From the NCBI RefSeq assembly GCF_000246855.1, contig NC_016609.1, positions 7,204,744 through 7,268,743 on the forward strand: DNA of 64,000 nt, given 5' to 3'. Both the position numbers and the translations under genes were made by a program. Under the pieces are notes generated by a model that was given only the letters and a program-made list of their open reading frames with translations, did not search any database and was not told the origin of the DNA. Below, in pieces: positions 1 to 64,000 of the stretch. Positions within the stretch are counted from its first letter, which is position 1. Each line of letters starts with the position of its first letter. The DNA is from Niastella koreensis GR20-10 (GTDB taxonomy: Bacteria; Bacteroidota; Bacteroidia; Chitinophagales; Chitinophagaceae).

Positions 1-2
1 GC

Positions 3-323
3 GTAATCAACTCATTTAACCCGGGAAATATACTGGGTGAAAAGAATTTTTACCGGTTCGGGAACACCTCCTTTTTACTGTTTGATGCACCATTGGACCT
101 TTCAAAATTTTACCCAAAAACCCCGATTGATATAATTATAGTTTCCAACAACCCTCCCATTCAAATTGCGCAAATAACGGGTGCATTTCAGTGCCGCCAA
201 TTTGTTTTTGACGCATCCAATCCCGCGTGGAAAGTAGCCAAATGGCAGCAGGAATGCGCCCAACTGGGGCTTGCCGCCTTTTCGGTAGCCGATAAGGGTG
301 CTTTTGTTTTCAACCTGTATTAA
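3..323 (+). CDS. comEC: ComEC/Rec2-family DNA uptake protein, C-terminal end (partial)
   Basis: Only the last 106 codons are present. The reading frame is open from the first bases of the window, so the start lies upstream, and the TTG at 93 is internal. The visible part has the alternating strands of the C-terminal metallo-beta-lactamase-like domain of Bacteroidota ComEC, ending with the typical stretch FVFDASNPAWK, then WQQECAQLGL and a closing KGAFVFNLY. ComEC forms the inner-membrane channel for incoming single-stranded DNA. The membrane domain cannot be seen here, so the assignment rests on this C-terminal pattern. The purH promoter starts inside its last codons. Confidence 0.6.
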   Translation, partial: VINSFNPGNILGEKNFYRFGNTSFLLFDAPLDLSKFYPKTPIDIIIVSNNPPIQIAQITGAFQCRQFVFDASNPAWKVAKWQQECAQLGLAAFSVADKGAFVFNLY

Positions 324-333
324 CCTACCTTTG
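303..333 (+). promoter_or_regulatory. Bacteroidota-type promoter of purH
   Basis: TTTG (303-306), a 19-nt spacer and TACCTTTG (326-333) match the Bacteroidota primary sigma factor consensus TTTG-N19-TAnnTTTG exactly. Transcription should begin near 340, giving a leader of about 77 nt before the purH ATG at 417. The -33 element lies in the last codons of the upstream ComEC-like gene. The leader shows no strong hairpin that would suggest a riboswitch. Confidence 0.7.
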
Positions 334-416
334 CGCCCTTAAATCAACTATTGATAAGCCATTGATGGTTGGTAATCCCCAATGTCCCTTTCACTACTTC
401 CGATTAAAATAAGCAT

Positions 417-1940
417 ATGACCAAAAAGATACAGTCTGCATTAATTTCCGTTTTTTATAAAGATGGCCTTGAACCGCTTGTAAAAGTGTTGCACGAGCAA
501 GGCATTACCATCTATTCAACTGGTGGTACTCAATCATTTATAGAAAAATTGGGCATTCCGGTGGTGCCAGTTGAAAACTTAACTACCTACCCTTCTATAT
601 TAGGTGGTCGGGTTAAAACCCTGCATCCTTCGGTTTTTGGAGGTATCCTGGGCCGCAGGGAGCTGGAATCGGACCTTCAGGAAATGAAGCAATACAACAT
701 TCCGGAAATTGACCTGGTTATTGTTGACCTGTATCCTTTTGAAGAAACTGTTGCCAGCACATCTGAAGAAAAACTGATCATCGAAAAAATTGACATCGGC
801 GGCCCTTCCATGATCCGCGGCGCAGCCAAAAACTTCAGCCATGTGACTGTTTTAGCAGCAAAATCTGATTACCAGGTACTGGCGGACATGCTGACTGCAC
901 AAAACGGCACTACCACCCTGGAACAACGCCGGGCTTTTGCCTCCAAAGCATTTCAAATTGTAGCCCATTACGATGTGGCTATTGCAAAATATTTCAACCC
1001 TGAAGGCGATCTGTACTTCCTGGAATCAATTCCCAGCCCCAAAACCATGCGGTATGGCGAAAACCCGCATCAAACCGGCGTGTTCTATGGCGAGCTGAAT
1101 CAACTCTTCGCTCAGCTGAATGGTAAAGAGCTTTCTTATAATAACCTGGTTGATGTGGATGCGGCGGTTCAATTGATCAATGATTTCGGTGCAAGCGAAA
1201 CCGGTTCTGTGTTCGCGATCATTAAACACACCAATGTTTGTGGTATTGCGTCAAGAGATACTGTGAAAGCTGCCTGGGATTCAGCATTGGCCGGCGATCC
1301 TGAAAGCGCTTTTGGCGGTGTGCTGGTTTGTAATAAACCCATTGACAAAGCTACTGCCGATGCTATTAATGAGATCTTCTTTGAAGTATTGATTGCACCT
1401 ACATTTAACGAGGACGCTTTGGCAGTGTTAAAATCAAAAAAGAACCGCATCCTGTTACAACAGAAATCTACTGCCAACCGTCCCAATCAATATAAATCAG
1501 TATTAAATGGTGTACTGGCACAAGGTGAAGATAAAGGCAATTACCTGGAGTGGAAAGAAGTAGGCGGCCGCGAAAGCAATGCAGGCGAAAAAAGCGATAT
1601 GGAATTCGCCAACATCGTTTGCAAACACCTGAAGTCAAACGCTATTGCACTGGTTAAAAATAAACAACTGATAGGTAAAGGCTGCGGACAAACCAGCCGT
1701 GTTGATGCCCTGCGTCATGCGCTGGAGAAAGCCCGTCAGTTTGAATTTGATCTGAATGGTGCTGTACTGGCAAGCGATGCCTTCTTCCCTTTCAATGATT
1801 GTGTGCAGTTAGGTCACGCAGCAGGCATCACCGCGTTTATTCAACCAGGCGGTTCTGTTCGCGACAAAGATTCTATCGAATACTGCCAGCAACACCAGTT
1901 GGCGATGGTTATGACTGGCATGCGCCATTTCAAACACTAA
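417..1940 (+). CDS. purH: Bifunctional AICAR formyltransferase / IMP cyclohydrolase PurH
   Basis: Catalyses the last two steps of de novo purine synthesis in the cytosol: formylation of AICAR to FAICAR with 10-formyl-THF, then ring closure to IMP. The 507 residues match the family length. The N-terminal MGS-like cyclohydrolase domain (about 1-145) carries STGGT and GGRVKTLHP. The C-terminal transformylase domain carries the catalytic Lys-His in IIKHTNVCG, plus RYGENPHQ and SDAFFPF. It stands alone behind its own promoter and ends in a hairpin terminator shared with the convergent gene. PurH is certain. Confidence 0.97.
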   Translation: MTKKIQSALISVFYKDGLEPLVKVLHEQGITIYSTGGTQSFIEKLGIPVVPVENLTTYPSILGGRVKTLHPSVFGGILGRRELESDLQEMKQYNIPEIDLVIVDLYPFEETVASTSEEKLIIEKIDIGGPSMIRGAAKNFSHVTVLAAKSDYQVLADMLTAQNGTTTLEQRRAFASKAFQIVAHYDVAIAKYFNPEGDLYFLESIPSPKTMRYGENPHQTGVFYGELNQLFAQLNGKELSYNNLVDVDAAVQLINDFGASETGSVFAIIKHTNVCGIASRDTVKAAWDSALAGDPESAFGGVLVCNKPIDKATADAINEIFFEVLIAPTFNEDALAVLKSKKNRILLQQKSTANRPNQYKSVLNGVLAQGEDKGNYLEWKEVGGRESNAGEKSDMEFANIVCKHLKSNAIALVKNKQLIGKGCGQTSRVDALRHALEKARQFEFDLNGAVLASDAFFPFNDCVQLGHAAGITAFIQPGGSVRDKDSIEYCQQHQLAMVMTGMRHFKH

Positions 1941-1964
1941 TTGTAACGATTATAATATAACATC

Positions 1965-1996
1965 AAAGGTCTGGCGGTATAGTCAGACCTTTTTTA
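1965..1996. terminator. Terminator between purH and the convergent deacetylase-like gene
   Basis: Stem AAAGGTCTG (1965-1973) pairs with CAGACCTTT (1984-1992) around a 10-nt loop, followed by a T run. The T run on one side and the A-rich flank on the other allow use in both directions. Confidence 0.75.
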
Positions 1997-1999
1997 TAT

Positions 2000-3325
2000 T
2001 TATTCATCGGTGTACGCATCCCAGTAAACCGTTTCTTTCATAAACAGTTCAAACATTTTTCGCCAGCCTTCGTATGCGGGGTCAGTACCTAAAATGAAGT
2101 TGTGCCAGATTGGAATAAATACGCCTTTACAACCTTTTACCCGCTCATAATACTGTAACAACTCATTGTATGTTTGCTGGGGATTTTGCTTTTGCTCAAA
2201 CAACGAATTGGCATCCATAAAACAAAATGGATAGATCATCAGCGAAGTAGCCTGCTCCTTTTGCAGATCGTACCAATAAAAAGGCGAACACACGGAGGCC
2301 CTGAAACCATTTATGGTGGGATAGCCCATGGAGAAATCTCTCTCAACACCCGCTTCTATTAACCGGCGGTAAGTTACAGGCATGGAAACACGAATATAAT
2401 GTTGCCGGCTGTGCGTGATTTTCTTATCACCCACCACTTCCAGCCACTCCACTTCTTCTTTTAACAAGGTAGCATCATCGCCGCTTTGCCAGGATGGATG
2501 CGCTCCTAAATGCCAGGTCCTGGCATAATAAGAAATGAGGTCGCGAAACGGCTTTTTATTACAGGCATTATTCTTATCGTATCTGCCAGTTTTTTTTGCT
2601 GCCAGGAAAAAGAAGTAAGGCTTCATGCGGCAGTATAAATGCCAGGCATCCAGCCACTCAAAACAATCGAAGGGATCTTTCCGTTTGCCACGCAATACCA
2701 GCCATCTGTCTTTTACCCTACCCCACTCCCTTTTGCGAATGGAATTATAAAAGCCCCCTATAGTTCGCAACCAGCCTTTATGCAGGTAAGACCAGGCGAT
2801 GTCAACATCATATGTTAGTAAACATTTAAACTGCGCCGGTTTAAAAACCAATTCAGGGAATTTGTACTCCAATGCTTTTTTAAACAACTGAAGCCAGTAA
2901 TTTATCAACGGTTGCGTTAAAAAATGTTCCCGATGCGCAAGGGAATTGATATGGGCATAACGGCCATATTCATCTATGGCATGAGGCAGGTATTCTTCGT
3001 ATCGGCTCAGTAAATAAAAGGAAGCCGCAAAAATATCAAACGGGAAATCGCCTGATGTTTCAAAAAAAGCCTTGTAAAAATTAACCTCAAAACATTCAAA
3101 GTGCTGGGGATGGATATCCGTTTCAAAAAGCAGATGGGTGCTCCGTAAAAAGAATTCGTCGTCTGCAAACTCCTGGGCCGAATAGTTTAAGCGGGGTTGT
3201 TTTGATGCTTTGAATAAGGCTGCATCGGTAGTAATGGCAATGCCTTCATCAAATAACTCCTTACCAATAAAGTCAACGATGTATTGCAGCCGTGGCGTTA
3301 TGGTATGGGTGTATAGAAGTAGCAT
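2000..3325 (-). CDS. Polysaccharide deacetylase-like protein (DUF7033-type N-terminus)
   Basis: About 441 residues from the ATG at 3325. A longer frame to 3445 would overlap the lutB-like gene and has an unnatural basic N-terminus, so I prefer the internal start. The N-terminal half resembles the DUF7033 region that precedes NodB-type deacetylase domains in Bacteroidota. The second half has the NodB-like first motif TYDVD (near residue 176) and a GAHPSW segment where a metal-binding His would lie. Such proteins are thought to remove acetyl groups from surface glycans, but neither substrate nor activity can be read from the sequence. No signal peptide is seen. It follows the lutB-like gene by 70 bp on the same strand. 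Confidence 0.6.
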   Translation of the reverse strand: MLLLYTHTITPRLQYIVDFIGKELFDEGIAITTDAALFKASKQPRLNYSAQEFADDEFFLRSTHLLFETDIHPQHFECFEVNFYKAFFETSGDFPFDIFAASFYLLSRYEEYLPHAIDEYGRYAHINSLAHREHFLTQPLINYWLQLFKKALEYKFPELVFKPAQFKCLLTYDVDIAWSYLHKGWLRTIGGFYNSIRKREWGRVKDRWLVLRGKRKDPFDCFEWLDAWHLYCRMKPYFFFLAAKKTGRYDKNNACNKKPFRDLISYYARTWHLGAHPSWQSGDDATLLKEEVEWLEVVGDKKITHSRQHYIRVSMPVTYRRLIEAGVERDFSMGYPTINGFRASVCSPFYWYDLQKEQATSLMIYPFCFMDANSLFEQKQNPQQTYNELLQYYERVKGCKGVFIPIWHNFILGTDPAYEGWRKMFELFMKETVYWDAYTDE

Positions 3326-3395
3326 CAGAGGCTGCAAAATAAAAAAGTCAACGGTAATAGTTGACTTTTTTAGATATCTTTTTGAGTAAGTATAC

Positions 3396-4772
3396 CTACT
3401 TACCTTTCTTCTCTTTCCACATTTCATTAAATGTCTTACCCGCAAAGTTCAGGTCAGCACGGTGGGTGGTCCAGCCCTTGAACACCTTATTCACCATCCA
3501 GTTCTTCAACTTCTGGTTACCCATATTATACATGTTCCGGTGCAGGGTGGCTTGTTTCCATACTTTCCAGGCTACCTTTTCGCCCCAGCTATAGTCGCCT
3601 TCTACCACTGCATCGTGACGGTTCTCCAGCAATATCTCGTGCAGGTTGATCTTTACCGCACATACCTCAGTACAGTTACCACACAGGGACGAGGCATAGC
3701 TTAAGTGTTTCCACTCCTCCAGCCCTTTCAATTGTGGGGTAATTACCGCGCCAATAGGGCCGCTGTAAGTGGTTTCGTACGCATGGCCTCCAATGTTCTT
3801 ATAAACCGGACAAGCGTTCAAACAGGCGCCACAACGTATGCAATACAGGCTTTCGCGGGTGCGCTCATTGGCCAGGATGTTCGTGCGGCCATTATCGAGC
3901 AATATTACATACATTTCATCGGGACCATCGGGTTCTCCCGCCTGCCTTGGTCCCGAAACAATGGTATTATAAGAAGTGATCTGCTGGCCCGTACCATAGG
4001 TTGCCAGCAATGGCCAAAAAAGCGCCAGGTCATTCATGGAAGGGATCACCTTTTCAATACCGGTAATAACGATATGTGTTTTGGGGAAGGCGTTACTTAA
4101 ACGGGCATTCCCCTCATTTTCGCTTATAGCCACCCCACCAATATCTGCCAGAATAAAGTTGGCGCCGGTAATACCTACCTCAGCCTGCACATACTTTTCC
4201 CTCAATACATCACGGGCCACCAGGGTTAGTTGTTGGGCAGATAAATTTGGCGCTACATGCAATTTCTCTGCAAATAATTTGGCAATGTCTTCCCGGCTTT
4301 TGTGCATGGCCGGGGTAACAATATGATAAGGAGGTTCGCCATCCAGCTGTTGAATATATTCACCCAGGTCAGTTTCAACGCTTTCAATACCATGTTCTTC
4401 CAGGTGATCGTTCAGGTGAATTTCTTCCGTCACCATACTTTTGCTCTTCACTACGGTTTTGCAATTCTTCGCCTTGCAAATTTTCAGTACTTCCTCCACA
4501 GCCTGCTTCGCATCTTCGGCCCAGATCACCTTTCCACCGCGTTTGGTCAACAGCGCTTCAAACTGCTCCAGGTTTTTATCGAGGTTCTCAATTGCCCGCC
4601 ATTTTACATTTTTGGCCCTTTCGCGCGCCAGGTGAACATCTGTAAACTGCGTTTTGCCAAGCGGTACAGTGGCATTATACTTACCTATATTGAAATTTAT
4701 TTTCCTTCTGTGTTCCAGATCAGCAGCCTTAATGGTGCTTTTCGCCATGAAAGAGGATGAATGTTCGCTCAT
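3396..4772 (-). CDS. lutB: LutB-like iron-sulfur protein (lactate utilisation)
   Basis: Resembles LutB, the Fe-S subunit of the LutABC L-lactate oxidising system. The 458 residues contain an N-terminal LUD domain (about 50-290), then two ferredoxin-like clusters: CIRCGACLNACP and CGNCTEVCAVKI, fitting two 4Fe-4S centres. A C-terminal segment follows with WKVWKQATLHRNMYNMG, typical of the family. lutA and lutC are not in the window, so the partners must lie elsewhere or the protein acts in another redox chain. The start is 18 bp after the DUF3109 gene, so the two are probably cotranscribed. A second possible start is eight codons downstream. Confidence 0.85.
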   Translation of the reverse strand: MSEHSSSFMAKSTIKAADLEHRRKINFNIGKYNATVPLGKTQFTDVHLARERAKNVKWRAIENLDKNLEQFEALLTKRGGKVIWAEDAKQAVEEVLKICKAKNCKTVVKSKSMVTEEIHLNDHLEEHGIESVETDLGEYIQQLDGEPPYHIVTPAMHKSREDIAKLFAEKLHVAPNLSAQQLTLVARDVLREKYVQAEVGITGANFILADIGGVAISENEGNARLSNAFPKTHIVITGIEKVIPSMNDLALFWPLLATYGTGQQITSYNTIVSGPRQAGEPDGPDEMYVILLDNGRTNILANERTRESLYCIRCGACLNACPVYKNIGGHAYETTYSGPIGAVITPQLKGLEEWKHLSYASSLCGNCTEVCAVKINLHEILLENRHDAVVEGDYSWGEKVAWKVWKQATLHRNMYNMGNQKLKNWMVNKVFKGWTTHRADLNFAGKTFNEMWKEKKGK

Positions 4773-4790
4773 TCTCAGTTCTTTTAAGTG

Positions 4791-5387
4791 TTATTTGCTT
4801 TTGTCAGATTTAAACTCTGTGGCGGCTTTTTCCAGGGCATTATAAAAGTCTTCGCCGTATTTGCGAACAATGGGTTCTTTCAGGAATTTGTAAACCGGCA
4901 CTTTTAATTTCTTGCCCAGGGAGCAGGCCGGGCTGCACAAGGTAGGCCGGGGCTCATAGTTCATGCGGTCGTAATCGCCCTTTTTGCCTGTTTTTTGAAT
5001 TATTGGGAAGAAATGACAGCTAATGGGCTTTTTCCAGTTTATAACCCCATCGTTATAAGCCTGTTCAAAGGCACATTTAATAATGCCTTTCTCGTCGCGG
5101 GTTCCATACACGCAGATCTCGTTATCACCACCCAGGGTGGGTGTTACCCAGCCAAATTCTCTATGATAAACGTATTTGCCTTTACGCTCTATCTCGGCTA
5201 TAGAAGCCGGGGTGAGATAGGGTTTTATTTTTTCGTACAGGCTGATCATCAAATCCAGCTCCTCGTCCTCAAGCGGGGCGCCGGCATCTCCTTCTTCACA
5301 ACAACCGCCTTTACATTTGTTAAGGTCGCACACAAATTGCGCTTCTGCAATTTCATCGCTGATCAACACTTTGTCTACTACTATCAC
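4791..5387 (-). CDS. DUF3109 family protein, cysteine-rich
   Basis: 198 residues with the conserved cysteine pattern of DUF3109: CDLNKCKGGCC near the N-terminus, a central ISCHFFPI segment and a C-terminal CSPACSLG. The pattern suggests a metal or Fe-S site, comparable to the YkgJ-type zinc/iron chelating families. The function is unknown. It lies directly upstream of the LutB-like gene on the same strand, which hints at a redox or Fe-S link, but this neighbourhood alone proves nothing. Confidence 0.75.
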   Translation of the reverse strand: MIVVDKVLISDEIAEAQFVCDLNKCKGGCCEEGDAGAPLEDEELDLMISLYEKIKPYLTPASIAEIERKGKYVYHREFGWVTPTLGGDNEICVYGTRDEKGIIKCAFEQAYNDGVINWKKPISCHFFPIIQKTGKKGDYDRMNYEPRPTLCSPACSLGKKLKVPVYKFLKEPIVRKYGEDFYNALEKAATEFKSDKSK

Positions 5388-5480
5388 TTAAAAAGGTTTT
5401 AAAACGTAAAATTAAACATAAACTGGCTGCAGGCGCTGGTAAAGTTTTACCGGAATCTGGCATTTACAGGCCCGGGCCTG

Positions 5481-6074
5481 TTATTTCCACCTGAAGGTAT
5501 TGATAAGGTGTTTCATATCGTCCTGTAAAAAGTTGTTAACCACGCCCAGGGAATCCTCATTGGGGCTGGCGTCAAAATACAGGGCGCCGCGTAAAAAATG
5601 CTTTGTAGAGTCGGTTACAAAGAATTGTTTGGCAGTTGCAGCATTACCACCTACTGAAAAGAACACCCCACCTACCCCGTTGGGCGTATGCATGGCCGAG
5701 TCAACGATCTCTGTGGCGCGGCTGCTGTGTTTATAGGTCATATTGTAGGCGTCGTTCACCAGCTTGTTCAGGTCGGTGTTGCCTATCTCTTTATAACTGA
5801 TATAAATTTTTCCATGAAACCGGGGAAAGTCGATATTGATCCAGTAAGGGTTCTCAGGTTTATCTTCAAAAAAGCTGGTATCTTTTAAAACGTTAGCATA
5901 TACAGGGTATTCAAAGGTGTAAGGGTACCCCGGCTGCTCAAACACCTTGTATTCATGTTTGGGAAAATCAATCTTGAAATATCCTTTCCGTTTGGGAGTG
6001 TATGGACTATTGCAGGCGACTACCGAGATCAGTAAAACGATAAAGGGAACGTACTTTAACAGCGCTGTTTTCAT
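5481..6074 (-). CDS. gldD: Gliding motility lipoprotein GldD
   Basis: 197-residue lipoprotein with a signal peptide ending in the lipobox ISVVAC (Cys about 21). Family features are KRKGYFKIDFPKHEY soon after the Cys and the central NPYWINIDFPRFHGKI. GldD is one of the gld proteins required for gliding in Flavobacterium johnsoniae and is widely kept in Bacteroidota, including non-gliding ones. It begins 7 bp after gldE, and the order mutY-ssb-gldE-gldD is a known Bacteroidota arrangement. Confidence 0.93.
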   Translation of the reverse strand: MKTALLKYVPFIVLLISVVACNSPYTPKRKGYFKIDFPKHEYKVFEQPGYPYTFEYPVYANVLKDTSFFEDKPENPYWINIDFPRFHGKIYISYKEIGNTDLNKLVNDAYNMTYKHSSRATEIVDSAMHTPNGVGGVFFSVGGNAATAKQFFVTDSTKHFLRGALYFDASPNEDSLGVVNNFLQDDMKHLINTFRWK

Positions 6075-6081
6075 TTATGGT

Positions 6082-7434
6082 CTAGCTAACTTGTTTATCC
6101 TGTTTAATATTGATGGTTACTTTTATCTTGCGAATGCGGTTGCGGTCTACTTCCAGGGCCACAAAATCAAAATCGCCCACGGTAGCGGTGTCATTTACTT
6201 TTGGGATTTCTCCCACCAGTTCTAACATCAGGCCGGCCATGGAATCGCTGTCGCCTTTTACCTGGTCAAACGTATCCTCAGCCAGGTTCATCATTTTGCA
6301 GGCATCGTGTATCATGGTGCGGCCTTCAAAAATATATGTGTGTTCGTCTATTTTCTTGATGCCGGTTTCTTCTTCATCAAACTCGTCCCTGATGTCGCCA
6401 ATGATCTCTTCCAGTATGTCTTCCAGGGTAACAATACCACTGGTACCCCCAAACTCATCTACCACCACGGCAAAGTGCACATGCCTGGTTTGAAATTCTT
6501 TCAGGAGGTCTTCAATGTGCTTTTGTTCGTGTACAAAGAATGGCGGCCGAACAACAACATGCCAGTCAAAATTATCAGCTTCGTTCAAATACGGTAACAG
6601 GTCCTTGGTGTGAACAATACCAACAATATCGTCAAGGCTTTTGCGGTACACTGGCAGGCGGGAATAATGCAGTTCTTCCACCTTTCTTTTCAACGCCTGA
6701 AAACTGGCTTCGTATTCAATCCCGTTTACATCCAGCCGGGTGCGCATGATCTGCTTTACCGTAATGTTGGGGAATTTATAAATACCGGCCAGTATACGTT
6801 GCTCTTCTTCTTCGTGTATGGTGCTTTTAATTGCCTGTTCCAGTTGCTGGTGGGTATAGGCCCGTGAAGCTTTGCCGCCTAACAGCGATTCCAGCCCGCC
6901 AGAGATCCTGAGCAGCCACGTAGAGATCCGTTTGAACATGTAAAAGATCACTTCTACCAGAAAGGAAGCTTCGTAGGCGGAGCGAAGGTTATTTTGCGAG
7001 GCCCGTACTTTGGGCAGTATCTCGCCAAAAAGTATAATCAGGGAAGAAATAATAACCAGTTTTATCCCATATGCTACCCACATGGACAAATTGCCGGGTT
7101 TTATTATCAGCACCTGGTCAATAAAAAAGTTGAGCAGGATGATAATGGCAATGTTCACCAGGGTATTAGAGATCATCAGGGAAGCCTGCAGGGCCCTGGG
7201 CTCTTCCAACAGGGAGGCAATTCTTTTCCAGCCGGTATCCTGCTTTGTCTTGAGCATATTAATATCCCGGTACGTAAGGGAAAAGAACGCCATTTCAGCA
7301 CCGGATATAAAAAAAGATAGCAGTAATAACACCAGCACTGCGGCGGCCAGCAGAGTGGTAGCCTGTACGTTGGTCACCATCCACAGCAGCTTGAACACAT
7401 ACTCAAATCCAAAAATCAACAAAGGCTTATCCAA
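6082..7434 (-). CDS. gldE: Gliding motility-associated protein GldE (CBS/CorC_HlyC membrane protein)
   Basis: 450 residues in the CNNM/CorC-HlyC layout: an N-terminal DUF21 membrane domain with about four helices (residues 20-190, including FISGAEMAFFSL), a pair of CBS domains (about 210-340, with IVGIVHTKDLLPYL and FGGTSGIVTLEDILEEIIG), and a C-terminal CorC_HlyC domain. Relatives transport or sense divalent cations. GldE is functionally linked to GldB in Flavobacterium gliding. It is coupled to gldD by a 7-bp gap. GldE is preferred over a generic hemolysin-like name because of this linkage. Confidence 0.9.
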   Translation of the reverse strand: MDKPLLIFGFEYVFKLLWMVTNVQATTLLAAAVLVLLLLSFFISGAEMAFFSLTYRDINMLKTKQDTGWKRIASLLEEPRALQASLMISNTLVNIAIIILLNFFIDQVLIIKPGNLSMWVAYGIKLVIISSLIILFGEILPKVRASQNNLRSAYEASFLVEVIFYMFKRISTWLLRISGGLESLLGGKASRAYTHQQLEQAIKSTIHEEEEQRILAGIYKFPNITVKQIMRTRLDVNGIEYEASFQALKRKVEELHYSRLPVYRKSLDDIVGIVHTKDLLPYLNEADNFDWHVVVRPPFFVHEQKHIEDLLKEFQTRHVHFAVVVDEFGGTSGIVTLEDILEEIIGDIRDEFDEEETGIKKIDEHTYIFEGRTMIHDACKMMNLAEDTFDQVKGDSDSMAGLMLELVGEIPKVNDTATVGDFDFVALEVDRNRIRKIKVTINIKQDKQVS

Positions 7435-7524
7435 AACTTGGGGTTTTCATGAATAAAATTGATCTCATCAAATCGAATTGCATCCCAGTCGTTAAATCCT
7501 TAATTAACAAAGTTAATCAGAAAG

Positions 7525-7567
7525 GGGGCGATTAAAAGCAATTTTATACTTCTTTAATCGGCCCCCT
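7525..7567. terminator. Hairpin between ssb and gldE
   Basis: GGGGGCGATTAAA (7525-7537) pairs with TTTAATCGGCCCCC (7554-7567) with one bulged base and a 16-nt loop. It lies 40 bp beyond the ssb stop, so it may limit ssb transcripts reaching gldE. There is no long T run, so it may also be an mRNA-stabilising structure. Confidence 0.5.
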
Positions 7568-7606
7568 GCTGATTTTATTTTTGAACCGCAAAAATAATGG
7601 GTTGGG

Positions 7607-8056
7607 TTAGAATGGCAAATCCTGGGATGGGGTATCACCTATGGGTGGTATATCGGCACTGTTAAATCCCTCTACATTGTCGCTATGAGGCGTGGTAGTG
7701 CCATGTGAGCCATGCGTGGCATCGGCCCTTTTATCCAGCATGATCAGGTTGTCGCCTACGACTTCGGTTGCAAATTTTTTGTTGCCTTCCTTATCTTCCC
7801 AGCTACGAGTGCGGAGTCTGCCCTCTATGTATACCAGGCTGCCCTTGTGCAGGTACTTTTGCGCCAGTTCTGCCAGTCCTCTCCAAAGTACCACGGTATG
7901 CCATTCTGTTTGAGAAATGAGCTTGCCCGATCTGTCTTTAAATGTTTCGGTGGTCGCCAAAGGAAATTTTGCTACGGCAATATGTCCCTCAAGGTGCTGT
8001 GTATCCGGGTCCTTTCCTAAATTACCAATTAGCATTACCCTGTTTACTCCTCTCAT
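7607..8056 (-). CDS. ssb: Single-stranded DNA-binding protein
   Basis: 149 residues. The OB-fold (about 1-105) starts with MRGVNRVMLIGNLGKDP and holds WHTVVLWRGLAE and KGSLVYIEGRLRTRSW, all characteristic of bacterial SSB. A flexible linker follows, and the protein ends in DLPF, the acidic-hydrophobic tip that recruits replication and repair partners. It protects ssDNA in replication, repair and recombination. It lies between mutY and gldE, as in many Bacteroidota. Confidence 0.96.
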   Translation of the reverse strand: MRGVNRVMLIGNLGKDPDTQHLEGHIAVAKFPLATTETFKDRSGKLISQTEWHTVVLWRGLAELAQKYLHKGSLVYIEGRLRTRSWEDKEGNKKFATEVVGDNLIMLDKRADATHGSHGTTTPHSDNVEGFNSADIPPIGDTPSQDLPF

Positions 8057-8274
8057 AGATGGTAAGTTTGATGTTAATAATCGTCTGCGCCTTATTATTC
8101 CTTTTTAAAGTTAAATTTTTTAATAGAAAAAAATAGATTTTTTTAGCCTGATTATGACCCGGATACCCATCTGTAGTGACTTTCACAAATAGTATAGTTT
8201 TTCCCATGTATTAACACCGGTATATAATAGTGCCTGTAGGCACATATGAACGATAATAAAGATTCCTAACGGCG

Positions 8275-9345
8275 TTAAAACAACTGGGCCGGGGAAGCAG
8301 GCTCTCCCAAAAACGTGGTTATAACCCGGGGAAAGGCATAATTGACGAGTTGCTTCTTATCTATTAGTGAATAATTACTCAAAGTGGGTAATGCTTCCTG
8401 TACCCTGATCTTTATGAACCGGCCATGAATAGTTTGATGGGTCAGTTGCTGACGGTATATACGGCTGATGCTTTCTATTTGGAATGGCGTACCATTTACC
8501 AGCTTCTTCAAAAATGGCAGCCTGGGAGTAATATCATCAGCTGCCTTGGGCGATTCAAACAAAACAAACTCAAATAAATTTTCCCATATGTCCTTAGCCG
8601 TTCTTTGCTTTATATACCACTTGCCTTTGTACTCAATGATAAAGTAATAGAACCACCGTTCCCTGCGGATAATTGCCTTTTGCTTAACCGGCAGCTGCGT
8701 TACTGTTTGTTGCTTAAACGCTTCACAGGCTTTGTTCTGCACACAATCGCTGCACAATGGGTTTTGTGGTTTGCATATCACCGCGCCAAAGTCCATAATG
8801 GCCTGGTTGTAGGTGCCAGGTTCATCCAATTGTAATAACGACTGAGCAAGGGTCTGAAATTCCTTTTTGCCTGCGGTTGTATCGATAGGTGTGGCAATTC
8901 CAAAGTAACGGGCCAGTACGCGCTGCACATTGCCATCGACTACTGCATGTGGTGCATTGAACGCAAATGAGGAAACGGCCGCCGCCGTGTACGGACCAAT
9001 ACCAGGCAGGGCTTTTATTTCATCGTATGTATCGGGGAACTTTCCCTTATAGTCACTGGCTATTTTACGGGCTGAAGCAATCAGATTTTTACAACGGCTA
9101 TAATAACCGAGCCCTTCCCACATCTTAAAAACTTTTTCATCATTTGCTTTTGCCAGATGCATTACTGTTGGAAATGCAGCAATGAATTTTTCATAATAAC
9201 TCCAGCCTTGTTCAACTCTTGTTTGTTGCAGTATAATTTCGCTCAGCCATATTTTATATGGGTCTTTCTCACCTTTCCATGGCATGGCTCTGTTGTTACT
9301 GTTCTTATTCCATTGTAATAACCTACGCGTAAAATCAGGTTTCAT
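8275..9345 (-). CDS. mutY: A/G-specific adenine glycosylase MutY
   Basis: Removes adenine mispaired with 8-oxoguanine. The 356 residues have the HhH-GPD fold with LPGIGPYTAAAV (helix-hairpin-helix), catalytic Glu36 in LSEIILQQTRVEQ and Asp137 in VVDGNVQRV. The 4Fe-4S loop has C191, C198, C201 and C207 with the usual C-x6-C-x2-C-x5-C spacing. The C-terminal third is a NUDIX-like domain that recognises 8-oxoG. It is the first gene of the minus-strand run towards ssb; its 218-bp gap to ssb suggests ssb has a separate promoter. Confidence 0.96.
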   Translation of the reverse strand: MKPDFTRRLLQWNKNSNNRAMPWKGEKDPYKIWLSEIILQQTRVEQGWSYYEKFIAAFPTVMHLAKANDEKVFKMWEGLGYYSRCKNLIASARKIASDYKGKFPDTYDEIKALPGIGPYTAAAVSSFAFNAPHAVVDGNVQRVLARYFGIATPIDTTAGKKEFQTLAQSLLQLDEPGTYNQAIMDFGAVICKPQNPLCSDCVQNKACEAFKQQTVTQLPVKQKAIIRRERWFYYFIIEYKGKWYIKQRTAKDIWENLFEFVLFESPKAADDITPRLPFLKKLVNGTPFQIESISRIYRQQLTHQTIHGRFIKIRVQEALPTLSNYSLIDKKQLVNYAFPRVITTFLGEPASPAQLF

Positions 9346-9687
9346 GTAATTATTGCTCGTTTTTCCCGAATCTGGTCTACCAACAGGTCATTTTTAGGCC
9401 CTGAATGGCAGTATAGAAGCGGCTTTTATCAAAACTGAAAAAAATTGCTAATACTTGTTTTGCTGGTATATTTTTTATAACTTCATGAAAATGAATAACT
9501 TTGATTGAAAACTAGGCACAGTAATTGTTTAAAATTCATTTTCAATTGTTTATAGTTTTCTTGCAAATGTGAAAATTTACCGTTAATTTCATTAAAGAAT
9601 TGATTTAGTGTAGATTGCCTTTGACATTTCCTATGAAAATTTTTTCTCAAAAAATAAAATTTGTAAACCCGTAAAAATTCATGCGAC
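9346..9687. other. AT-rich intergenic region between divergent mutY and HU gene
   Basis: 342 bp, strongly AT-rich, serving two divergent genes. One TAACTTTG box (9496-9503) faces the HU gene. No convincing ORF or long repeat is seen. Confidence 0.6.
9473..9503 (+). promoter_or_regulatory. Probable promoter of the HU-TPR unit
   Basis: TTTT (9473-9476), 19 nt, then a perfect -7 box TAACTTTG (9496-9503). The -33 element is one base off TTTG. The leader to the ATG at 9688 would be about 180 nt and AT-rich. Confidence 0.4.
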
Positions 9688-10008
9688 ATGAGAAAGGCAG
9701 ACCTCGTTAACCAAATATCGGAAAAAACAGGTATACCGAAGGTTGATGTGCTGGTTACGCTGGAGACCATGTTCAAGGAAGTAAAAGACACCTTGTCCCA
9801 GGGCGAGAACATCTACATTCGTGGATTCGGCAGCTTCATTACCAAGAAGAGAGCCGCAAAAATTGGCCGTAATATCAAAAAGAATATTGCGGTACATATT
9901 CCCGAACATTATATTCCTGCTTTCAAACCAGCTAAAGAATTCGTTGCAGAAGTTAAAAAACTGCAATCAGTAAAAGAAGATCAGCCAAACCCGGATGATG
10001 AGATGTAA
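9688..10008 (+). CDS. HU/IHF family DNA-bending protein
   Basis: 106 residues, slightly longer than the usual 90 because of an acidic tail (EDQPNPDDEM). It begins MRKADLVNQISEKTGI as in HU, followed by IYIRGFGSFITKKR and the DNA-binding arm GRNIKKNIAVHIPEHYIPAFKPAKEF. HU-type dimers bend and wrap DNA. The arm has NIKKN where classical HU has NPRTG or NPQTG. This variant arm is common in Bacteroidota. The TPR gene follows 25 bp later, so the two are probably cotranscribed. Confidence 0.92.
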   Translation: MRKADLVNQISEKTGIPKVDVLVTLETMFKEVKDTLSQGENIYIRGFGSFITKKRAAKIGRNIKKNIAVHIPEHYIPAFKPAKEFVAEVKKLQSVKEDQPNPDDEM

Positions 10009-10033
10009 ATTTGTTGCTTAAATGAATTGATTC

Positions 10034-10879
10034 TTGAAAAAGCAACAACTGGTCCTGGTAGGCAGTGGAGTCGTACTCCTGTGTCTGATCTACTTTTTTG
10101 GTAAAACCATTCCCCCTAAAAAAAACCCTGGCACTGTTGCAGCAGCCGCCGGTCCAAGAGAAATAAGTTTTAATACGATTCTGGAAGCTTCCAAGAAGCA
10201 ACTGACCCCTGCCCAGCAGGCACAGGTTGCTCAATTGGAAACGGCTGTTGTACGCGGTGACGTGAAGGAACAGCAGGAGAAAGTGTACAAACAGCTGGCT
10301 AACTTCTGGAAAGACACGGCGCATTTGCTACTTCCCTACGGTTATTATACTGCAGAAGCTGCTAAATTGGAAAATTCTCAAAAAAGTCTCACCTTTGCTG
10401 CCCAATTCTTTTTAGAGGGCATTCGCCGCCAGGATAACCCGGAGTTACAGCGGTGGATGGGAATTGAAGCTAAAGAGTTATTTGAGAAAGCATTACAAAT
10501 TGCACCGGATAATGATTCGTTGAAAATCGGCCTCGGCAGCTGTTACTTGCTCGGAGGCATCAGCGACTCACCCATGGAGGGGATTATGAAGATCAGAGAA
10601 GTGGCCGAACGGGATCCGGAAAATATGTATGCGCAATTTATGCTCGGTTTAGGCGGAATGATCTCGGGACAGTTTGATAAAGCGAGTGAACGCCTTCTTA
10701 AAGTAGTGCAACACCAGCCGGAGAATGTGGAAGCGATGCTGATGCTGGCTGAAGCCTACGAAAAGCAAAACGACAAGGCAAGTGCGGTGAAATGGTACAA
10801 AGAAGGAAAGAAGCACATTCACAATGCCGATGTTGTTAATGAAATCGACGAACGTATTAAATTACTTGGTAATAAATAA
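10034..10879 (+). CDS. Membrane-anchored tetratricopeptide repeat protein
   Basis: 281 residues starting at a TTG, because no earlier ATG exists in frame. The N-terminus is a basic stretch and one transmembrane helix (about residues 6-22, with VLVGSGVVLLCLIYFFG). The rest is helical with TPR-like units in the second half, e.g. EAKELFEKALQIAPDNDSLK and AEAYEKQNDKASAVKWYKEG. TPR proteins act as scaffolds; the partner is unknown. Its position between HU and the RNase G gene is a conserved Bacteroidota neighbourhood. Confidence 0.75.
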   Translation: MKKQQLVLVGSGVVLLCLIYFFGKTIPPKKNPGTVAAAAGPREISFNTILEASKKQLTPAQQAQVAQLETAVVRGDVKEQQEKVYKQLANFWKDTAHLLLPYGYYTAEAAKLENSQKSLTFAAQFFLEGIRRQDNPELQRWMGIEAKELFEKALQIAPDNDSLKIGLGSCYLLGGISDSPMEGIMKIREVAERDPENMYAQFMLGLGGMISGQFDKASERLLKVVQHQPENVEAMLMLAEAYEKQNDKASAVKWYKEGKKHIHNADVVNEIDERIKLLGNK

Positions 10880-10942
10880 TTAAACCTTTCCGGTAAAGAC
10901 ATTAGAAACAGTATTATTTAATTTTAAACTCATTGGTGTAAT

Positions 10943-11038
10943 ATGCCTTGTGGTAAAAAAAGAAAGCGTCATAAAATAGCCACGCACAAGCGTAAAAAAA
11001 GATTAAGAAAAAATCGGCATAAGAAGAAGAACCGCTAG
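10943..11038 (+). CDS. 31-residue highly basic conserved small protein, probably ribosome-associated
   Basis: ATG at 10943, stop TAG at 11036-11038. The peptide begins MPCGKKRKRHKIATHKRKK and continues with Arg/Lys/His to the end, with almost no acidic residue, like the smallest ribosomal proteins. Very similar peptides occur at the same place, before the RNase G gene, in many Bacteroidota from my memory of these genomes. A Bacteroidota-specific small ribosomal protein has been reported from Flavobacterium ribosomes, and this peptide is a candidate for that class, but I cannot confirm identity. A terminator-like hairpin follows 15 bp downstream. Confidence 0.75.
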   Translation: MPCGKKRKRHKIATHKRKKRLRKNRHKKKNR

Positions 11039-11053
11039 TTTTATCTTCTTTGT

Positions 11054-11088
11054 AAAAGGTCGCGTCCATTCGGCGAGGCCTTTTCCTT
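11054..11088 (+). terminator. Hairpin after the small basic protein gene
   Basis: AAAAGGTC (11054-11061) pairs with GGCCTTTT (11077-11084) including one G-U pair. T-rich sequence follows. It separates the HU-TPR-small-protein unit from the RNase G gene. Confidence 0.55.
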
Positions 11089-11232
11089 CTTTCGCTGAAT
11101 CTAGTTATGTTGTCATTTATTACAGGCTCTTTAGGTTACTTACTATGTTGTACTGATACCTGACAACTGATTCCTCTTCAGCACCTTTCCTTGTAGTGAT
11201 GAGATGGTTTAGACGGTATAAAGACAGTACGC

Positions 11233-12786
11233 TTGAATAAGGAACTAATTATAAATGCAGCGCCTCAGGGTGTTGAAATCGCCCTATTAGAGGACAAGAA
11301 ACTCGTGGAATTGCATCATGAAAAAGCTGATGCAAGCTTCGCGGTGGGAGACCTATATCTAGGAAAAGTAAAGAAACTCATCCCCGGACTTAACGCCGCT
11401 TTTGTCGATGTAGGTTTTGAAAAGGATGCCTTCCTTCACTATACAGACCTCAGCCCATACGCCCGATCATTGTTGAAATTCACCCAACAGGCTATTAATG
11501 ATAATAATCCTCAGGGTTTTAATTTCGCCACCTTCCAGGTTGAACCGGAAATTATTAAAACCGGCAAGATCAACGAAGTATTAAGCGGTAAGCCGAATAT
11601 TCTGGTCCAGATATTGAAAGAACCCATTGCAGCCAAAGGCCCCCGCCTTAGCTGTGAAATTTCCCTTCCCGGACGTTTTGTAGTAATCACTCCTTTTAAT
11701 GATATAGTAGCCGTTTCCCGGAAGATCCATTCTGCCGAGGAAAGAAAACGGTTACAGAAGATAGTGGAAGCTATTAAACCCAAAAACTTTGGGGTAATAG
11801 TTCGTACCGCTGCCGAAGGAAAGAATACTGCCGAACTCCATGAAGACCTTGCCGAACTGGTGGAAACCTGGCAAACCATTCAGGGAAATTTAAAAGGTGC
11901 AGTAGCCCCCGCCAAGATATTAAGTGAGCAAACAAAAACCACCAGTATCTTACGCGATCTGTTGAATGAAGACTTTAACCGGGTTGTTGTAAATGACCGC
12001 AATATTTATAACGATACCCGCAACTACATTCAACGCATTGCCCCGGAAAAAGCAGAGATAGTCTCGTTTTATAATAATGGACTGCCCATTTTTGACCAGT
12101 ATGGTATTACCAAACAGGTGAAAGCCGCCTTTGGTAAAACCGTAAACCTGCCAAGTGGCGCCTACCTGATTATTGAACATACAGAGGCCCTGCACGTAAT
12201 TGATGTAAACAGCGGTTATAAAAGCGTTGGCAATAACCAGGAACAAAATGCCCTGGAAACCAACCTCGAAGCTGCTGCCGAAATCAGCCGCCAGTTGCGC
12301 CTGCGCGACCTGGGTGGTATTATCGTGGTTGACTTTATTGACATGAAGCTGCCCGATAATAAACGTAAGTTACTGGAGGCTATGGAAGAATGTATGCGTC
12401 CCGACCGGGCCAAGCACGCTGTGCTGCCCATTTCAAAATTCGGGCTCATGCAAATTACCCGGCAACGGATGAAACCTGAGGTAAACATCAATACCCAGGA
12501 AGTTTGTCCCAGTTGTGCCGGAACAGGTAAAATCTCTTCTACCCTGCTGTTGGAGGACGAAATTGAAAAGAACCTCAGTTACCTCATTACCCACCAGCAT
12601 AAGGACCTTACCCTGGTTGTTCATCCCATTATGCATGCCTACCTTACCAAAGGCAGCCTGTTTAAGTCAAAACAATGGAAATGGAGATGGAAATACGGCC
12701 AAAAGGTTAAGATCAGGGAAAACACCAATTATCACCTCACCGAATTCCACTTCTTCGACAAACACGACGACGAAATCAAATTGTAG
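11233..12786 (+). CDS. rng: Ribonuclease E/G family endoribonuclease
   Basis: 517 residues, the length of RNase G rather than RNase E: the large C-terminal scaffold is missing. It starts at TTG (11233), encoding MNKELIINAAPQGVEIALLE as in other Bacteroidota. An S1 RNA-binding domain (about 38-130) is followed by the catalytic region with the metal-binding Asp residues in HVIDVNSGYK and IIVVDFIDM. The zinc-link CPSCAGTGK joins monomers. The enzyme processes rRNA ends and starts mRNA decay. Its link to a HU gene and a ribosome-like small protein fits a role in rRNA maturation. Confidence 0.93.
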   Translation: MNKELIINAAPQGVEIALLEDKKLVELHHEKADASFAVGDLYLGKVKKLIPGLNAAFVDVGFEKDAFLHYTDLSPYARSLLKFTQQAINDNNPQGFNFATFQVEPEIIKTGKINEVLSGKPNILVQILKEPIAAKGPRLSCEISLPGRFVVITPFNDIVAVSRKIHSAEERKRLQKIVEAIKPKNFGVIVRTAAEGKNTAELHEDLAELVETWQTIQGNLKGAVAPAKILSEQTKTTSILRDLLNEDFNRVVVNDRNIYNDTRNYIQRIAPEKAEIVSFYNNGLPIFDQYGITKQVKAAFGKTVNLPSGAYLIIEHTEALHVIDVNSGYKSVGNNQEQNALETNLEAAAEISRQLRLRDLGGIIVVDFIDMKLPDNKRKLLEAMEECMRPDRAKHAVLPISKFGLMQITRQRMKPEVNINTQEVCPSCAGTGKISSTLLLEDEIEKNLSYLITHQHKDLTLVVHPIMHAYLTKGSLFKSKQWKWRWKYGQKVKIRENTNYHLTEFHFFDKHDDEIKL

Positions 12787-12801
12787 CCTGAAGGCTACAG
12801 C

Positions 12802-12895
12802 CAATTGGCAATAAACAATTAGCAAAATTCCCGGATCCCGGGAATTTTGTATTTATGGCTGTTTGCCTATTGCATATTGGTCATTGCCTGTTGTT
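12802..12895. repeat. Inverted heptad arrays (CAATNNN) around a terminator palindrome, locus 1
   Basis: The left array (12802-12829) consists of four 7-bp units beginning CAATTGG and CAATAAA. The right array (12861-12895) has five units such as TATTGCA and CATTGCC, the complementary form. Between them lies the palindrome at 12824-12848. Unit length is kept at 7 while the last bases vary. Confidence 0.75.
12824..12848. terminator. Palindromic terminator after rng
   Basis: AAAATTCCCGG (12824-12834) and CCGGGAATTTT (12838-12848) form a perfect 11-bp stem with a 3-nt loop, 38 bp after the rng stop. The A and T runs at the ends allow bidirectional use. Confidence 0.7.
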
Positions 12896-13032
12896 TTTCA
12901 GGTAGGTATATAAAAAAAACAGATCGGGTAAGAATACCCGATCGAAATATAAAACCAGAAAGGCGTAGGGAAAAAAGTGAATCAGACATGCCAAAATTAT
13001 CAGTAAAAAACTAACAGCAAAGGATAAATTGG

Positions 13033-13081
13033 TAAGTGTGCAGTTTTGCCAATAAGTGTGCAGTTATTGCCGATAAGTGTG
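13033..13081. repeat. Three short direct repeats, possible mobile-element end remnant
   Basis: TAAGTGTG occurs at 13033, 13053 and 13074. The first two copies extend to TAAGTGTGCAGTTTTGCC-like sequence. The spacing of 20 and 21 bp equals about two helical turns. Multiple short direct repeats near a terminus are a feature of IS21-family elements, but no transposase gene is present. Confidence 0.5.
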
Positions 13082-13201
13082 TAACCAAAATCGTCAAATT
13101 ACCCAGATCGCCTCCCGTTTTTCATTTTTTTGCCTCCTCACTTCCCCTTTTGCATACATAATCAATTAATGTTCTTGCATTAAAGAAAAAGGCCCCGTCC
13201 T

Positions 13202-13302
13202 CAATTGACAATAGGCAAAATTTTAAATTTGAACAGCTCCCAATAGGCAAGGGATCCCGAAATTGGGGGATCCCTTGCCTATTTGCTAATTGTCAATTGT
13301 AT
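13202..13302. repeat. Inverted heptad arrays around a long palindrome, locus 2
   Basis: The outer arms CAATTGACAAT (13202-13212) and ATTGTCAATTG (13289-13299) are perfectly complementary. The inner arms at 13242-13258 and 13267-13283 form a perfect 17-bp stem centred on GGGATCCC, with an 8-nt loop. The flanks are 7-bp units (CAATTGA, CAATAGG; then TTGCCTA, TTTGCTA). The right array reaches the stop codon of the zinc peptidase gene, so it may also terminate that gene. Confidence 0.8.
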
Positions 13303-13991
13303 TAATCCCTGCTTCTGCCGCCCAGGAAAATCATTATATATTTTACCAGCGTAGCTATAGAAGCCAAAGCAGCCACCACATACGTCAGGGCAGCCCATTT
13401 AAGCGCGTCTTTTGCCTGTGGGTACTCCCTGGCATCGGTAATATTGCTGCGATTTAACCAGGCTAAAGCCCTTCTGCTGGCATCCAGCTCAACCGGCAAT
13501 GTAATCACTGAGAATAAAGTAGTTAGGCCAAACAGGATAATGCCTGCCAGTAATAAGCCGGGGAACACATGGATCATAAATACGCCCAGTAACAGGATCC
13601 ACTGCACAATACCCGAACTGAACATTACCACCGGCACCAGCTTGCTCCTGAGCGTTAGCCATTGGTAAGCATTGGCATGCTGTACCGCGTGGCCGCATTC
13701 GTGGGCCGCCACAGCCGCAGAAGCCACTGATATACCATTATATACGTCTGGGCTGAGGTTCACTGTTTTAGAGGCCGGATCGTAGTGGTCGCTTAAAAAG
13801 CCATCAGAAGATCTTACCTGAACGTCATATATACCATTATCGCGTAACATTTTCATTGCCACTTCCCTACCCGTTAAACCGGCCGTCAGGGGCACCTTGC
13901 TGTACTTCGCAAATTTGCCTTTCAGCACCCCCGACACCAACATACTGATCACTAAAAACAGGATCGAAATCAACCAAATTTGTGGTGTCAT
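13302..13991 (-). CDS. Membrane zinc metallopeptidase (YugP family)
   Basis: 229 residues. One N-terminal transmembrane helix (about 4-24) is followed by a soluble part with the zincin motif HECGHA (about 98-103), whose two His and Glu bind zinc and activate water. Further helices occupy about 120-170 and 195-222. LSPDVYNGISVASAAVAAHECGH-like context is typical of the YugP / DUF zinc metallopeptidase group. The substrate is unknown. Two repeat-bounded terminators lie beyond its end, opposite rng. Confidence 0.88.
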   Translation of the reverse strand: MTPQIWLISILFLVISMLVSGVLKGKFAKYSKVPLTAGLTGREVAMKMLRDNGIYDVQVRSSDGFLSDHYDPASKTVNLSPDVYNGISVASAAVAAHECGHAVQHANAYQWLTLRSKLVPVVMFSSGIVQWILLLGVFMIHVFPGLLLAGIILFGLTTLFSVITLPVELDASRRALAWLNRSNITDAREYPQAKDALKWAALTYVVAALASIATLVKYIMIFLGGRSRD

Positions 13992-14530
13992 TTTTCTTAC
14001 TCTTTATTTAATTAATAACAATAATCTATCAAATCAGTTACCAATTAATTTGAGTATTTTTTACGCCATTTTTCGTCAGAAATAGGGGTACTTTTTGTCA
14101 TTATGTTAGCGTATAATCGCGGTAGGCTGACATTTTATCACAAGGGGTTTGACCGATTTCTTAAAATTGTATTAAAATTTGATTATCAATGCCTTATGGC
14201 ACTAATTAACAAAAACGGGCAATCGTTTATAGGGTTTTTAAATTTATTCACAACCCCAAAAAATAATTTTGTTATGTGGCGCTTATTTGTAATTTAGTGC
14301 AAGAATTTAATGGGTTAGTAAGTAAGGGGTCAACAGTAATGTTGGCCTTTTTACTTTTAAGAAAAAGCCCCTCTTTTACCCCCTCGTTTTTACTACTGTT
14401 TTTCGGTTATCTCATCATCAGAAATGAAATGCTTTAATCCTTCATTTATCATAACTATCATACCACCCTCCACGCTGTTTTAAATCTTCATTCATCATCT
14501 CATCTTCTCTTCATTCATTAACTTTATCGT
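13992..14530. other. AT-rich intergenic region between divergent zinc peptidase and radA genes
   Basis: 539 bp with low GC. A 64-codon frame (14103-14297) has no family features and an AT-driven composition, so I treat the region as noncoding. A TAACTTTA box (14519-14526) lies directly before the radA ATG but too close for a usual start point. Confidence 0.6.
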
Positions 14531-15907
14531 ATGGCTAAAGTTAAAACAGCATTCTTTTGTTCTAATTGTGGATATGAAAGTGCAAAATGGTTAGGTAAAT
14601 GTCCATCATGCGGAACCTGGAATACATTTGTTGAAGAAGTAATTTCAAAACCCTCTGTTAAAAAAGAAAATGGCTGGGATGATTATCACGAAGAAACAAA
14701 ATCAACCCGCACCATTCCATTAAGCAGCATCACCAGCAGCGAACAGGTTCGCATTACTACATCCGATGCAGAACTTAACCGCGTATTAGGTGGCGGCATA
14801 GTGCCGGGGAGTATAGTATTGATCGCTGGTGAACCAGGTATAGGTAAATCGACGCTGTTTTTACAAAATGGTTTACAGCTACAGAATAAAACTGTGTTAT
14901 ATATCAGCGGCGAAGAAAGCGAACAACAAATAAAGATGCGGGCCGACCGCCTGAATATCAAAAACGATAACTTTTACCTGCTTACAGAAACAGTAACGCA
15001 AACAATTTTCCAGGAGATCAAGAAATTAAAACCTCACCTGGTCATTGTTGACTCCATTCAAACTATTCAATCGCCATACATCGACTCGTCACCGGGAAGC
15101 ATATCCCAGATCAGGGAGTCGGCTGCCGAGTTTCAACGCTTTGCCAAGGAAACCAATACACCGGTATTCCTTATTGGCCACATCACCAAAGATGGAAGCA
15201 TTGCCGGTCCCAAGATCCTGGAGCATATGGTTGATACCGTACTGCAGTTTGAAGGCGACCGTCATTACGCCTATCGAATTCTACGAACCATCAAGAACCG
15301 GTTTGGCAGCACATCTGAGTTGGGTATTTATGAAATGACCGGCGGAGGAATGCGCGTCGTTAATAATCCAAGCGAAATATTAATGACGCCAAAAGAAGAC
15401 CGCCTGAGTGGTATTGCCATTGCCGCAACTATTGAAGGCATGCGTCCATTGTTGATTGAAGTACAGGCATTGGTTACCCAATCTGTGTACGGAACACCAC
15501 AACGTACGGTATCAGGTTTCGATCTGCGGCGCTTACAATTACTGCTGGCGGTACTGGAAAAGAGAGGAGGCTTTCATTTCGGCGTTAAAGATGTTTTTTT
15601 GAACATTGCCGGCGGTTTGAAGGTAGAAGACCCCTCGATCGATCTCGCCGTTTTATGCGCTCTCCTGAGCTCCTACGAGGATGTCCCATTACCGCAGCAT
15701 GTTTGTTTTGCCGGCGAAGTGGGATTGAGCGGGGAAGTACGAGCCGTTCATCGCGTAGAACAACGTATAGCAGAAGCCGAAAAACTCGGTTTTGAAAAAA
15801 TCATCGTTTCGCGGTACGGACAAAAATCAATCGGGAAACAATCCGGTAACATTGAAGTAATATCCATGGGCCGGGTTGAAGAAGTTTATCAGTATTTGTT
15901 TCAATAA
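14531..15907 (+). CDS. radA: DNA repair protein RadA
   Basis: 458 residues, full length. It has the N-terminal C4 zinc finger (C10, C13, C24, C27), Walker A GEPGIGKST (100-108), the RadA-specific KNRFG (255-259), and a C-terminal Lon-protease-like domain without catalytic residues. RadA is a hexameric helicase-like ATPase that promotes branch migration during RecA-mediated recombination and natural transformation. The ComF-like gene follows 31 bp later, giving a DNA repair/uptake pair. Confidence 0.97.
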   Translation: MAKVKTAFFCSNCGYESAKWLGKCPSCGTWNTFVEEVISKPSVKKENGWDDYHEETKSTRTIPLSSITSSEQVRITTSDAELNRVLGGGIVPGSIVLIAGEPGIGKSTLFLQNGLQLQNKTVLYISGEESEQQIKMRADRLNIKNDNFYLLTETVTQTIFQEIKKLKPHLVIVDSIQTIQSPYIDSSPGSISQIRESAAEFQRFAKETNTPVFLIGHITKDGSIAGPKILEHMVDTVLQFEGDRHYAYRILRTIKNRFGSTSELGIYEMTGGGMRVVNNPSEILMTPKEDRLSGIAIAATIEGMRPLLIEVQALVTQSVYGTPQRTVSGFDLRRLQLLLAVLEKRGGFHFGVKDVFLNIAGGLKVEDPSIDLAVLCALLSSYEDVPLPQHVCFAGEVGLSGEVRAVHRVEQRIAEAEKLGFEKIIVSRYGQKSIGKQSGNIEVISMGRVEEVYQYLFQ

Positions 15908-15938
15908 GGCCTGATGAAGTAGCAGTTAAACAACTGCT

Positions 15939-16634
15939 ATGTTAAAAAACGAATTTCATTCTTTAATACATCTCTTCCTCCCCCATCACTGTGCCGGCTG
16001 CGGCAGTGATATCATGAGCCGGCAACAGGCATTATGTATGCATTGCATAAACCGGTTGCCGGTAACGGGGTTTCAACTGCATGCCAACAACCCGGTAGAA
16101 AAAATATTCTGGGGCCGCATGCCTGTCACCGCTGCCGCCAGTTACCTGTACTTCTCAAAAGACTCGTTGTTACAACACATAGTGCATGAGTTAAAGTACA
16201 AAGGCAACAAAGAGCTGGGATTATTCCTGGGCCGCAAAATGGGCGAAGCCTTGTTACAAACCCATCGCTTTCATGATATCGATGCCCTGGTGCCATTACC
16301 ACTATTTGCGGCCCGGCAACGAAAACGGGGTTATAACCAGGCGTCGCTTCTTTGCAGAGGCATAGCGGGCGTTTTATCACTTCCCGTATTGGAACAGATA
16401 ATTCACCGCCGCACTTCCAGCGAAACACAAACAAACAAGAACCGCATCAACCGCTGGCTGAATATGCAGGGCAAATTCGAATTACAGCAACCAGATGCCA
16501 TTAATGGCAAACATATATTATTGGTTGATGATGTAATAACCACCGGCGCCACCCTGGAGGCCTGTGGCCAGGAACTGTTAACCGCCCCCAATACCCGCTT
16601 AAGCATTATGACAATGGCCTTCACAGTAAAATAA
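15939..16634 (+). CDS. ComF family protein (phosphoribosyltransferase fold)
   Basis: 231 residues. An N-terminal zinc ribbon (CAGCGSDI then CMHC) is followed by a double-zinc-type linker and a PRTase domain with the PRPP loop ILLVDDVITTGATL near 192-205. ComF in Gram-positives supports DNA uptake together with the ComFA helicase; in Gram-negatives (GntX) the role is less clear. It lies just downstream of radA, which supports a link to recombination or transformation. Confidence 0.88.
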   Translation: MLKNEFHSLIHLFLPHHCAGCGSDIMSRQQALCMHCINRLPVTGFQLHANNPVEKIFWGRMPVTAAASYLYFSKDSLLQHIVHELKYKGNKELGLFLGRKMGEALLQTHRFHDIDALVPLPLFAARQRKRGYNQASLLCRGIAGVLSLPVLEQIIHRRTSSETQTNKNRINRWLNMQGKFELQQPDAINGKHILLVDDVITTGATLEACGQELLTAPNTRLSIMTMAFTVK

Positions 16635-16688
16635 ACACAAACGCAGCGGCGTTTTAACTGTATCTGAAAACGTGTATTTTTACAGAAC

Positions 16689-18083
16689 ATGAAATATATA
16701 CTTGTTGCTTTACTGCTTACCGGCATCCTGATCTCCTGTAAAAAGGAATCATTCATAACCAGCAGCACGGCATCGCTGAGTACCAGCACCGACAGCCTAC
16801 ATTTTGATACCTTATTCACTACCACAGGCTCTACAATCAGGTACTTTCGTATTTACAATAACAATAACCAAAAGCTGCGTTTGAGTAAAGTGGCCCTTAA
16901 AGGGGGCAATACATCTTACTTCAGGATCAATGTTGACGGTACACAAGGCCCCGAAGTGAATGATATTGAAATGGACGCCAACGACAGCATTTATGTTTTC
17001 GTAACTGTGAAGATCGATCCTACCGCTGCCAACCTGCCCTTTGTAGTGCAGGACAGCATCTCCATAGATTATAACGGCAATCGTCGCTGGATCCAATTGG
17101 ATGGCTGGGGACAAAATGCCAGTTTTATGCGCGCAAAAGTTATTACCGGCAGTGTTTCCTGGACCAACACAGTTCCCTATGTTATCCTAGGTGGTTTACT
17201 CGTCGATAAAAACTCAACCCTTACCATCGAAAAAGGATGCCGCATCTATCTGCACGCCGATGCCCCCTTTGTGGTTGATGGCACGCTGAAAGTTACCGGT
17301 GAAAAATACGACAGCACCCGGGTGGTATTCAGAGGCGACCGGCTCGATGATCCGTATCGCGATTTCCCCGGCGGCTGGCCCGGCATTTATTTCCGCGAAA
17401 CCAGTAAAGACAATACCCTGCAATATGCCAATATCATTAATGCCTATCAGGGTATAGTAGCCGAAAAGCCATCAGTAAATGCCAACCCCAAAGTATTCCT
17501 TAGCGAATGCGTGGTTGATAATTGCTATGATGCCGGCATCCTGGGCGCCCAAACAAATATCAAAGCCCAAAACTGCCTGGTGAGCAATTGCGGAAAAAAC
17601 ATCTTTTTAGGGTATGGCGGCACTTATGATTTTTCACATGTAACAGCCGCTACCTGGTCCAATACCTACCTCCTGCATAAAGATCCCGTACTGGCAGTAA
17701 CCAATTATTACAAAGACGGCAACACTATAACCACGTCAAACTGTACAGCCAGTTTTAAGAATTGCATCTTCTGGGGCGAAAACGGCACTACCGAAGACGA
17801 AGTAGTAACTGATAAACAGGGAACATCTGTTTTCAATGTCAGCTTTCAGAACTGTTTATGGAAGGTGAAGAACCAGCCAGCCAATGTTAATGCTGTCAAC
17901 ATCACGGCCAACCGGTCCCCCGAGTTCGATAGCATTAATACCCAGTTAAAATATTACAATTTCCGGTTGAGCGATAGATCACCTGCTCTTAATATTGGCG
18001 CCGACCTGGGCATTACCAACGATCTCGATGGAAAACCAAGACCCATTGGCAAACCTGACTTAGGCTGTTATGAAAGACAATAA
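16689..18083 (+). CDS. Lipoprotein with choice-of-anchor Q / parallel beta-helix features
   Basis: 464 residues with a lipoprotein signal peptide (LLTGILISC, Cys about 17). An Ig-like N-terminal part carries repeated short strands. The middle (about 170-420) has turns such as NCYDAGILGAQ and AQNCLVSNCGKNIFLG, typical of a right-handed beta-helix. The C-terminus SPALNIGADLG followed by LDGKPRPIG and PDLGCYE is the choice-of-anchor Q signature. It is probably a surface-exposed binding or glycan-degrading protein, but no catalytic residues are evident. Confidence 0.75.
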   Translation: MKYILVALLLTGILISCKKESFITSSTASLSTSTDSLHFDTLFTTTGSTIRYFRIYNNNNQKLRLSKVALKGGNTSYFRINVDGTQGPEVNDIEMDANDSIYVFVTVKIDPTAANLPFVVQDSISIDYNGNRRWIQLDGWGQNASFMRAKVITGSVSWTNTVPYVILGGLLVDKNSTLTIEKGCRIYLHADAPFVVDGTLKVTGEKYDSTRVVFRGDRLDDPYRDFPGGWPGIYFRETSKDNTLQYANIINAYQGIVAEKPSVNANPKVFLSECVVDNCYDAGILGAQTNIKAQNCLVSNCGKNIFLGYGGTYDFSHVTAATWSNTYLLHKDPVLAVTNYYKDGNTITTSNCTASFKNCIFWGENGTTEDEVVTDKQGTSVFNVSFQNCLWKVKNQPANVNAVNITANRSPEFDSINTQLKYYNFRLSDRSPALNIGADLGITNDLDGKPRPIGKPDLGCYERQ

Positions 18084-18084
18084 C

Positions 18085-18205
18085 CAATTGACAATTGACA
18101 ATAAGCAATTGGCGAGGGCCTCCGAATTACGGAATCTCCTTCTTTTTGCAACCTTCCGAATTTTTGGGTTTTTGTCTATTGCCTTTTGTCCATTGCCAAT
18201 TGTTT
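18085..18205. repeat. Inverted heptad arrays (CAATNNN), locus 3
   Basis: The left array (18085-18112) has four 7-bp units, two of them CAATTGA. The right array (18171-18205) has five units such as ATTGCCT and ATTGCCA. Read as arms, 18085-18109 and 18178-18202 pair over 25 nt with five mismatches. The GC-rich middle (18113-18140) lies between. The element starts 2 bp after the lipoprotein stop codon. Confidence 0.75.
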
Positions 18206-18224
18206 ACCGTTAACCATATTTTTG
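18192..18224 (+). promoter_or_regulatory. Probable promoter of the glutathione peroxidase gene
   Basis: The -7 box TATTTTTG (18217-18224) is a full match; ATTG (18192-18195) with a 21-nt spacer is a possible -33 element. The -33 element lies in the right heptad array. The leader would be about 75 nt. Confidence 0.4.
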
Positions 18225-18306
18225 CATGGAAGCAACCAATTTAATATCATCTTTGTATAGTACAGGTTGCTGGTCAACAAACACTATACTTTAAATTTTA
18301 TCAATT

Positions 18307-18822
18307 ATGATACGTTTATTGCTTGTATCCCTGCTTTTTATCGGAGCTCAGTCTATTTACGATTTTAAGGTTCCTGCATTAGATGGCGCAGGCACTATCG
18401 ACTTCAAAAAATTCAAAGGCAAAAAGATCATGATCGTGAACACGGCATCTAAATGTGGCAACACCCCACAATATGCCGAACTGGAAAAATTATATGAGCA
18501 GTACAAAGACAAACTGGTTATTGTAGGTTTTCCAGCCAACAACTTTGGCGGTCAGGAGCCTGGCACCAATGGAGAGATCCAGGAGTTTTGCAAAAAGAAT
18601 TATGGTGTAAGTTTCCCTATGGCTGAAAAGGTTTCGGTAAAGGGCGACGACATTCACCCCTTGTTCAAATATCTGGTGGCCGAGGCCGAAAAGAAAGGGT
18701 TTACCGATCCCATTAAATGGAACTTCACCAAGTTCCTGTTAGATGAGAAAGGCAACCTCATCACCGTGATCCACAACAAAACAAAAGTTACCAGCGAAGA
18801 AGTAACCAAGTATCTGAACTAA
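18307..18822 (+). CDS. Glutathione peroxidase-family thiol peroxidase, exported
   Basis: 171 residues with a short hydrophobic signal-like N-terminus (about 1-15), suggesting a periplasmic location. Catalytic Cys50 lies in NTASKCGNTPQY, with the partner residues Gln83 in FGGQEPG and Trp138 in IKWNFTKF. Cys95 in EFCKKNYGVSFP sits where thioredoxin-dependent members keep their resolving Cys, so thioredoxin-like proteins are a more likely reductant than glutathione. It reduces peroxides. Its own promoter and terminator suggest it is monocistronic. Confidence 0.92.
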   Translation: MIRLLLVSLLFIGAQSIYDFKVPALDGAGTIDFKKFKGKKIMIVNTASKCGNTPQYAELEKLYEQYKDKLVIVGFPANNFGGQEPGTNGEIQEFCKKNYGVSFPMAEKVSVKGDDIHPLFKYLVAEAEKKGFTDPIKWNFTKFLLDEKGNLITVIHNKTKVTSEEVTKYLN

Positions 18823-18845
18823 GATCTTGTAACGCATTATATTAA

Positions 18846-18880
18846 GGGTCGTTCGCCAACCGGTGGACGGCCCATTTTTA
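18846..18880 (+). terminator. Terminator of the glutathione peroxidase gene
   Basis: GGGTCGTTCGCC (18846-18857) pairs with GGTGGACGGCCC (18862-18873), 12 bp with three G-U pairs and a 4-nt loop, followed by a T-rich run. Confidence 0.75.
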
Positions 18881-19332
18881 TTTTCCCGGCAACCCTGCAG
18901 ATAACATTGCCGTAATATAATATATGAACAAACCGATTGCGCCATTCTGCATACTACCCAAACCCCTGCATGTACATGTTTCACCTTTAATCTACATAAG
19001 TGTTTACACTAATTTTTCGTCTGCAAAATCAGGCAACACATCGGTTTTAAATGTCAATTGAACGAATAAAGTTCCCGTTGCGGCTTTATATTGCAATTTT
19101 TGAATATCCAATATCACAAGAACGATCCAATAGTCCGGAAAAACTGTCCGATATCTGAAGAAAGCCAATGTCCAGCATTCCTATGAAAGATGAGATATCC
19201 TTGGAGAAAAACCGTAAAATCCAATGCTGATGAAAAGCAGCTCCATCCACTTTTTGGTAACTCTTTTTCGTAGCAATTTGATCCCTATTCCTTAAAAAGG
19301 CCAAAAGAGTTGAACCCGTAAAAGTATTTCAT

Positions 19333-19367
19333 GAAGTCCCGGTGTTACTGCCGGGACTTCCATTTTT
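19333..19367. terminator. Strong terminator without an assigned gene
   Basis: GAAGTCCCGG (19333-19342) and CCGGGACTTC (19351-19360) form a perfect 10-bp stem with an 8-nt loop, then CATTTTTA. The nearest upstream plus-strand gene already has its own terminator about 450 bp earlier. Confidence 0.7.
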
Positions 19368-19457
19368 ATCCCCCAGCCTTTCACATTTGCACAAGTTGTA
19401 TCAACGAAATCGGGAATTACACATTTTCAATGTGCACATTTACTAACTTCGCCCCGC

Positions 19458-20663
19458 ATGTTATTTAAAAATGTTATTGGCCAGATAGATGTGAAACTGC
19501 ATCTAGTAAATATGGTGCAACAGAACCGCATCAGCCACGCCCTTTTGTTCCTGGGAAAAGAAGGTAGCGGCGCCCTGCCCATGGCCATTGCATTTGCCCA
19601 ATACATTGTTTGCGAAAAAGTAAACCGGAAAGGACCCACTGAATCTCCCGGTCCATCCTTGTTTGGCGACGAACCGCCGCCGCCATCGGCCGCTATGTTC
19701 GACTCCTGTGGCGAATGTTCTTCCTGTGTAAAGATGCAGCAGCTCATGCACCCCGATGTGCATTTCTCCTACCCGGTTATTCCCCGCAAATCGGGCGACA
19801 AACCCCTGAGCTCGGATTACATCAGCGAATGGCGCGAATTCATCTCAAAATATCCCTACGGTAACTCATACGACTGGCTGCAATTTATTGGGGCCGAAAA
19901 CAAACAAGGTAATATTACCGCCTACGAGTGTAACGATATCATCCGCAAACTGTCGCTCAAAAGCTTTGAAAGCGGATTTAAAGTACTGGTGATGTGGATG
20001 CCCGAATACCTGGGCAATGAAGGGAATAAACTATTGAAACTCATTGAGGAACCGCCACCAGACACCTTATTTGTACTGGTAGCCGAAAATGAGTCGCTTA
20101 TTCTGCAAACCATCTTGTCACGCACCCAGCTGGTTAAAATACCCTCCCTCAACTACCAGGATATTACCGAAGCCCTGGTTTCCAAGGCCAAAGTAGGGGA
20201 AGATTCGGCCCGCCAAACCGCCCTCATTGCCGAAGGCAATTACCGCGAGGCGCTGCAGCTGATGCAACATGCCGACGAAGACTGGCAGTCGCTGCTGCGC
20301 GAATGGCTGAACGCCATTTTAAAGAACGGGCCCATAGCCCAGGTTAAATGGATAGATGAAGTAAGCAAGCTGGGCCGCGAAAAACAAAAACAGTTCATCC
20401 GGTACTTTACCCACCTGCTCGAACAGGCCATCCGGCTGCATGCCATGGGCCCCGACAACCTGCACCTGCCCGATAAGGACAAGGACTTTGCCGGCCGCCT
20501 GAACAAGATCGCCAACTTTATGCAACAGCAGGCTATTATTGAAGAGCTGGATAAAGCCTCTTATTATATTGAACGGAACGCCAATCCCAAGATGTTGTTC
20601 CATGCGCTTACCATTAAATTATACCACATACTTGCCAGCAAAGAGGTAACTGTTGTTATTTAA
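19458..20663 (+). CDS. holB: DNA polymerase III delta' subunit
   Basis: 401 residues of the clamp-loader delta' type. It begins MLFKNVIGQIDVKLHLVNMV and keeps the zinc-binding CGECSSC cluster. The P-loop position reads GKEGSGALPM and lacks the lysine, consistent with delta' being a non-ATP-hydrolysing clamp-loader subunit. Further features are LIEEPPPDTLFVLVAE and the arginine-finger region LSRTQLVKIPSL. It works at the replication fork to load the sliding clamp. The PSP1-domain gene lies next on the same strand, as in Bacillus (holB-yaaT). Confidence 0.9.
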   Translation: MLFKNVIGQIDVKLHLVNMVQQNRISHALLFLGKEGSGALPMAIAFAQYIVCEKVNRKGPTESPGPSLFGDEPPPPSAAMFDSCGECSSCVKMQQLMHPDVHFSYPVIPRKSGDKPLSSDYISEWREFISKYPYGNSYDWLQFIGAENKQGNITAYECNDIIRKLSLKSFESGFKVLVMWMPEYLGNEGNKLLKLIEEPPPDTLFVLVAENESLILQTILSRTQLVKIPSLNYQDITEALVSKAKVGEDSARQTALIAEGNYREALQLMQHADEDWQSLLREWLNAILKNGPIAQVKWIDEVSKLGREKQKQFIRYFTHLLEQAIRLHAMGPDNLHLPDKDKDFAGRLNKIANFMQQQAIIEELDKASYYIERNANPKMLFHALTIKLYHILASKEVTVVI

Positions 20664-21038
20664 TAACATAGCCCCCTCATACAAGCGTTCGTTTTGGCGG
20701 GGTAACCCCCTTAGAATCAGGCATCATATAAAAGGGCCTTTTGACGTTAATAACTTATATTTGTAAATCGGCCTGTAAAGCAGGATGCAGAAAAATTGTG
20801 CGTTTGGGGTTGCATGCGAGCAGGGTTTCTATAAACATAAGGTTAGTTTATTTCGCTATATTATCCATAAATGCGTCTTAGTCAATACGTTATAACACTG
20901 TTAGCCGTCATTGAGCAAGTACAGGCGCACCCCGGCTTTTCCGGAAGGAATGTATAATACTCCGCCCGCCATTATTTCTGCATGCGTTATCCGGCCGAAC
21001 TTAAATAAATTTTATAAATCGTTAATCCTAAATAGAGA
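20664..21038. other. Leader region before the PSP1/RicT-like gene
   Basis: 375 bp. A -7-like box TATATTTG (20756-20763) without a matching -33 element would give a leader of about 270 nt. A frame-closing TAG lies two codons before the ATG at 21039, so the gene cannot start earlier. No other feature is seen. Confidence 0.5.
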
Positions 21039-22316
21039 ATGGGATGTAGTTCATGCGGAACAGGCGATAAAGTTGCCGGTTGTAAAAGCAATGGCGGATG
21101 CAGCACGGGTGGTTGTAACAGAATGAATGTGCACGATTGGCTGAGTAACCTGCCATTCAGCGACCCTTCAGGAAGCTGTAAAATTGTAGAAATAACTTTC
21201 AATAACGGAAGCCGGAAAGACTTTTACCGCAACACCACTGTTCACTTATTTGAAAAAGGCGACCTCGTTGCCGTTGAAGGCGTAAGCGGGTTCGATATTG
21301 GCACTATTAATCTTACAGGTGAGATCGTTCGCCTGCAAATGAAGAAAAGAAATGCCGACGAAACCGACCCGGACATTAAAAAGGTATTACGCCGCGCTAC
21401 CGATAAAGACATCGAGATCTGGCAACAAAACAAAGACCGTGAAAAAGAAGCCCTTATCCGGGCCCGGGCCATTGCCCGCCAACTGAACCTCGAAATGAAA
21501 CTTACCGAGGTAGAAATTCAGGCCGATGGCCGCAAGGCTACTTTCTTTTATATTGCCGATGACCGCGTTGACTTTCGCGAATTAATTAAAATTTACGCAA
21601 AAGAATTCAGGGTAAAAGTAGAAATGCGCCAGATAGGCGCCCGCCAGGAAGCCGCCAAAGTGGGTGGTATTGGCAGTTGCGGCCGCGAACTGTGTTGCAG
21701 CACCTGGTTAACCGATTTCAAATCGGTGAATACCACCGCCGCCCGTTACCAAAACCTGTCTATCAATCAAAGTAAACTCAGTGGTCAGTGTGGCCGGTTA
21801 AAATGCTGTCTTAACTACGAGTTGGATATTTACCTGGATGCCTTACAGCATTTCCCGGATAATTGCGACACGTTGCAGGTAGCTAAAGGAACCGCCATCC
21901 TGATCAAGAAAGATATCTTTAAAAACCTCATGTGGTTTACCCTGCCCGACAGCAACAAGCAATATCCGCTGACGATTGAACGGGTAAGAAAGATCAAACA
22001 GCTGAACGAAAGAAACCAGGTACCTGATGAACTGGAAGCTGTTGATGTAACCACACAAAAACCAAAAGAGGTAGAACCGGAATTTGTTGATGTGGTTGGC
22101 CAGATCAGCTTACGCAGCCTGGAAAGAGCCGAAAAGAAAAAACGGCACCATAACCATCAAAAAGAAGGTCAGCATAAAGAACAACCCCGCCAGCAGCAAC
22201 AGGGGCAGGGGCAACAGAACCAGGGTCAGGGTAACAAGGGCGGAGGTCAACAGCACCGCCGCGACAACAGACCACCCAGAAAAGATGACAGGCGTAACCC
22301 ACCTAAAAAAGCATAA
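21039..22316 (+). CDS. PSP1 domain protein, RicT/YaaT-like
   Basis: 425 residues. It starts with a Cys/Gly-rich segment (MGCSSCGTG...) containing six Cys in the first 27 residues, then the PSP1 domain with GIGSCGRELCCSTWL and the Cys-rich SGQCGRLKCCLNYE. RicT in Bacillus is part of an Fe-S-containing complex that acts with RNase Y on mRNA maturation. The C-terminal 80 residues are low complexity, rich in Gln, Gly, Arg and Lys, and probably bind nucleic acid. The holB neighbour is conserved across phyla. Confidence 0.88.
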   Translation: MGCSSCGTGDKVAGCKSNGGCSTGGCNRMNVHDWLSNLPFSDPSGSCKIVEITFNNGSRKDFYRNTTVHLFEKGDLVAVEGVSGFDIGTINLTGEIVRLQMKKRNADETDPDIKKVLRRATDKDIEIWQQNKDREKEALIRARAIARQLNLEMKLTEVEIQADGRKATFFYIADDRVDFRELIKIYAKEFRVKVEMRQIGARQEAAKVGGIGSCGRELCCSTWLTDFKSVNTTAARYQNLSINQSKLSGQCGRLKCCLNYELDIYLDALQHFPDNCDTLQVAKGTAILIKKDIFKNLMWFTLPDSNKQYPLTIERVRKIKQLNERNQVPDELEAVDVTTQKPKEVEPEFVDVVGQISLRSLERAEKKKRHHNHQKEGQHKEQPRQQQQGQGQQNQGQGNKGGGQQHRRDNRPPRKDDRRNPPKKA

Positions 22317-22350
22317 GCTTATTATCGAAATAATTTATTAGTAAACCACA

Positions 22351-22392
22351 AATAGCCAACAACCAATTGACAATTGATTGTTGGCTATTGAC
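22351..22392. repeat. Heptad array with terminator-like hairpin, locus 4
   Basis: Six 7-bp units; AATAGCCAACAA (22351-22362) and TTGTTGGCTATT (22378-22389) are perfect 12-bp inverted arms, and the 15-nt loop itself consists of CAATTGA-type units. It lies between the RicT-like and Bax-inhibitor genes and could end the first transcript. Confidence 0.7.
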
Positions 22393-22450
22393 TTTAACCT
22401 TTCAACATTCACGCTTTTTTGTACTTTGTATCCCATAAAACTCTATAACT

Positions 22451-23212
22451 ATGGCGCTATTTAAATCCGGTAATCCTGTACTGAATGAAAAAACTTTCTC
22501 CGGTAGTTATACCTATTTAGATTCAGATGCAGAAGTAATGACGGTGAAAGGAACCCTGAACAAATTCGGTATCCTTTTTCTCCTTACCATGGCATCAGCC
22601 GGTTATGCCTGGAAGATGGTTTACTCTAACGTAGATGTAATGACCTATATGTGGGTAAGCATCTTTGGTGCATTTATCCTCGCCCTCATCGCTAATTTCA
22701 AAAAAGAGTGGTCAGCCTTTTTGGCTCCTGCCTATGCCTTATTGAAAGGCTTTGCAGTAGGCGCCATTTCTGCGATCTATGATAATGTATTCGCAAAAGT
22801 TGCTCCTCACATTATAACAACAGCAGTTGGTTTAACCTTTGGAGTGGTAATTGCCATGTATTTGTTGTACAAATTCAACATCATTCGCGCTACACCGCTC
22901 TTCCAAAAAATAATCTATACCGCTTCATTAGGTATTGCGTTTTTCTATTTGATCGCCATTGGCCTGCACTTCGCTCACATCGATATTCCTTTCCTGCATG
23001 AAGGCAGCCCATTTGGTATTATTTTCTCACTGGTTGTTGTAAGTATAGCCGCCATGAGATTGATCCTTAATTTCGACTTTATAGAAAAAGGAGCCGATCA
23101 GCGTGTACCTAAATACATGGAATGGTTCAGCGCATTTGGCTTGTTGATCACCATTGTATGGTTATACCTGGAAATTTTGCAACTACTCGCAAAACTGTCC
23201 AACAGAAAATAA
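22451..23212 (+). CDS. Bax inhibitor-1 / YccA family membrane protein
   Basis: 253 residues with about seven hydrophobic helices (about 37-55, 68-85, 92-112, 120-140, 150-172, 185-203, 222-242). The N-terminal soluble segment and the conserved pattern FDFIEKGADQRVPKYMEW before the last helix are typical of the bacterial Bax1-I group, whose Bacillus relative YetJ is a pH-sensitive calcium leak channel. It is located in the inner membrane. The exact role here is unknown. It stands alone between two hairpins. Confidence 0.9.
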   Translation: MALFKSGNPVLNEKTFSGSYTYLDSDAEVMTVKGTLNKFGILFLLTMASAGYAWKMVYSNVDVMTYMWVSIFGAFILALIANFKKEWSAFLAPAYALLKGFAVGAISAIYDNVFAKVAPHIITTAVGLTFGVVIAMYLLYKFNIIRATPLFQKIIYTASLGIAFFYLIAIGLHFAHIDIPFLHEGSPFGIIFSLVVVSIAAMRLILNFDFIEKGADQRVPKYMEWFSAFGLLITIVWLYLEILQLLAKLSNRK

Positions 23213-23234
23213 GTTCAACTTATATAAAAAGCCA

Positions 23235-23270
23235 AGGGCCATCCCGCTGCTCGCAGGACGGCCCTTTTTA
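23235..23270. terminator. Terminator between convergent Bax-inhibitor and AIM24 genes
   Basis: AAGGGCCATCCCGC (23235-23248) pairs with GCAGGACGGCCCTT (23253-23266) with two mismatches, followed by a T run; A's precede it, so it can serve both strands. Confidence 0.7.
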
Positions 23271-23310
23271 TTTTGTAGCCGAACATTTAGTCCGACTCTT
23301 TAACTCTTAA

Positions 23311-24105
23311 CTACCAGCCATCACCATCCAGCATATTGCCCAGTCCGCCTAATATGCTGCCTTCTTCCTTACGGCCACCGGCACTACCATAAGTTAATAT
23401 CCTGCTGGCCAAACGGCTAATGGGCAGGGTTTGAATCCATACTTTACCAGGACCGCGCAAAGTAGCAAAGAACAAACCTTCACCACCAAACAGGGTATTC
23501 TTGATACCGCCTACAAACTGAATATCGTAATCGATGGTTTGGGTATAAGCCACCAAACAACCGGTGTCTATGCGCAACACTTCGCCGGGTTGCAAAGTCC
23601 TTTCAAACACGTGGCCACCTGCATGTACAAAGGCCATTCCATCACCTTCCAGCTTTTCCATAATAAAACCTTCCCCGCCAAACAAACCGGTGCCAAGTTT
23701 ACGCTGAAACTCAATACCAATGCTTACACCTTTAGCCGCACACAGGAAAGCGTCTTTTTGCGCAACTATCTTTCCGCCCAGCTCCTGCAGATCTAATGCA
23801 ATGATCTTACCAGGGTATGGCGAAGCAAAACTCACCCGCTTTTTTCCCTGCCCCATATTGGTAAAGGCGGTCATAAATAAACTTTCACCGGTTAACATCC
23901 GTTTACCGGCCGACATCAGTTTACCCAATAATCCCTGTTGTTGCTTTGATCCGTCACCGAACATGGTAGCCATTTGAATGCCATCATCCATCATCATAAA
24001 GGCACCGCTTTCAGCAATGGCAGTTTCATTGGGATCAAGTTCTATTTCAACGTATTGCATCTCTTCCCCATAAATCTTATAGTCTATTTCGTGATTTGTA
24101 CGCAT
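23311..24105 (-). CDS. AIM24 / TIGR00266 family protein
   Basis: 264 residues from the ATG at 24105 ([19 protein letters not shown]), which matches the family start better than the frame's upstream ATG. The protein is a repetitive beta-structure with many Gly: [38 protein letters not shown] and [15 protein letters not shown]. The family is related to mitochondrial AIM24 but has no established bacterial function; some members are linked to envelope stress. It lies opposite the Bax-inhibitor gene. Confidence 0.85.
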
Positions 24106-24294
24106 GTAAATCTTTTTAGAGTTTATGAATAAGTTTATCAATGGCCTTCTGCCTATAGCATCGTTAGTCGCAATTTAATATTATTCGTTTCATGTGGTTG
24201 ATTATTTTTTTGGGTGCGAATTGATAAATGGTTTGGCGCCCCCATAATTATTCGTTTACCTTACAGTGAAACTTGTTTAACAAAAATTACACAT

Positions 24295-27162
24295 ATGAAA
24301 AGGGCCATACTGCTTTTGGCTGTTGCCATGCCGGCACTGAGCAACCAGGTTGCCGCCCAGGCAAAACTGGTTGAAAAAGTCACCAGGCAAGGTGATGAAC
24401 TTGTTATCCCATACGAAAAATACGTGCTCCCTAACGGACTTACAGTGGTTGTTGCTGAAGACCATAGTGATCCTGTTGTGCAGGTTGATGTTACTTACCA
24501 TGTTGGTTCGGCCCGCGAACAAATAGGCAAATCGGGCTTTGCGCATTTCTTTGAGCATATGATGTTCCAGGGCAGCGACCATGTAAAAGATGAAGAACAT
24601 TTTAAAATGGTTACCGACGCCGGTGGTACGCTCAATGGTTCAACCAACCGCGACCGCACCAATTATTATGAAACAGTTCCATCAAACCAGCTCGAAAAAA
24701 TGCTTTGGCTCGAAGCAGATCGCATGGGCTTTTTGCTGGATGCGGTTACCCAACAAAAATTCGAGATCCAGCGGGCTACCGTTAAAAACGAACGGGGGCA
24801 GAACTATGATAACCGTCCCTATGGTTTGGCTAGCGAAGTATCTTCAAGGAGCCTGTACCCCTACGGCCACCCTTACTCGTGGTTAACCATTGGGTATATC
24901 GAAGACCTGAACCGCGTTGATGTAAACGACCTTAAGAACTTCTTTCTACGCTGGTATGGCCCCAATAATGCCACGGTTACCGTTGGCGGCGATGTAAACA
25001 CAGCCGATGTAATAAAGCTGGTTGAAAAGTATTTTGGTCCCATCCCCAAAGGACCGGCCGTAGAAAAAGTAGTGGTGCCTGCTGTGGTGCTCGATAAAGA
25101 CCGTTATGTTTCCTATACCGATAATTACATCAGGCTTCCGTTAATAAACATGGTGTGGCCAACTGTGCCCAATTATGATAAAGACATGCCCGCGCTCACC
25201 TGCCTGGCGCAAATACTCGGCGGCGGCAATTCTTCCCTGTTGTACCAGAACCTGGTTAAAACCCAACAGGCCTTGCAGGCAAACGTCTTCAGTCAGTTAA
25301 GTGAGCTTGCCGGTGAGTTCACCATTCGCGTGGTTCCCATGCCCGGCAAAACCCTGGCCGATATGGAAAAACTCATCCGCTCTTCACTGGACGAATTTGA
25401 AAAACGCGGGGTTACCGACGATGACATTCAAAAGTTCAAAGGCTATACCGAAGCACAGTATGTGAACGGCCTGCAAAGCGTATCGGGCAAAGTATTTCAA
25501 CTGGCCGCCTTTCAAACATTAACCGGCAATCCCAATATGATAGGCAAGCTGGTAAAAATGAACAATGCCGTTACCAGGGAAGATGTAATGCGCGTTTACA
25601 ACCAGTATATAAAAGGAAAACACGCCGTAGTATTAAGTGTATTGCCTAAAGGACAGGAAAATGTAATTGCCGGGCCAAACAACTATGAAATTGATAAAAG
25701 CCATTATACAGCTCCCGATTATGGCTATGCCAGTTTAAAATATACTAAGGCAACCGATAATTTCGATCGCACTGTTCATCCCGGCAATGGGCCTAACCCC
25801 ATGGTAAAAGTGCCGGCCTTCTGGCGCAAGGATCTTCCCAATAAGATCAAATTCATAGGTGCCGAAAATAAAGAGATCCCAACAGTTACACTCATCATTT
25901 CCATCCCCGGCGGCCATCTGCTGCAGGCAAAAGACACCGCCAAAGTAGGACTGGCCAGCCTGTTTGCCGATATGATGAATGAAGACACCAAAAATTATAC
26001 TTCCGAACAAATGACCATCGAGCTGGATAAACTGGGCAGCAGTATTGAAGTAAGCAGCACCCGCGATGCCCTGGTGTTTACGGTAGAAGCACTTAAAAAG
26101 AACATCGATAAAACCCTGGCCCTGCTGCAGGAACGCATGTTCAATCCCAAATTCACCGAAGAAACATTCAATCGCATTCAGCATCAAACGCTGGAAAGCC
26201 TGAAACAGGCAAAAACACGGCCCGCAGCTGTAGCAGACGAAGTGATTGCTTTGGTGGATTATGGCCCCAATCATATTCTGGGAATGAATGAATACGGCAC
26301 CCAAAGTACTATTAAGAACATCACTTTAAAAGATGTGGAGGATTATTATAAAACCAACATCACGGCCACCAATACAAAAGTGGTGTTGGTAGGCGACATC
26401 ACGGAAAATGAGATCCTGCCCAAACTGGCATTCCTGAACAAGCTGCCGAACAAAACAATTGAACTGCCTTCAGTAGCTGCCAAACCAAAAGATGTTGATA
26501 AATCAAAAATATACCTGGTGAACATTCCCAAGGCAGCACAAACAGAGTTCAGAATTGGTGATGTAACCGGTTTAAAGTACGATGCTACCGGCGAGTATTA
26601 CAAAGCAGGGTTAATGAATTTTGCCCTGGGTGGAGGTTTTAATGGCCGCGTAAACATCAACCTGCGCGAAGACAAAGGCTGGACCTACGGCGCCCGCACC
26701 AATTTCAATGGCGATCAGTATACAGGCGATTTCACCTTCAGCTCTGGTATAAAAGCCGATGCTACCGACAGCGCATTAACTGAAGTAATGAAAGAATTCA
26801 AAAACTATAATGCAGTTGGCATCAAGGACGAAGAGTTGACATTTATGAAGAACGCCATTGGGCAGCGCGATGCATTACGCTATGAAACCGGAATGCAAAA
26901 GGCTGGTTTTATTCAACGCATGCTGGAATATAATTTACCAGCCAATTATGTTGACCAGCAGAACAAGATCCTGAAGAACATCGGCAAACCAGAAATTGAC
27001 GCCCTTGCTAAAAAATATATTCATCCCGATAAAATGAATATCGTACTGGTAGGCGACAAAGTGCGCATTCTACCCGGCTTACAAAAAAGCGGTTATGAAA
27101 TTGTAGAGTTGAACGCCGATGGAATGCCGGTTGATGCTGGAGATACAAAAAAAGGATTCTAA
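24295..27162 (+). CDS. M16 family zinc metallopeptidase, two-domain, exported
   Basis: 955 residues from the ATG at 24295, which is followed by a clear signal peptide (MKRAILLLAVAMPALSNQVAAQ). The inverted zinc motif HFFEH lies at 84-88 with a third ligand Glu in VKNERGQ (about 166). The C-terminal half is a second M16 domain without HxxEH, containing the substrate-binding RxxxY-like pattern and FNGRVNINLREDKGWTYG. The overall layout matches pitrilysin-type periplasmic peptidases that clear peptides, including leftover signal peptides. It has no same-strand neighbours. Confidence 0.93.
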   Translation: MKRAILLLAVAMPALSNQVAAQAKLVEKVTRQGDELVIPYEKYVLPNGLTVVVAEDHSDPVVQVDVTYHVGSAREQIGKSGFAHFFEHMMFQGSDHVKDEEHFKMVTDAGGTLNGSTNRDRTNYYETVPSNQLEKMLWLEADRMGFLLDAVTQQKFEIQRATVKNERGQNYDNRPYGLASEVSSRSLYPYGHPYSWLTIGYIEDLNRVDVNDLKNFFLRWYGPNNATVTVGGDVNTADVIKLVEKYFGPIPKGPAVEKVVVPAVVLDKDRYVSYTDNYIRLPLINMVWPTVPNYDKDMPALTCLAQILGGGNSSLLYQNLVKTQQALQANVFSQLSELAGEFTIRVVPMPGKTLADMEKLIRSSLDEFEKRGVTDDDIQKFKGYTEAQYVNGLQSVSGKVFQLAAFQTLTGNPNMIGKLVKMNNAVTREDVMRVYNQYIKGKHAVVLSVLPKGQENVIAGPNNYEIDKSHYTAPDYGYASLKYTKATDNFDRTVHPGNGPNPMVKVPAFWRKDLPNKIKFIGAENKEIPTVTLIISIPGGHLLQAKDTAKVGLASLFADMMNEDTKNYTSEQMTIELDKLGSSIEVSSTRDALVFTVEALKKNIDKTLALLQERMFNPKFTEETFNRIQHQTLESLKQAKTRPAAVADEVIALVDYGPNHILGMNEYGTQSTIKNITLKDVEDYYKTNITATNTKVVLVGDITENEILPKLAFLNKLPNKTIELPSVAAKPKDVDKSKIYLVNIPKAAQTEFRIGDVTGLKYDATGEYYKAGLMNFALGGGFNGRVNINLREDKGWTYGARTNFNGDQYTGDFTFSSGIKADATDSALTEVMKEFKNYNAVGIKDEELTFMKNAIGQRDALRYETGMQKAGFIQRMLEYNLPANYVDQQNKILKNIGKPEIDALAKKYIHPDKMNIVLVGDKVRILPGLQKSGYEIVELNADGMPVDAGDTKKGF

Positions 27163-27166
27163 GCAT

Positions 27167-27313
27167 AATGTGCTAATTAGATAATGTGATAATTAGATAG
27201 TTGAAATACAAAAAAGGGCGAGGCCTCTGCCAATTAGCAGAGGCCTCGCCTTTTCATTATCACAACCTGTCCCGATTTATCGGGATGATCGAATTAACTA
27301 ATTATCACATTGG
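27167..27313. repeat. Octad arrays in inverted orientation around a terminator
   Basis: 8-bp units AATGTGCT/AATTAGAT and AATGTGAT/AATTAGAT form a 16-bp tandem pair at 27167-27198. The complementary array stands at 27291-27313. AATGTGATAATTAG (27183-27196) and CTAATTATCACATT (27298-27311) are perfect 14-bp arms. The terminator (27217-27256) and a small CCCGATTTATCGGG hairpin lie between. Confidence 0.75.
27217..27256. terminator. Terminator between M16 protease and RND operon
   Basis: GGCGAGGCCTCTGC (27217-27230) and GCAGAGGCCTCGCC (27237-27250) form a perfect 14-bp stem with a 6-nt loop. A's precede and T's follow, so it works for both convergent units. Confidence 0.85.
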
Positions 27314-27315
27314 TT

Positions 27316-30300
27316 TTAGAACCATGATCCAATAAACGCATCATTCACTTTCTCCTTCTTACCAGCCAGCTTTCTTCTTCTGCGGCTTACTTTATAACTA
27401 TGCACACCCATGGTAACAAGCATCAGCGGAATAAACAGGAACGTCAATGGCGGAATACCCATAAACGAGATCCATTTACCACCATACATTTTACGCATTG
27501 GCCGTCTCAGGCGTTCTGCTATCAGGTACATCGCCGGCAGTATCAGCAGCGTCATAAAGAAGGCGAATGCCAAACCAAAGATGATGGTCCATGACAATGG
27601 CTTCCAGAACACCACGTTATCACCGCCAAAGAAGATGTGCGGGTTCAGATCTGAGAACAGGGTAACAAAGTTGATGTTAAAACCAACAGCCAAAGGAATA
27701 AGACCTAAGATCGCTGCCACCGCAGTTAACAATACCGGGATGATACGGGTTTTACCGGCTTGTACCAGCGCTTCCCTCGTTTTCATGCCACGGCCTCTTA
27801 ACTCATCGGTAAACTCTATCACCAGGATCCCGTTCTTCACCACAATACCCGCCAGGCCCACAATACCAATACCAGTCATAACCACCGATACCTGCATACC
27901 TGTAAAGGCAAAACCTAACAACACCCCAATCACACTGAAGATGATCTCGGTTAAAATAATCACCGGTTTACTTACCGAGTTGAACTGTATTACCAGTATC
28001 AACAGGATAACCAACAAGGCAATTACCATGGCTTTCAGCAGGAAGGCGCCGGTTTCGGCCTGTTGTTCTCCTTCACCGGTTTGTTTAATGGTAACACCTT
28101 CAGGTATTCCCTGACTAAACCTGCTGATGTGACCAGCTATTACCTGGTTTACAGCAGTGGGCGTAGTCACATTCAGCAATACGTTTGAACGGATGGTGAT
28201 CACGCGCTTCTGGTTCTTACGTTTTACACTACCCAGCGTACTGGTGTAGTCAACTTTTACCAGCGAACTGAGCGGCACATGTTTAAAGGCACCACCATGC
28301 GCCATATCACGGAAACTGATATCCATATTCAGCAGATCACTCAGGTTTTTGCGTTGTCCTTCCAGGTTACGCAGCTGGATCTTGTATTCATCTTCACCGT
28401 CCTTGATCTTTGACACTTCTTTACCAAATACAGCCGTTCTTATGGCCATACCAATCTGGGCCGAAGAAACACCTTCTATCAATGCCCGTTCCCGGTCAAC
28501 TGAAAGCGTTACCTCAGGATTGGTAAGGTCAATATCCAGTTTCAACTCTTCCACACCTGGTATCTGTATCGAATCAAGATAATTCTTCAACGATACCGCG
28601 GTCTTTATCATGTTATCGAAATCCTCACTCGCTACTTCAATATTGATTGGTGGATCAGTTGGCGGACCGCCTTTTTCCTGGTCAACCGATATTTCAGCAC
28701 CGGGAATACCTTTTATCGCCTGGCGTACTTCATCCAATATGGGAGCTGTGTGAACGCCATGGCGTTTTTCAAATTCAACAAACGATACCTGTATACGGCC
28801 CAGTTCAGGTCTTGTACTTCTGTCGCCGCTTTGAGGGTCACCGGCCCCTACCGCTACGTTACTGATCACACTTTCGACAATCGGGTTCTCTTTATAATTT
28901 CCTTTGCTGTCTTTATCCATGTGCAGCACCCGGTATACTTTTTCTTCCAGCGTTTTGGTAACAGAGTCAGTATAGTTAACATCGGTACCCACCGGTAATT
29001 TCAGGTAAACATATATCTGGTTCGGGTCGCCGCTTGGGAAGAACACTACCGGTACTTTACGGGCGCCAAAGAATACAAAGGTGAGAATAAGTAACACAAA
29101 GGTGGCCAGTAATAATTGCACAGGGCGCCATCCTTTCAATGCCCAGCGTAAAGCAGTTTCATAGTGTCCCATAATCCAGGGCAGGGCGCGGTTCTGGAAC
29201 GCATGGATCATATCATCCAGCACATACTTGTTTAAGATGATCATCAGTACGATGAAGATCAAAAAGTTTCCGAGGAAGGTGATATGCCCCAGATCGAATA
29301 ATATACCCACTACTAATGTAACCCAAATGGCAGGCTTGCGGAAGATAGCCGATTTAGCCGGCTTTGTATGCCCTTCAGGATGGTTCATAAAGTCAACCGC
29401 AAATACCGGGTTCATAATGAACGCCACTATCAGCGATGCCGTTAAGGTAAAGATGAGCATCGTAGGCAGGTAGATCATGAACTTACCAATGATACCCGGC
29501 CAGAACAACAACGGCACAAAGGGCGCCAGCGTGGTTAAGGTACCAGCCAATACCGGTATGAATACCTCACCAGCCGCCATCATGGCCGACCGCTCACTGG
29601 TTAACTGTCCGTTACCCTGTACAAATATGCGGTGGGTATTTTCAATTACCACAATGGCGTCATCCACAATAATACCTAATCCAAATAACAAGGCAAACAG
29701 TACTATAAAGTTGAGCGTAACATGCGTACCTACTATAAGGTCGGCGGCAGGTAAAAATATAAACGCCACAAACATACTCAGCGGTACCGACAATGCTACG
29801 AAGAAGGCGTTGGTAACACCCATAAAGAACATCAGGATGATCAATACCAGCACGAAACCGATAACGATGGTGTTTACCAGGTCGTTGAACGAAGTGCGGG
29901 ACGCTTTACTCTGATCACCGGTAATGGCTACATTCAGATCTTTGGGCAGTGTGGATTTTTGCATATCCTCCACTACTTTCTTTACCGCATCGGATGTTTC
30001 AATAAGGTTTTCACCCGCACGTTTAATAATGTTCAGCGTAATTACATTCTTTCCATTCAACCGTGCATAACTTTCTCTGTCCTTGATGGTATCCTTAATT
30101 TCAGCAATATCTTTCAGGTAAATGCCAGCTCCGCTTGGATTGCGCACCACTACCTTTTGAATGTCATAAGCAGTTTTAAATTGACCTTTTAATTGAAGGG
30201 TACGTTTGGTATTCCCTACATCCAGCAAACCACCGGAGATATCCATGTTCTCATACTGTACAGCGTTGGAGATATCATCGTAGGTGAGATTGGCGCTGCG

Positions 30301-30921
30301 CATTTTGTAGTTATCTACATTGATCTGGAATTCGCGCTCGGGCGCACCCACCAGGTCAACCCGGTTCAGCTGGCTTAGCTCTTCCAGTTTGTCCTGCATG
30401 TCATCGGCATATTTCTTCAACCGGGGCAGGTCATAATCGCCATACAGGTTCACATACATGATGGGCTGCTCAGAAAAGCTTACTTCCATTACAGCAGGCT
30501 CTTCAGTAAGGTCAGTAGGCAAATCGGGTTTGGCCTTATCTACCGCATCTTTTACTTTCTGCAGCGCCACATCGGTTTTTACATCGGTGCTAAACTCAAC
30601 CATAATGGCCGAGTAATCAGCTACCGAGGTACTGGTGGTTTTATTGATCTTGGCGCCCGTGATGCCCTTGATCTGTTTTTCAATGGGGCGGGTAACCAGG
30701 TTTTCAATGTCCTTGGGTGAGTTACCTACATAAATGGTTTGCACATATATGGTAGGGATAACAATATCCGGGAATTGTTCTTTGGGTAAGGTCACAAACT
30801 GGAACACGCCGAACAAACTCACGATCAGCATGACCAGGTAAATGGAGGCCTTGTTCTTGATACTCCACGTGGTGGGACCAAAATTCTTGAAAGGCCCTGT
30901 AATATTTTCTAAAACACTCAT
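27316..30921 (-). CDS. RND efflux transporter inner-membrane permease (AcrB/HAE1-like)
   Basis: 1201 residues, slightly longer than AcrB. It has the RND layout of 12 transmembrane helices and two large periplasmic loops, with proton-relay Asp pair in GLGIIVDDAIVVIENTHR (TM4). An extra segment with several hydrophobic helices lies between the two halves (about 505-600), common in Bacteroidota members. A short additional helix ends the protein, followed by a basic tail. It exports hydrophobic drugs or lipophilic metabolites using proton motive force. It is the last gene of the tetR-tolC-mfp-rnd unit. Confidence 0.95.
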   Translation of the reverse strand: MSVLENITGPFKNFGPTTWSIKNKASIYLVMLIVSLFGVFQFVTLPKEQFPDIVIPTIYVQTIYVGNSPKDIENLVTRPIEKQIKGITGAKINKTTSTSVADYSAIMVEFSTDVKTDVALQKVKDAVDKAKPDLPTDLTEEPAVMEVSFSEQPIMYVNLYGDYDLPRLKKYADDMQDKLEELSQLNRVDLVGAPEREFQINVDNYKMRSANLTYDDISNAVQYENMDISGGLLDVGNTKRTLQLKGQFKTAYDIQKVVVRNPSGAGIYLKDIAEIKDTIKDRESYARLNGKNVITLNIIKRAGENLIETSDAVKKVVEDMQKSTLPKDLNVAITGDQSKASRTSFNDLVNTIVIGFVLVLIILMFFMGVTNAFFVALSVPLSMFVAFIFLPAADLIVGTHVTLNFIVLFALLFGLGIIVDDAIVVIENTHRIFVQGNGQLTSERSAMMAAGEVFIPVLAGTLTTLAPFVPLLFWPGIIGKFMIYLPTMLIFTLTASLIVAFIMNPVFAVDFMNHPEGHTKPAKSAIFRKPAIWVTLVVGILFDLGHITFLGNFLIFIVLMIILNKYVLDDMIHAFQNRALPWIMGHYETALRWALKGWRPVQLLLATFVLLILTFVFFGARKVPVVFFPSGDPNQIYVYLKLPVGTDVNYTDSVTKTLEEKVYRVLHMDKDSKGNYKENPIVESVISNVAVGAGDPQSGDRSTRPELGRIQVSFVEFEKRHGVHTAPILDEVRQAIKGIPGAEISVDQEKGGPPTDPPINIEVASEDFDNMIKTAVSLKNYLDSIQIPGVEELKLDIDLTNPEVTLSVDRERALIEGVSSAQIGMAIRTAVFGKEVSKIKDGEDEYKIQLRNLEGQRKNLSDLLNMDISFRDMAHGGAFKHVPLSSLVKVDYTSTLGSVKRKNQKRVITIRSNVLLNVTTPTAVNQVIAGHISRFSQGIPEGVTIKQTGEGEQQAETGAFLLKAMVIALLVILLILVIQFNSVSKPVIILTEIIFSVIGVLLGFAFTGMQVSVVMTGIGIVGLAGIVVKNGILVIEFTDELRGRGMKTREALVQAGKTRIIPVLLTAVAAILGLIPLAVGFNINFVTLFSDLNPHIFFGGDNVVFWKPLSWTIIFGLAFAFFMTLLILPAMYLIAERLRRPMRKMYGGKWISFMGIPPLTFLFIPLMLVTMGVHSYKVSRRRRKLAGKKEKVNDAFIGSWF

Positions 30922-30958
30922 ACAATGAATTTGGTGTGTAAGTCAAATCAGCTTCAAA

Positions 30959-32101
30959 CTATTTGGCATCGGTAACAATGGCCTGACCGTCGTACAGTCC
31001 CTGGAAACCGTCAGTGATAATAACATCACCGGCCTGCAGTCCGCTTGTTACTTCCAATTTATCGCCATACAAAGCACCGGCAGTTATAGGTCTTTTCTTA
31101 GCTACTTTTTTTCCATTCTCGGTAGCTGCTACCATTATAAACTTGCCTTTATCATCGTTTTGCAGGGTATTGATGGGGATGGTAATAGCTTTGGGCGCTG
31201 AATAATCCTGAATGCGTACCATTGCTATCTGACCAGGACGTAAACCAAGGTTCCCGGGCACTCTTGCTTCAATGTAAAACGAGCGGGTACTGGAGTTGAT
31301 CGTTCTTCCCAGAACAGAAACCTTGGCATTGATGGTCTTGTTATTGTCCTCAGGCAGTGTGATCATTAAATTAGTGCCCTCTTTTACCTTCGTCTGATAC
31401 ACTTCCGGTACATCTGTAGTTACTTTCAGGTCATTGGTGTTTACAATGGAAATGCCAGATCCCACAGGTGATGCAGTAAACACATCACCCACCCTTACAG
31501 TCACCTGCTCGGCTACGCCACTTTGTTCGGCATATACATTAGTAAACCCTTGTTGCTCTTTCAACAGATCTATTTGCTTTTGAATATTGTCAACATTGCT
31601 CTTGGCATTTATCAGGTCTATTTCAGTGCCTATTTTCTGGTCCCACAAATTCTTACGGCGCTCATACACTGTTTTGGCAAGGTTCAATTGCACAGTTGCC
31701 TGTTCAATTTGCTGCCGAAGAACCGCATCGTCTAACTTCAGCAACAACTGACCTTTTTTTACGTAGTCACCTTGTTTAACATATAAGGCACGTACCTGTC
31801 CGCCCTGACCACGGGGAGTAACCCAAACTGAATTGTTTGCGGCTACACTACCCTGCAGATCTATATAATGGGTAAAGGGAGTTGATTGAATAGTAGACAA
31901 CACCACCAGTTTGGGTTTTTCTGCCTTGGCTGCACTGGTATCCAGTTTGGCAATTTCCTCTTCCAGCTTGCCCTCCTGTTTTTTCAGATCTTCCAGTTTG
32001 GCCTTTTTTTCTGCCAGTCCGTCTTTTCCGGAAGAGGCGCCACAGGCTGCCAAAAACAGAACAACTGCAACTGTGCCAATTATACTATACGTACTTTTCA
32101 T
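30959..32101 (-). CDS. RND efflux periplasmic adaptor (membrane fusion protein), lipoprotein
   Basis: 380 residues from the ATG at 32101 (MKSTYSIIGTVAVVLFLAAC), which places the lipobox LAAC directly after the hydrophobic stretch. A coiled-coil segment (about 28-50, LAEKKAKLEDLKKQEGKLEE) follows. Then come the lipoyl half-motifs (VTPRGQGGQVRALYVKQGDYVKKG and the later VRVGDVF), an alpha-hairpin and beta-barrel domains. It bridges the permease and TolC. It lies 37 bp before the permease gene. Confidence 0.93.
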   Translation of the reverse strand: MKSTYSIIGTVAVVLFLAACGASSGKDGLAEKKAKLEDLKKQEGKLEEEIAKLDTSAAKAEKPKLVVLSTIQSTPFTHYIDLQGSVAANNSVWVTPRGQGGQVRALYVKQGDYVKKGQLLLKLDDAVLRQQIEQATVQLNLAKTVYERRKNLWDQKIGTEIDLINAKSNVDNIQKQIDLLKEQQGFTNVYAEQSGVAEQVTVRVGDVFTASPVGSGISIVNTNDLKVTTDVPEVYQTKVKEGTNLMITLPEDNNKTINAKVSVLGRTINSSTRSFYIEARVPGNLGLRPGQIAMVRIQDYSAPKAITIPINTLQNDDKGKFIMVAATENGKKVAKKRPITAGALYGDKLEVTSGLQAGDVIITDGFQGLYDGQAIVTDAK

Positions 32102-32159
32102 ATCGGTAAATTTATCCGTTGAATGCATTTTGTTGGTTTAGGTTTTATAGAGTATCGAA

Positions 32160-33569
32160 TTATAGTTTCCCAATCGCTTTCATGTAATCAACCTTGGCTA
32201 CAATGGCGTCGTACAGGGCGTTGATGTAATTGGTTTGCGCAGCCTTCAAATCAGTTTGAGCTGCCGTGATCTCGGTATTTGATCCCAAACCGGATTCATA
32301 TTTCTTTTTGGTTTGGTCATACACACTTTCCGCCAGCGTCATATTCTGTCGTTGATAATTCATGGCCTCCATAGCCGTATTGAAATTTATCCGGGCCGTT
32401 TCTACTTCATTATCTATCGACAACTTCAGGTTTTCTATCTGGTTCTCGGTTTTCTGCAGGTTCAGTTTTGCCTCCGCGATCTTCGACCTGGTGTAGAACC
32501 CTTTAAAGATGGGTACTGAAATATTCAGGTTGATATTAGAGAATGTATACCAGTCGCCTTTATTGAAGAAATTGAATTCATTGCGTTGGGCGTTCTTCGA
32601 CACAGAACCGGAAAGACTCACCGTAGGCAATTGGCTCAGGTTATACCGTTTGATGTTATACTGATTCAGTTTTCTGCCCAGCTCTGCATATTGCATTTCC
32701 TTTCTGTCACTGTAGTTATAATTACTGGCTTCCAGTACACCGCCTTTTATCTGGGCATCGCTTAATGTATCGGTAAGCATCAGTTCATCTTTCATGGGCA
32801 TACCCATCAACAGCTTCAGTCCCAGGTTACCGTTGGCAATCTGGTTTTCAACTCTTTTCTTTTCTGTTTGCAGGTTAGCTATCTGTACATCTACTTTATC
32901 TACATCCAGCTTTTCGGCAAATCCATTTTTGTACATCTCATGGGTATCGTGCTGCAGTTTCTGCAGGCGGTCGATGTTGGCATCGAGTAAGCTTATCTGG
33001 GTTCTGCTGGCCACCAGCTGATAATACACTTTATAAACGTTTGCTTTTATCAGCTCTTCGGTTACCTCTACATTTTTTCTTGCCCATTCCATAGAAGTAG
33101 ATCTTGCCTGCAAGCCCACAAATACCTGGCCATCGAATAAAATCTGGCTAAGGTCTAATCCCGCATTGGCCAACCATTTAGTACCAAACTGTGCCTGTAT
33201 CAATCCAATATCATCGGGTACAGTAATGGGGTTGCCTGCACCATCAACCACTCCTTTTTTCTGCAGTACGCCGTATGTAGCGAGTGAGATAAAATCGGGA
33301 AACGACTGTACAGCAATATTCGGGTTATAAGTAGCGCCCACCCGGCCGCTTAATTGTGGGTAAGCGTTGGCGGTTACCTGCCTGTTTGTTTCAGTCTGTA
33401 ATTGAACATCCAGTAACAGGTTTTTAACCTGTACGCTGTTCTTCTTTGCATAATCCACCGCCTGTAATACGGTGAACGCGTGTTTTTCCTGTGCCAGGGC
33501 CGGTCGTACGATGCTTGATAAAACCAGCACCACGGCGATCCTATACATGCTTGCCGGATTCAGTTTCAT
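32160..33569 (-). CDS. TolC family outer-membrane efflux channel
   Basis: About 469 residues; possible starts at 33581, 33569 or 33548, the middle one preferred because it leaves a signal peptide ending ...RPALAQ. The mature part consists of two long alpha-helical repeats with pseudo-symmetric regions (YYQLVASRTQISLLDANIDRLQ and YDQTKKKYESGLGSNTEITA), as in TolC. It forms the outer-membrane duct of the pump. Its start overlaps the end of the tetR gene, so the two are translationally close and surely cotranscribed. Confidence 0.92.
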   Translation of the reverse strand: MKLNPASMYRIAVVLVLSSIVRPALAQEKHAFTVLQAVDYAKKNSVQVKNLLLDVQLQTETNRQVTANAYPQLSGRVGATYNPNIAVQSFPDFISLATYGVLQKKGVVDGAGNPITVPDDIGLIQAQFGTKWLANAGLDLSQILFDGQVFVGLQARSTSMEWARKNVEVTEELIKANVYKVYYQLVASRTQISLLDANIDRLQKLQHDTHEMYKNGFAEKLDVDKVDVQIANLQTEKKRVENQIANGNLGLKLLMGMPMKDELMLTDTLSDAQIKGGVLEASNYNYSDRKEMQYAELGRKLNQYNIKRYNLSQLPTVSLSGSVSKNAQRNEFNFFNKGDWYTFSNINLNISVPIFKGFYTRSKIAEAKLNLQKTENQIENLKLSIDNEVETARINFNTAMEAMNYQRQNMTLAESVYDQTKKKYESGLGSNTEITAAQTDLKAAQTNYINALYDAIVAKVDYMKAIGKL

Positions 33570-34203
33570 AGTTCTTTGCATTTTTATTTCTATGCTGTTG
33601 ATATTTCAAAATAAGTTTATGTCCTTTCAGGGAGGCTACCCCGAAAACGTAGTGTTCGATAATGGTTTTGGTAACCTCAGACAGCTTATATTTCGACGGC
33701 GGGAAGATGTCAATGTTGAAGGGGATCATCATCGATTCCAACCTGAATTTTGATAATATATCCACATCCACTTCGGAGCGATACAGCCCGTCTTTAATTC
33801 CCCACTCCAGGTTCTTTTTGATGACCTGTAACAGAAATTTATTCTTATGTTCCATAAACCGCTGGTATGCACGAATATGGAACTTCTCCATATCGTATAA
33901 AACCATCGGGTTCATACTACTTAATTGTTCAATTACCTGGTCAACGGTTAAATAAATCTCGTCTATGGCGTCTTTCGCATTCTCACCGCATTTCAGGCAG
34001 TCATGCTGCATATGCTGCAACTCATCCTCAATCACCGCATCAACCAACTCATTCTTATCAGTATAGTACTGATATATAGTCTTTTTCGACATACCCAGCT
34101 GGTTGGCTATATCATCCATGGATACCGAGCGAATACCATACCGCAGGAACAGTTCCTTCGCTTTATCCCGGATGCGCACTTTTGTATTTATATCTGGTAT
34201 CAT
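33541..34203 (-). CDS. TetR/AcrR family repressor of the RND efflux operon
   Basis: 220 residues. The helix-turn-helix is SMDDIANQLGMSKKTIYQYYTDK (about 24-46), just after the RDKAKELFLRYGIRSV helix typical of TetR proteins. The C-terminal ligand domain is less conserved. It is the first gene of the efflux unit, and a perfect inverted repeat covers its promoter, which strongly suggests autorepression of the whole operon with release by a pump substrate. The ligand cannot be predicted. Confidence 0.93.
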   Translation of the reverse strand: MIPDINTKVRIRDKAKELFLRYGIRSVSMDDIANQLGMSKKTIYQYYTDKNELVDAVIEDELQHMQHDCLKCGENAKDAIDEIYLTVDQVIEQLSSMNPMVLYDMEKFHIRAYQRFMEHKNKFLLQVIKKNLEWGIKDGLYRSEVDVDILSKFRLESMMIPFNIDIFPPSKYKLSEVTKTIIEHYVFGVASLKGHKLILKYQQHRNKNAKNYETESGKHV

Positions 34204-34213
34204 AAAATCGGGA

Positions 34214-34251
34214 CAAAACTATGGAAACTTTTTTCGTAACCAAAGTTTCCA
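34214..34251 (-). promoter_or_regulatory. tetR-efflux promoter with overlapping palindromic operator
   Basis: On the minus strand the promoter is TTTG (34244-34241), 19 nt, TAGTTTTG (34221-34214), a perfect consensus. A perfect 10-bp inverted repeat, TGGAAACTTT (34222-34231) and AAAGTTTCCA (34242-34251), with a 10-nt spacer fills the spacer and covers the -33 element. The start point would be only about 4 nt before the tetR ATG (34203), so the transcript is almost leaderless. Confidence 0.75.
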
Positions 34252-34406
34252 GTCCATATTTTAAGCCGTTTATAACAAATGGCCAACCGAACTATTGTTA
34301 GTTCGTATAGTACGAAGAAGGCCTGTGGTACAGTATTTGCGCATACCTGTATCTTTGCTAACAGATTGCTTTCCAGCCTAAAACATACAACCTTACACAA
34401 GCTTAT

Positions 34407-34437
34407 TTTATTAGCCACCAGCAATGGACTAATTTTG
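34407..34437 (+). promoter_or_regulatory. Probable promoter of the DUF502 gene
   Basis: TTTA (34407-34410), 19 nt, TAATTTTG (34430-34437): the -7 box is a full match and the -33 box is one base off. The leader would be about 11 nt before the ATG at 34455. Confidence 0.5.
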
Positions 34438-34454
34438 AGAATCAAACACAGCAC

Positions 34455-35138
34455 ATGAAATCTTCACCACATATATTTAAAAAAGTAATCCAGTACTTTT
34501 TGCAGGGGCTAATTATTTTAGCACCTATTGCGATTACTATTTATGCAGTAACCGCCTTATTTAATTTCATCGATAATATTTTACCCAGTCTCATCGGTTA
34601 TTTCTCACCCGGTTTATTCACCGATGGCGCCGGCAATGCTAAAAAAATACCCGGGCTGGGTTTTATTGTGGTAACTCTTATCGTTATACTCGTAGGGTAT
34701 GTTTCATCATCTTATATTATCAGCAAACTGGTCGATCTGCTCGATAGTGTACTCGAACGTACACCCGGCATCAAACTATTGTATTCTACCATAAAAGATT
34801 TCTTTGAAGCCTTTGCAGGCAATAAAAGAAAGTTTGATAAAGCAGTATTGGTTAGTGTTGAAACAACCGATGTATGGCAGATAGGTTTTATTACCCAGGA
34901 AGAGGTGCACGGCTTTGGACTGCAGGAATTTGTTGCGGTATATATTCCCCAGTCGTATGCGCTCACCGGCCGCCTGTATTTTGTAAAAACCGACCGGGTA
35001 AAATTATTAACCGACATCAGTTCGGCCGAAGCTATGAAGTTTGCTATTTCCGGAGGAGTAACAACTATTGAAGAGGAAGAGGGCAAAGGGCAAAAGGCAC
35101 AGAGCAAAGAGAAAACGGCTGCAAGCCTCAAGCCGTAA
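34455..35138 (+). CDS. DUF502 family membrane protein with repeat-derived tail
   Basis: 227 residues with two transmembrane helices (about 14-36 and 67-90) and a soluble domain typical of DUF502 (VLERTPGIKLLYSTIKDFFEAF, YIPQSYALTGRLYFV). The function is unknown; plant relatives (LCV/COV) affect membrane trafficking. The last 21 residues (EEEEGKGQKAQ then SKEKTAASLKP) are low complexity, and the DNA encoding them is a 7-bp-periodic array. This suggests the original C-terminus was extended by the repeat. Confidence 0.85.
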   Translation: MKSSPHIFKKVIQYFLQGLIILAPIAITIYAVTALFNFIDNILPSLIGYFSPGLFTDGAGNAKKIPGLGFIVVTLIVILVGYVSSSYIISKLVDLLDSVLERTPGIKLLYSTIKDFFEAFAGNKRKFDKAVLVSVETTDVWQIGFITQEEVHGFGLQEFVAVYIPQSYALTGRLYFVKTDRVKLLTDISSAEAMKFAISGGVTTIEEEEGKGQKAQSKEKTAASLKP

Positions 35139-35150
35139 CCTGCAAGCAAA
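35081..35150 (+). repeat. Heptad array overlapping the 3' end of the DUF502 gene
   Basis: Ten 7-bp units from GGGCAAA/GGGCAAA at 35081-35094 to AAGCAAA ending at 35150. The stop codon at 35136-35138 lies inside the array. Confidence 0.65.
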
Positions 35151-35178
35151 TACCGGCCAAAAGCTAAACACAATACTT

Positions 35179-35220
35179 AAAAGGTGGGTCATCTGCCGGC
35201 TGGCCGACGGCTCACCTTTT
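35179..35220 (+). terminator. Terminator of the DUF502 gene (repeated hairpin, copy 1)
   Basis: AAAAGGTG (35179-35186) pairs with CACCTTTT (35213-35220), with an inner GC-rich GCCGGC-type stem. The arms AAGGTGGGTCAT (35181-35192) and GGCTCACCTT (35209-35218) recur in reverse orientation at 60837-60869. Confidence 0.7.
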
Positions 35221-35293
35221 ATTATTTAAGTTAACCGACAAATACCGGCTAACTTAATACGTTGCTACTACCTTTACAAATGCCTCACTTCCC

Positions 35294-35328
35294 TTGAACT
35301 TTGAACCTTGAATTGTGAACCGTGAACT
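35294..35328 (+). repeat. Heptad array TTGAACC x5
   Basis: Five consecutive 7-bp units, TTGAACT/TTGAACC first, then variants with one or two changes. It ends 17 bp before the start of the following gene. Confidence 0.75.
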
Positions 35329-35345
35329 CGCTTAAGCTTGTCATT

Positions 35346-36311
35346 ATGAAGAAGCTTCTCTTTATAACTATATTTATATTAAACCACCACCCTCTTTACC
35401 CATGGGGCTTCTACGCCCATCGCCAGATAAATTATTACGCTGTATTTATGCTGCCGCCAGAAATGCTGGTGTTGTATAAACCCAATCTTTCTTTCCTTAC
35501 CGATCATGCCGTTGATCCCGATAAACGCCGCTATGCCGTAGCCGCCGAAGGCGCCCGCCATTATATCGACATCGATCATTACGGCGTTTATCCATTCGAT
35601 TCATTGCCCCGTACTTTCTCTAAGGCTCTTGAAAAATATGGCAGAGATACCTTACAAGCCTATGGCATTGTGCCCTGGCATATTCAAATTATGCTGTACC
35701 GGCTTACCGCCGCTTTTAAAGAAAAAGACCAGGTAAAGATCCTTAAGCTATCAGCAGACTTCGGGCATTATATCGCCGATGCACATGTGCCCCTGCATGT
35801 ATGCAGCAACCACAACGGGCAATTGACCAACCAGGTTGGCATTCATGCCTTTTGGGAATCGCGCATTCCCGAACTGCTGGCCGCCACCAACTGGGATTTC
35901 CTGTTGGGTAAAGCCAGTTACCTTACCAACCCGCTTTCTTTCACCTGGCAACGTGTGCTCGAAAGCGCTGCCGCAGCCGACAGCGTACTGCGTATTGACC
36001 GCGAACTGACCACGCAGTTCTCGGCAGACCGTAAATACTCTTTTGAACCACGGAACGGGAAGGTAATAAGGCAATACGCCACGGACTATTGCCTGGCCTA
36101 TAACCAGCAGTTGAATAATATGATAGAACGGCGCATGCAGCAGGCCATTTTCGCCGTTGCCTCCTTCTGGTACACGGCCTGGGTAAACGCCGGCCAGCCC
36201 GATCTTAAACAGCTCATTCACAAAAACCTCAGTGAGGAAGACCAGCGGGAATTCGAGCGGTTAAACCAGGCCTGGTTAACAGGAAAGGCGCTGGGCAAAG
36301 ATTGTGATTAA
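35346..36311 (+). CDS. Zinc-dependent phospholipase C / P1-nuclease-like exported protein
   Basis: 321 residues from the ATG at 35346, followed by a signal peptide (MKKLLFITIFILNHHPLYP). Metal-ligand candidates occur in the order expected for the PLC/P1-nuclease fold: WGFYAHRQINYYA at the mature N-terminus, YIDIDHYG, then HYIADAHVPLH and NQVGIHAFWESRIPE. This fold binds three zinc ions and cleaves phosphodiesters in phospholipids or nucleic acids. The substrate class is not decided by the sequence. No operon partner is seen. Confidence 0.75.
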   Translation: MKKLLFITIFILNHHPLYPWGFYAHRQINYYAVFMLPPEMLVLYKPNLSFLTDHAVDPDKRRYAVAAEGARHYIDIDHYGVYPFDSLPRTFSKALEKYGRDTLQAYGIVPWHIQIMLYRLTAAFKEKDQVKILKLSADFGHYIADAHVPLHVCSNHNGQLTNQVGIHAFWESRIPELLAATNWDFLLGKASYLTNPLSFTWQRVLESAAAADSVLRIDRELTTQFSADRKYSFEPRNGKVIRQYATDYCLAYNQQLNNMIERRMQQAIFAVASFWYTAWVNAGQPDLKQLIHKNLSEEDQREFERLNQAWLTGKALGKDCD

Positions 36312-36375
36312 TTCAGTATGAGCCAGTTACCCATCAATAACAAAATTAGCAGGGTCTTTAGTCCACCAAAATAGG

Positions 36376-36383
36376 TACCTTTG
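36376..36383 (+). promoter_or_regulatory. -7 promoter box before serC
   Basis: TACCTTTG (36376-36383) is a full -7 match; no TTTG lies at the right distance upstream, so a variant -33 or an activator is possible. The leader would be about 21 nt. Confidence 0.4.
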
Positions 36384-36410
36384 CACTCCTTCTAATTTAA
36401 GAGTGAAACA

Positions 36411-37490
36411 ATGATGCACAATTTTAACGCGGGACCCAGCATTCTGCCGCAGGAAGTATTCAAACAAGCCAGTGAAGCCATTTTAAACTACAACAATTCC
36501 GGTTTGTCGATCCTGGAGATTGGGCACCGCACCGATCAGTTTCAGGCAGTAATGGATGAAGCCATAGCCCTGGTAAAAGAATTAATGCAACTCGACGATC
36601 AGCACGAAGTGCTGTTCCTGCACGGTGGCGCATCCACCCAGTTCTTTCAAATTCCCATGAACCTGCTGAATGAAAATGAAATAGCCGCCTATACCGATAC
36701 CGGTACCTGGTCGTCAAAAGCCATCAAGGAAGCCAAATTATACGGTCATGTAGAAGTAGTTTGCAGTGCTAAAGAATCAAATTACAACCACCTGCCCAAA
36801 CAATTCACTGTTCCCAAAACCGCCAAATACCTGCACCTTACCACCAACGAAACCATTCATGGTGTTCAGTGGCACGATCTCGCTCCTTTCTTTGAAGCCG
36901 GCGTGCCGCTGGTAGCCGATATGAGTAGTGATATCCTGAGCCGGGTTATGGACTTTAATAAATTCGACCTCATTTATGCCGGTGCGCAAAAGAATATTGG
37001 CGCTGCCGGGGTAAACATGGTCATCGTAAATAAAAGCATCCTGGGCAAAGTAAACCGCAAGCTGCCTACCATGATGGATTACCGTCAGCATATCGAGAAC
37101 GGTTCCATGTTAAATACGCCGCCCGTATTTGCGGTGTACGTTTGTATGCTTACCCTGCGCTGGTTAAAGAACCTGGGTGGTGTAGCCGCCATTGAAAAGA
37201 TCAACCACCAGAAAGCGCAATTACTGTACAATACCATCGATAGTAATCCGGTGTTCAAAGGCAAGGTTATCAATAAAGAAGACCGCAGCATTATGAATGT
37301 CACCTTTGTGCTGGAAAATACGGACCTGGAAAAAGAATTTCTGACCTTGTGCAAACAAAACAATATTTATGGGGTGAAGGGTCACCGCAGTGTTGGCGGG
37401 TTTAGACCTTCGCTGTACAACGCATTGCCCCTGTCGAGCGTACAGGTGTTGACCGACCTCATGAAAGATTTCGCAAATAAAAAAGGATAA
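36411..37490 (+). CDS. serC: Phosphoserine aminotransferase SerC
   Basis: 359 residues, full length. It starts MMHNFNAGPSILPQEVF as in the family. The PLP-binding Lys lies in YAGAQKNIGAAG. LHGGASTQFFQIPMNL and GFRPSLYNALP are conserved. It transaminates 3-phosphohydroxypyruvate with glutamate to form phosphoserine for serine and pyridoxal phosphate synthesis. In many Bacteroidota serA lies between serC and the DUF1015 gene; here only 100 bp with repeats separate them. Confidence 0.96.
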   Translation: MMHNFNAGPSILPQEVFKQASEAILNYNNSGLSILEIGHRTDQFQAVMDEAIALVKELMQLDDQHEVLFLHGGASTQFFQIPMNLLNENEIAAYTDTGTWSSKAIKEAKLYGHVEVVCSAKESNYNHLPKQFTVPKTAKYLHLTTNETIHGVQWHDLAPFFEAGVPLVADMSSDILSRVMDFNKFDLIYAGAQKNIGAAGVNMVIVNKSILGKVNRKLPTMMDYRQHIENGSMLNTPPVFAVYVCMLTLRWLKNLGGVAAIEKINHQKAQLLYNTIDSNPVFKGKVINKEDRSIMNVTFVLENTDLEKEFLTLCKQNNIYGVKGHRSVGGFRPSLYNALPLSSVQVLTDLMKDFANKKG

Positions 37491-37493
37491 ATC

Positions 37494-37564
37494 GCAGACC
37501 TGTCAGGTCTGCCTCGGTAAATCGCCTGACTGAAGGCGAAAGCAGACCTGACAGGTCTTTTTGA
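37494..37564 (+). terminator. Palindrome-rich terminator after serC
   Basis: GCAGACCTGTCAGGTCTGC (37494-37512) is a palindrome; CGCC/GGCG (37523-37538) forms a small stem; a second copy of the arm at 37542-37557 ends in a T run. The two copies allow alternative folds. Similar GACCTGTCAGGTC palindromes are common in Bacteroidota intergenic DNA. Confidence 0.65.
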
Positions 37565-37590
37565 TAACTAAAACGTTTAACAAAAGTACA

Positions 37591-38823
37591 ATGGCTAATA
37601 TTTCTCCTTTCAAAGCCCTGCGCCCGCGTCCTGAGCTGGCCAAGCAGGTTGCCTCACGCCCTTACGATGTGCTGAACTCAAAAGAAGCCCGTGAAGAAGT
37701 AGTAGGTAATCCACACTCGTTCCTGCACATCACCAAATCAGAGATCGATCTGCCCGAGGATCTGGATATCCACAGCCAGCCGGTGTATGACAAAGCCAAA
37801 GAGAATATTGCAGCGTTTATTCAACGCGGTATCTTATTCAGGGAAGATAAACCCTGTTATTATATTTATCAATTGATAATGAATGGCCGTAGCCAAACAG
37901 GTTTGGTAGCCGCCAGTTCGGTTGATGATTATGAGAGCGACGTTATTAAAAAACACGAATTCACCCGTCCTGAAAAAGAGCAGGACCGCATCAATCACAT
38001 CGCCACAACCGGCGCGCAAACCGGTAATGTGTTCCTGGCATACCGCAACAATGCAGAGGTGGATACCCTCATCGAAAACTGGAAAGACACCCATACCCCG
38101 GTATATAATTTTGTAGCCGACGACGCTATCAGTCATACCATTTGGGTAATTACCGACGATGCAGTGAATGCGCAAATAACCAACCTGTTCAAAACACAGA
38201 TCCCGCAAACATATATTGCCGACGGCCACCACCGCGCCGCCTCTGCTGCCAAAGTGCGCAAAGCATTGGGCGCCCAGGCAAAAGCAGAAGCTGATTATTT
38301 CCTTACAACCCTGTTCCCCTCGAACCAGTTGTACATCATGGATTATAACCGCGTGGTGAAAGATCTGAATGGCTTAACCGAAGCCGCCTTACTGGAAAAA
38401 TTGGGCGCTTCATTTACCATTGAAAAATCAGCCGCTGCAGTAGCGCCGGCTAACCTGCATCAGTTTGGAATGTACCTGAAAGGCCAGTGGTATACCCTTA
38501 CTTCCAAACCCGGCACCTTTACAACCGATCCCATTGGCGTGCTGGATGTATCTATTTTGTCCAACCTGGTATTGGATCCTTTATTAGGCATCAAAGACCA
38601 GCGTACCGACAAACGCATCGACTTTGTTGGCGGTATCCGCGGTTTAGGTGAACTGGAAAAAAGAGTGAACAGCGGCGAAATGGCCGTAGCCTTCAGCCTG
38701 CACCCCGTTACCATTCAACAGCTGTTCGACATTGCCGATAGCGGTAATGTTATGCCGCCCAAAAGCACGTGGTTTGAACCGAAGTTGCGCGATGGTCTTT
38801 TAACGCACCTGATTTATAGCTGA
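37591..38823 (+). CDS. DUF1015 family protein
   Basis: 410 residues from the ATG at 37591 (MANISPFKALRPRPELAKQV), the usual family start. The frame extends ten codons upstream to a TTG that is unlikely to be used. Conserved features are ASRPYDVLNSKEARE, YIADGHHRAASAAKV and a C-terminal FSLHPVTIQQLFDIAD. The family occurs next to serine biosynthesis genes in many phyla, suggesting a role in serine or one-carbon metabolism, but no enzymatic activity is established to my knowledge. Confidence 0.9.
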   Translation: MANISPFKALRPRPELAKQVASRPYDVLNSKEAREEVVGNPHSFLHITKSEIDLPEDLDIHSQPVYDKAKENIAAFIQRGILFREDKPCYYIYQLIMNGRSQTGLVAASSVDDYESDVIKKHEFTRPEKEQDRINHIATTGAQTGNVFLAYRNNAEVDTLIENWKDTHTPVYNFVADDAISHTIWVITDDAVNAQITNLFKTQIPQTYIADGHHRAASAAKVRKALGAQAKAEADYFLTTLFPSNQLYIMDYNRVVKDLNGLTEAALLEKLGASFTIEKSAAAVAPANLHQFGMYLKGQWYTLTSKPGTFTTDPIGVLDVSILSNLVLDPLLGIKDQRTDKRIDFVGGIRGLGELEKRVNSGEMAVAFSLHPVTIQQLFDIADSGNVMPPKSTWFEPKLRDGLLTHLIYS

Positions 38824-39053
38824 TCAGTTAACCAGTTGACGAGTTAACCAGGAAGTTGATAGAGGAAGAAAACCAGGTAAGAGGTTGACGGGTTAACATG
38901 TTGACAAGTTAACAGGTAATACATAGAAAGCCGGAAGGGCAGTTTCTTAGGGACTGCCTTCCGGCTTTGTTAGTTCTTTAGTTTTTTAGTTCGTTCCCTC
39001 ATCGTCAATGTTTTAACGAGTCAACCTGTTAACCTGTCAACTTGTTAACTTTT
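38824..39053. repeat. Octad arrays (GTTAACNN/GTTGACNN) in inverted orientation around a terminator
   Basis: 8-bp units run at 38825-38865 and 38884-38917 and in complementary form at 39022-39053; a further 8-bp array (TTAGTTCT type) stands at 38970-38993. The arms 38892-38917 and 39024-39049 pair over 26 nt with two mismatches although they lie 106 bp apart. The DUF1015 terminator is between them. Confidence 0.8.
38927..38968 (+). terminator. Terminator of the DUF1015 gene
   Basis: AAAGCCGGAAGGGCAGT (38927-38943) pairs with ACTGCCTTCCGGCTTT (38953-38968) with a single bulge. Confidence 0.75.
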
Positions 39054-39078
39054 AACTTTACCAAGAACCAACAAGCAT

Positions 39079-39086
39079 TATCTTTG
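39079..39086 (+). promoter_or_regulatory. -7 promoter box directly before a TPR gene
   Basis: TATCTTTG (39079-39086) ends 7 bp before the ATG (39094). A start point at the usual distance would make the mRNA leaderless. The -33 region reads CTTT or TTTA at a 19- or 18-nt spacer. Confidence 0.45.
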
Positions 39087-39093
39087 GCTCCGT

Positions 39094-40125
39094 ATGAAAC
39101 ATCTTTTACCAGTTGTAGGCTTAATTCTGGCCGTAAATATGACCCAGGCTCAAACGGAGTCTGTTGATGTGAAAACCGTACAGGAAACAGCCAAAAATTA
39201 CATAAGACAGGGAGACTATTCCAACGCCGTTCTGGTGTTGAACCGGGGATTACAAACCAATACCGATAACCTGGAACTGCAAAAAGACCTGGCCTTTGCC
39301 TATTATTTGAACCGGGATTATGCCCATGGCATAGAAATAGCCAAAAAATTCCCCGAACGCCCCGACGCAGATGTACAAAGCTTCCAGATCCTGGGGATGT
39401 TATATAAATCCATTGAAGAAGTAAAGGAATGTGAGAAAATGTACAAAGCCGCCCTGAAGAAATTCCCCAACAGCGGCACCCTGTACAACGAATATGGTGA
39501 AATGTTATATAGTAAAAAGAATTACGCCGAGGCCGCTAAATTGTGGGAGAAAGGCATTGAAACAGATCCCAACTTCTCCGGCAACTACTATAACGTAGCC
39601 AAATATTATTATTTCACTACCGATAAAGTATGGCCATTGATCTACGGCGAGATCTTTATCAACCTTGAAAGTTATTCAAAACGCACTGCGGAGATCAAGA
39701 TGATCCTGCTGGATGGCTATAAGAAATTGTTCACCGAAACCAACATTACCAAGGACCAGGATACCAAAAATGATTTTGTACGCGCATTCCTCGATGTAAT
39801 GAAATCGCAATCTTCATTTATCGGCGCCAATGGCGTTACGCCGGAAACCTTGTCGGCTGTACGTACCAAATTCGTGCTGGAATGGTTTGCAAAATATGCG
39901 AAAGGCCTTCCCTTCCGCCTGTACGAATACCATCAGCAGCTGTTAAAAGCAGGTATGTTCGATGCATATAATCAATGGATCTTTGGTACTACCGCCAGCC
40001 TGCCGGTTTACGAAAACTGGACAAAAACCCACCAGGAAGAATACAACAAGTTTGATTACTTTCAACACAACCGCGTGTTTAAATTGCCATCGTCGGGGCA
40101 ATATTATCAAACAGCAAAAAATTAA
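39094..40125 (+). CDS. Exported tetratricopeptide repeat protein
   Basis: 343 residues with a signal peptide (MKHLLPVVGLILAVNMTQAQ). The N-terminal half has at least three TPR units, e.g. YIRQGDYSNAVLVLNRGLQT, YYLNRDYAHGIEIAKKFP and YSKKNYAEAAKLWEKGIETD. The C-terminal half is helical without a known motif. It is probably a periplasmic scaffold or assembly factor. It is bounded by its own promoter box and a terminator, so it is likely monocistronic. Confidence 0.8.
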   Translation: MKHLLPVVGLILAVNMTQAQTESVDVKTVQETAKNYIRQGDYSNAVLVLNRGLQTNTDNLELQKDLAFAYYLNRDYAHGIEIAKKFPERPDADVQSFQILGMLYKSIEEVKECEKMYKAALKKFPNSGTLYNEYGEMLYSKKNYAEAAKLWEKGIETDPNFSGNYYNVAKYYYFTTDKVWPLIYGEIFINLESYSKRTAEIKMILLDGYKKLFTETNITKDQDTKNDFVRAFLDVMKSQSSFIGANGVTPETLSAVRTKFVLEWFAKYAKGLPFRLYEYHQQLLKAGMFDAYNQWIFGTTASLPVYENWTKTHQEEYNKFDYFQHNRVFKLPSSGQYYQTAKN

Positions 40126-40131
40126 TTAATT

Positions 40132-40161
40132 AGTCCCGGCCAAAGCGTCGGGACTTTTTTT
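40132..40161 (+). terminator. Terminator of the TPR gene
   Basis: AGTCCCG (40132-40138) pairs with CGGGACT (40149-40155), followed by seven T's. Confidence 0.8.
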
Positions 40162-40220
40162 ATTTGAGCAGAATTCCTATATTCAATAAAGAACCAAGGA
40201 CCGGCTTTAAAATAACAGCT

Positions 40221-42005
40221 ATGACCGAACCCAAACGTCTATTCGATTGCCTGCAATTCCATTTAAAAGAGAACAAATCTTTGCCCAACATGCTGGCGGC
40301 AAAGGAAAATGGTCAATGGAAATCCTACAGCACACAGGAAGTTAAAACTACAGTAGATAAATTAAGCGCCGGATTACTGAACCTGGGCATGCAATGCGGC
40401 GATATGACCGCTGAAAACCGTGATAAAATTGCCGTTCTCAGTAAAAACCGGCCCGAATGGATCATGCTCGATTTGGCCGTTCAGCAAATCGGTGCCATTC
40501 TCACGCCCATTTACCCTACCATCAATGTGCAGGACCTGGAATTTGTGTTGCACGATGCCCAGGTGAAAATTGTATTTGTAAACGACGAAGAACTGTTTCA
40601 TAAAGTTTTAAGTGTAAAAGACAAGGTGCCTTCCCTGCAGGAGATCTACACGTTTGAACATGTGGCCAATGCCCGTCACTGGAAAGAAGTGATCTCGCTG
40701 TCAAGCGAAGAAGCCCTGAAAAAAGTACAAACCATTGCTGATAATATCGACGGAGAAGACCTGGCTACCATTATTTATACTTCCGGCACAACGGGCACGC
40801 CCAAGGGCGTAATGCTGTCGCACCGGAACATTATGAGTAATGTAATGGCCTGCTATCCCTGTTTACCGGTGTTTCCCGAGATGAAAGCGCTGAGCTTTCT
40901 GCCCCTGAACCATATTTTCGAGCGCATGATCAGTTATTTCTACCTGTACAGGGGTATTCCCATTTATTATGCGGAAACTATGGATACCATTGGGGAAAAC
41001 CTGAAGGAAGTAAAGCCTGGTATGTTCACCACCGTGCCCCGCCTGCTGGAAAAAGTGTATGACCGCATTATGGCCAAAGGCGCGGAGCTTACCGGTATAA
41101 AAAGAAAATTATTCTACTGGGCGCACGACCTGGCCACCCGGTACGAGATCAATAAACCCATGGGCTTTAGTTACAAAATGCAACTGGCCCTGGCCAATAA
41201 ACTCATTTTTAGCAAATGGCGCGAAGGCCTGGGTAATAACCTGAAATGTATTGTAAGTGGCGGCGCTGCCTGCCAGGTACGTTTGATCCGCATTTTTACC
41301 GCCGCACAAATCCCCGTGCTGGAAGGTTATGGGTTAACAGAAACCTCGCCTGTTATCAGTGTAAACCGGTTTGAAGAAAAAGACCGCCAGTTTGGTACGG
41401 TTGGTCCGCTCATCGACGATGTAGAAGTAAAGATTGCAGAAGACGGCGAAATACTTTGCAAAGGCCCCAATGTGATGATGGGTTATTACAAACGCCCCGA
41501 TTTAACGAAGGAAGAAATGACCGGCGAATGGTATCATACAGGTGATATCGGCATGATGGTAGATGGCCGGTACCTGAAAATAACCGATCGCAAAAAAGAA
41601 CTGTTTAAAACCAGCGGTGGTAAATATGTGGCGCCACTGCCCATTGAAAACAAGCTGAAGGAATCGATCTTTGTAGAACAGATCATGGTAGTGGGATCAG
41701 AAAGGAAATTTGTGGGCGCGCTTATTATCCCTGCCTTTCCAACGCTGAAAGACTGGGCGCGCAAACAGGGCCTGCCCAACATGAGCAACGAAGAACTGAT
41801 TAAGCAACCCAAGGTGCACGATCTGTACCGCGAACTGATCGATAGCTACAACAAATTCTTCAATCACGTTGAGCAAATAAAACGGTTTGAACTGCTGCCC
41901 CAGGAATGGAGCATAGAAACCGGCGAAATGACTCCCAAACTGAGCCTGAAGCGGAAAGTGGTAATGGAAAAATACCGCGCCTCTATTGAGCACATTTACG
42001 CATAA
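40221..42005 (+). CDS. Long-chain fatty acid-CoA ligase (AMP-forming)
   Basis: 594 residues from the ATG at 40221 (MTEPKRLFDCLQFHLKEN); an upstream TTG at 40164 lies in the terminator and is not credible. The AMP-binding P-loop is IIYTSGTTGTPKGVMLSH. Other landmarks are GYGLTETSPVISVN, GEWYHTGDIG and the C-terminal ITDRKKELFKTSGGKYVAP. This type (similar to eukaryotic ACSL and bacterial FadD15) activates long-chain fatty acids to acyl-CoA at the inner membrane. It stands alone and ends in a strong terminator. Confidence 0.93.
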   Translation: MTEPKRLFDCLQFHLKENKSLPNMLAAKENGQWKSYSTQEVKTTVDKLSAGLLNLGMQCGDMTAENRDKIAVLSKNRPEWIMLDLAVQQIGAILTPIYPTINVQDLEFVLHDAQVKIVFVNDEELFHKVLSVKDKVPSLQEIYTFEHVANARHWKEVISLSSEEALKKVQTIADNIDGEDLATIIYTSGTTGTPKGVMLSHRNIMSNVMACYPCLPVFPEMKALSFLPLNHIFERMISYFYLYRGIPIYYAETMDTIGENLKEVKPGMFTTVPRLLEKVYDRIMAKGAELTGIKRKLFYWAHDLATRYEINKPMGFSYKMQLALANKLIFSKWREGLGNNLKCIVSGGAACQVRLIRIFTAAQIPVLEGYGLTETSPVISVNRFEEKDRQFGTVGPLIDDVEVKIAEDGEILCKGPNVMMGYYKRPDLTKEEMTGEWYHTGDIGMMVDGRYLKITDRKKELFKTSGGKYVAPLPIENKLKESIFVEQIMVVGSERKFVGALIIPAFPTLKDWARKQGLPNMSNEELIKQPKVHDLYRELIDSYNKFFNHVEQIKRFELLPQEWSIETGEMTPKLSLKRKVVMEKYRASIEHIYA

Positions 42006-42030
42006 GTAATTGGTATATAAATAAGTACAA

Positions 42031-42070
42031 GAAGCCCCGATGCAGCACAGACTGTATCGGGGCTTCTTTA
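42031..42070 (+). terminator. Terminator of the acyl-CoA ligase gene
   Basis: GAAGCCCCGAT (42031-42041) and ATCGGGGCTTC (42056-42066) form a perfect 11-bp stem, followed by TTTA. Confidence 0.85.
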
Positions 42071-42092
42071 TATCGGTATCGCTCCTAACCTA

Positions 42093-42183
42093 CTGGTTTT
42101 CCGTATATAACCCGTATATGTCCCGTACATGTCTCGTATATGTTCCGTTCCTTTATAGATACGGAATATATACGGGAAACCAG
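42093..42183. repeat. 11-bp tandem array enclosed by a 17-bp inverted repeat
   Basis: Five 11-bp units at 42101-42155 have the consensus CCGTATATGTC. The outer arms CTGGTTTTCCGTATATA (42093-42109) and TATATACGGGAAACCAG (42167-42183) differ from perfect complementarity by one base. The left arm includes the first half of unit 1. Confidence 0.8.
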
Positions 42184-42420
42184 CATAACACTTACCTGTC
42201 AAATAAGAAACGGTATATAAGCCGGTACGAAGCAAAACCCAACCTGGGATACTTAATCCGGGACAAGTACCGGTCAATCACATCTGATCTAGTCGAACTG
42301 CTCAAAACTGCATCTGTTTTATAAGGCCGTTTTGGAAGAAATTTGTTTTACGCAGAACGCTTAACACGCCCTCACGCGAAGGGTACGGCCCGAATAAACC
42401 AGGGGATTCGGACAAAGCGT

Positions 42421-42448
42421 TAAGCCTTAAGCATTCAGCCTTTAGCCT
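42421..42448 (+). repeat. Heptad array TAAGCCT x4
   Basis: Four 7-bp units, TAAGCCT/TAAGCAT first, then TCAGCCT and TTAGCCT. It ends 12 bp before the decarboxylase ATG. Confidence 0.65.
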
Positions 42449-42460
42449 AAAAAGTTAGCT

Positions 42461-43927
42461 ATGAAAAAAGAAGCCTCACTTACAGAAGAAAAAACGCTCG
42501 ATCCGCAGGACTGGTCAAAACTGAATGAGCTGGGCCATCGCATGCTGGACGATCTGTTTTATTACCTGGAAACAACGCGGCAACGACCGGTGTACACCAA
42601 ACCACCAGGTGATGTTATTGCCAGTATGCAACAACCGCTGCCCGAAACCCCACAGGGCACTACAGCGGTGTATGAAGATTTTTTTGCCAACGTACTGCCG
42701 TATAACACCAACAACATTCATCCCCGGTTTTGGGCCTGGGTACAGGGCGGCGGCACGCCCTTTGGCATGCTGGCCGATATGCTGGCTTCGGGCATGAACG
42801 CCAACGTAAGCATTGGCGACAGCATGCCGATGTATGTAGAAAAGCAGGTGCTCAACTGGTCGAAGGAAATGATGGGCTTTCCCGCAACCGCCAGTGGCCT
42901 GTTGTTAAGCGGCGCTTCCCTGGCCAACATTACTGCGTTGATTGTGGCCAGGCATCACGCCAACCGCAACATCAAAACAAAAGGATTGCAATCGGCGCCG
43001 GGGCCGCTGACGGTGTACGGTTCTACCGAAACTCATAATTGCGTGGTAAAAGGGGTGGAAGTGATTGGCATTGGCAGCGATAACTTTCGCAAAGTACCGG
43101 TTGACGCCGATTACAGAATTGATGTGGCAGCCCTGCGAAGAATGATCGGGGAAGACAAAGCAGCGGGTTGCCAGCCCTTTTGCATTGTAGGCAATGCCGG
43201 CACGGTAAATACCGGCGCCATCGACCCCCTGGATGAGCTGGCGGCTGTTGCCCGGGAACATAATCTTTGGCTGCACGTTGATGGCGCTTTTGGCGCCATC
43301 CCCAAACTGTTGCCCGAATTTGCCGGCACCCTGAAGGGGCTGGAGCTGGCCGACAGCCTTTCGTTCGATTTTCACAAATGGATGTATGTAAACTATGAGG
43401 CCGCGTGTGTGCTTATCCGCGATCCGCAGTTGCACAAGGAAGCATTTACTTCCGCAGTAAATTATTTAACCCTGCACGAACGCGGGCTCTCTGCAGGTCC
43501 TGATGCGTTTAACAACCTGGGTATGGAACTGTCGCGCGGGTTTAAAGCCCTTAAAATCTGGATGCTCTTAAAACAGAACGGGCTCGAAACCTATCGCACG
43601 CTCATCAGGCAAAACCTGCAGCAGGCGCAATACCTGGCAGAAGGGATTCAACTGCACCCCGAACTGGAGTTGCTGGCGCCGGTGCCCCTGAACATTGTAT
43701 GCTTCCGGTATAATCCCGGCAATTGTACCGGGGCTGAATTGAACAAGGGGAATAAAGAGATCCTGATGCGGTTGCATGAGCAGGGAATTGCGGCGCCTTC
43801 TTATACGGTACTGAATGGACAATATGCCATCCGTGCCGCCATTACCAATCACCGGAGTCAGTTCTCCGATTTTGAATTACTTGTAAATGAGACTATAAGG
43901 ATAGGGATAGAAGTTTTTAGTTTATAG
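42461..43927 (+). CDS. PLP-dependent group II decarboxylase (aromatic L-amino acid decarboxylase-like)
   Basis: 488 residues. The PLP lysine lies in SFDFHKWMYVNYE, the cofactor-stacking His in the TETHNCVVKG segment, and HPRFWAWVQGGGTPFG is conserved near the N-terminus. The family decarboxylates aromatic amino acids, or glutamate and related compounds. The HxxFWAW type in Bacteroidota is usually annotated only generically, so the substrate is open. The last codons (...EVFSL) overlap a 7-bp array. No partner transporter lies nearby. Confidence 0.9.
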   Translation: MKKEASLTEEKTLDPQDWSKLNELGHRMLDDLFYYLETTRQRPVYTKPPGDVIASMQQPLPETPQGTTAVYEDFFANVLPYNTNNIHPRFWAWVQGGGTPFGMLADMLASGMNANVSIGDSMPMYVEKQVLNWSKEMMGFPATASGLLLSGASLANITALIVARHHANRNIKTKGLQSAPGPLTVYGSTETHNCVVKGVEVIGIGSDNFRKVPVDADYRIDVAALRRMIGEDKAAGCQPFCIVGNAGTVNTGAIDPLDELAAVAREHNLWLHVDGAFGAIPKLLPEFAGTLKGLELADSLSFDFHKWMYVNYEAACVLIRDPQLHKEAFTSAVNYLTLHERGLSAGPDAFNNLGMELSRGFKALKIWMLLKQNGLETYRTLIRQNLQQAQYLAEGIQLHPELELLAPVPLNIVCFRYNPGNCTGAELNKGNKEILMRLHEQGIAAPSYTVLNGQYAIRAAITNHRSQFSDFELLVNETIRIGIEVFSL

Positions 43928-43944
43928 TTTAAAGTTTCGAGTTC
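43910..43944 (+). repeat. Heptad array NNAGTTT overlapping the decarboxylase stop
   Basis: Five 7-bp units, GAAGTTT/TTAGTTT first, spanning the stop codon (43925-43927) and thus encoding the last four or five residues of the protein. Confidence 0.6.
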
Positions 43945-43959
43945 GGGATTGCCGCGACG

Positions 43960-44003
43960 TGGTGTATTGCTTGCGGCTTACAGCTTGTGGCTTGAAGCTG
44001 TAT
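43960..44003 (+). repeat. Heptad array GCTTGNN, copy A of a dispersed repeat
   Basis: Units GCTTGCG/GCTTACA and three more at 43969-44003, preceded by TGGTGTATT. A copy with 35 of 41 identical bases lies on the other strand at 49354-49394. Confidence 0.75.
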
Positions 44004-44015
44004 TTACTATCTTTA
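43984..44015 (+). promoter_or_regulatory. Possible ilvE promoter partly made of repeat DNA
   Basis: CTTG (43984-43987), 20 nt, TATCTTTA (44008-44015): close to consensus at both boxes. The -33 element lies within the GCTTGNN array. The leader to the ATG at 44054 would be about 32 nt. Confidence 0.4.
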
Positions 44016-44053
44016 CACTCAGAAAGACTTGTAGCACCAAAAAATTTTAGTTT

Positions 44054-45118
44054 ATGGAACTTACCGATGAGATAATGGTTCAGAGAACAACCAAATCAAG
44101 ATTACCAGAAGTTGATTTTAACAAGCTGGGGTTTGGAAACTATATTTCCGACCACATGCTGATCTGCTATTATAAAAACGGACAATGGGAAACGCCCAGT
44201 ATTGTTCCCTTTGGCGATATTTCCTTAAGCCCTGCTACCCTGGCCCTGCATTACGGACAATCGGTGTTTGAAGGATTGAAAGCATTCAGGCTCGATGATG
44301 GCCGCGTGAACCTGTTCCGCGTGCAAAAACATTATGAAAGAATGCTGCGTTCTTTAAGCCGCATGTGCATGCCGGGCATACCCGAAGAAATTTTTGTAGA
44401 AGGGCTTCGCCGCCTGATTGAAGTGGATAAAGACTGGTTACCTACGCAGCCTGGTGGCGCATTGTACGTTCGGCCCATCATGTTTGCCAGCGAAGCCAAA
44501 TACGGCGTGAAGATCTCTGATGAATATTGCTTTATTATGTTTACCGGGCCTGTTGGTTCTTACTTCAGTAACCCATTGCGGTTAAAAGTAGAAACCGATT
44601 TCACCCGGGCAGCTAAAGGTGGTACCGGTTCCGCAAAATGCGCCGGTAACTATGGTGGTGCTTATTACCCCACACAAAAAGCAAAAGAAGCCGGCTTTGA
44701 CCAGGTATTATGGACAGATGCCCGCGAAAACAAATACATTGAAGAAAGCGGCATGATGAACGCCATGTTCGTGATCGACGGCGTACTGGTTACCCCACCT
44801 ACCAGCGATTCCATCCTGGCCGGTGTAACCCGCGATAGTTTGCTCACACTGGCAGATGACCTGGGTATTCCCAATGAAGCCCGCCCCATAGCCATAACAG
44901 AGCTGGAAAACGCCTTCCGTCATAATACCATTTCTGAAGCATTTGGCGCCGGTACAGCCGCCGTGGTAGCGCCTATTGCCACTATTCACTTAAATGGCAT
45001 TGACCACCATTTACCGGCTTATAACGATAACTCCATCATGTTCCAGTTAAAGAACAGGCTGGAAGCTATCCGTAAATGCCAGGAAGAGGACAAACACGGC
45101 TGGAACTTCCTGTTCTAG
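44054..45118 (+). CDS. ilvE: Branched-chain amino acid aminotransferase IlvE
   Basis: 354 residues, the longer (eukaryote-like) BCAT subtype of fold-type IV PLP enzymes. YGQSVFEGLKAFR, YVRPIMFASE and the PLP-lysine region GTGSAKCAGNYGGAYYP are conserved, as is the late EAFGAGTAAVVAPI. It catalyses the last step of isoleucine, leucine and valine synthesis and the first step of their breakdown. It is flanked by a promoter-like box and a perfect terminator and so appears monocistronic. Confidence 0.95.
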   Translation: MELTDEIMVQRTTKSRLPEVDFNKLGFGNYISDHMLICYYKNGQWETPSIVPFGDISLSPATLALHYGQSVFEGLKAFRLDDGRVNLFRVQKHYERMLRSLSRMCMPGIPEEIFVEGLRRLIEVDKDWLPTQPGGALYVRPIMFASEAKYGVKISDEYCFIMFTGPVGSYFSNPLRLKVETDFTRAAKGGTGSAKCAGNYGGAYYPTQKAKEAGFDQVLWTDARENKYIEESGMMNAMFVIDGVLVTPPTSDSILAGVTRDSLLTLADDLGIPNEARPIAITELENAFRHNTISEAFGAGTAAVVAPIATIHLNGIDHHLPAYNDNSIMFQLKNRLEAIRKCQEEDKHGWNFLF

Positions 45119-45138
45119 ATCATATATTACTTTATAAT

Positions 45139-45177
45139 AAAAGGACCGGTTCACCCCCAGGTAGATCGGTCCTTTTT
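45139..45177 (+). terminator. Terminator of ilvE
   Basis: AAAAGGACCG (45139-45148) and CGGTCCTTTT (45167-45176) form a perfect 10-bp stem with an 18-nt loop. Confidence 0.8.
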
Positions 45178-45178
45178 C

Positions 45179-45186
45179 TATCTTTG
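45179..45186 (+). promoter_or_regulatory. -7 promoter box before the SDR gene
   Basis: TATCTTTG (45179-45186), immediately behind the ilvE terminator; leader about 17 nt to the ATG at 45210. No clear -33 element. Confidence 0.4.
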
Positions 45187-45209
45187 GCAACAACTTATAA
45201 CCTTTCAAT

Positions 45210-45902
45210 ATGCCTAAAACCATTATTATAACAGGCGCTAATGGGAACCTGGGTACTGCCGTAGTAAAAAAATTCCTGGACCAGGACTATAAAGTAATTG
45301 CGGTTGACCATTCGGGTAGCCACCTGGGGTTTGCAGACAGGCATCCCAATTTTGAACTGCATGGTATTGAACTTACCGACGAAGCAGAATGTAAGACCTT
45401 TGTAAACGAAGCCATAGGCCTGTATGGCAATATCGACTGTGCCGTGCTGCTGGCCGGCGGCTTTGAAATGGGCGGCATTGATACTACTGATACTGCCCAG
45501 TTAAGAAAAATGTTCACCCTCAATTTTGAAACAGCCTACCACCTGGCAAGGCCCCTGTTTCAGCATATGCTGCAAAATGGGTATGGCCGATTGGTATTAA
45601 CCGGCGCCCGCCCGGGTTTAAACCTGGAAGAAGGCACTAACAAAATTGCCTATGCGTTAAGCAAATCGTTGCTGTTTAACCTGGCTGAGATCTTAAATAA
45701 AGAAGCCAAAGGGAAAAATGTTACGGTATCGGTAATTGCTCCCAGCACCATCGATACAAAGCCCAACCGGGATAGCATGCCCGATGCGAAATTCGAGAAC
45801 TGGGTAAAACCCGAAGCCATTGCAGATGTACTGTCGTTTATTTGTTCTGACAGCGGAAATGTATTGCGGGAGAGTATTTATAAAGTTTACAACAACGCAT
45901 AA
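45210..45902 (+). CDS. Short-chain dehydrogenase/reductase
   Basis: 230 residues of the classical SDR fold. The nucleotide-binding motif is TGANGNLG (about 7-14), the structural motif is AVLLAGGFEMGG in place of NNAG, and the active-site Tyr-Lys pair lies in YALSKS. The usual catalytic Ser is replaced or shifted (LVLTGARPG). The substrate is unknown. It is monocistronic between two terminators. Confidence 0.88.
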   Translation: MPKTIIITGANGNLGTAVVKKFLDQDYKVIAVDHSGSHLGFADRHPNFELHGIELTDEAECKTFVNEAIGLYGNIDCAVLLAGGFEMGGIDTTDTAQLRKMFTLNFETAYHLARPLFQHMLQNGYGRLVLTGARPGLNLEEGTNKIAYALSKSLLFNLAEILNKEAKGKNVTVSVIAPSTIDTKPNRDSMPDAKFENWVKPEAIADVLSFICSDSGNVLRESIYKVYNNA

Positions 45903-45905
45903 AAG

Positions 45906-45944
45906 AAAAGAGGAGTTACCCGTAGTGAATAACTCCTCTTTTTT
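45906..45944. terminator. Terminator of the SDR gene
   Basis: AAAAGAGGAGTTA (45906-45918) and TAACTCCTCTTTT (45930-45942) form a perfect 13-bp stem with an 11-nt loop. Usable from both sides. Confidence 0.85.
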
Positions 45945-46089
45945 ATTTACAACCCTGAGTACTTAACAAAGCTTTCAACCTTCCGGTTTTAACCGATAGG
46001 TTTGTACGAATTTAAACACACAGGATCATATACACCGATTAACACAATTTAAGTTCAACTATCTGCCTTTTATTCATCTTGTTCATAGG

Positions 46090-46401
46090 CTATACTTCCA
46101 ACACACTGTTCCAACCCGTAACGCCGTCCGGCTCACGAAACTGGTTCTCTATATCCTCAGCCCACATTCTTTCATCGATAAAAAATTTGTAATGATACTT
46201 TCCGCGTGGCAACATAGGTATCTCTATGGTCCACACCCCATTATTGGCGGGGCGTAAGGTTAACTGGTCATGAGCCCAGTTGTTAAAATCACCAGCCAAA
46301 GCAATCCTGTTTGCACAGGCATTCGTGATGTGAAACTCAATACACTTCTTCCTCTTGTTTACGTAAGGGGATTGATGGTGTTTCATGGAGCCCTCCTTCA
46401 T
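46090..46401 (-). CDS. Stand-alone CBM48/AMPK-type glycogen-binding domain protein
   Basis: 103 residues. The whole protein is an early-set/CBM48-like domain: CIEFHITNACANRIALAGDF, NNWAHDQLTL, GVWTIEIPMLPRGKYHYKFFID, ending EPDGVTGWNSVLEV. These features match the carbohydrate-binding module of isoamylases and of the AMPK beta subunit. No catalytic domain is attached. Such small proteins may bind glycogen-like glucans or act as adaptors. It lies just downstream of the two-component region, but 370 bp separate it from the nearest gene. Confidence 0.8.
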   Translation of the reverse strand: MKEGSMKHHQSPYVNKRKKCIEFHITNACANRIALAGDFNNWAHDQLTLRPANNGVWTIEIPMLPRGKYHYKFFIDERMWAEDIENQFREPDGVTGWNSVLEV

Positions 46402-46772
46402 TTTAGGTGCCTACAAAAAAAATGGTTACTTACTAACTATTACGGATACTGTATAGCTTCAAAGGGTAGCGACACTAGGCATCAAAAGAATAAAGATGTT
46501 TGATTTCCAGGCAGATTGTTCAAGTAAAGGCTAAGATATTGTTGTAAGGATCTGTTCCGGCCTGTTCCAAAAGTTACGATGTTTTAAAAAACTATAAAAG
46601 GAATTGTCCTATTATTTTTCTGTTACTCCTTTAATTGTAAATGAGTGCAAACATCGAAACAAAAATCGTCCTAACCTATGATCTCAATCATATGATTATA
46701 TATGCTAAACCGATTAAAGCGATTTTGTCCGTAGTTAATGTTACATCAATAAAAAAACCATACCTGATGCAT
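46402..46772. other. Intergenic region, AT-rich
   Basis: 371 bp between same-strand genes, very AT-rich, presumably the promoter region of the CBM48-like gene. It contains a direct repeat of CTGTTCC (about 46550-46569). No ORF or stable hairpin is seen. Confidence 0.5.
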
Positions 46773-47039
46773 TTATTTAATAGAGACCAATTTACCTGAG
46801 GTCAGTTGTTGCTTTTCGGGATAGTTATGAAATAAACTGTCGAGGTCGTGCTTCAGGGAGTGAATATCTTTTTGCAGTTGCAGATTTACCGATAATACAG
46901 AGTCGTTTTGCAATAACAATTTATTATTGAAATCAGTCAGTCGTTTATTCTTTTGTAGCAGCACAAAAGCAATTAAACCAAAGCCAATAGCTCCGGCTGC
47001 CAGACATCTTAAAATAAATACTGATTGATTCAATTTCAT
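46773..47039 (-). CDS. Small membrane-anchored coiled-coil protein of unknown function
   Basis: 88 residues: one transmembrane helix (about 9-29, FILRCLAAGAIGFGLIAFVLL), then a predicted coiled coil (about 33-70, with LQKDIHSLKHDLDSL). I recognise no family. It lies 130 bp downstream of the histidine kinase gene on the same strand, so it may belong to the same transcript and could act as a small membrane regulator. This is a neighbourhood inference. Confidence 0.55.
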   Translation of the reverse strand: MKLNQSVFILRCLAAGAIGFGLIAFVLLQKNKRLTDFNNKLLLQNDSVLSVNLQLQKDIHSLKHDLDSLFHNYPEKQQLTSGKLVSIK

Positions 47040-47168
47040 TTATATAATAGAACACCAAATATGCTTTATTATGGTTAAACGATAATTAAACAGGAATTAA
47101 AAAGCAATTAAACAACGCTTAACAATTGTTAAAGTAAGGGTTTAACCTGATCCCTGTACGTGTGCCGT

Positions 47169-48566
47169 TCAGGCTTTTGCTGCAAACGCCTTTATAGAGG
47201 GCAGGGTGATGGTAAAGGTTGTTCCCGTTTCCTTTGAAGAATGAACTTTAATGGCGCCCTTGTGCATATTTATGATGCGCTGGGCCAATGGCAGGCCTAA
47301 CCCGAACCCTCTGATAGGGGAGGCCGTGGCGCTGCGGTAAAAAGGTTGAAAAATATGTTCTGATTCAGCTTCGGTAATGGGATCGCCGAAATTCCTGAAC
47401 TCTACAATTACGTTGTCGTTCTCAAACAGCAGGTTGATCATTACCTGGTAGTTGTAGGAAAATTTACAGCCATTGTCTGCAATATTACGCAGTGAACTAT
47501 ACAACAGGTCTACGTTCCCAAAAACCAGGAAGGCTTTTTCATCATCGGGAAAATCGCCAAACTCCAGCTGAACTTTATACGCTTCACTGTTCTTTTGTAC
47601 ATCGGCAGTTACCTTCAGCAGTACCTCATCAATGCGCACTTCGCTTAATTCAATACCGCCTTCGGTACCGGTTTTCGCAATCTCCAGCAGGCTCTTGGTA
47701 AGCTGCTGCATTTGCTGTACGTCTTCATGCACCGAGGTTATTACCTGTTTATACTCTTCATCGCTTCTTTTCTTTTGCAGGGTCACTTCCAGCTGGCTCA
47801 ATATTGAGGTGAGCGGGGTTGACAGTTCGTGTGAGGCATTGGAAATAAAACGCCGCTGTACCAGGAAGTATTCCTGTAACCGGTCGAGCAATTCATTGAA
47901 CGTGTTGGCCAGCTGGTTCAGTTCATCCTGTGTACTTCCTGCCTGGATGTGGTGCGTGAGGTTTTGCGAGGTAATATGTTTTACGTCGTAAATGATCTGC
48001 TTAATTGGTTTTACCAGCTGTACCGAAAAGGCGTACCCTACCATCAATGCAACGGCAATGCCTATGAACAAACAGGTGAGCAGAATGTCGCGCAGGTCTT
48101 TTAGCCGCTGCCAGCCGTCCACATCGTAGGCGGCCACCACTACTACAATGCGGCTTCGGTTATCGGTGTAATGAAAGGCCAGCGCGTCGCGCTTGTTCAC
48201 CGTAAAATATACGTCGTGTTTTACCCGGGCCTGCTTCAGGATCTCTTTATCGGGCAGAATGGAATCGATATCGCTGGCATTATACCGGTACACAGGGCGG
48301 TCGAGGTAGTCGAAGATCACCACGCTTTTCTGGTTCAGGGTAAAGGCTGAGGCCGAATCGATGTGGTACAGGAAGGCGCGGCTGCTGTCGTTATCGCCCA
48401 GATAACTGAACAACTGGCCATCGTTATTAGCCCTTCCTCTCAGCCGCTTTTTAAATGCTTCTGTCCGTTGCAGGGAGGTAAAATAATGAACGGAGATACT
48501 TAATACCAATAGTATTATGGTAACAAGTAACGCAAATAACGCGGTTATTTTGAATTTGATTTTCAA
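47169..48566 (-). CDS. HAMP-domain sensor histidine kinase
   Basis: 465 residues starting at TTG (48566), one base after the response regulator stop. Transmembrane helices (about 7-28 and 160-182) enclose a periplasmic sensor of about 130 residues. HAMP follows (183-235), then HisKA with phospho-acceptor His246 in SNASHELSTPLTSI, and the HATPase domain with NIADNGCKFS and GFGLGLPLAQRI. With the adjacent regulator it forms a classical OmpR/PhoB-type two-component system. The signal is unknown. Confidence 0.95.
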   Translation of the reverse strand: MKIKFKITALFALLVTIILLVLSISVHYFTSLQRTEAFKKRLRGRANNDGQLFSYLGDNDSSRAFLYHIDSASAFTLNQKSVVIFDYLDRPVYRYNASDIDSILPDKEILKQARVKHDVYFTVNKRDALAFHYTDNRSRIVVVVAAYDVDGWQRLKDLRDILLTCLFIGIAVALMVGYAFSVQLVKPIKQIIYDVKHITSQNLTHHIQAGSTQDELNQLANTFNELLDRLQEYFLVQRRFISNASHELSTPLTSILSQLEVTLQKKRSDEEYKQVITSVHEDVQQMQQLTKSLLEIAKTGTEGGIELSEVRIDEVLLKVTADVQKNSEAYKVQLEFGDFPDDEKAFLVFGNVDLLYSSLRNIADNGCKFSYNYQVMINLLFENDNVIVEFRNFGDPITEAESEHIFQPFYRSATASPIRGFGLGLPLAQRIINMHKGAIKVHSSKETGTTFTITLPSIKAFAAKA

Positions 48567-48567
48567 C

Positions 48568-49257
48568 CTAAGGGTTTTCTTTCAGTATATAGCCCATGCC
48601 TACCTGCGTATGTATAAGCCGGGTTTCAAAATCCTTATCCAGTTTTTTACGCAGGAAGTTTACATATACATCAATTACATTGGTCTTGGTATCGAAATCG
48701 ATATCCCATACATTCAGGGCAATATCTGCACGGGACACTACCCGGTTCTTATTCCTGATCAGGTATTCGAGCAACTGAAATTCCTTGGCAGTAAGTGAAA
48801 TGGGCTTATCGGCCCGGGTTACCTCCTTACTGTCGAGGTTCATAACGAGATCGGCCACCTTTAGAATATTGCCCGTTGGGATATTGTGATAGATCCTTTT
48901 TAACAGGGCCCTGATGCGCACCAGCAGCTCTTTAAAATCGAACGGCTTTACAATATAATCATCGGCGCCGGCATCAAAACCTTCGATCTTATCGGCGGTG
49001 GTGTTGAGGGCTGTTAGCATAACCACCGGAATGCGTTCACTGTGGCGGCGGATCTCCTTACACAGTTCATAACCATTTAAACCGGGCAGGTTAATATCCA
49101 GGATAATGAGGTCGAACGGATAGGTTTCGAACAATTTCTTTCCAATAAGGCCATCATAGGCAACTTCTACATGATAGCCCTGTTCGCTAAGTCCTTTCTT
49201 TAATGACTCTGCTATCTTTTTTTCATCCTCTACCAGTAAAATTTTTATTTCTTCCAT
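48568..49257 (-). CDS. OmpR/PhoB-family response regulator
   Basis: 229 residues. The receiver domain has Asp11 in the acidic pocket, phospho-acceptor Asp54 (LIILDINLPG), Thr82 and Lys104. The winged-helix DNA-binding domain (about 130-228) carries VSRADIALNVWD and NVIDVYVNFLRKKL. It is the first gene of the pair and is followed by the kinase with a one-base gap. A TAACTTTA box (minus strand, 49300-49293) may be its promoter. Confidence 0.95.
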   Translation of the reverse strand: MEEIKILLVEDEKKIAESLKKGLSEQGYHVEVAYDGLIGKKLFETYPFDLIILDINLPGLNGYELCKEIRRHSERIPVVMLTALNTTADKIEGFDAGADDYIVKPFDFKELLVRIRALLKRIYHNIPTGNILKVADLVMNLDSKEVTRADKPISLTAKEFQLLEYLIRNKNRVVSRADIALNVWDIDFDTKTNVIDVYVNFLRKKLDKDFETRLIHTQVGMGYILKENP

Positions 49258-49353
49258 AGCTATAAATTCATGGACGCAAAATTCACAAATAATAAAGTTA
49301 CCGGGTATGTTTACTCAATTTAAGGAATTAAAAGTAAATTAAAATTGATAACC

Positions 49354-49394
49354 CAGCTTCAGGCCGCAAGCTTTAAGCTATAAGCAATACACCA
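49354..49394 (-). repeat. Heptad array GCTTNNN, copy B of a dispersed repeat
   Basis: Read on the minus strand, five units of the GCTTNNN type preceded by TGGTGTATT, matching 35 of 41 bases of the copy at 43960-44000 in the opposite orientation. Confidence 0.75.
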
Positions 49395-49423
49395 GTGCGC
49401 AACCGGGGGCACGTACCTGCTTT

Positions 49424-49465
49424 CACTTCAACATTCGATATTCGACATCCAATATTTTGCATTTT
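49424..49465. repeat. Heptad array ANATTCG
   Basis: Six 7-bp units, among them ACATTCG/ATATTCG at 49431-49444, ending next to the stop codon of the GAPDH-like gene. Confidence 0.55.
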
Positions 49466-49466
49466 T

Positions 49467-50450
49467 CTACCCCATCAAACTTAACCAATCAATCATCCGC
49501 GTAGTAAACCCATACTCATTATCAAACCAGGCTATCAGCTTAACGTGGTTGCCGATAACGGAGGTAAGGGTGCCATCGATAACGCAGGAATGGGTATTTC
49601 CTTTAATATCCAGCGACACCAGGGGGTCTTCGGTATATTCTATAATTCCTTTATAATCGTTTTTAGCGGCTGTTGAAAACAGCTTGTTTATGGCTTCACG
49701 GGTTGTTTCCTCCTGCAGCTGAATGGTAAAATCGGCCAGGGCGCCATTGGCTACAGGTACCCGGGTTGAAACCGAGGCTATCTTCCCCTTCATGGCAGGC
49801 AATAACCGTTCGAGCGATTGTTGCAGGTCAATTTCTACCGGAATAATGGATTCGGCAGCTGCGCGGCCACGTCTGAACTGTTTATGCGGCGCATCAACCA
49901 GCTCCTGCCGTGAGGTATAGGAATGTAAAATATTACACTGTACCGATTTGATGCCAATGGCGTTCAGGATGTACAAAATATGGGTACTGCAATTGGTCAT
50001 GCACCCACCGGGCGAAACAATTGTTTCTTCCGCGGTAAGGGCGTGCTGGTTAAAACCATACACCAGCAGGGGAATATCGTTTGAACCGGTAGTTGACAAG
50101 AGCACTTTACGGGCGCCGGCCTTTATGTGCTGTTCGGCAGCAGCGCGGTTACTGAAAAGCCCAGAGCATTCCAGCACCACATCTATGTCCAGGTCTTTCC
50201 AGGGCAGCATGTAAGGATGTTGTTGCTGATACGCTTTCACCAGTTTGCCGTTCACTTCAAGTGTTTCGGGTTTATGGGTAATACCGCCGGCGAAGGTGCC
50301 GTACACAGAATCGTACTTTAACAGATAAGCCAGGTTATCGGCATCCATGATATCGTTTACCGCAACCAGCTCAACTTCGTTGCTATCGATCAGGCGTCTG
50401 AACAAAAGGCGGCCAATACGGCCCATACCGTTGATTGCAATTCTCATCAT
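49467..50450 (-). CDS. Divergent glyceraldehyde-3-phosphate dehydrogenase paralogue
   Basis: 327 residues with the complete GAPDH layout. The NAD-binding motif is NGMGRIGR (7-14). Catalytic Cys150 lies in SPGGCMTNC in place of SNASCTTNC, and His176 in NILHSYTSRQ in place of VHAYT. RGRAAAESIIP and WFDNEYGFTTRMID at the C-terminus match the family. The active-site residues are kept, but the surrounding motif is altered, so this is probably not the main glycolytic enzyme; erythrose-4-phosphate dehydrogenase or another aldehyde dehydrogenase role is possible. Its neighbours are signalling genes, not glycolysis. Confidence 0.85.
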   Translation of the reverse strand: MMRIAINGMGRIGRLLFRRLIDSNEVELVAVNDIMDADNLAYLLKYDSVYGTFAGGITHKPETLEVNGKLVKAYQQQHPYMLPWKDLDIDVVLECSGLFSNRAAAEQHIKAGARKVLLSTTGSNDIPLLVYGFNQHALTAEETIVSPGGCMTNCSTHILYILNAIGIKSVQCNILHSYTSRQELVDAPHKQFRRGRAAAESIIPVEIDLQQSLERLLPAMKGKIASVSTRVPVANGALADFTIQLQEETTREAINKLFSTAAKNDYKGIIEYTEDPLVSLDIKGNTHSCVIDGTLTSVIGNHVKLIAWFDNEYGFTTRMIDWLSLMG

Positions 50451-50483
50451 ATAGTTTCAAAATGAGTTGCAAATATAAACCAA

Positions 50484-50503
50484 CCCTTCGACTCCGCTCA
50501 GGG
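50484..50503. repeat. CTTCGRCTCCGCTCAGG element, copy 1
   Basis: CCCTTCGACTCCGCTCAGGG, an imperfect palindrome with 16 or 17 bases shared with a copy at 56443-56462. Related sequences are common between genes in Bacteroidota. Confidence 0.65.
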
Positions 50504-50531
50504 CAATAAACAACTGACAATAGGCAAACGC
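50504..50531 (+). repeat. Single heptad array (CAATNNN), locus 5
   Basis: Four 7-bp units, CAATAAA/CAACTGA first, the same word family as at 12802, 13202, 18085 and 22351 but without an inverted partner. Confidence 0.6.
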
Positions 50532-50558
50532 AGAGCAATAGTTAAAAAAGAGGGAGAT

Positions 50559-50906
50559 CTACTTGAAGTACAAATCCAGATCGCGCAGCGAAATGGGCTT
50601 TTCCCAGATCCTGGTCACCGGGATGCCATCCTTGATCTGTGGCGGGTTAAAGGCACTTAACAGGTGCAGCTTTATGTTGGGATGGTCTTTGATAATGACT
50701 TCCGCTTTTTCCCATCCTAACCCATCGGGCAGGTTATTATCCAGAAATAATATATCTGGCATAAACTGATCTACCTGACTAAGCCCTTCGGTAAGCGTAT
50801 AGGCAGTGTGTACATCGCAGTTTTTACGGCTAAGGTAGGCCTTAATTAAAAGGCACAGATCCTTCTCATCGTCAATAATTAAAACCTTAAGGCGCTCCTT
50901 TGTCAT
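50559..50906 (-). CDS. Single-domain response regulator
   Basis: 115 residues, a receiver domain only: acidic pair Asp12/Asp13, phospho-acceptor Asp56 (ILFLDNNLPDG), Ser84 and Lys103 (WEKP). No output domain, so it acts by protein contact or as a phosphate relay intermediate. It lies divergent to the YtxH-holin cassette, separated by 126 bp, which suggests shared regulation. Possible kinase partners are the orphan kinases further right. Confidence 0.92.
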   Translation of the reverse strand: MTKERLKVLIIDDEKDLCLLIKAYLSRKNCDVHTAYTLTEGLSQVDQFMPDILFLDNNLPDGLGWEKAEVIIKDHPNIKLHLLSAFNPPQIKDGIPVTRIWEKPISLRDLDLYFK

Positions 50907-51032
50907 GTTTTTTTAGAGCTGAATTTTAAATACCCCTGGGGAAATTGTTTCCCATTGATGAAAAATATAAAAAAAACAGGAATCTTTCGTCAGTGGTATA
51001 ATTTTTTCCTCAAATTCCTGAAACGTAAATGT

Positions 51033-51260
51033 ATGACATCTAACACAAAAATCATTCTAGGCATGCTGGCTGCCGCTGCTGCGGGCGCCGCAATTGGTGT
51101 TTTACTGGCTCCGGAAAAAGGAAGTGAGTTAAGAAGAAAAATCAAAGATGGCATTGATGAGGTAATGGAAGATGTGTCGGAGCTGCTGGCCCTTGGCCGG
51201 GATGAAATGAAAAGTATGTATAAAACAGCGCAGGAAGCCGAGGCCGAAATGGAAAGCTAA
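51033..51260 (+). CDS. YtxH domain protein
   Basis: 75 residues from the ATG at 51033; a longer frame from 50955 has an atypical N-terminus. A Gly/Ala-rich transmembrane helix (about 6-24, LGMLAAAAAGAAIGVLLAP) is followed by EKGSELRRKIKDGIDEV, the YtxH signature, and an amphipathic helix. The family is linked to general and envelope stress in several phyla. It begins the three-gene cassette YtxH, holin-like, unknown, with a 53-bp gap to the next gene. Confidence 0.88.
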   Translation: MTSNTKIILGMLAAAAAGAAIGVLLAPEKGSELRRKIKDGIDEVMEDVSELLALGRDEMKSMYKTAQEAEAEMES

Positions 51261-51313
51261 CGCAAACTAAATGAATTGATTGTACAGCTTACTTAATGTA
51301 GACCGGAGACAAA

Positions 51314-51682
51314 ATGACACCCATGGACGATTTGCATACCAAAACTGGTAACCTGGCTACCCACGTGCAGGATATTGCTCAAACTTATTATGATTTAGCC
51401 CGTATAAACATAGCACAGGCTGGCGCCAAAACCCTGGCCCGTGCTATTATTTTCTTTTTGATATCCGGCCTGGTGCTATGTATATTACTGTTAGCAGGCA
51501 TTGGACTCTCGCTGTATTTGGGTAAATTGCTGTACAATACAGCAGCAGGTTACTTTATTGTGGCAGGCTTTTACCTGTTTATCGTGATGTTATTATACCT
51601 GCTGCGCAAAAAAGTAGTATTCCCATTTTTCAGAGACTTTATAGTTAGAAGAATTTATGATAAATCAGATAACGAATTATAA
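51314..51682 (+). CDS. Phage holin superfamily-like membrane protein (Holin-X/YqjE type)
   Basis: 122 residues: an amphipathic N-terminal helix (TYYDLARINIAQAGAKTLARA), then two transmembrane helices (about 46-68 and 79-99), then a basic C-terminus. This matches the YqjE/Phage_holin_3_6 group, which is chromosomal and usually paired with YtxH/YqjD-type proteins; it is not a sign of prophage. It probably stabilises or senses the inner membrane. Its last 26 bp overlap the next gene. Confidence 0.75.
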   Translation: MTPMDDLHTKTGNLATHVQDIAQTYYDLARINIAQAGAKTLARAIIFFLISGLVLCILLLAGIGLSLYLGKLLYNTAAGYFIVAGFYLFIVMLLYLLRKKVVFPFFRDFIVRRIYDKSDNEL

Positions 51683-52070
51683 GGAACTGCTGCAGGAGAA
51701 AGCCAGGTTACAGGCCTTACTGACCGAGCAGGAATTGCAGATAAAGGAAGACTGGCAGGTAATTAAAGAAGACCTGAGGCCGTATGCAAATGCGGCTGCA
51801 ACAATCAGGAATTTTCTAACGCGTAAGGCTACTGTATCGGCCATGCAGCTGGGAGTAAATATTTTTGCCGATGGCTTTGTGAAAAAGGTATTGCTGGGTA
51901 ATATGGGCTGGCTTACCCGCACCATTATCCCCTTCTTTATAAAGAATTATGCATCGCACCTCACCGATGAACCGGAGAAGATCCTGCAAAAGATCAAGAG
52001 CTTTTTTAAGAAGAAGCACACAAAACAAGAAGAAGAGACAATTCACGAAACAGGAATGGAGGCAGTTTGA
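51657..52070 (+). CDS. Unknown protein of the YtxH-holin cassette
   Basis: 137 residues, starting inside the end of the holin-like gene (26-bp overlap), which implies translational coupling. A coiled-coil start (YKELLQEKARLQALLTEQELQIKEDW) is followed by a region with a weak amphipathic helix (KKVLLGNMGWLTRTIIPFFI) and a Lys-rich, then acidic tail. I recognise no characterised family. Its cassette position suggests a peripheral membrane partner. Its 3' end overlaps the convergent response regulator by 28 bp. Confidence 0.75.
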   Translation: MINQITNYKELLQEKARLQALLTEQELQIKEDWQVIKEDLRPYANAAATIRNFLTRKATVSAMQLGVNIFADGFVKKVLLGNMGWLTRTIIPFFIKNYASHLTDEPEKILQKIKSFFKKKHTKQEEETIHETGMEAV

Positions 52071-52480
52071 AACCAAAAGCTGCGGATATTTTCCACCACT
52101 TTTAATAAAGCATCAAAGCTGATAGGCTTTACCACATAACTGTTTGCGCCCAGTTCGTAACAACGCTTTATTTCAATTTCATTTTTGGTAGTAGTAAAAA
52201 CAATAATCGGTATTTTTTTAAATACCGGGTGCGCCTTCAATTCTTTCAACACTTCGCGCCCATCTTTTTTAGGCATATTTAAATCGAGCAGAATAAAACC
52301 CGGCAGGGCTTTATCGTCTGAATTATTGTTGGTATAATTTGTATCCAGGTAATTCAACACTTCAATCCCATTTTCTACAAAGTCTATTTTTTCGGGATGA
52401 CCTATTTCCGAAAAGGCGCTTTGCAGCAGGTACCTGTCGTCGGCATCGTCTTCGGCAATGAGTATCGGTTGGTTATTCAT
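52043..52480 (-). CDS. Single-domain response regulator of the Rcp1 type
   Basis: 145 residues. Acidic cluster EDDADD (10-15), phospho-acceptor Asp66 (FILLDLNMPKKDG), Thr95 and Lys117 (VVKP). The long loop before the Asp and the phrase DLNMPKKDGREVL are typical of Rcp1-like regulators that partner phytochrome or PAS kinases in Bacteroidota and cyanobacteria. No output domain. It converges on and overlaps the cassette gene by 28 bp. The PAS kinases at 58-61 kb are plausible partners. Confidence 0.93.
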   Translation of the reverse strand: MNNQPILIAEDDADDRYLLQSAFSEIGHPEKIDFVENGIEVLNYLDTNYTNNNSDDKALPGFILLDLNMPKKDGREVLKELKAHPVFKKIPIIVFTTTKNEIEIKRCYELGANSYVVKPISFDALLKVVENIRSFWFQTASIPVS

Positions 52481-52589
52481 AATATCCTTCCCTCTCTTTA
52501 AATCCGTTCAAAAGTAAGTATTTGTTAAAAGCGATAACCTTAAAATTTCCTTAAGAAGACATTTTGTATATGCTTCCCGGTAAAACAAA

Positions 52590-52637
52590 AAGTCCGGGAA
52601 AAAAGCTACAATTGTCTTGTAACTGTTTCCCGGACTT
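52590..52637 (-). terminator. Terminator of the DUF1328 gene
   Basis: AAGTCCGGGAAA (52590-52601) and TTTCCCGGACTT (52626-52637) form a perfect 12-bp stem; on the minus strand it is followed by TTTTGTTTTA. Confidence 0.75.
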
Positions 52638-52670
52638 ACATATTCCAGCTCAATATTTCTGTTCCCTCCG

Positions 52671-52838
52671 TTAGTCAACCCGGCGAAAGCCACCAGCAAT
52701 AATTGAGATCAGGAACAATACGATAAATATGAAAAACAGGATCTTAGCTATGGAAGCAGCGCCTGCAGCAATTCCGGTAAAACCAAAAATAGCTGCTATT
52801 AATGCTACCACCAGAAATATAACTGTCCAACGTAACAT
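52671..52838 (-). CDS. DUF1328 family small membrane protein
   Basis: 55 residues: [20 protein letters not shown], then [20 protein letters not shown] and a short RRVD end. Two hydrophobic helices and the [15 protein letters not shown] signature define DUF1328 (YtjA). Its function is unknown; members are often induced under envelope or osmotic stress. It lies among other stress-type membrane proteins (YtxH, holin-like), which supports such a role by association. Confidence 0.9.
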
Positions 52839-53182
52839 AGTGATAGTTTTTAAGTGATTAAATATGTTTAACTATAGGTTAACCGGTTTAATTGCTGTTG
52901 CATCTTAACTTACAACCACACCGGCAATTACATTTTATAATTTGTAAAAATCATACCGCCGGCCTTTCATACATACCTTTTGTTATAGATCAACTGGCTC
53001 CATGCCCCTGTTCAGGTAAAAAATTACTGTCGTGTAGACAACCTTCTACATTATTATTTCAATTTCCAATATGTTGCTTGCAGGCACGCCCTTTACAATA
53101 ATGAATCAGGGCTGCGTCTAGTCGTTGTAAAATGAACAATTAATAGTGCTTTGCGTTATTAGTAATATTTAAATCACAGGTT
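52839..53182. other. Intergenic region between DUF1328 and the HPF-like gene
   Basis: 344 bp between divergent genes. A weak sigma-54-like string AGGCACGCCCTTTACA (53082-53097) has GG but AC in place of the essential -12 GC. No other signal is seen. Confidence 0.5.
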
Positions 53183-53500
53183 ATGAAGAACAGCTATTTA
53201 ATGCACATAGACGAACAAACAACACAGGGGATCCCATTGGAAGATATCAGTTTCTTATCATCATTCAAGGCTAACCTGCTGGAGGAACTTTTGGAAGAAA
53301 TTTCCGTGGTAGAAGTAACATTATCAAATCCAGGTAGTAATGAGGTGGCTGCGTTGATCAAGGTGGGCGCACAAAGCGGTGAATATACCGGATACAGCGT
53401 TGCTATTCGCTGGGAAGCAGCCATAGCCAAAGCCTTTGAAAGCATCCGGTACCATATTGATCTTATTGCTAACTCTCCGGTAAAGGAAAATATAAATTAA
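53183..53500 (+). CDS. Small protein with weak HPF/RaiA-like features
   Basis: 105 residues. Order of predicted elements: helix (FKANLLEELLEEI), strand (VVEVTLSNP), strand (VAALIKVGA), strand (YTGYSVAIR), helix (WEAAIAKAFESIRYHIDLI). This topology and the closing W-x-AAI-x-K-x-F-x-S-I resemble the second half of hibernation promoting factor. The basic residues that contact 16S rRNA are less evident, so the link is tentative. In Proteobacteria hpf lies next to rpoN; here rpoN is 1.5 kb away. Its last 32 bp overlap the convergent kinase gene. Confidence 0.6.
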   Translation: MKNSYLMHIDEQTTQGIPLEDISFLSSFKANLLEELLEEISVVEVTLSNPGSNEVAALIKVGAQSGEYTGYSVAIRWEAAIAKAFESIRYHIDLIANSPVKENIN

Positions 53501-54836
53501 ACAGCGCGCCCTTATCCGGTTTGGAAATGGCCACCACATATCCGCTATGATTGGTCATTACCCGCTCTACAATAGCCAGCCCAATGCCTTTACCCTCGTA
53601 CTCTGCCGTACTATGCAGCCGTTGAAAGATCAAAAATATTTTCTGCGTGAATTCATTGCTAAAGCCGATACCATTGTCCTGTACACTAATGCGAATGAAT
53701 TGCTTTTTTAACAATTTATGATCAATATGAGTCAACTCTTCGCCGGTTGTTTGCACACACTGAATGGTTACAACAGGCGGAATGCCCGGTTTGGAAAACT
53801 TAATAGCATTATCAATCAGTGCTTTGAACATCAGGTACAACTGCTTCTCGAACCCGGTTATTTTTGGCATTTGCCCTATGTGAATGGTGGCCCGCTTCAG
53901 CTCAATGTCCGGCTTCAACAGCTCACATACCGATTGTAATAATCTATCTGCATCCACTTCACTTATTGCTTCTCCGCCACGCACCAGGTTGGCAAAATTC
54001 ATCAGGTCTTCGATCAAACCCTGCATTCTGCGGGCTGAATAATCGATCCGCGACAGGATCATTTGCCCGTCTTCGTTTAACTGATCGCGATACTTCCACA
54101 GTAACCGGTCGCTGAAGGTTCTGATGCGCCGCAGCGGCTCCTGCAGGTCGTGCGAAGTGGCAAAGGCTATCTGTTCCAATTCTACGTTATAGGCATTTAC
54201 CTCCAGCATTTTCTGCTCCAGCTGCTTTTGATACAACGAGCGTTGCCGGTATTCTTTCAATATTACCAGGAAGGAAATAAATATAATAGTGGCGGCAAAC
54301 AGGAAGATGGCGGTGAAGTAGCGCGGCATTACCTGCTCGTACCGGTTCACCGAGTTGCGTTTTACCAGTTTGGTTTCTTCCGCCTGTATTTCTTTAAACA
54401 CATTGCGCAGGCTGTCCATATTCGTCTTGGTTTCCATCAGGCTTATGCGCGATTTCAGGAAAACGCTGTGTTGAAAGTGATCGATGAGGTTATTCATCAG
54501 CAGTCCCGCCATGTTCAGCAATAGCTGCTGGTGATTGTTATCGGCGGTAAGCCGTTTTAATGAGTCATACCCCGGGGTAATATCTGCGCGAATGCGTAAA
54601 TAGGGTTGTAAAAAAACGCTGTCGTTGGTTAACAGGTAACCACGCTGACCGGTTTCGGCCTCCTTGATAAAATTCTCCAGCTCGCTGGTTTTTAGAATTA
54701 CCTTGTAAGCATGTTCAATACGCCGGTTCTGCGCATTCGACTGAACATAGCTTTCAAAAAGCAGGTAGGAAAGCGATAAGGTGATAACAAGCGATAACAC
54801 GAACGCCGTTATAATAAAAAATAATCTCTTCTTCAT
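53469..54836 (-). CDS. CHASE3-domain sensor histidine kinase
   Basis: 455 residues from the ATG at 54836. Transmembrane helices (about 4-26 and 173-194) enclose a CHASE3 sensor (signature ETGQRGYLLT, 61-70). Then come a coiled coil, HisKA with His229 in FATSHDLQEPLRRI, and HATPase with LIDNAIKFSKPG and GKGIGLAIVERV. The HDLQEPLR type is shared with phytochrome-like and PAS kinases that pair with Rcp1-type single-domain regulators. No full regulator adjoins it, so the orphan receivers at 50.6 or 52.0 kb are candidates. Confidence 0.95.
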   Translation of the reverse strand: MKKRLFFIITAFVLSLVITLSLSYLLFESYVQSNAQNRRIEHAYKVILKTSELENFIKEAETGQRGYLLTNDSVFLQPYLRIRADITPGYDSLKRLTADNNHQQLLLNMAGLLMNNLIDHFQHSVFLKSRISLMETKTNMDSLRNVFKEIQAEETKLVKRNSVNRYEQVMPRYFTAIFLFAATIIFISFLVILKEYRQRSLYQKQLEQKMLEVNAYNVELEQIAFATSHDLQEPLRRIRTFSDRLLWKYRDQLNEDGQMILSRIDYSARRMQGLIEDLMNFANLVRGGEAISEVDADRLLQSVCELLKPDIELKRATIHIGQMPKITGFEKQLYLMFKALIDNAIKFSKPGIPPVVTIQCVQTTGEELTHIDHKLLKKQFIRISVQDNGIGFSNEFTQKIFLIFQRLHSTAEYEGKGIGLAIVERVMTNHSGYVVAISKPDKGALFNLYFPLPES

Positions 54837-55020
54837 AGTTATCAATTCTACAAATCGGGGATAAATTTCTACATCACTTCCCACAGCACAAATACGAGTT
54901 GCAACATAGTAAAAAAACGCATCAAGGACAACATCCTAAAAATCAATAATATAAAAAATAGTATCCCAATAAAGGAAAAATGGAAAGCATCTTGAAGATA
55001 ATAAAGAAAAATGAACCCGT

Positions 55021-56442
55021 ATGTTACAGCAGAACCTTGTGCAGAAGCAGGAAACCAAAATTTTACCGCAGCAGATCCAATTACTGAATTTATTTCATTT
55101 AAATACACTGGAATTAGAGCATAGGATTGAACAGGAACTGGAAGACAATCCTTTTTTGGAAAAGAAGGAAGATGAAGATGATCCTAAGGGTGAAAAAAGC
55201 ACCAAGGAGCAGGTGCAGGATTTCGAGGACTGGGATGAGCATGGGTACGACGATATTCCCGACTACAAGATGGAATACAGCAATTATCTGCCCGACGAAG
55301 AAAAGACCTTCAGTCCCATGAAGGCGGCAACAGACTTCAGGGAAGACCTGAAAAAACAATATCGCCTTTGCTGCAATGATGCCAACGAAACCCTGCTGGC
55401 TGATTACCTTATCGATTGCCTGAGCGATAATGGCCTGCTGGAAATACCGCTGGATAAAGTAGCCGAGGAATATTCTTTTGCCAATAAAACCTGGCTGGAA
55501 GGGGAAGATTTTGAGAAGATCCTGAAAAATGTTCAGAAACTGGACCCCCTTGGCATTGGCGCCCGCAGCATTTGCGAATGTTTGCTGCTGCAGTTAAAAG
55601 CTATGAATGGCAAACGGCCCGATGTACAAAAAGCCATCTGCCTGCTACAGGACCATTACCAGGACCTGCGCAATCGCAATATGGATAAGATCATGGAGTG
55701 CCTGCAACTGGAGGAAGATGAGTTAAAGATCATTCTGGAGCTGGTGAGCTCACTGAAAATGAAACCGGTTGCCGAAGTGCAGGAAGGCAGCACCCCCAAC
55801 GCACACATTATTCCCGATTTTTTGATTGTACAGGAAGGCGATTACCTGGAGGTGTCGCTGTATAACCAGCGTTCTTCTTCGCTTTTTATCAGCCGCGAGT
55901 GGAAAGAAATTGTGGCCGACAGCCAAAAAGGTAAGAAAGACGCAGCCGCGGCACAATATTTAAAGAACAAGTACCAGTCGGCACAATGGTTCGTAAGCGC
56001 CATCAGACAGCGCGAGGGCACCATGTTGCGCATCATGAAAGCCATCGTGAACATGCAGTACGAGTATTTTCGCGAGGGTGACATAAAATTGCTTAAACCG
56101 ATGATCCTTAAAAATATTGCCGATAAAACCGGCGTGGACATTTCAACCGTATCGCGTATTACCTGTAACAAATACGTTGATACCCCTTTTGGCATGATAT
56201 TGCTGAAAGACCTGTTTACCGAAGGCATCATCAATGAAAAAGGCGAAGCCATCAGTAACCGGGTTATTCAGGTAGCGATTGAAGACGCAATTGAGAAAGA
56301 AGACAAGAAGAATCCATATACCGATCAGCAGCTGGTAGCTATCTTAGCGCAAAAAGGTTTCTCTATTGCGCGAAGAACGGTTGCCAAATACCGGGAGATT
56401 TTACAGATCCCTGTAGCACAAATGCGATCGATATGGGCCTAG
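55021..56442 (+). CDS. rpoN: RNA polymerase sigma-54 factor RpoN
   Basis: 473 residues. The N-terminal activator-interacting region is Gln/Leu-rich (LVQKQETKILPQQIQLLNLFHL), followed by an acidic linker, the core-binding domain, the HTH region (ISTVSRITCNKYVDTPFG), and the RpoN box ARRTVAKYRE (450-459) that contacts the -24 element. It directs polymerase to GG-N10-GC promoters but needs an ATP-driven activator. The activator gene lies only 115 bp downstream on the same strand. Confidence 0.96.
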   Translation: MLQQNLVQKQETKILPQQIQLLNLFHLNTLELEHRIEQELEDNPFLEKKEDEDDPKGEKSTKEQVQDFEDWDEHGYDDIPDYKMEYSNYLPDEEKTFSPMKAATDFREDLKKQYRLCCNDANETLLADYLIDCLSDNGLLEIPLDKVAEEYSFANKTWLEGEDFEKILKNVQKLDPLGIGARSICECLLLQLKAMNGKRPDVQKAICLLQDHYQDLRNRNMDKIMECLQLEEDELKIILELVSSLKMKPVAEVQEGSTPNAHIIPDFLIVQEGDYLEVSLYNQRSSSLFISREWKEIVADSQKGKKDAAAAQYLKNKYQSAQWFVSAIRQREGTMLRIMKAIVNMQYEYFREGDIKLLKPMILKNIADKTGVDISTVSRITCNKYVDTPFGMILLKDLFTEGIINEKGEAISNRVIQVAIEDAIEKEDKKNPYTDQQLVAILAQKGFSIARRTVAKYREILQIPVAQMRSIWA

Positions 56443-56462
56443 GCCTTCGGCTCCGCTCAGGC
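56443..56462. repeat. CTTCGRCTCCGCTCAGG element, copy 2
   Basis: GCCTTCGGCTCCGCTCAGGC, directly after the rpoN stop codon. Shares 16 or 17 bases with the copy at 50484-50503; forms an imperfect hairpin. Confidence 0.65.
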
Positions 56463-56557
56463 TGGCATTGTTAAAAAATACTAAATTTTTACGCGCTCAA
56501 AATCCGGTTATTCCAAACAATCCATCATAAACTCACAGTAAAAAAGTAAATTTGAAG

Positions 56558-58114
56558 ATGCCGAAAATTCTTGTAATTGACGACGACAGGGATATTTGCC
56601 TGTTATTAAAACGCTTCCTTACCAAACACAACTACGAAGTAGCGGAGGTGTATGCCGGTAAAAAGGCATTGGATCTGATGAATTCATTCATACCCGACCT
56701 CGTTTTATGCGATTTCAGGCTGGATGATATGGATGGCACTACTTTACTGGTGAAAATAAAAGAGCAACTGCCCGATGTTCCGGTTATCATCATGACTGGC
56801 TACAGCGATATTAAAGTAGCTGTAGAAGTAATGAAACTGGGGGCTTACGACTATATTGGCAAACCCTTATTCCCCGATGAAATACTGGTAACCATAAAAA
56901 AGGCATTGCAGCCGCAACCGGCTGTTACTGCACAGGTAACCACCACCACGGCCCAGCCGGCGCCTGCCTATACAGCACCTTCCATTGCCAGCAGTGATGG
57001 CGAGAGTACTGCAGACCGGGATAAGAAACAACAGGTTGTTGTTTCGGGCGATTATATTTTCGGGGACAGCGAACCTTTTAAAAAGATCCTCAAACAAATA
57101 GACCTGGTAGCACCTACCAATTACAGCATTATTATTTACGGCGAAAGCGGCAGTGGTAAAGAGGCCATTGCGCAGGAAATACATAAACGCAGCCGCCGTA
57201 AAGCCATGCCATTTGTTGCCATTGACTGTGGCGCCATGTCGAAAGAACTGGCCGGCAGTGAATTGTTCGGTCATGAAAAAGGCTCCTTTACAGGCGCCCT
57301 TAACCAGAAGATCGGCAATCTTGAAATAGCCAATGGCGGTACCGTTTTCCTCGATGAGATCGGTAACCTGTCATATGACATACAGGTATCGTTATTACGC
57401 GTAGTGCAGGAAAGAAAAATGCGGCGCGTGGGCGGCACCAAGGATATTGACCTCGATATCCGCATTATTGTGGCCAGTAATGAAAAGCTGTGGGACATAG
57501 CCCGGAAAGGAAAATTCCGCGAAGACCTGTACCACCGCTTTAACGAATTCAGCATTGTAGTGCCTCCATTGCGCGAACGCAAGGAAGACATTATGGTATT
57601 TGCCCGCCACTTCTTACTGCAAACCAATAAGGAGCTGGAGAAAAGTGTAAAAGGCTTTACCAAAGAAGTGGAAGATATATTCAAAAGTTACATCTGGTAT
57701 GGTAACCTGCGCGAGTTGAAGAACGTGATTAAGCGGGCCACCCTGCTGGCAGAAGGCTCTTTTGTGGAGGCTCACACGCTGCCTTTTGAGATCAGCAACT
57801 TTACCCGGTTACAGTTTGACGAAGCACCCGATACTTCCTCACATAACATTATACAATCAGAACCTAAACAGGCCATATCAACCCCGCCTATTCCTTCACC
57901 TATAAGCGAAGCGGAAATACCACGGCCTCATCCGCATCATTCGCACAGTGAACTATCCCTGAAAAACGCAAGCATAGACGCAGAATATGAGACGATTATT
58001 GAAGCATTGAAGAAATCAAACTTCAACAAGAGCAAGGCGGCGAAATTATTGAACATCGACCGCAAAACACTGTACAACAAAATGAAACAGTACCAGGAGT
58101 TCAACAACCAATAG
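56558..58114 (+). CDS. NtrC-family sigma-54-dependent response regulator
   Basis: 518 residues from ATG 56558 (a TTG two codons earlier is possible). Numbers here follow the longer form. Receiver domain with Asp54, Thr82 and Lys104; AAA+ domain with Walker A YGESGSGKE (196-204), GSFTGA (244-249) in place of GAFTGA, and Walker B GTVFLDEI (263-270); a Pro/His-rich linker (near 460, PRPHPHHSH); and a Fis-type HTH (about 480-513, NKSKAAKLLNIDRKTLYNK). It activates RpoN promoters when phosphorylated. The PAS kinase follows 51 bp downstream. Confidence 0.96.
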   Translation: MPKILVIDDDRDICLLLKRFLTKHNYEVAEVYAGKKALDLMNSFIPDLVLCDFRLDDMDGTTLLVKIKEQLPDVPVIIMTGYSDIKVAVEVMKLGAYDYIGKPLFPDEILVTIKKALQPQPAVTAQVTTTTAQPAPAYTAPSIASSDGESTADRDKKQQVVVSGDYIFGDSEPFKKILKQIDLVAPTNYSIIIYGESGSGKEAIAQEIHKRSRRKAMPFVAIDCGAMSKELAGSELFGHEKGSFTGALNQKIGNLEIANGGTVFLDEIGNLSYDIQVSLLRVVQERKMRRVGGTKDIDLDIRIIVASNEKLWDIARKGKFREDLYHRFNEFSIVVPPLRERKEDIMVFARHFLLQTNKELEKSVKGFTKEVEDIFKSYIWYGNLRELKNVIKRATLLAEGSFVEAHTLPFEISNFTRLQFDEAPDTSSHNIIQSEPKQAISTPPIPSPISEAEIPRPHPHHSHSELSLKNASIDAEYETIIEALKKSNFNKSKAAKLLNIDRKTLYNKMKQYQEFNNQ

Positions 58115-58165
58115 CATGGTTGATGGCCCTATGATAGAAATAAAGTCATATAAGTCCATGCTGTG

Positions 58166-59362
58166 ATGGAACAATTAATAAATCAGGAGATTCACCCTCT
58201 GAAGCTTTTGTTTCAATCCAGTAGCGATAATGACGGGCTTCCGGATAAGATTACTGATTTTTTTCCGGGCATCGTTTACATCTTTGATGCCGATACCCGG
58301 AAATTAAAGTACATCAACCGAAAAATAACCGACCTGCTTGGTTATTCGCTGGCCGATGTACTTACCTGGGGTAATGACCTGATGCGCATAGTGCATAAAG
58401 ACGACCAGGATCATGTAAACGGGGAGCTGCAACATTTTTATACGCTACAGGATAATGAAAGTTACAGTTATACTACACGTTTAACCGACAAATACGGTTC
58501 ATGGAAGCATTTCCGCACCATGGGAACAGTGCTTAACCGTGACACCTCGGGCCGGGTTATAACTGTATTGTTCGTTGCGCAGGATATTACCACTGAGCTG
58601 GAAAATCAGCTGAACCTGGAAGAAAAGATCAGGGACCTGGACCGCTCCAATAAAGAACTGGAGGAGTTTGCCTATGTGGCCTCGCACGATATGAACGAAC
58701 CCCTGCGCAAGATCACCACCTTTATAGAGCGGCTCGAAAACAAATACAAGGCAGAACTGGGCGCCGATGGTAAATTATACCTTACGCGGATCTCTGCTTC
58801 AATAGAGAATATGCGGCACCTGATTGACACCCTGCTGGAGTTCAGCCGCACCACCCGCAGCAATCAGCCATTTGCACCGGTTGACCTGAACGGTGTTGCC
58901 AAAGATGTACAAACCGACCTGGAATTAAAAATAGAAGAAACAGGTACCACCCTTCATATTGCGGTATTGCCGGTGATAGAAGCCATCCCCTCGCAAATGA
59001 AACAGCTGTTTGATAACCTCATAAACAATTCCATCAAATTCAGGAAAAGCGGTGTGCATCCGGTTATCAACATCCGCTGTTTGCAGTTAACACGCCGCCA
59101 AAAAGAACAGCATCACCTCGATGCCGCCAATACCTGGTTCAGGATCGATTTTGCCGACAATGGAATTGGGTTTGAACCGGAATACAATGAACGGATCTTC
59201 CAGATCTTCCAGCGGTTACATGGCAAATCTGAATTCCCCGGTTCAGGCATCGGGCTCGCCATCTGCAAAAAAATAATCGATCAGCACAAGGGCCTTATTT
59301 ACGCAACCGGCAAGCCGGATAATGGCGCTACCTTTACTATAATATTACCGGAACACCAATAA
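58166..59362 (+). CDS. PAS-domain sensor histidine kinase, soluble
   Basis: About 398 residues; a GTG one codon earlier is also possible. No transmembrane helix, so it is cytosolic. One PAS domain (about 30-145, PGIVYIFDADTRKLKYINRK and a PAC end VLFVAQDITTELE), a short coiled coil, HisKA with His175 in YVASHDMNEPLRKI, and HATPase with LINNSIKFRKSG and GSGIGLAICKKI. It is a likely partner of the NtrC-type regulator upstream or the receiver-kinase downstream, from which it is separated by 14 bp. Confidence 0.94.
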   Translation: MEQLINQEIHPLKLLFQSSSDNDGLPDKITDFFPGIVYIFDADTRKLKYINRKITDLLGYSLADVLTWGNDLMRIVHKDDQDHVNGELQHFYTLQDNESYSYTTRLTDKYGSWKHFRTMGTVLNRDTSGRVITVLFVAQDITTELENQLNLEEKIRDLDRSNKELEEFAYVASHDMNEPLRKITTFIERLENKYKAELGADGKLYLTRISASIENMRHLIDTLLEFSRTTRSNQPFAPVDLNGVAKDVQTDLELKIEETGTTLHIAVLPVIEAIPSQMKQLFDNLINNSIKFRKSGVHPVINIRCLQLTRRQKEQHHLDAANTWFRIDFADNGIGFEPEYNERIFQIFQRLHGKSEFPGSGIGLAICKKIIDQHKGLIYATGKPDNGATFTIILPEHQ

Positions 59363-59376
59363 ACTTATCAGAACTG

Positions 59377-60837
59377 ATGATAGTATCCAACTTACAGGCC
59401 CGTATCCTCATTGTAGATGACGACGAGGATGATTTTTTAATTACAAGTGATCTTATAAAAAGCATCCCTTCATCGGGCTTTACCATCAACTGGTGTTATT
59501 CCTATAAAGATGCATTGGAATTAATGAAGAGCCGGGCAAACGATATTTACTTCATCGATTACCGCCTGGGCGCCAAAACCGGTCTTGACCTGTTGAAAGA
59601 AGCCATTGCGGCCGGTTGTGAAGAACCTGTGATTTTATTAACCGGTAAGGGCAACCACACTGTTGATATGGAAGCCATGCGCGTGGGTGCTATGGATTAC
59701 CTCGTAAAAGGCGAATTAAACGAAGAAAAGCTGGAACGGTCCATTCGCTATGCTTTGGAAAGATCGGCTTCTGTGAAGGCCCTCCGCGCCAATGAGCGCA
59801 AGTACCGCAATATGTTCGAGCGTTCGAAAGACATGGTGTTCACGGCCAACCAGGAAGGTTGCTTTAACGATGTGAACAACGCCACTACCGATCTGCTGGG
59901 TTATACCAGGGAAGAGCTGATGCATATCTGCGTGTACGACCTCTTTATTCAAAAACGCGAAGAGGAAAGGTTCCGGTATTTATTTACTGAAAAACAGGAG
60001 GTGAACGACCTGGAAGCGGAGATTCGCACCAAAACGGGCGATCACCGCATTTGTATCATTTCCGCTTCGCTCGAAAGGGGGAATACCAACCAGGGTTACA
60101 TGCAGGGCATTGTGCACGACATTACGAATCTTAAAAAAGCGGAAAAGGCCACGCTTCAAATTGAAAAGCTGGCAGCTACCGGCCGCCTGGTGCGCACACT
60201 GGCCCATGAAGTTCGCAACCCGCTTAACAATATCAATTTATCGGTAGAGCATTTGCGCGAAGAAACCGCTAATGAAGGGGAAGGTTCTACCTACCTGGAG
60301 ATCATACAGCGCAACAGTAACCGCATTGGTGCGCTCATTACCGAGTTGCTGAACTCCTCACGCCCGGTAGAAATGAAAATGGAAACCCATGTGCTGCAAA
60401 GTATCATGGATGAAAGCATCCTGGATGCCATTGACCGCCTCACGTTGCAACGGATAAAGCTGGAGATCAAATATCCCGATACCCCGGTTATAGTTATCGT
60501 TGACAAGGAAAAACTGAAACTGGCCTTCTCCAACATTCTCATCAATGCTACGGAAGCCATCAATCACAAACAGGGAAGAATTTCGGTGGTGATCAATTAC
60601 AGCCCCGACCCCAGCATTGTTATCAGCGACAATGGCTGCGGCATTAGCGAAGAAAATATCTCCCGGTTATTTGAACCCTACTTTACCAGCAAACGAAATG
60701 GCATGGGGCTGGGGCTTGCCAGCACTCTGAATATTATTCAATCCAACAAAGGAGCCATCGATGTAAAATCCACGTTAAATGTGGGTACCTCCTTCATCAT
60801 TACGTTCCCCAAAAATCAGGATGTAGCAGAACTATAA
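59377..60837 (+). CDS. REC-PAS hybrid histidine kinase
   Basis: 486 residues with the receiver at the N-terminus: Asp15-17 acidic cluster, phospho-acceptor Asp61 (YFIDYRLG), Thr89 and Lys111. A PAS domain follows (about 140-255), then HisKA with His277 in TLAHEVRNPLNNI, and HATPase with ISDNGCGISEENI and GMGLGLASTLNI. The HEVRNPLNN type is the NtrB-like class that pairs with NtrC regulators. This makes it the best kinase candidate for the RpoN activator 1.3 kb upstream, with its own receiver as an input from another kinase. Confidence 0.94.
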   Translation: MIVSNLQARILIVDDDEDDFLITSDLIKSIPSSGFTINWCYSYKDALELMKSRANDIYFIDYRLGAKTGLDLLKEAIAAGCEEPVILLTGKGNHTVDMEAMRVGAMDYLVKGELNEEKLERSIRYALERSASVKALRANERKYRNMFERSKDMVFTANQEGCFNDVNNATTDLLGYTREELMHICVYDLFIQKREEERFRYLFTEKQEVNDLEAEIRTKTGDHRICIISASLERGNTNQGYMQGIVHDITNLKKAEKATLQIEKLAATGRLVRTLAHEVRNPLNNINLSVEHLREETANEGEGSTYLEIIQRNSNRIGALITELLNSSRPVEMKMETHVLQSIMDESILDAIDRLTLQRIKLEIKYPDTPVIVIVDKEKLKLAFSNILINATEAINHKQGRISVVINYSPDPSIVISDNGCGISEENISRLFEPYFTSKRNGMGLGLASTLNIIQSNKGAIDVKSTLNVGTSFIITFPKNQDVAEL

Positions 60838-60869
60838 AGGTGAGCCACCGCTGAACAATGACCCACCTT
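60837..60869 (-). repeat. Repeated hairpin, copy 2 (arms AAGGTGGGTCAT / GGCTCACCTT)
   Basis: On the minus strand the arms match those at 35181-35218 exactly; the loop differs. It overlaps the last base of the REC-PAS kinase stop codon. Confidence 0.7.
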
Positions 60870-60876
60870 AATGAAA

Positions 60877-60908
60877 AAAGCTGCTTCCCTGCGGGAGGCA
60901 GCTTTTGT
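60877..60908. terminator. Terminator after the REC-PAS kinase
   Basis: AAAGCTGCTTCCC (60877-60889) and GGGAGGCAGCTTT (60893-60905), 13 bp with one G-U pair and a 3-nt loop, then T's. Bidirectional for the convergent outer-membrane gene. Confidence 0.85.
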
Positions 60909-60932
60909 TGAAATCCTCAAACCCCGTATCGC

Positions 60933-61592
60933 TCAAAATCCTATTCCGATGTATAATGAGATAGCACTGTTCTTGGAGTCTTTTGTCAATTCTCCAGAAA
61001 GGCTACCGGATTTATCGATTTCTTTAAATCCATAATTGTAACGGGCGCCTAATGTGAAATTAGAAATATCTATGCCAAAGCCACCGGCAACACCCCAGTC
61101 GAAACGATTGAAATTGTCAGCTTTCAGATCGGTGATGTTGTTGATAGTGCCATCATCTTTCAGGTCTTTGATGTTAGCACCTACCAGGTAAGAAGCATAC
61201 GGACCAACCTGAATGTTGAAATTCTTAACTACATTGAACACGGCCAGTACCGGCAATTCTACGTAGTTTAAATTGAACCGGTATTCTCCTTTTCCCTCAA
61301 TAAAATTGTTATATGTTTCTTTAGCACCCTTGTTTGTATATAACAATTCAGGTTGAATAGAGAAGCCCTGGGTAACTGGTAATTTGGCAAACACACCGGC
61401 GTTCCAACCCACTTTCATGTTTTCATCTGACACATCCTTTACATACATGTTGGTGAGGTTTAAACCACCTTTGATCCCGAACTTGGGCGTTAATGAGCTT
61501 TCAGCTCCCGTTTTTTGCTCCTGAGCAAATACACTGTTTCCTGCTGTTAAAAAAGCGGCCGATAGTAAGGCAGCGCACATGATCCTTTTCAT
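60933..61592 (-). CDS. Outer-membrane beta-barrel protein (PorT/opacity-like)
   Basis: 219 residues from the ATG at 61592 (MKRIMCAALLSAAFLTAG), with a signal peptide cut near SVFAQ. The mature part has eight-strand barrel features: GIKGGLNLTNMYV, FSIQPELLYTNKGAKE, YVELPVLAVFNV, VGPYASYLVGANI, WGVAGGFGIDISNFTLGARY and a closing aromatic residue (YIGIGF). It is a generic outer-membrane beta-barrel of the Bacteroidota porin family; the substrate is unknown. It converges with the kinase cluster. Confidence 0.88.
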   Translation of the reverse strand: MKRIMCAALLSAAFLTAGNSVFAQEQKTGAESSLTPKFGIKGGLNLTNMYVKDVSDENMKVGWNAGVFAKLPVTQGFSIQPELLYTNKGAKETYNNFIEGKGEYRFNLNYVELPVLAVFNVVKNFNIQVGPYASYLVGANIKDLKDDGTINNITDLKADNFNRFDWGVAGGFGIDISNFTLGARYNYGFKEIDKSGSLSGELTKDSKNSAISLYIGIGF

Positions 61593-61616
61593 AAGTAAAA
61601 ATTTAAAGACACACAT

Positions 61617-61992
61617 TTAAGAACAATTGTTTTCTGCCTGTTAATGTTAAAATCCCATGCCTCCGCTTAAAAACAAGCGCTGTACTGAAGTTCAAAGTTT
61701 ACAGCGTGGAATTATCTCCTCAGGCGCTGCCACAAAATGGTTAGTTTGTTACCATCTCCATTTAGCAGGCACAATAATTTTCTATATAACCATGAACTAA
61801 TCACTATGATATATGGAGAAGTTTATGAAATGGATAAAAGTGATGATAGTGGCCATGATAAATATATGGTTGTTATGTGGTGCCGGTCATGTACTTGACT
61901 GGTTGGGATTTGCCGGACAAAGGATCAAAGAATTTGTATTGAACCGGTTTTAAGCTGTATATCACCGTTACCAACCCCTAAATGCTGACACA
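61617..61992. other. Intergenic region with one possible small gene
   Basis: 376 bp upstream of divergent genes. The only candidate is a 46-codon frame at 61813-61953. The rest is AT-rich without repeats. Confidence 0.5.
61813..61953 (+). CDS. Possible small membrane peptide
   Basis: 46 residues beginning MEKFMKWIKVMIVAMINIWL, with a hydrophobic helix (about 8-24) and an amphipathic end (QRIKEFVLNRF). I recognise no family. The frame ends 39 bp before the AsmA-like gene, so it may be a leader peptide in that transcript. Length and composition alone cannot prove that it is translated. Confidence 0.35.
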   Translation: MEKFMKWIKVMIVAMINIWLLCGAGHVLDWLGFAGQRIKEFVLNRF

Positions 61993-63639
61993 ATGAAAAA
62001 GCTTATCTTCCTGTTAATTTTAGTGCTGCTTGCCGCCGGAGGCCTGATATATTATAAAAAATGGCGCAGCGAATTTGTGCACAAAAAACTCCCCGAACTG
62101 GTATTCCTTAAATCAGACAGTTTATACCGCATTACCTACGATAGTGTTGACATAGATGAAGTGGAAGGTGAAATCGTTATCCGGAACCTGCAATTGTTCC
62201 CCGACAGTACTTATAAAAAACCAACTGATAGTTCATTGCCCCGAAACCTGATGCGCGTTACCGTTCCTGAAGTTTATATCTCCGGGGCTCAAACAGATGC
62301 CGCTGTTTTAAATAAAGAAGTGATCGCTGCTAAAATAAAACTCACCCACCCTGTTGTAACCATGTTCAACAATCAGCATGTTGAAAAAGATAAAAGCAAT
62401 GACCCTACTCCCACTACATTTAAACTCTACGAGATTTTATTACGCGGGCTTGAAAAGATTAAGGTGGATACCATTCTTATTACCGATGCCGATTATCATA
62501 TTTGCAAATGGCCAAATGGCGATACCTTATTTAGCGGGTCAAAGATAAACGCACAACTGTACCATATCAATATCAGTGACAGCACCAGTACCGATACCTC
62601 ACGGGTGTTGTTTGCAGAACGTGCATCATTGGATGTAGATCAGGCGCTTATACATGGCAAAGGGCATCCATACAACTACCGGCTTAAAAACATTCAATTA
62701 CTCTCCGGTGAAAGATCGTTTGCAATAAAGAGCATGCACATAACCCCTTTACTGGGTGAGGCAGCTTTTGTACACAACGCCAAATGGCAAACTGACCGGC
62801 TTGATTTTGATTTTTATAACCTATTGTTCAAAAAAGTGAATGTGCAGGAGATCTTAAATGGTAATTTAATAGCGGATGAGCTCTCCATTAACAAGGCGGA
62901 GTTTAAACTATTCAGGGATAAAAACTATCCTATGAAAAAAGAAAGCCTGGTGGGCCGTTATCCACAGCAGAGCTTTTTAAAAATCCCCGTCAATGTGGCT
63001 ATCAAAAAAGTAATCATTCAACAAGGCCTTATTCAATACCGGGAAAAAGAAAGCCTTACCGGCAATACAGGATTAGTGATCTTTGACGATATCCATGCCA
63101 CCCTGAATAATGTTACCAATAGCCCCGCCGATCTTCGTAAGAACGGTATTTGCACAGTACACTTCAACAGTAAGTTTCTTCATAATATTCCGCTTACTGC
63201 AACTCTTCAGCTATACCTGAATAGTAAAAATGGTAAGTTCGCCGTAAATGGCAATATGGGTTCATTGGATGCCACGGTGCTTAACTCATTAAGCAAACCC
63301 ATGGCATTGGTAGAGGTTAATTCAGGTACCGTTACCAGTCTCGACTTTAATTTAATGGGTAACGACAACCGGATCAAAGGGCTTGTACGGCTTTTATACG
63401 ACGATCTTAAGATCAGGATCCTGAAGAAGGATGAGAACGGTGATCTGAAAACAAAGAAGGTGATGTCCCTGATGGCTAATATCATTGTCAAAAATGCCAA
63501 CCCTGGCAAAAACAAGCCGGTACGCATAGTTTCGGTATCGCACCCGAGAGATATATACCGGTCGATCTTTAATTTTATCTGGAAGTCGATCTTTGAAGGC
63601 GTGCAGAAGACAGTGGGAATAGATGGGAAACTCGGATAA
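61993..63639 (+). CDS. AsmA/DUF748-like envelope protein
   Basis: 548 residues with one N-terminal transmembrane helix (about 3-21). The rest is a long periplasmic beta-rich region with repeated short strands, e.g. VEGEIVIRNLQLFPD, FDDIHATLNNVTNS and TVHFNSKFLHNIPLTATL. The pattern IRNLQL...D and the late VEVNSGTVTSLDFNLMGND fit AsmA-like proteins, which form grooves for lipid transfer between membranes. The next gene, convergent, is a BamA/TamA-type barrel. Family membership is by pattern only. Confidence 0.7.
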   Translation: MKKLIFLLILVLLAAGGLIYYKKWRSEFVHKKLPELVFLKSDSLYRITYDSVDIDEVEGEIVIRNLQLFPDSTYKKPTDSSLPRNLMRVTVPEVYISGAQTDAAVLNKEVIAAKIKLTHPVVTMFNNQHVEKDKSNDPTPTTFKLYEILLRGLEKIKVDTILITDADYHICKWPNGDTLFSGSKINAQLYHINISDSTSTDTSRVLFAERASLDVDQALIHGKGHPYNYRLKNIQLLSGERSFAIKSMHITPLLGEAAFVHNAKWQTDRLDFDFYNLLFKKVNVQEILNGNLIADELSINKAEFKLFRDKNYPMKKESLVGRYPQQSFLKIPVNVAIKKVIIQQGLIQYREKESLTGNTGLVIFDDIHATLNNVTNSPADLRKNGICTVHFNSKFLHNIPLTATLQLYLNSKNGKFAVNGNMGSLDATVLNSLSKPMALVEVNSGTVTSLDFNLMGNDNRIKGLVRLLYDDLKIRILKKDENGDLKTKKVMSLMANIIVKNANPGKNKPVRIVSVSHPRDIYRSIFNFIWKSIFEGVQKTVGIDGKLG

Positions 63640-63674
63640 CGTTGAATGTTGAACCGCAGCATGTCGAATAACAT
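63640..63674. repeat. Weak heptad array (NGTTGAA)
   Basis: CGTTGAATGTTGAA (63640-63653) gives two clear 7-bp units directly behind the AsmA-like stop; the following three units are degenerate. It ends at the stop of the BamA/TamA-like gene. Confidence 0.35.
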
Positions 63675-63675
63675 T

Positions 63676-64000
63676 TTAAAACGGATACCCTATAGCTAAA
63701 TTAAATACTAAATTCTCTTTCCGCCACGCACTGCTGCCGAAATCAACCTGGTTCAGCACCCACCGTTTGTTCGGTTCCAGCCAGGGTTTGCGAATGGGGA
63801 ATGCCAGATCGAAACGTAGCACCAGGAAGCTTAGATCGAAGCGGATACCAGCGCCTGAGCCTGCAGCCAGTTCGCTGAGGAAGTTGCTACTGAATTTGGC
63901 GCCCGGTTTATTAGGGTCATCATTGAACAACCACACATTGCCCGCATCTACAAACACCGCCCCCTGCACAATGCTTACTATCGGGAACCGTAATTCGGTA
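63676..64000 (-). CDS. BamA/TamA-family outer-membrane protein, C-terminal end (partial)
   Basis: The frame stays open to the right edge of the window, so the start is missing; 107 residues are visible. It shows the last strands of an Omp85 barrel: TELRFPIVSIVQGAVFVDAGNVWLF, here as TELRFPI then VFVDAGNVWLF, then GAGIRFDLSFLVLRFDLAFPIRK, and a terminal strand NLAIGYPF ending in Phe, the signal for barrel assembly. The subfamily (BamA, TamA or a surface-antigen protein) cannot be settled without the POTRA region. Confidence 0.85.
   Translation of the reverse strand, partial: TELRFPIVSIVQGAVFVDAGNVWLFNDDPNKPGAKFSSNFLSELAAGSGAGIRFDLSFLVLRFDLAFPIRKPWLEPNKRWVLNQVDFGSSAWRKENLVFNLAIGYPF

Follow-up and report, generated by a model that had tools for sequence, protein, structure and literature searches.

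Intergenic hairpin elements of Niastella with seven-base-repeat arms that appear to keep their length and layout while their spelling is repeatedly replaced

Introduction

What are the 7-bp repeat arrays that occupy intergenic DNA of Niastella koreensis GR20-10, and how are they maintained? In the stretch of 64,000 nucleotides analysed here (the window), a preliminary description had reported five loci with CAATNNN heptads, likened them to the heptanucleotide repeats known as STRR, and set them apart from REP and MITE elements. They look like intergenic hairpin elements of soil bacteria with seven-base-repeat arms, of which the length and layout are fixed and the spelling is repeatedly replaced, which would make them a variant of two established types of bacterial repeat. 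Occurring in cultured species, these elements combine a constant unit length and replaced sequence with inverted pairs around a dispersed core that can be traced, and offer a natural experiment in which the slippage step, arm homogenisation and mobility are separately measurable. They also join the literatures on heptameric repeats and on REP-like elements, which class such arrays apart.

Arrays in the window

Within the 37 intergenic regions of the window, 14 CAAT/CAAT pairs occur at a spacing of 7, against a mean of 0.66 and a maximum of 4 in 500 shuffles, while the other spacings between 4 and 21 yield 0-3 pairs, except for 14 (8 pairs) and 21 (4 pairs). The signal is intergenic, as spacing 7 is not exceptional for CAAT once the coding DNA of the window is included. 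For each locus, the best lag-7 segment was compared with 1000 shuffles and the best inverted repeat with 100. Equally high values were reached by 11/1000 and 1/100 shuffles, respectively, for locus 1 (12802-12895), by 4/1000 and 0/100 for locus 2 (13202-13302), by 2/1000 and 0/100 for locus 3 (18085-18205), and by 1/1000 and 0/100 for locus 4 (22351-22392). Locus 5 (50504-50531), with 94/1000 and 95/100, has no inverted repeat. Because of these tests, loci 1-4 are considered real and locus 5 indistinguishable from chance. The strict 7-bp period, the intergenic placement and the inverted arms of the preliminary description are borne out, and four of its five loci stand. Its layout of an array facing its own complement across a GC-rich hairpin is seen by eye at loci 1 and 2 and loosely at locus 3, but not at locus 4. 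The CAAT family is real, yet just one among many words in the genome, and the window holds further arrays outside the initial list (Table 1). In element 3, the first CAAT unit overlaps the stop codon.

Table 1. Repeat elements, further arrays and empty sites in the window.
Feature	Position	Strand	Description
Element 1	12802..12892	.	left array CAATTGG CAATAAA CAATTAG, 12802-12822
Element 1, centre	12823-12849		terminator-like palindrome CAAAATTCCCGGATCCCGGGAATTTTG
Element 1, right array	12866-12886 and outward		ATTG words
Element 2	13202..13302	.	CAATTGA CAATAGG ... GGGATCCC hairpin ... complementary arm
Element 3	18078..18205	.	left array 18078-18112 (five CAAT units), right array 18175-18202
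Element 4	22351..22392	.	short AATAGCCAACAA / TTGTTGGCTATT hairpin, loop holds CAATTGACAATTG
Locus 5	50504..50531	+	CAATAAACAACTGACAATAGGCAAA, single arm, within chance
GAACNNN heptad array	35294..35327	+	another word
AAGCNNN / AGCNTTN heptad array	42415..42448	+	another word
8-bp GTTAAC-type arrays	within 38818-39051
Empty site	16632..16688	.	no core element in the N. koreensis spacer
Empty site	24125..24234	.	no core element in the N. koreensis spacer

Periodicity in the genome and in relatives

The N. koreensis sample comprised ~1.23 Mb, of which ~0.79 Mb had been chosen around CAAT arrays; the unselected 440 kb were treated apart. There, lag-7 segments were found in 29 of 236 intergenic regions and in 1 of the Markov control. 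In the same regions lag 8 gave 15, and lags 9, 10, 11 and 13 gave 5, 0, 4 and 0, respectively. The arrays show what characterises heptanucleotide repeats, namely tandem 7-bp units, in excess over other lengths and intergenic, with 16 of the 52 lag-7 segments in the 440 kb lying inside called genes. Genome-wide, three CAATNNN units followed by CAAT occur 147 times and the reversed pattern once. Array classes with 8-bp and 11-bp units occur besides the 7-bp class.

In eight stretches of Pinibacter and a relative, five of them picked around AATT arrays, 55 of 114 intergenic regions contained lag-7 segments (control 0), while a small sample of E. coli had lag-7 arrays in 0/25 intergenic regions. 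The periodicity is also found in the palindrome arms, with a lag-7 identity of 0.39 in N. koreensis (0.26 expected) and of 0.52 at three unselected Pinibacter-type loci (0.29 expected). Intergenic palindrome arms of N. koreensis have 7- and 8-bp periodicity, coding DNA mostly multiples of 3. Inverted repeats (IR) of at least 13 were present in 47/74 real but 0/74 shuffled regions. Arrays differ from species to species, with one genome per species compared.

Elements 1 and 2 are, by eye, centred on terminator-like hairpins, and in the 440 kb of N. koreensis strong palindromes are commoner in convergent than in divergent gene pairs (18/44 vs 4/43, p = 0.001). This would be accounted for by selected structure: the elements would act as transcription terminators or as stems at mRNA 3' ends, with periodic words tolerated as a means of making long stems. 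The heptad arrays themselves, however, lack a convergent bias both in N. koreensis (7/49 vs 4/51, p = 0.35) and in the Pinibacter-type stretches (13/22 vs 9/16, p = 1.0), which disfavours a pure terminator reading, and neither the 7-bp period nor the unmatched linkers of CAAT arms are explained by selection for pairing. We regard selected structure as quite unlikely to be the cause.

A dispersed core between variable arms

The hexamer TCGCGA is the most enriched 6-mer in array regions (28/169 vs 12/884, p = 8e-15). It belongs to a core of ~55 bp (GGCTCGCGAAT…TTGCC), whose model R1 has 296 matches in 10/10 genomes of the genus, 10-77 in each, and 0 matches in the 115 genomes sampled from the rest of the family. 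Of 30 inspected copies, 29 carry a heptad array on at least one arm (both arms 20, left only 5, right only 4, neither 1), and the words vary from copy to copy. A period of 7 fits best in 26/30 right arms and in 28/30 left arms; strong runs were seen in 17 right arms, with 8 different units among them. In addition, four CAAT-armed elements of one genome have another centre in common (6/6 pairs, with 0/1000 shuffles as high). A profile of this centre found, besides its own four seeds, just one match at E 0.9. In Pinibacter no conserved centre was prominent by k-mers.

The statement that these arrays are unlike REP or MITE elements, whose copies are whole-element duplicates, is not supported in view of the core, the common centre of the CAAT-armed elements and the sites filled in one species and empty in another. 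The copies are conserved as a dispersed core but not end-to-end, their arm words being different. With 10-77 core matches per genome the elements are many-copy dispersed extragenic palindromes in the sense of REP/REPIN; the GTAG or CGTC tag of the latter is absent from both ends of the alignment A1 consensus. In place of the fixed terminal inverted repeats of MITEs, arm words vary between copies and sometimes between the ends of one copy. By eye, no target-site duplication is evident at the listed insertions. A scan of the window for the ~55-bp core found it in none of the elements (best E 3.2), which are placed with the core-bearing elements by class.

Filled, empty and rewritten sites

In vici, caeni, OAS944 and L. 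luteola, the spacer orthologous to 16632..16688 is occupied by a TCGCGA-core element with heptad arms; the Hopland MAG has a remnant there that consists of arms alone. At the spacer orthologous to 24125..24234, among eight anchorable relatives, only caeni and L. luteola have a TCGCGA-core element. The sites filled in N. koreensis vary as well. Element 1 is represented in the Hopland MAG by its palindrome and its left array but lacks the koreensis right array; N. yeongjuensis has an ordinary GCCCCGA terminator-like hairpin in place of element 2; element 3 is absent from soli, populi, L. luteola and L. arenae, where the spacer is just 11-31 bp; and at the site of element 4, soli and yeongjuensis have hairpins of different sequence.

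A comparison of Pinibacter and its relative (G020 and G021) started from 21 array sites, of which 20 could be mapped and 11 had IR of at least 13 in both species. At 8 of the 20 sites, all among these 11, heptad arms are paired in both species, with a mean arm identity of 0.91 within the element and 0.57 between species (centres 0.42), a contrast that is partly built in, as the best-IR arms are picked for pairing. Six of the 8 sites have different words in the two species, as judged by eye, and two (A12449 and A23899) have the same word. In the five pairs with a centre identity of at least 0.48, arms diverge no faster than centres.

The word repertoires of whole genomes are species-specific: a 17-base GAGTTGA-repeat probe had 0, 215 and 24 matches in G019, G020 and G021, respectively, and a GTTGAAA-repeat probe 70, 40 and 176. 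Heptad words might be written, copied and spread from locus to locus by an activity that works in fixed 7-nt steps, for instance an HUH protein or a polymerase at hairpins. If so, each species would respell the palindromes between its genes in a vocabulary of its own, common to the whole genome, with the 7-bp grammar constant; we judge this decidedly improbable.

A Y1 transposase gene beside one core copy

A conserved Y1 transposase gene adjoins one core copy and is no more than a lead to a mobilising enzyme. A single PF01797 gene with a strong match (E of 5e-20 or lower) is present in each of the ten genus genomes, most of which also have weak matches, and in 9/10 the DNA immediately upstream of it holds a heptad array, scored on both arms in five. 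The exception, N. yeongjuensis, has the fewest CAAT arrays in the genus. Among the matches listed, the upstream element fits the core in N. koreensis and OAS944, and chance adjacency of Y1 and core would be ~0.3%, given ~24 core matches and roughly 7,600 genes, the latter extrapolated from the 373 genes called in 440 kb. This adjacency statistic is post hoc, however, and the adjacency, being shared by descent, amounts to about one event. Across the family, at least 25 CAAT matches were found in 12/64 genomes with any Y1 match versus 1/53 without (Fisher p = 0.006), a contrast confounded by phylogeny and with a cut-off set after the counts were seen (at least 5 matches: 22/64 vs 8/53). The same confounding applies to 20-kb samples, with 9 counts of lag-7 plus lag-8 arrays over 89 regions of ten strong-Y1 genomes and 1 over 80 regions of nine genomes without. 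Outside the genus, Y1 stands beside the same upstream gene in 11/12 loci, mostly without arrays; an array lies within 250 bp of Y1 in 4/28 readable loci, two of them from this genus; among the 15 genomes whose Y1 match has E<1e-30, at least 25 CAAT matches occur only in the 2 from this genus; and array-bearing genomes without a Y1 match exist (G022, G051). The family-wide data weaken a Y1/RAYT system as the general cause. It appears unlikely that the TCGCGA-core elements owe their mobility to a domesticated Y1 (HUH) transposase, encoded in single copy, that uses the heptad tetranucleotide as its recognition guide.

Relation to known bacterial repeats

The likeness to heptanucleotide repeats elsewhere in bacteria is upheld. 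The Xanthomonas GGGAATC heptameric repeats, (GGGANTN)n, have conserved and variable positions and are intergenic, nearer the upstream gene; two genomes hold 70 and 75 convergent inverted pairs, and between two species the position is mostly retained while length and sequence vary (PMC4692102). Our arrays resemble them in heptad unit, intergenic site, inverted pairs and variable sequence. The Xanthomonas repeats consist of one G-rich word, and the excerpts of that study describe no dispersed core, whereas the Niastella genome has many words, arrays flank a conserved core and words are swapped at orthologous sites. TAACTGA repeats of Beggiatoaceae, Cyanobacteria and some Bacteroidetes are likewise intergenic 7-bp tandem repeats with other heptamers intermixed, and differ between two close strains mostly by 7-nt indels (PMC4679880). 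They are direct repeats, mostly just 5' of start codons in the main genome, while ours are inverted arms of a dispersed palindrome. Heptanucleotide repeats of Calothrix are cited in PMC4692102, as is a polymerase-footprint idea for why seven-base repeats are in excess in bacteria, an observation that has no agreed cause.

With the REP/REPIN elements and their RAYT (TnpA-REP) genes (PMC6006769; see also PMC3116915, PMC3733652, PMC2817692), the elements have in common short dispersed extragenic palindromes, an inverted layout and one copy that adjoins a Y1 gene. They differ in their untagged core, in arms that are hypervariable heptad arrays, and in copy number, REP reaching >100 per genome (PMC2817692). 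The Y1 protein of the genus has the signature of subclass 1.2 (Y---Q--HH), a subclass with no REPs listed in PMC6006769. We found no literature on heptad palindromes of Niastella or Chitinophagaceae, which does not imply absence from print.

Possible origin of the arms

On balance, we think it probable, if far from certain, that the arrays are the arms of non-coding, dispersed REP/MITE-like palindromes, with 7-bp tandem slippage rewriting the arms and, at least in Pinibacter, template switching keeping them complementary. In an element, two heptad arrays, the right one often of the word complementary to the left, would flank a centre that spans very roughly 10-130 bp, and the same intergenic sites would see the gain, loss and replacement of elements. 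Unit length (7 bp; 8 bp in a second class) would be inherited and unit sequence overwritten via tandem slippage, the arrays contracting and re-expanding from other seed units, e.g. CATTGCC, GATTGCC, GTTTGCC or TTCCGCC next to one core. Slippage, already proposed in the preliminary description, is compatible with the copy-specific units of right-arm runs. Template switching between hairpin arms would be the likely route to retained complementarity where the two arms change jointly; quasipalindrome template-switch mutation as presented in PMC8794818 would both create complementary arms and re-establish them in a single event (see also PMC7202029, PMC8604942), but alone yields no 7-bp period. Decay or deletion of the core may outpace arm loss and leave arms-only arrays, such as the four elements of the window, for which arms grown around pre-existing terminator hairpins are a possible alternative.

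Template switching fits the paired arms of Pinibacter and its relative, which are unlike in the two species, while the arm-to-arm copying of whole units that had been suggested is contradicted for CAAT elements (n = 30). Here the identity of the three linker bases is 0.58 between own arms and 0.61 between swapped arms, one arm carrying no information on the other, so that simple inverted duplication of one arm is rejected. Linkers of adjacent units are closer than those of different arrays for AATT (0.35 vs 0.12) and for GTGA words (0.68 vs 0.17).

Units with conserved and variable positions were found in 40/107 testable Niastella arrays (p<0.05), and CAAT arrays are present in 10/10 genus genomes. 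Both would suit a factor that recognises the conserved part of each unit, such as CAAT, at 7-bp intervals, with selection keeping that part while the linker drifts. Against such protein-binding arrays, which we consider very improbable, stand the many unrelated words within one genome, the replacement at the same site between species and runs in which no base of the heptad varies. In TAAT 8-mers, identical linkers are found at frequencies of 0.035 for adjacent, 0.349 for next-nearest and 0.124 for between-array units, which counts against slippage, as do the units with conserved and variable positions, because simple slippage predicts the contrary.

CAAT heptad arrays in the window and the genus

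The preliminary description listed five loci with CAATNNN heptads (7-bp units). On comparison with shuffled sequence, loci 1-4 exceed chance and can be retained, while locus 5 lies within the chance range. Within intergenic parts of the window (genome positions 7,204,744-7,268,743), CAAT is repeated at a spacing of 7 in 14 cases, versus 0.66 in shuffles. The whole N. koreensis genome (9,033,684 bp, single contig) contains the four-unit CAAT pattern 147 times and the reversed control once, and the pattern was found in all ten genomes of the genus set (Niastella and Longitalea), ranging from 12 to 313 per genome. The reversed control, TAACNNN x4, is itself frequent in N. vici (G008, 120), L. arenae (G001, 105) and L. 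luteola (45); hence, TAACNNN heptads are present in these genomes. Those of N. vici and L. arenae recall the TAACTGA repeats of PMC4679880.

Coordinates of the features in the window
Position	Feature	Genomes	Observation
12802-12895	CAATNNN locus 1		
13202-13302	CAATNNN locus 2		
18085-18205	CAATNNN locus 3		
22351-22392	CAATNNN locus 4		
50504-50531	CAATNNN locus 5		
27166-27202	TAATGTGA-type 8-mers		
38818-38851, 38883-38917, 39015-39051 (within 38818-39051)	GTTRACNN arrays, 8-bp period		inverted layout; second unit-length class
42101-42148	11-bp period array		overlaps called gene
47075-47122	11-bp period array		
16632-16688	spacer	koreensis, soli, yeongjuensis	short
16632-16688	spacer	vici, caeni, OAS944, L. 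luteola	core element present
16632-16688	spacer	populi, L. arenae	heptad DNA without scored core
16632-16688	spacer	Hopland MAG	remnant, arms only
24125-24234	spacer	caeni, L. luteola	core element only in these 2 of 8 anchored relatives

Periodicity beyond CAAT

A word-free scan of intergenic DNA for lag-7 self-similar segments (score >=14) gave 36 segments in 440 kb of koreensis, 19 in 400 kb of yeongjuensis and 22 in 400 kb of soli. Intergenic lags 4-6, 9, 10, 12 and 13 gave only 0-3 segments each; lag 8 gave 14, 9 and 3, and lag 11 gave 3, 8 and 11, in the same order of species. Called genes held 16, 6 and 14 lag-7 segments, some of these gene calls being probably spurious; in the lag spectrum of coding DNA the signal was not found, nor was it in a 50-kb E. 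coli sample of only 25 regions. It is greatest in Niastella/Longitalea and Pinibacter-type genomes and lower elsewhere (15 of 376 regions at other loci, mostly Chitinophagaceae), and it peaks in palindrome arms, as judged from two analyses, one of which used a CAAT-enriched sample. Many heptad words other than CAAT occur, among them AAGCYRT, GTTTCAG, GAAGTAG, GTGAGTG, GGCAGAA, ATTCAAY and CGTGAAA. An AAGCYRT hairpin at ~7,025,046-7,025,322 of the koreensis genome stands in three tandem copies with a 97-bp period. The 11-bp period arrays recur across the genus, including the soli and yeongjuensis stretches.

A dispersed core

TCGCGA, the most enriched 6-mer of array-bearing regions, sits just inside one arm, and an iterated profile found a core of ~55 bp with 17 matches in the genus sequence searched. 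A sequence-only model built from 14 copies gave at least 296 matches in the genus genomes (E<=0.01, up to 150 candidates scored per genome), and none in 115 other genomes of the family, drawn evenly from a larger group, at E<=0.001 and stricter filters. Among 30 of the best-matching copies, arrays were observed on both arms in 20, on the left only in five, on the right only in four and on neither in one. The right arm usually starts with the final core bases, followed by CATTGCC, GATTGCC, GTTTGCC, TTCCGCC, CTCTGCC or other units, and left and right words can disagree within one copy (sequence locus L013:16185; position 7,124,969 of the koreensis genome). A second centre, with TTCGCGAA or CTCGCGAA adjoining the arm, is common to four CAAT-armed koreensis elements; a profile seeded with these four found no additional copy in the sequence searched.

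Word replacement between two relatives

Pinibacter aurantiacus (G020) and Chitinophagaceae bacterium 26-R-25 (G021) are 87-90% identical across the compared stretch. Of 21 array sites chosen in the former, 20 could be mapped to the latter; strong palindromes are present in both species at 11 of these, and at eight of the 11 both species have heptad arms. Arm agreement at the eight sites was 0.91 within an element versus 0.57 between species, the pairing within elements following partly from the arm-selection procedure; none of 74 shuffled regions reached the palindrome score used. On visual inspection, the two species have different words at six sites (for example GAGTTGA versus AATTGAA, AATTAAT versus AATTAGG) and the same word at two. 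As the centre is kept at some sites and not at others, both arm rewriting and whole-element replacement occur. In whole genomes, a GAGTTGA-repeat probe matched 0, 215 and 24 positions and a GTTGAAA-repeat probe 70, 40 and 176 in G019 (a further genome), G020 and G021, respectively; positions overlap, so that loci are fewer, and a reversed probe is no valid control where the reversal of a word is a rotation of it.

Linker bases differ by word class

The positions of the unit are unequal in variability. In Pinibacter and its relative, the linkers (variable bases) of the two arms of AATT elements predict each other (0.83 versus 0.61 when swapped, 0/300 as high); for the CAAT elements of koreensis, those of one arm had no predictive value for the opposite arm. 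Adjacent linkers are far more similar than linkers between arrays for the AATT and GTGA words. In CAAT and TAAT arrays they are less similar than next-nearest linkers, and adjacent CAAT linkers exceed the between-array level (0.21 versus 0.08); one perfect CAATCGG array of 16 units inflates this value. Slippage is therefore a good account of some word classes and a poor one of others. In the koreensis stretches, TAAT 8-mer and CAAT 7-mer arrays share linkers between next-nearest units more often than between adjacent ones, hinting at higher-order units of 14/16 bp.

Variation between relatives and the kind of element

Most relatives lack the window's own elements or carry a replacement, and parts of element 1 are common to the Hopland MAG and soli. 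Lag-7 or lag-8 DNA is present in 20 of the 83 clean insertions listed from comparing koreensis, yeongjuensis and soli with one another, some being counted in two comparisons; as the remainder lack it, insertion or deletion per se is not special to heptad elements. In our judgement, the element works like a dispersed REP/MITE-like palindrome whose arms act as fast heptad VNTRs. It falls under the definition of heptameric tandem repeats, and neither the REP tag nor the fixed TIR of MITEs was found; we therefore regard it as a variant of known repeat kinds.

A Y1 transposase gene

As suggested by the biology of RAYTs, the transposases associated with REP elements, we searched for Y1 transposases. 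One strong PF01797 gene was found in each of the ten genus genomes, with a heptad array upstream in nine. Since arrays occur in 9-21% of intergenic regions in the genus and are mostly missing beside relatives of the gene, the Y1 transposase as the enzyme behind the arrays remains only a lead. From the translated sequence, we take its neighbours to be a gene with a chorismate-mutase-like end on one side and an aroB-like gene on the other. The gene (G000:C1:5623007-5623342; relatives at loci L201-L210 and L223-L234) has the same aro-like upstream neighbour in the ten genus genomes and at 11 of 12 loci outside, apparently by vertical inheritance. Relatives outside the genus have Y/F-H where the genus protein has HH; the latter, with the motif Y---Q--HH, is closest to subclass 1.2 of PMC6006769.
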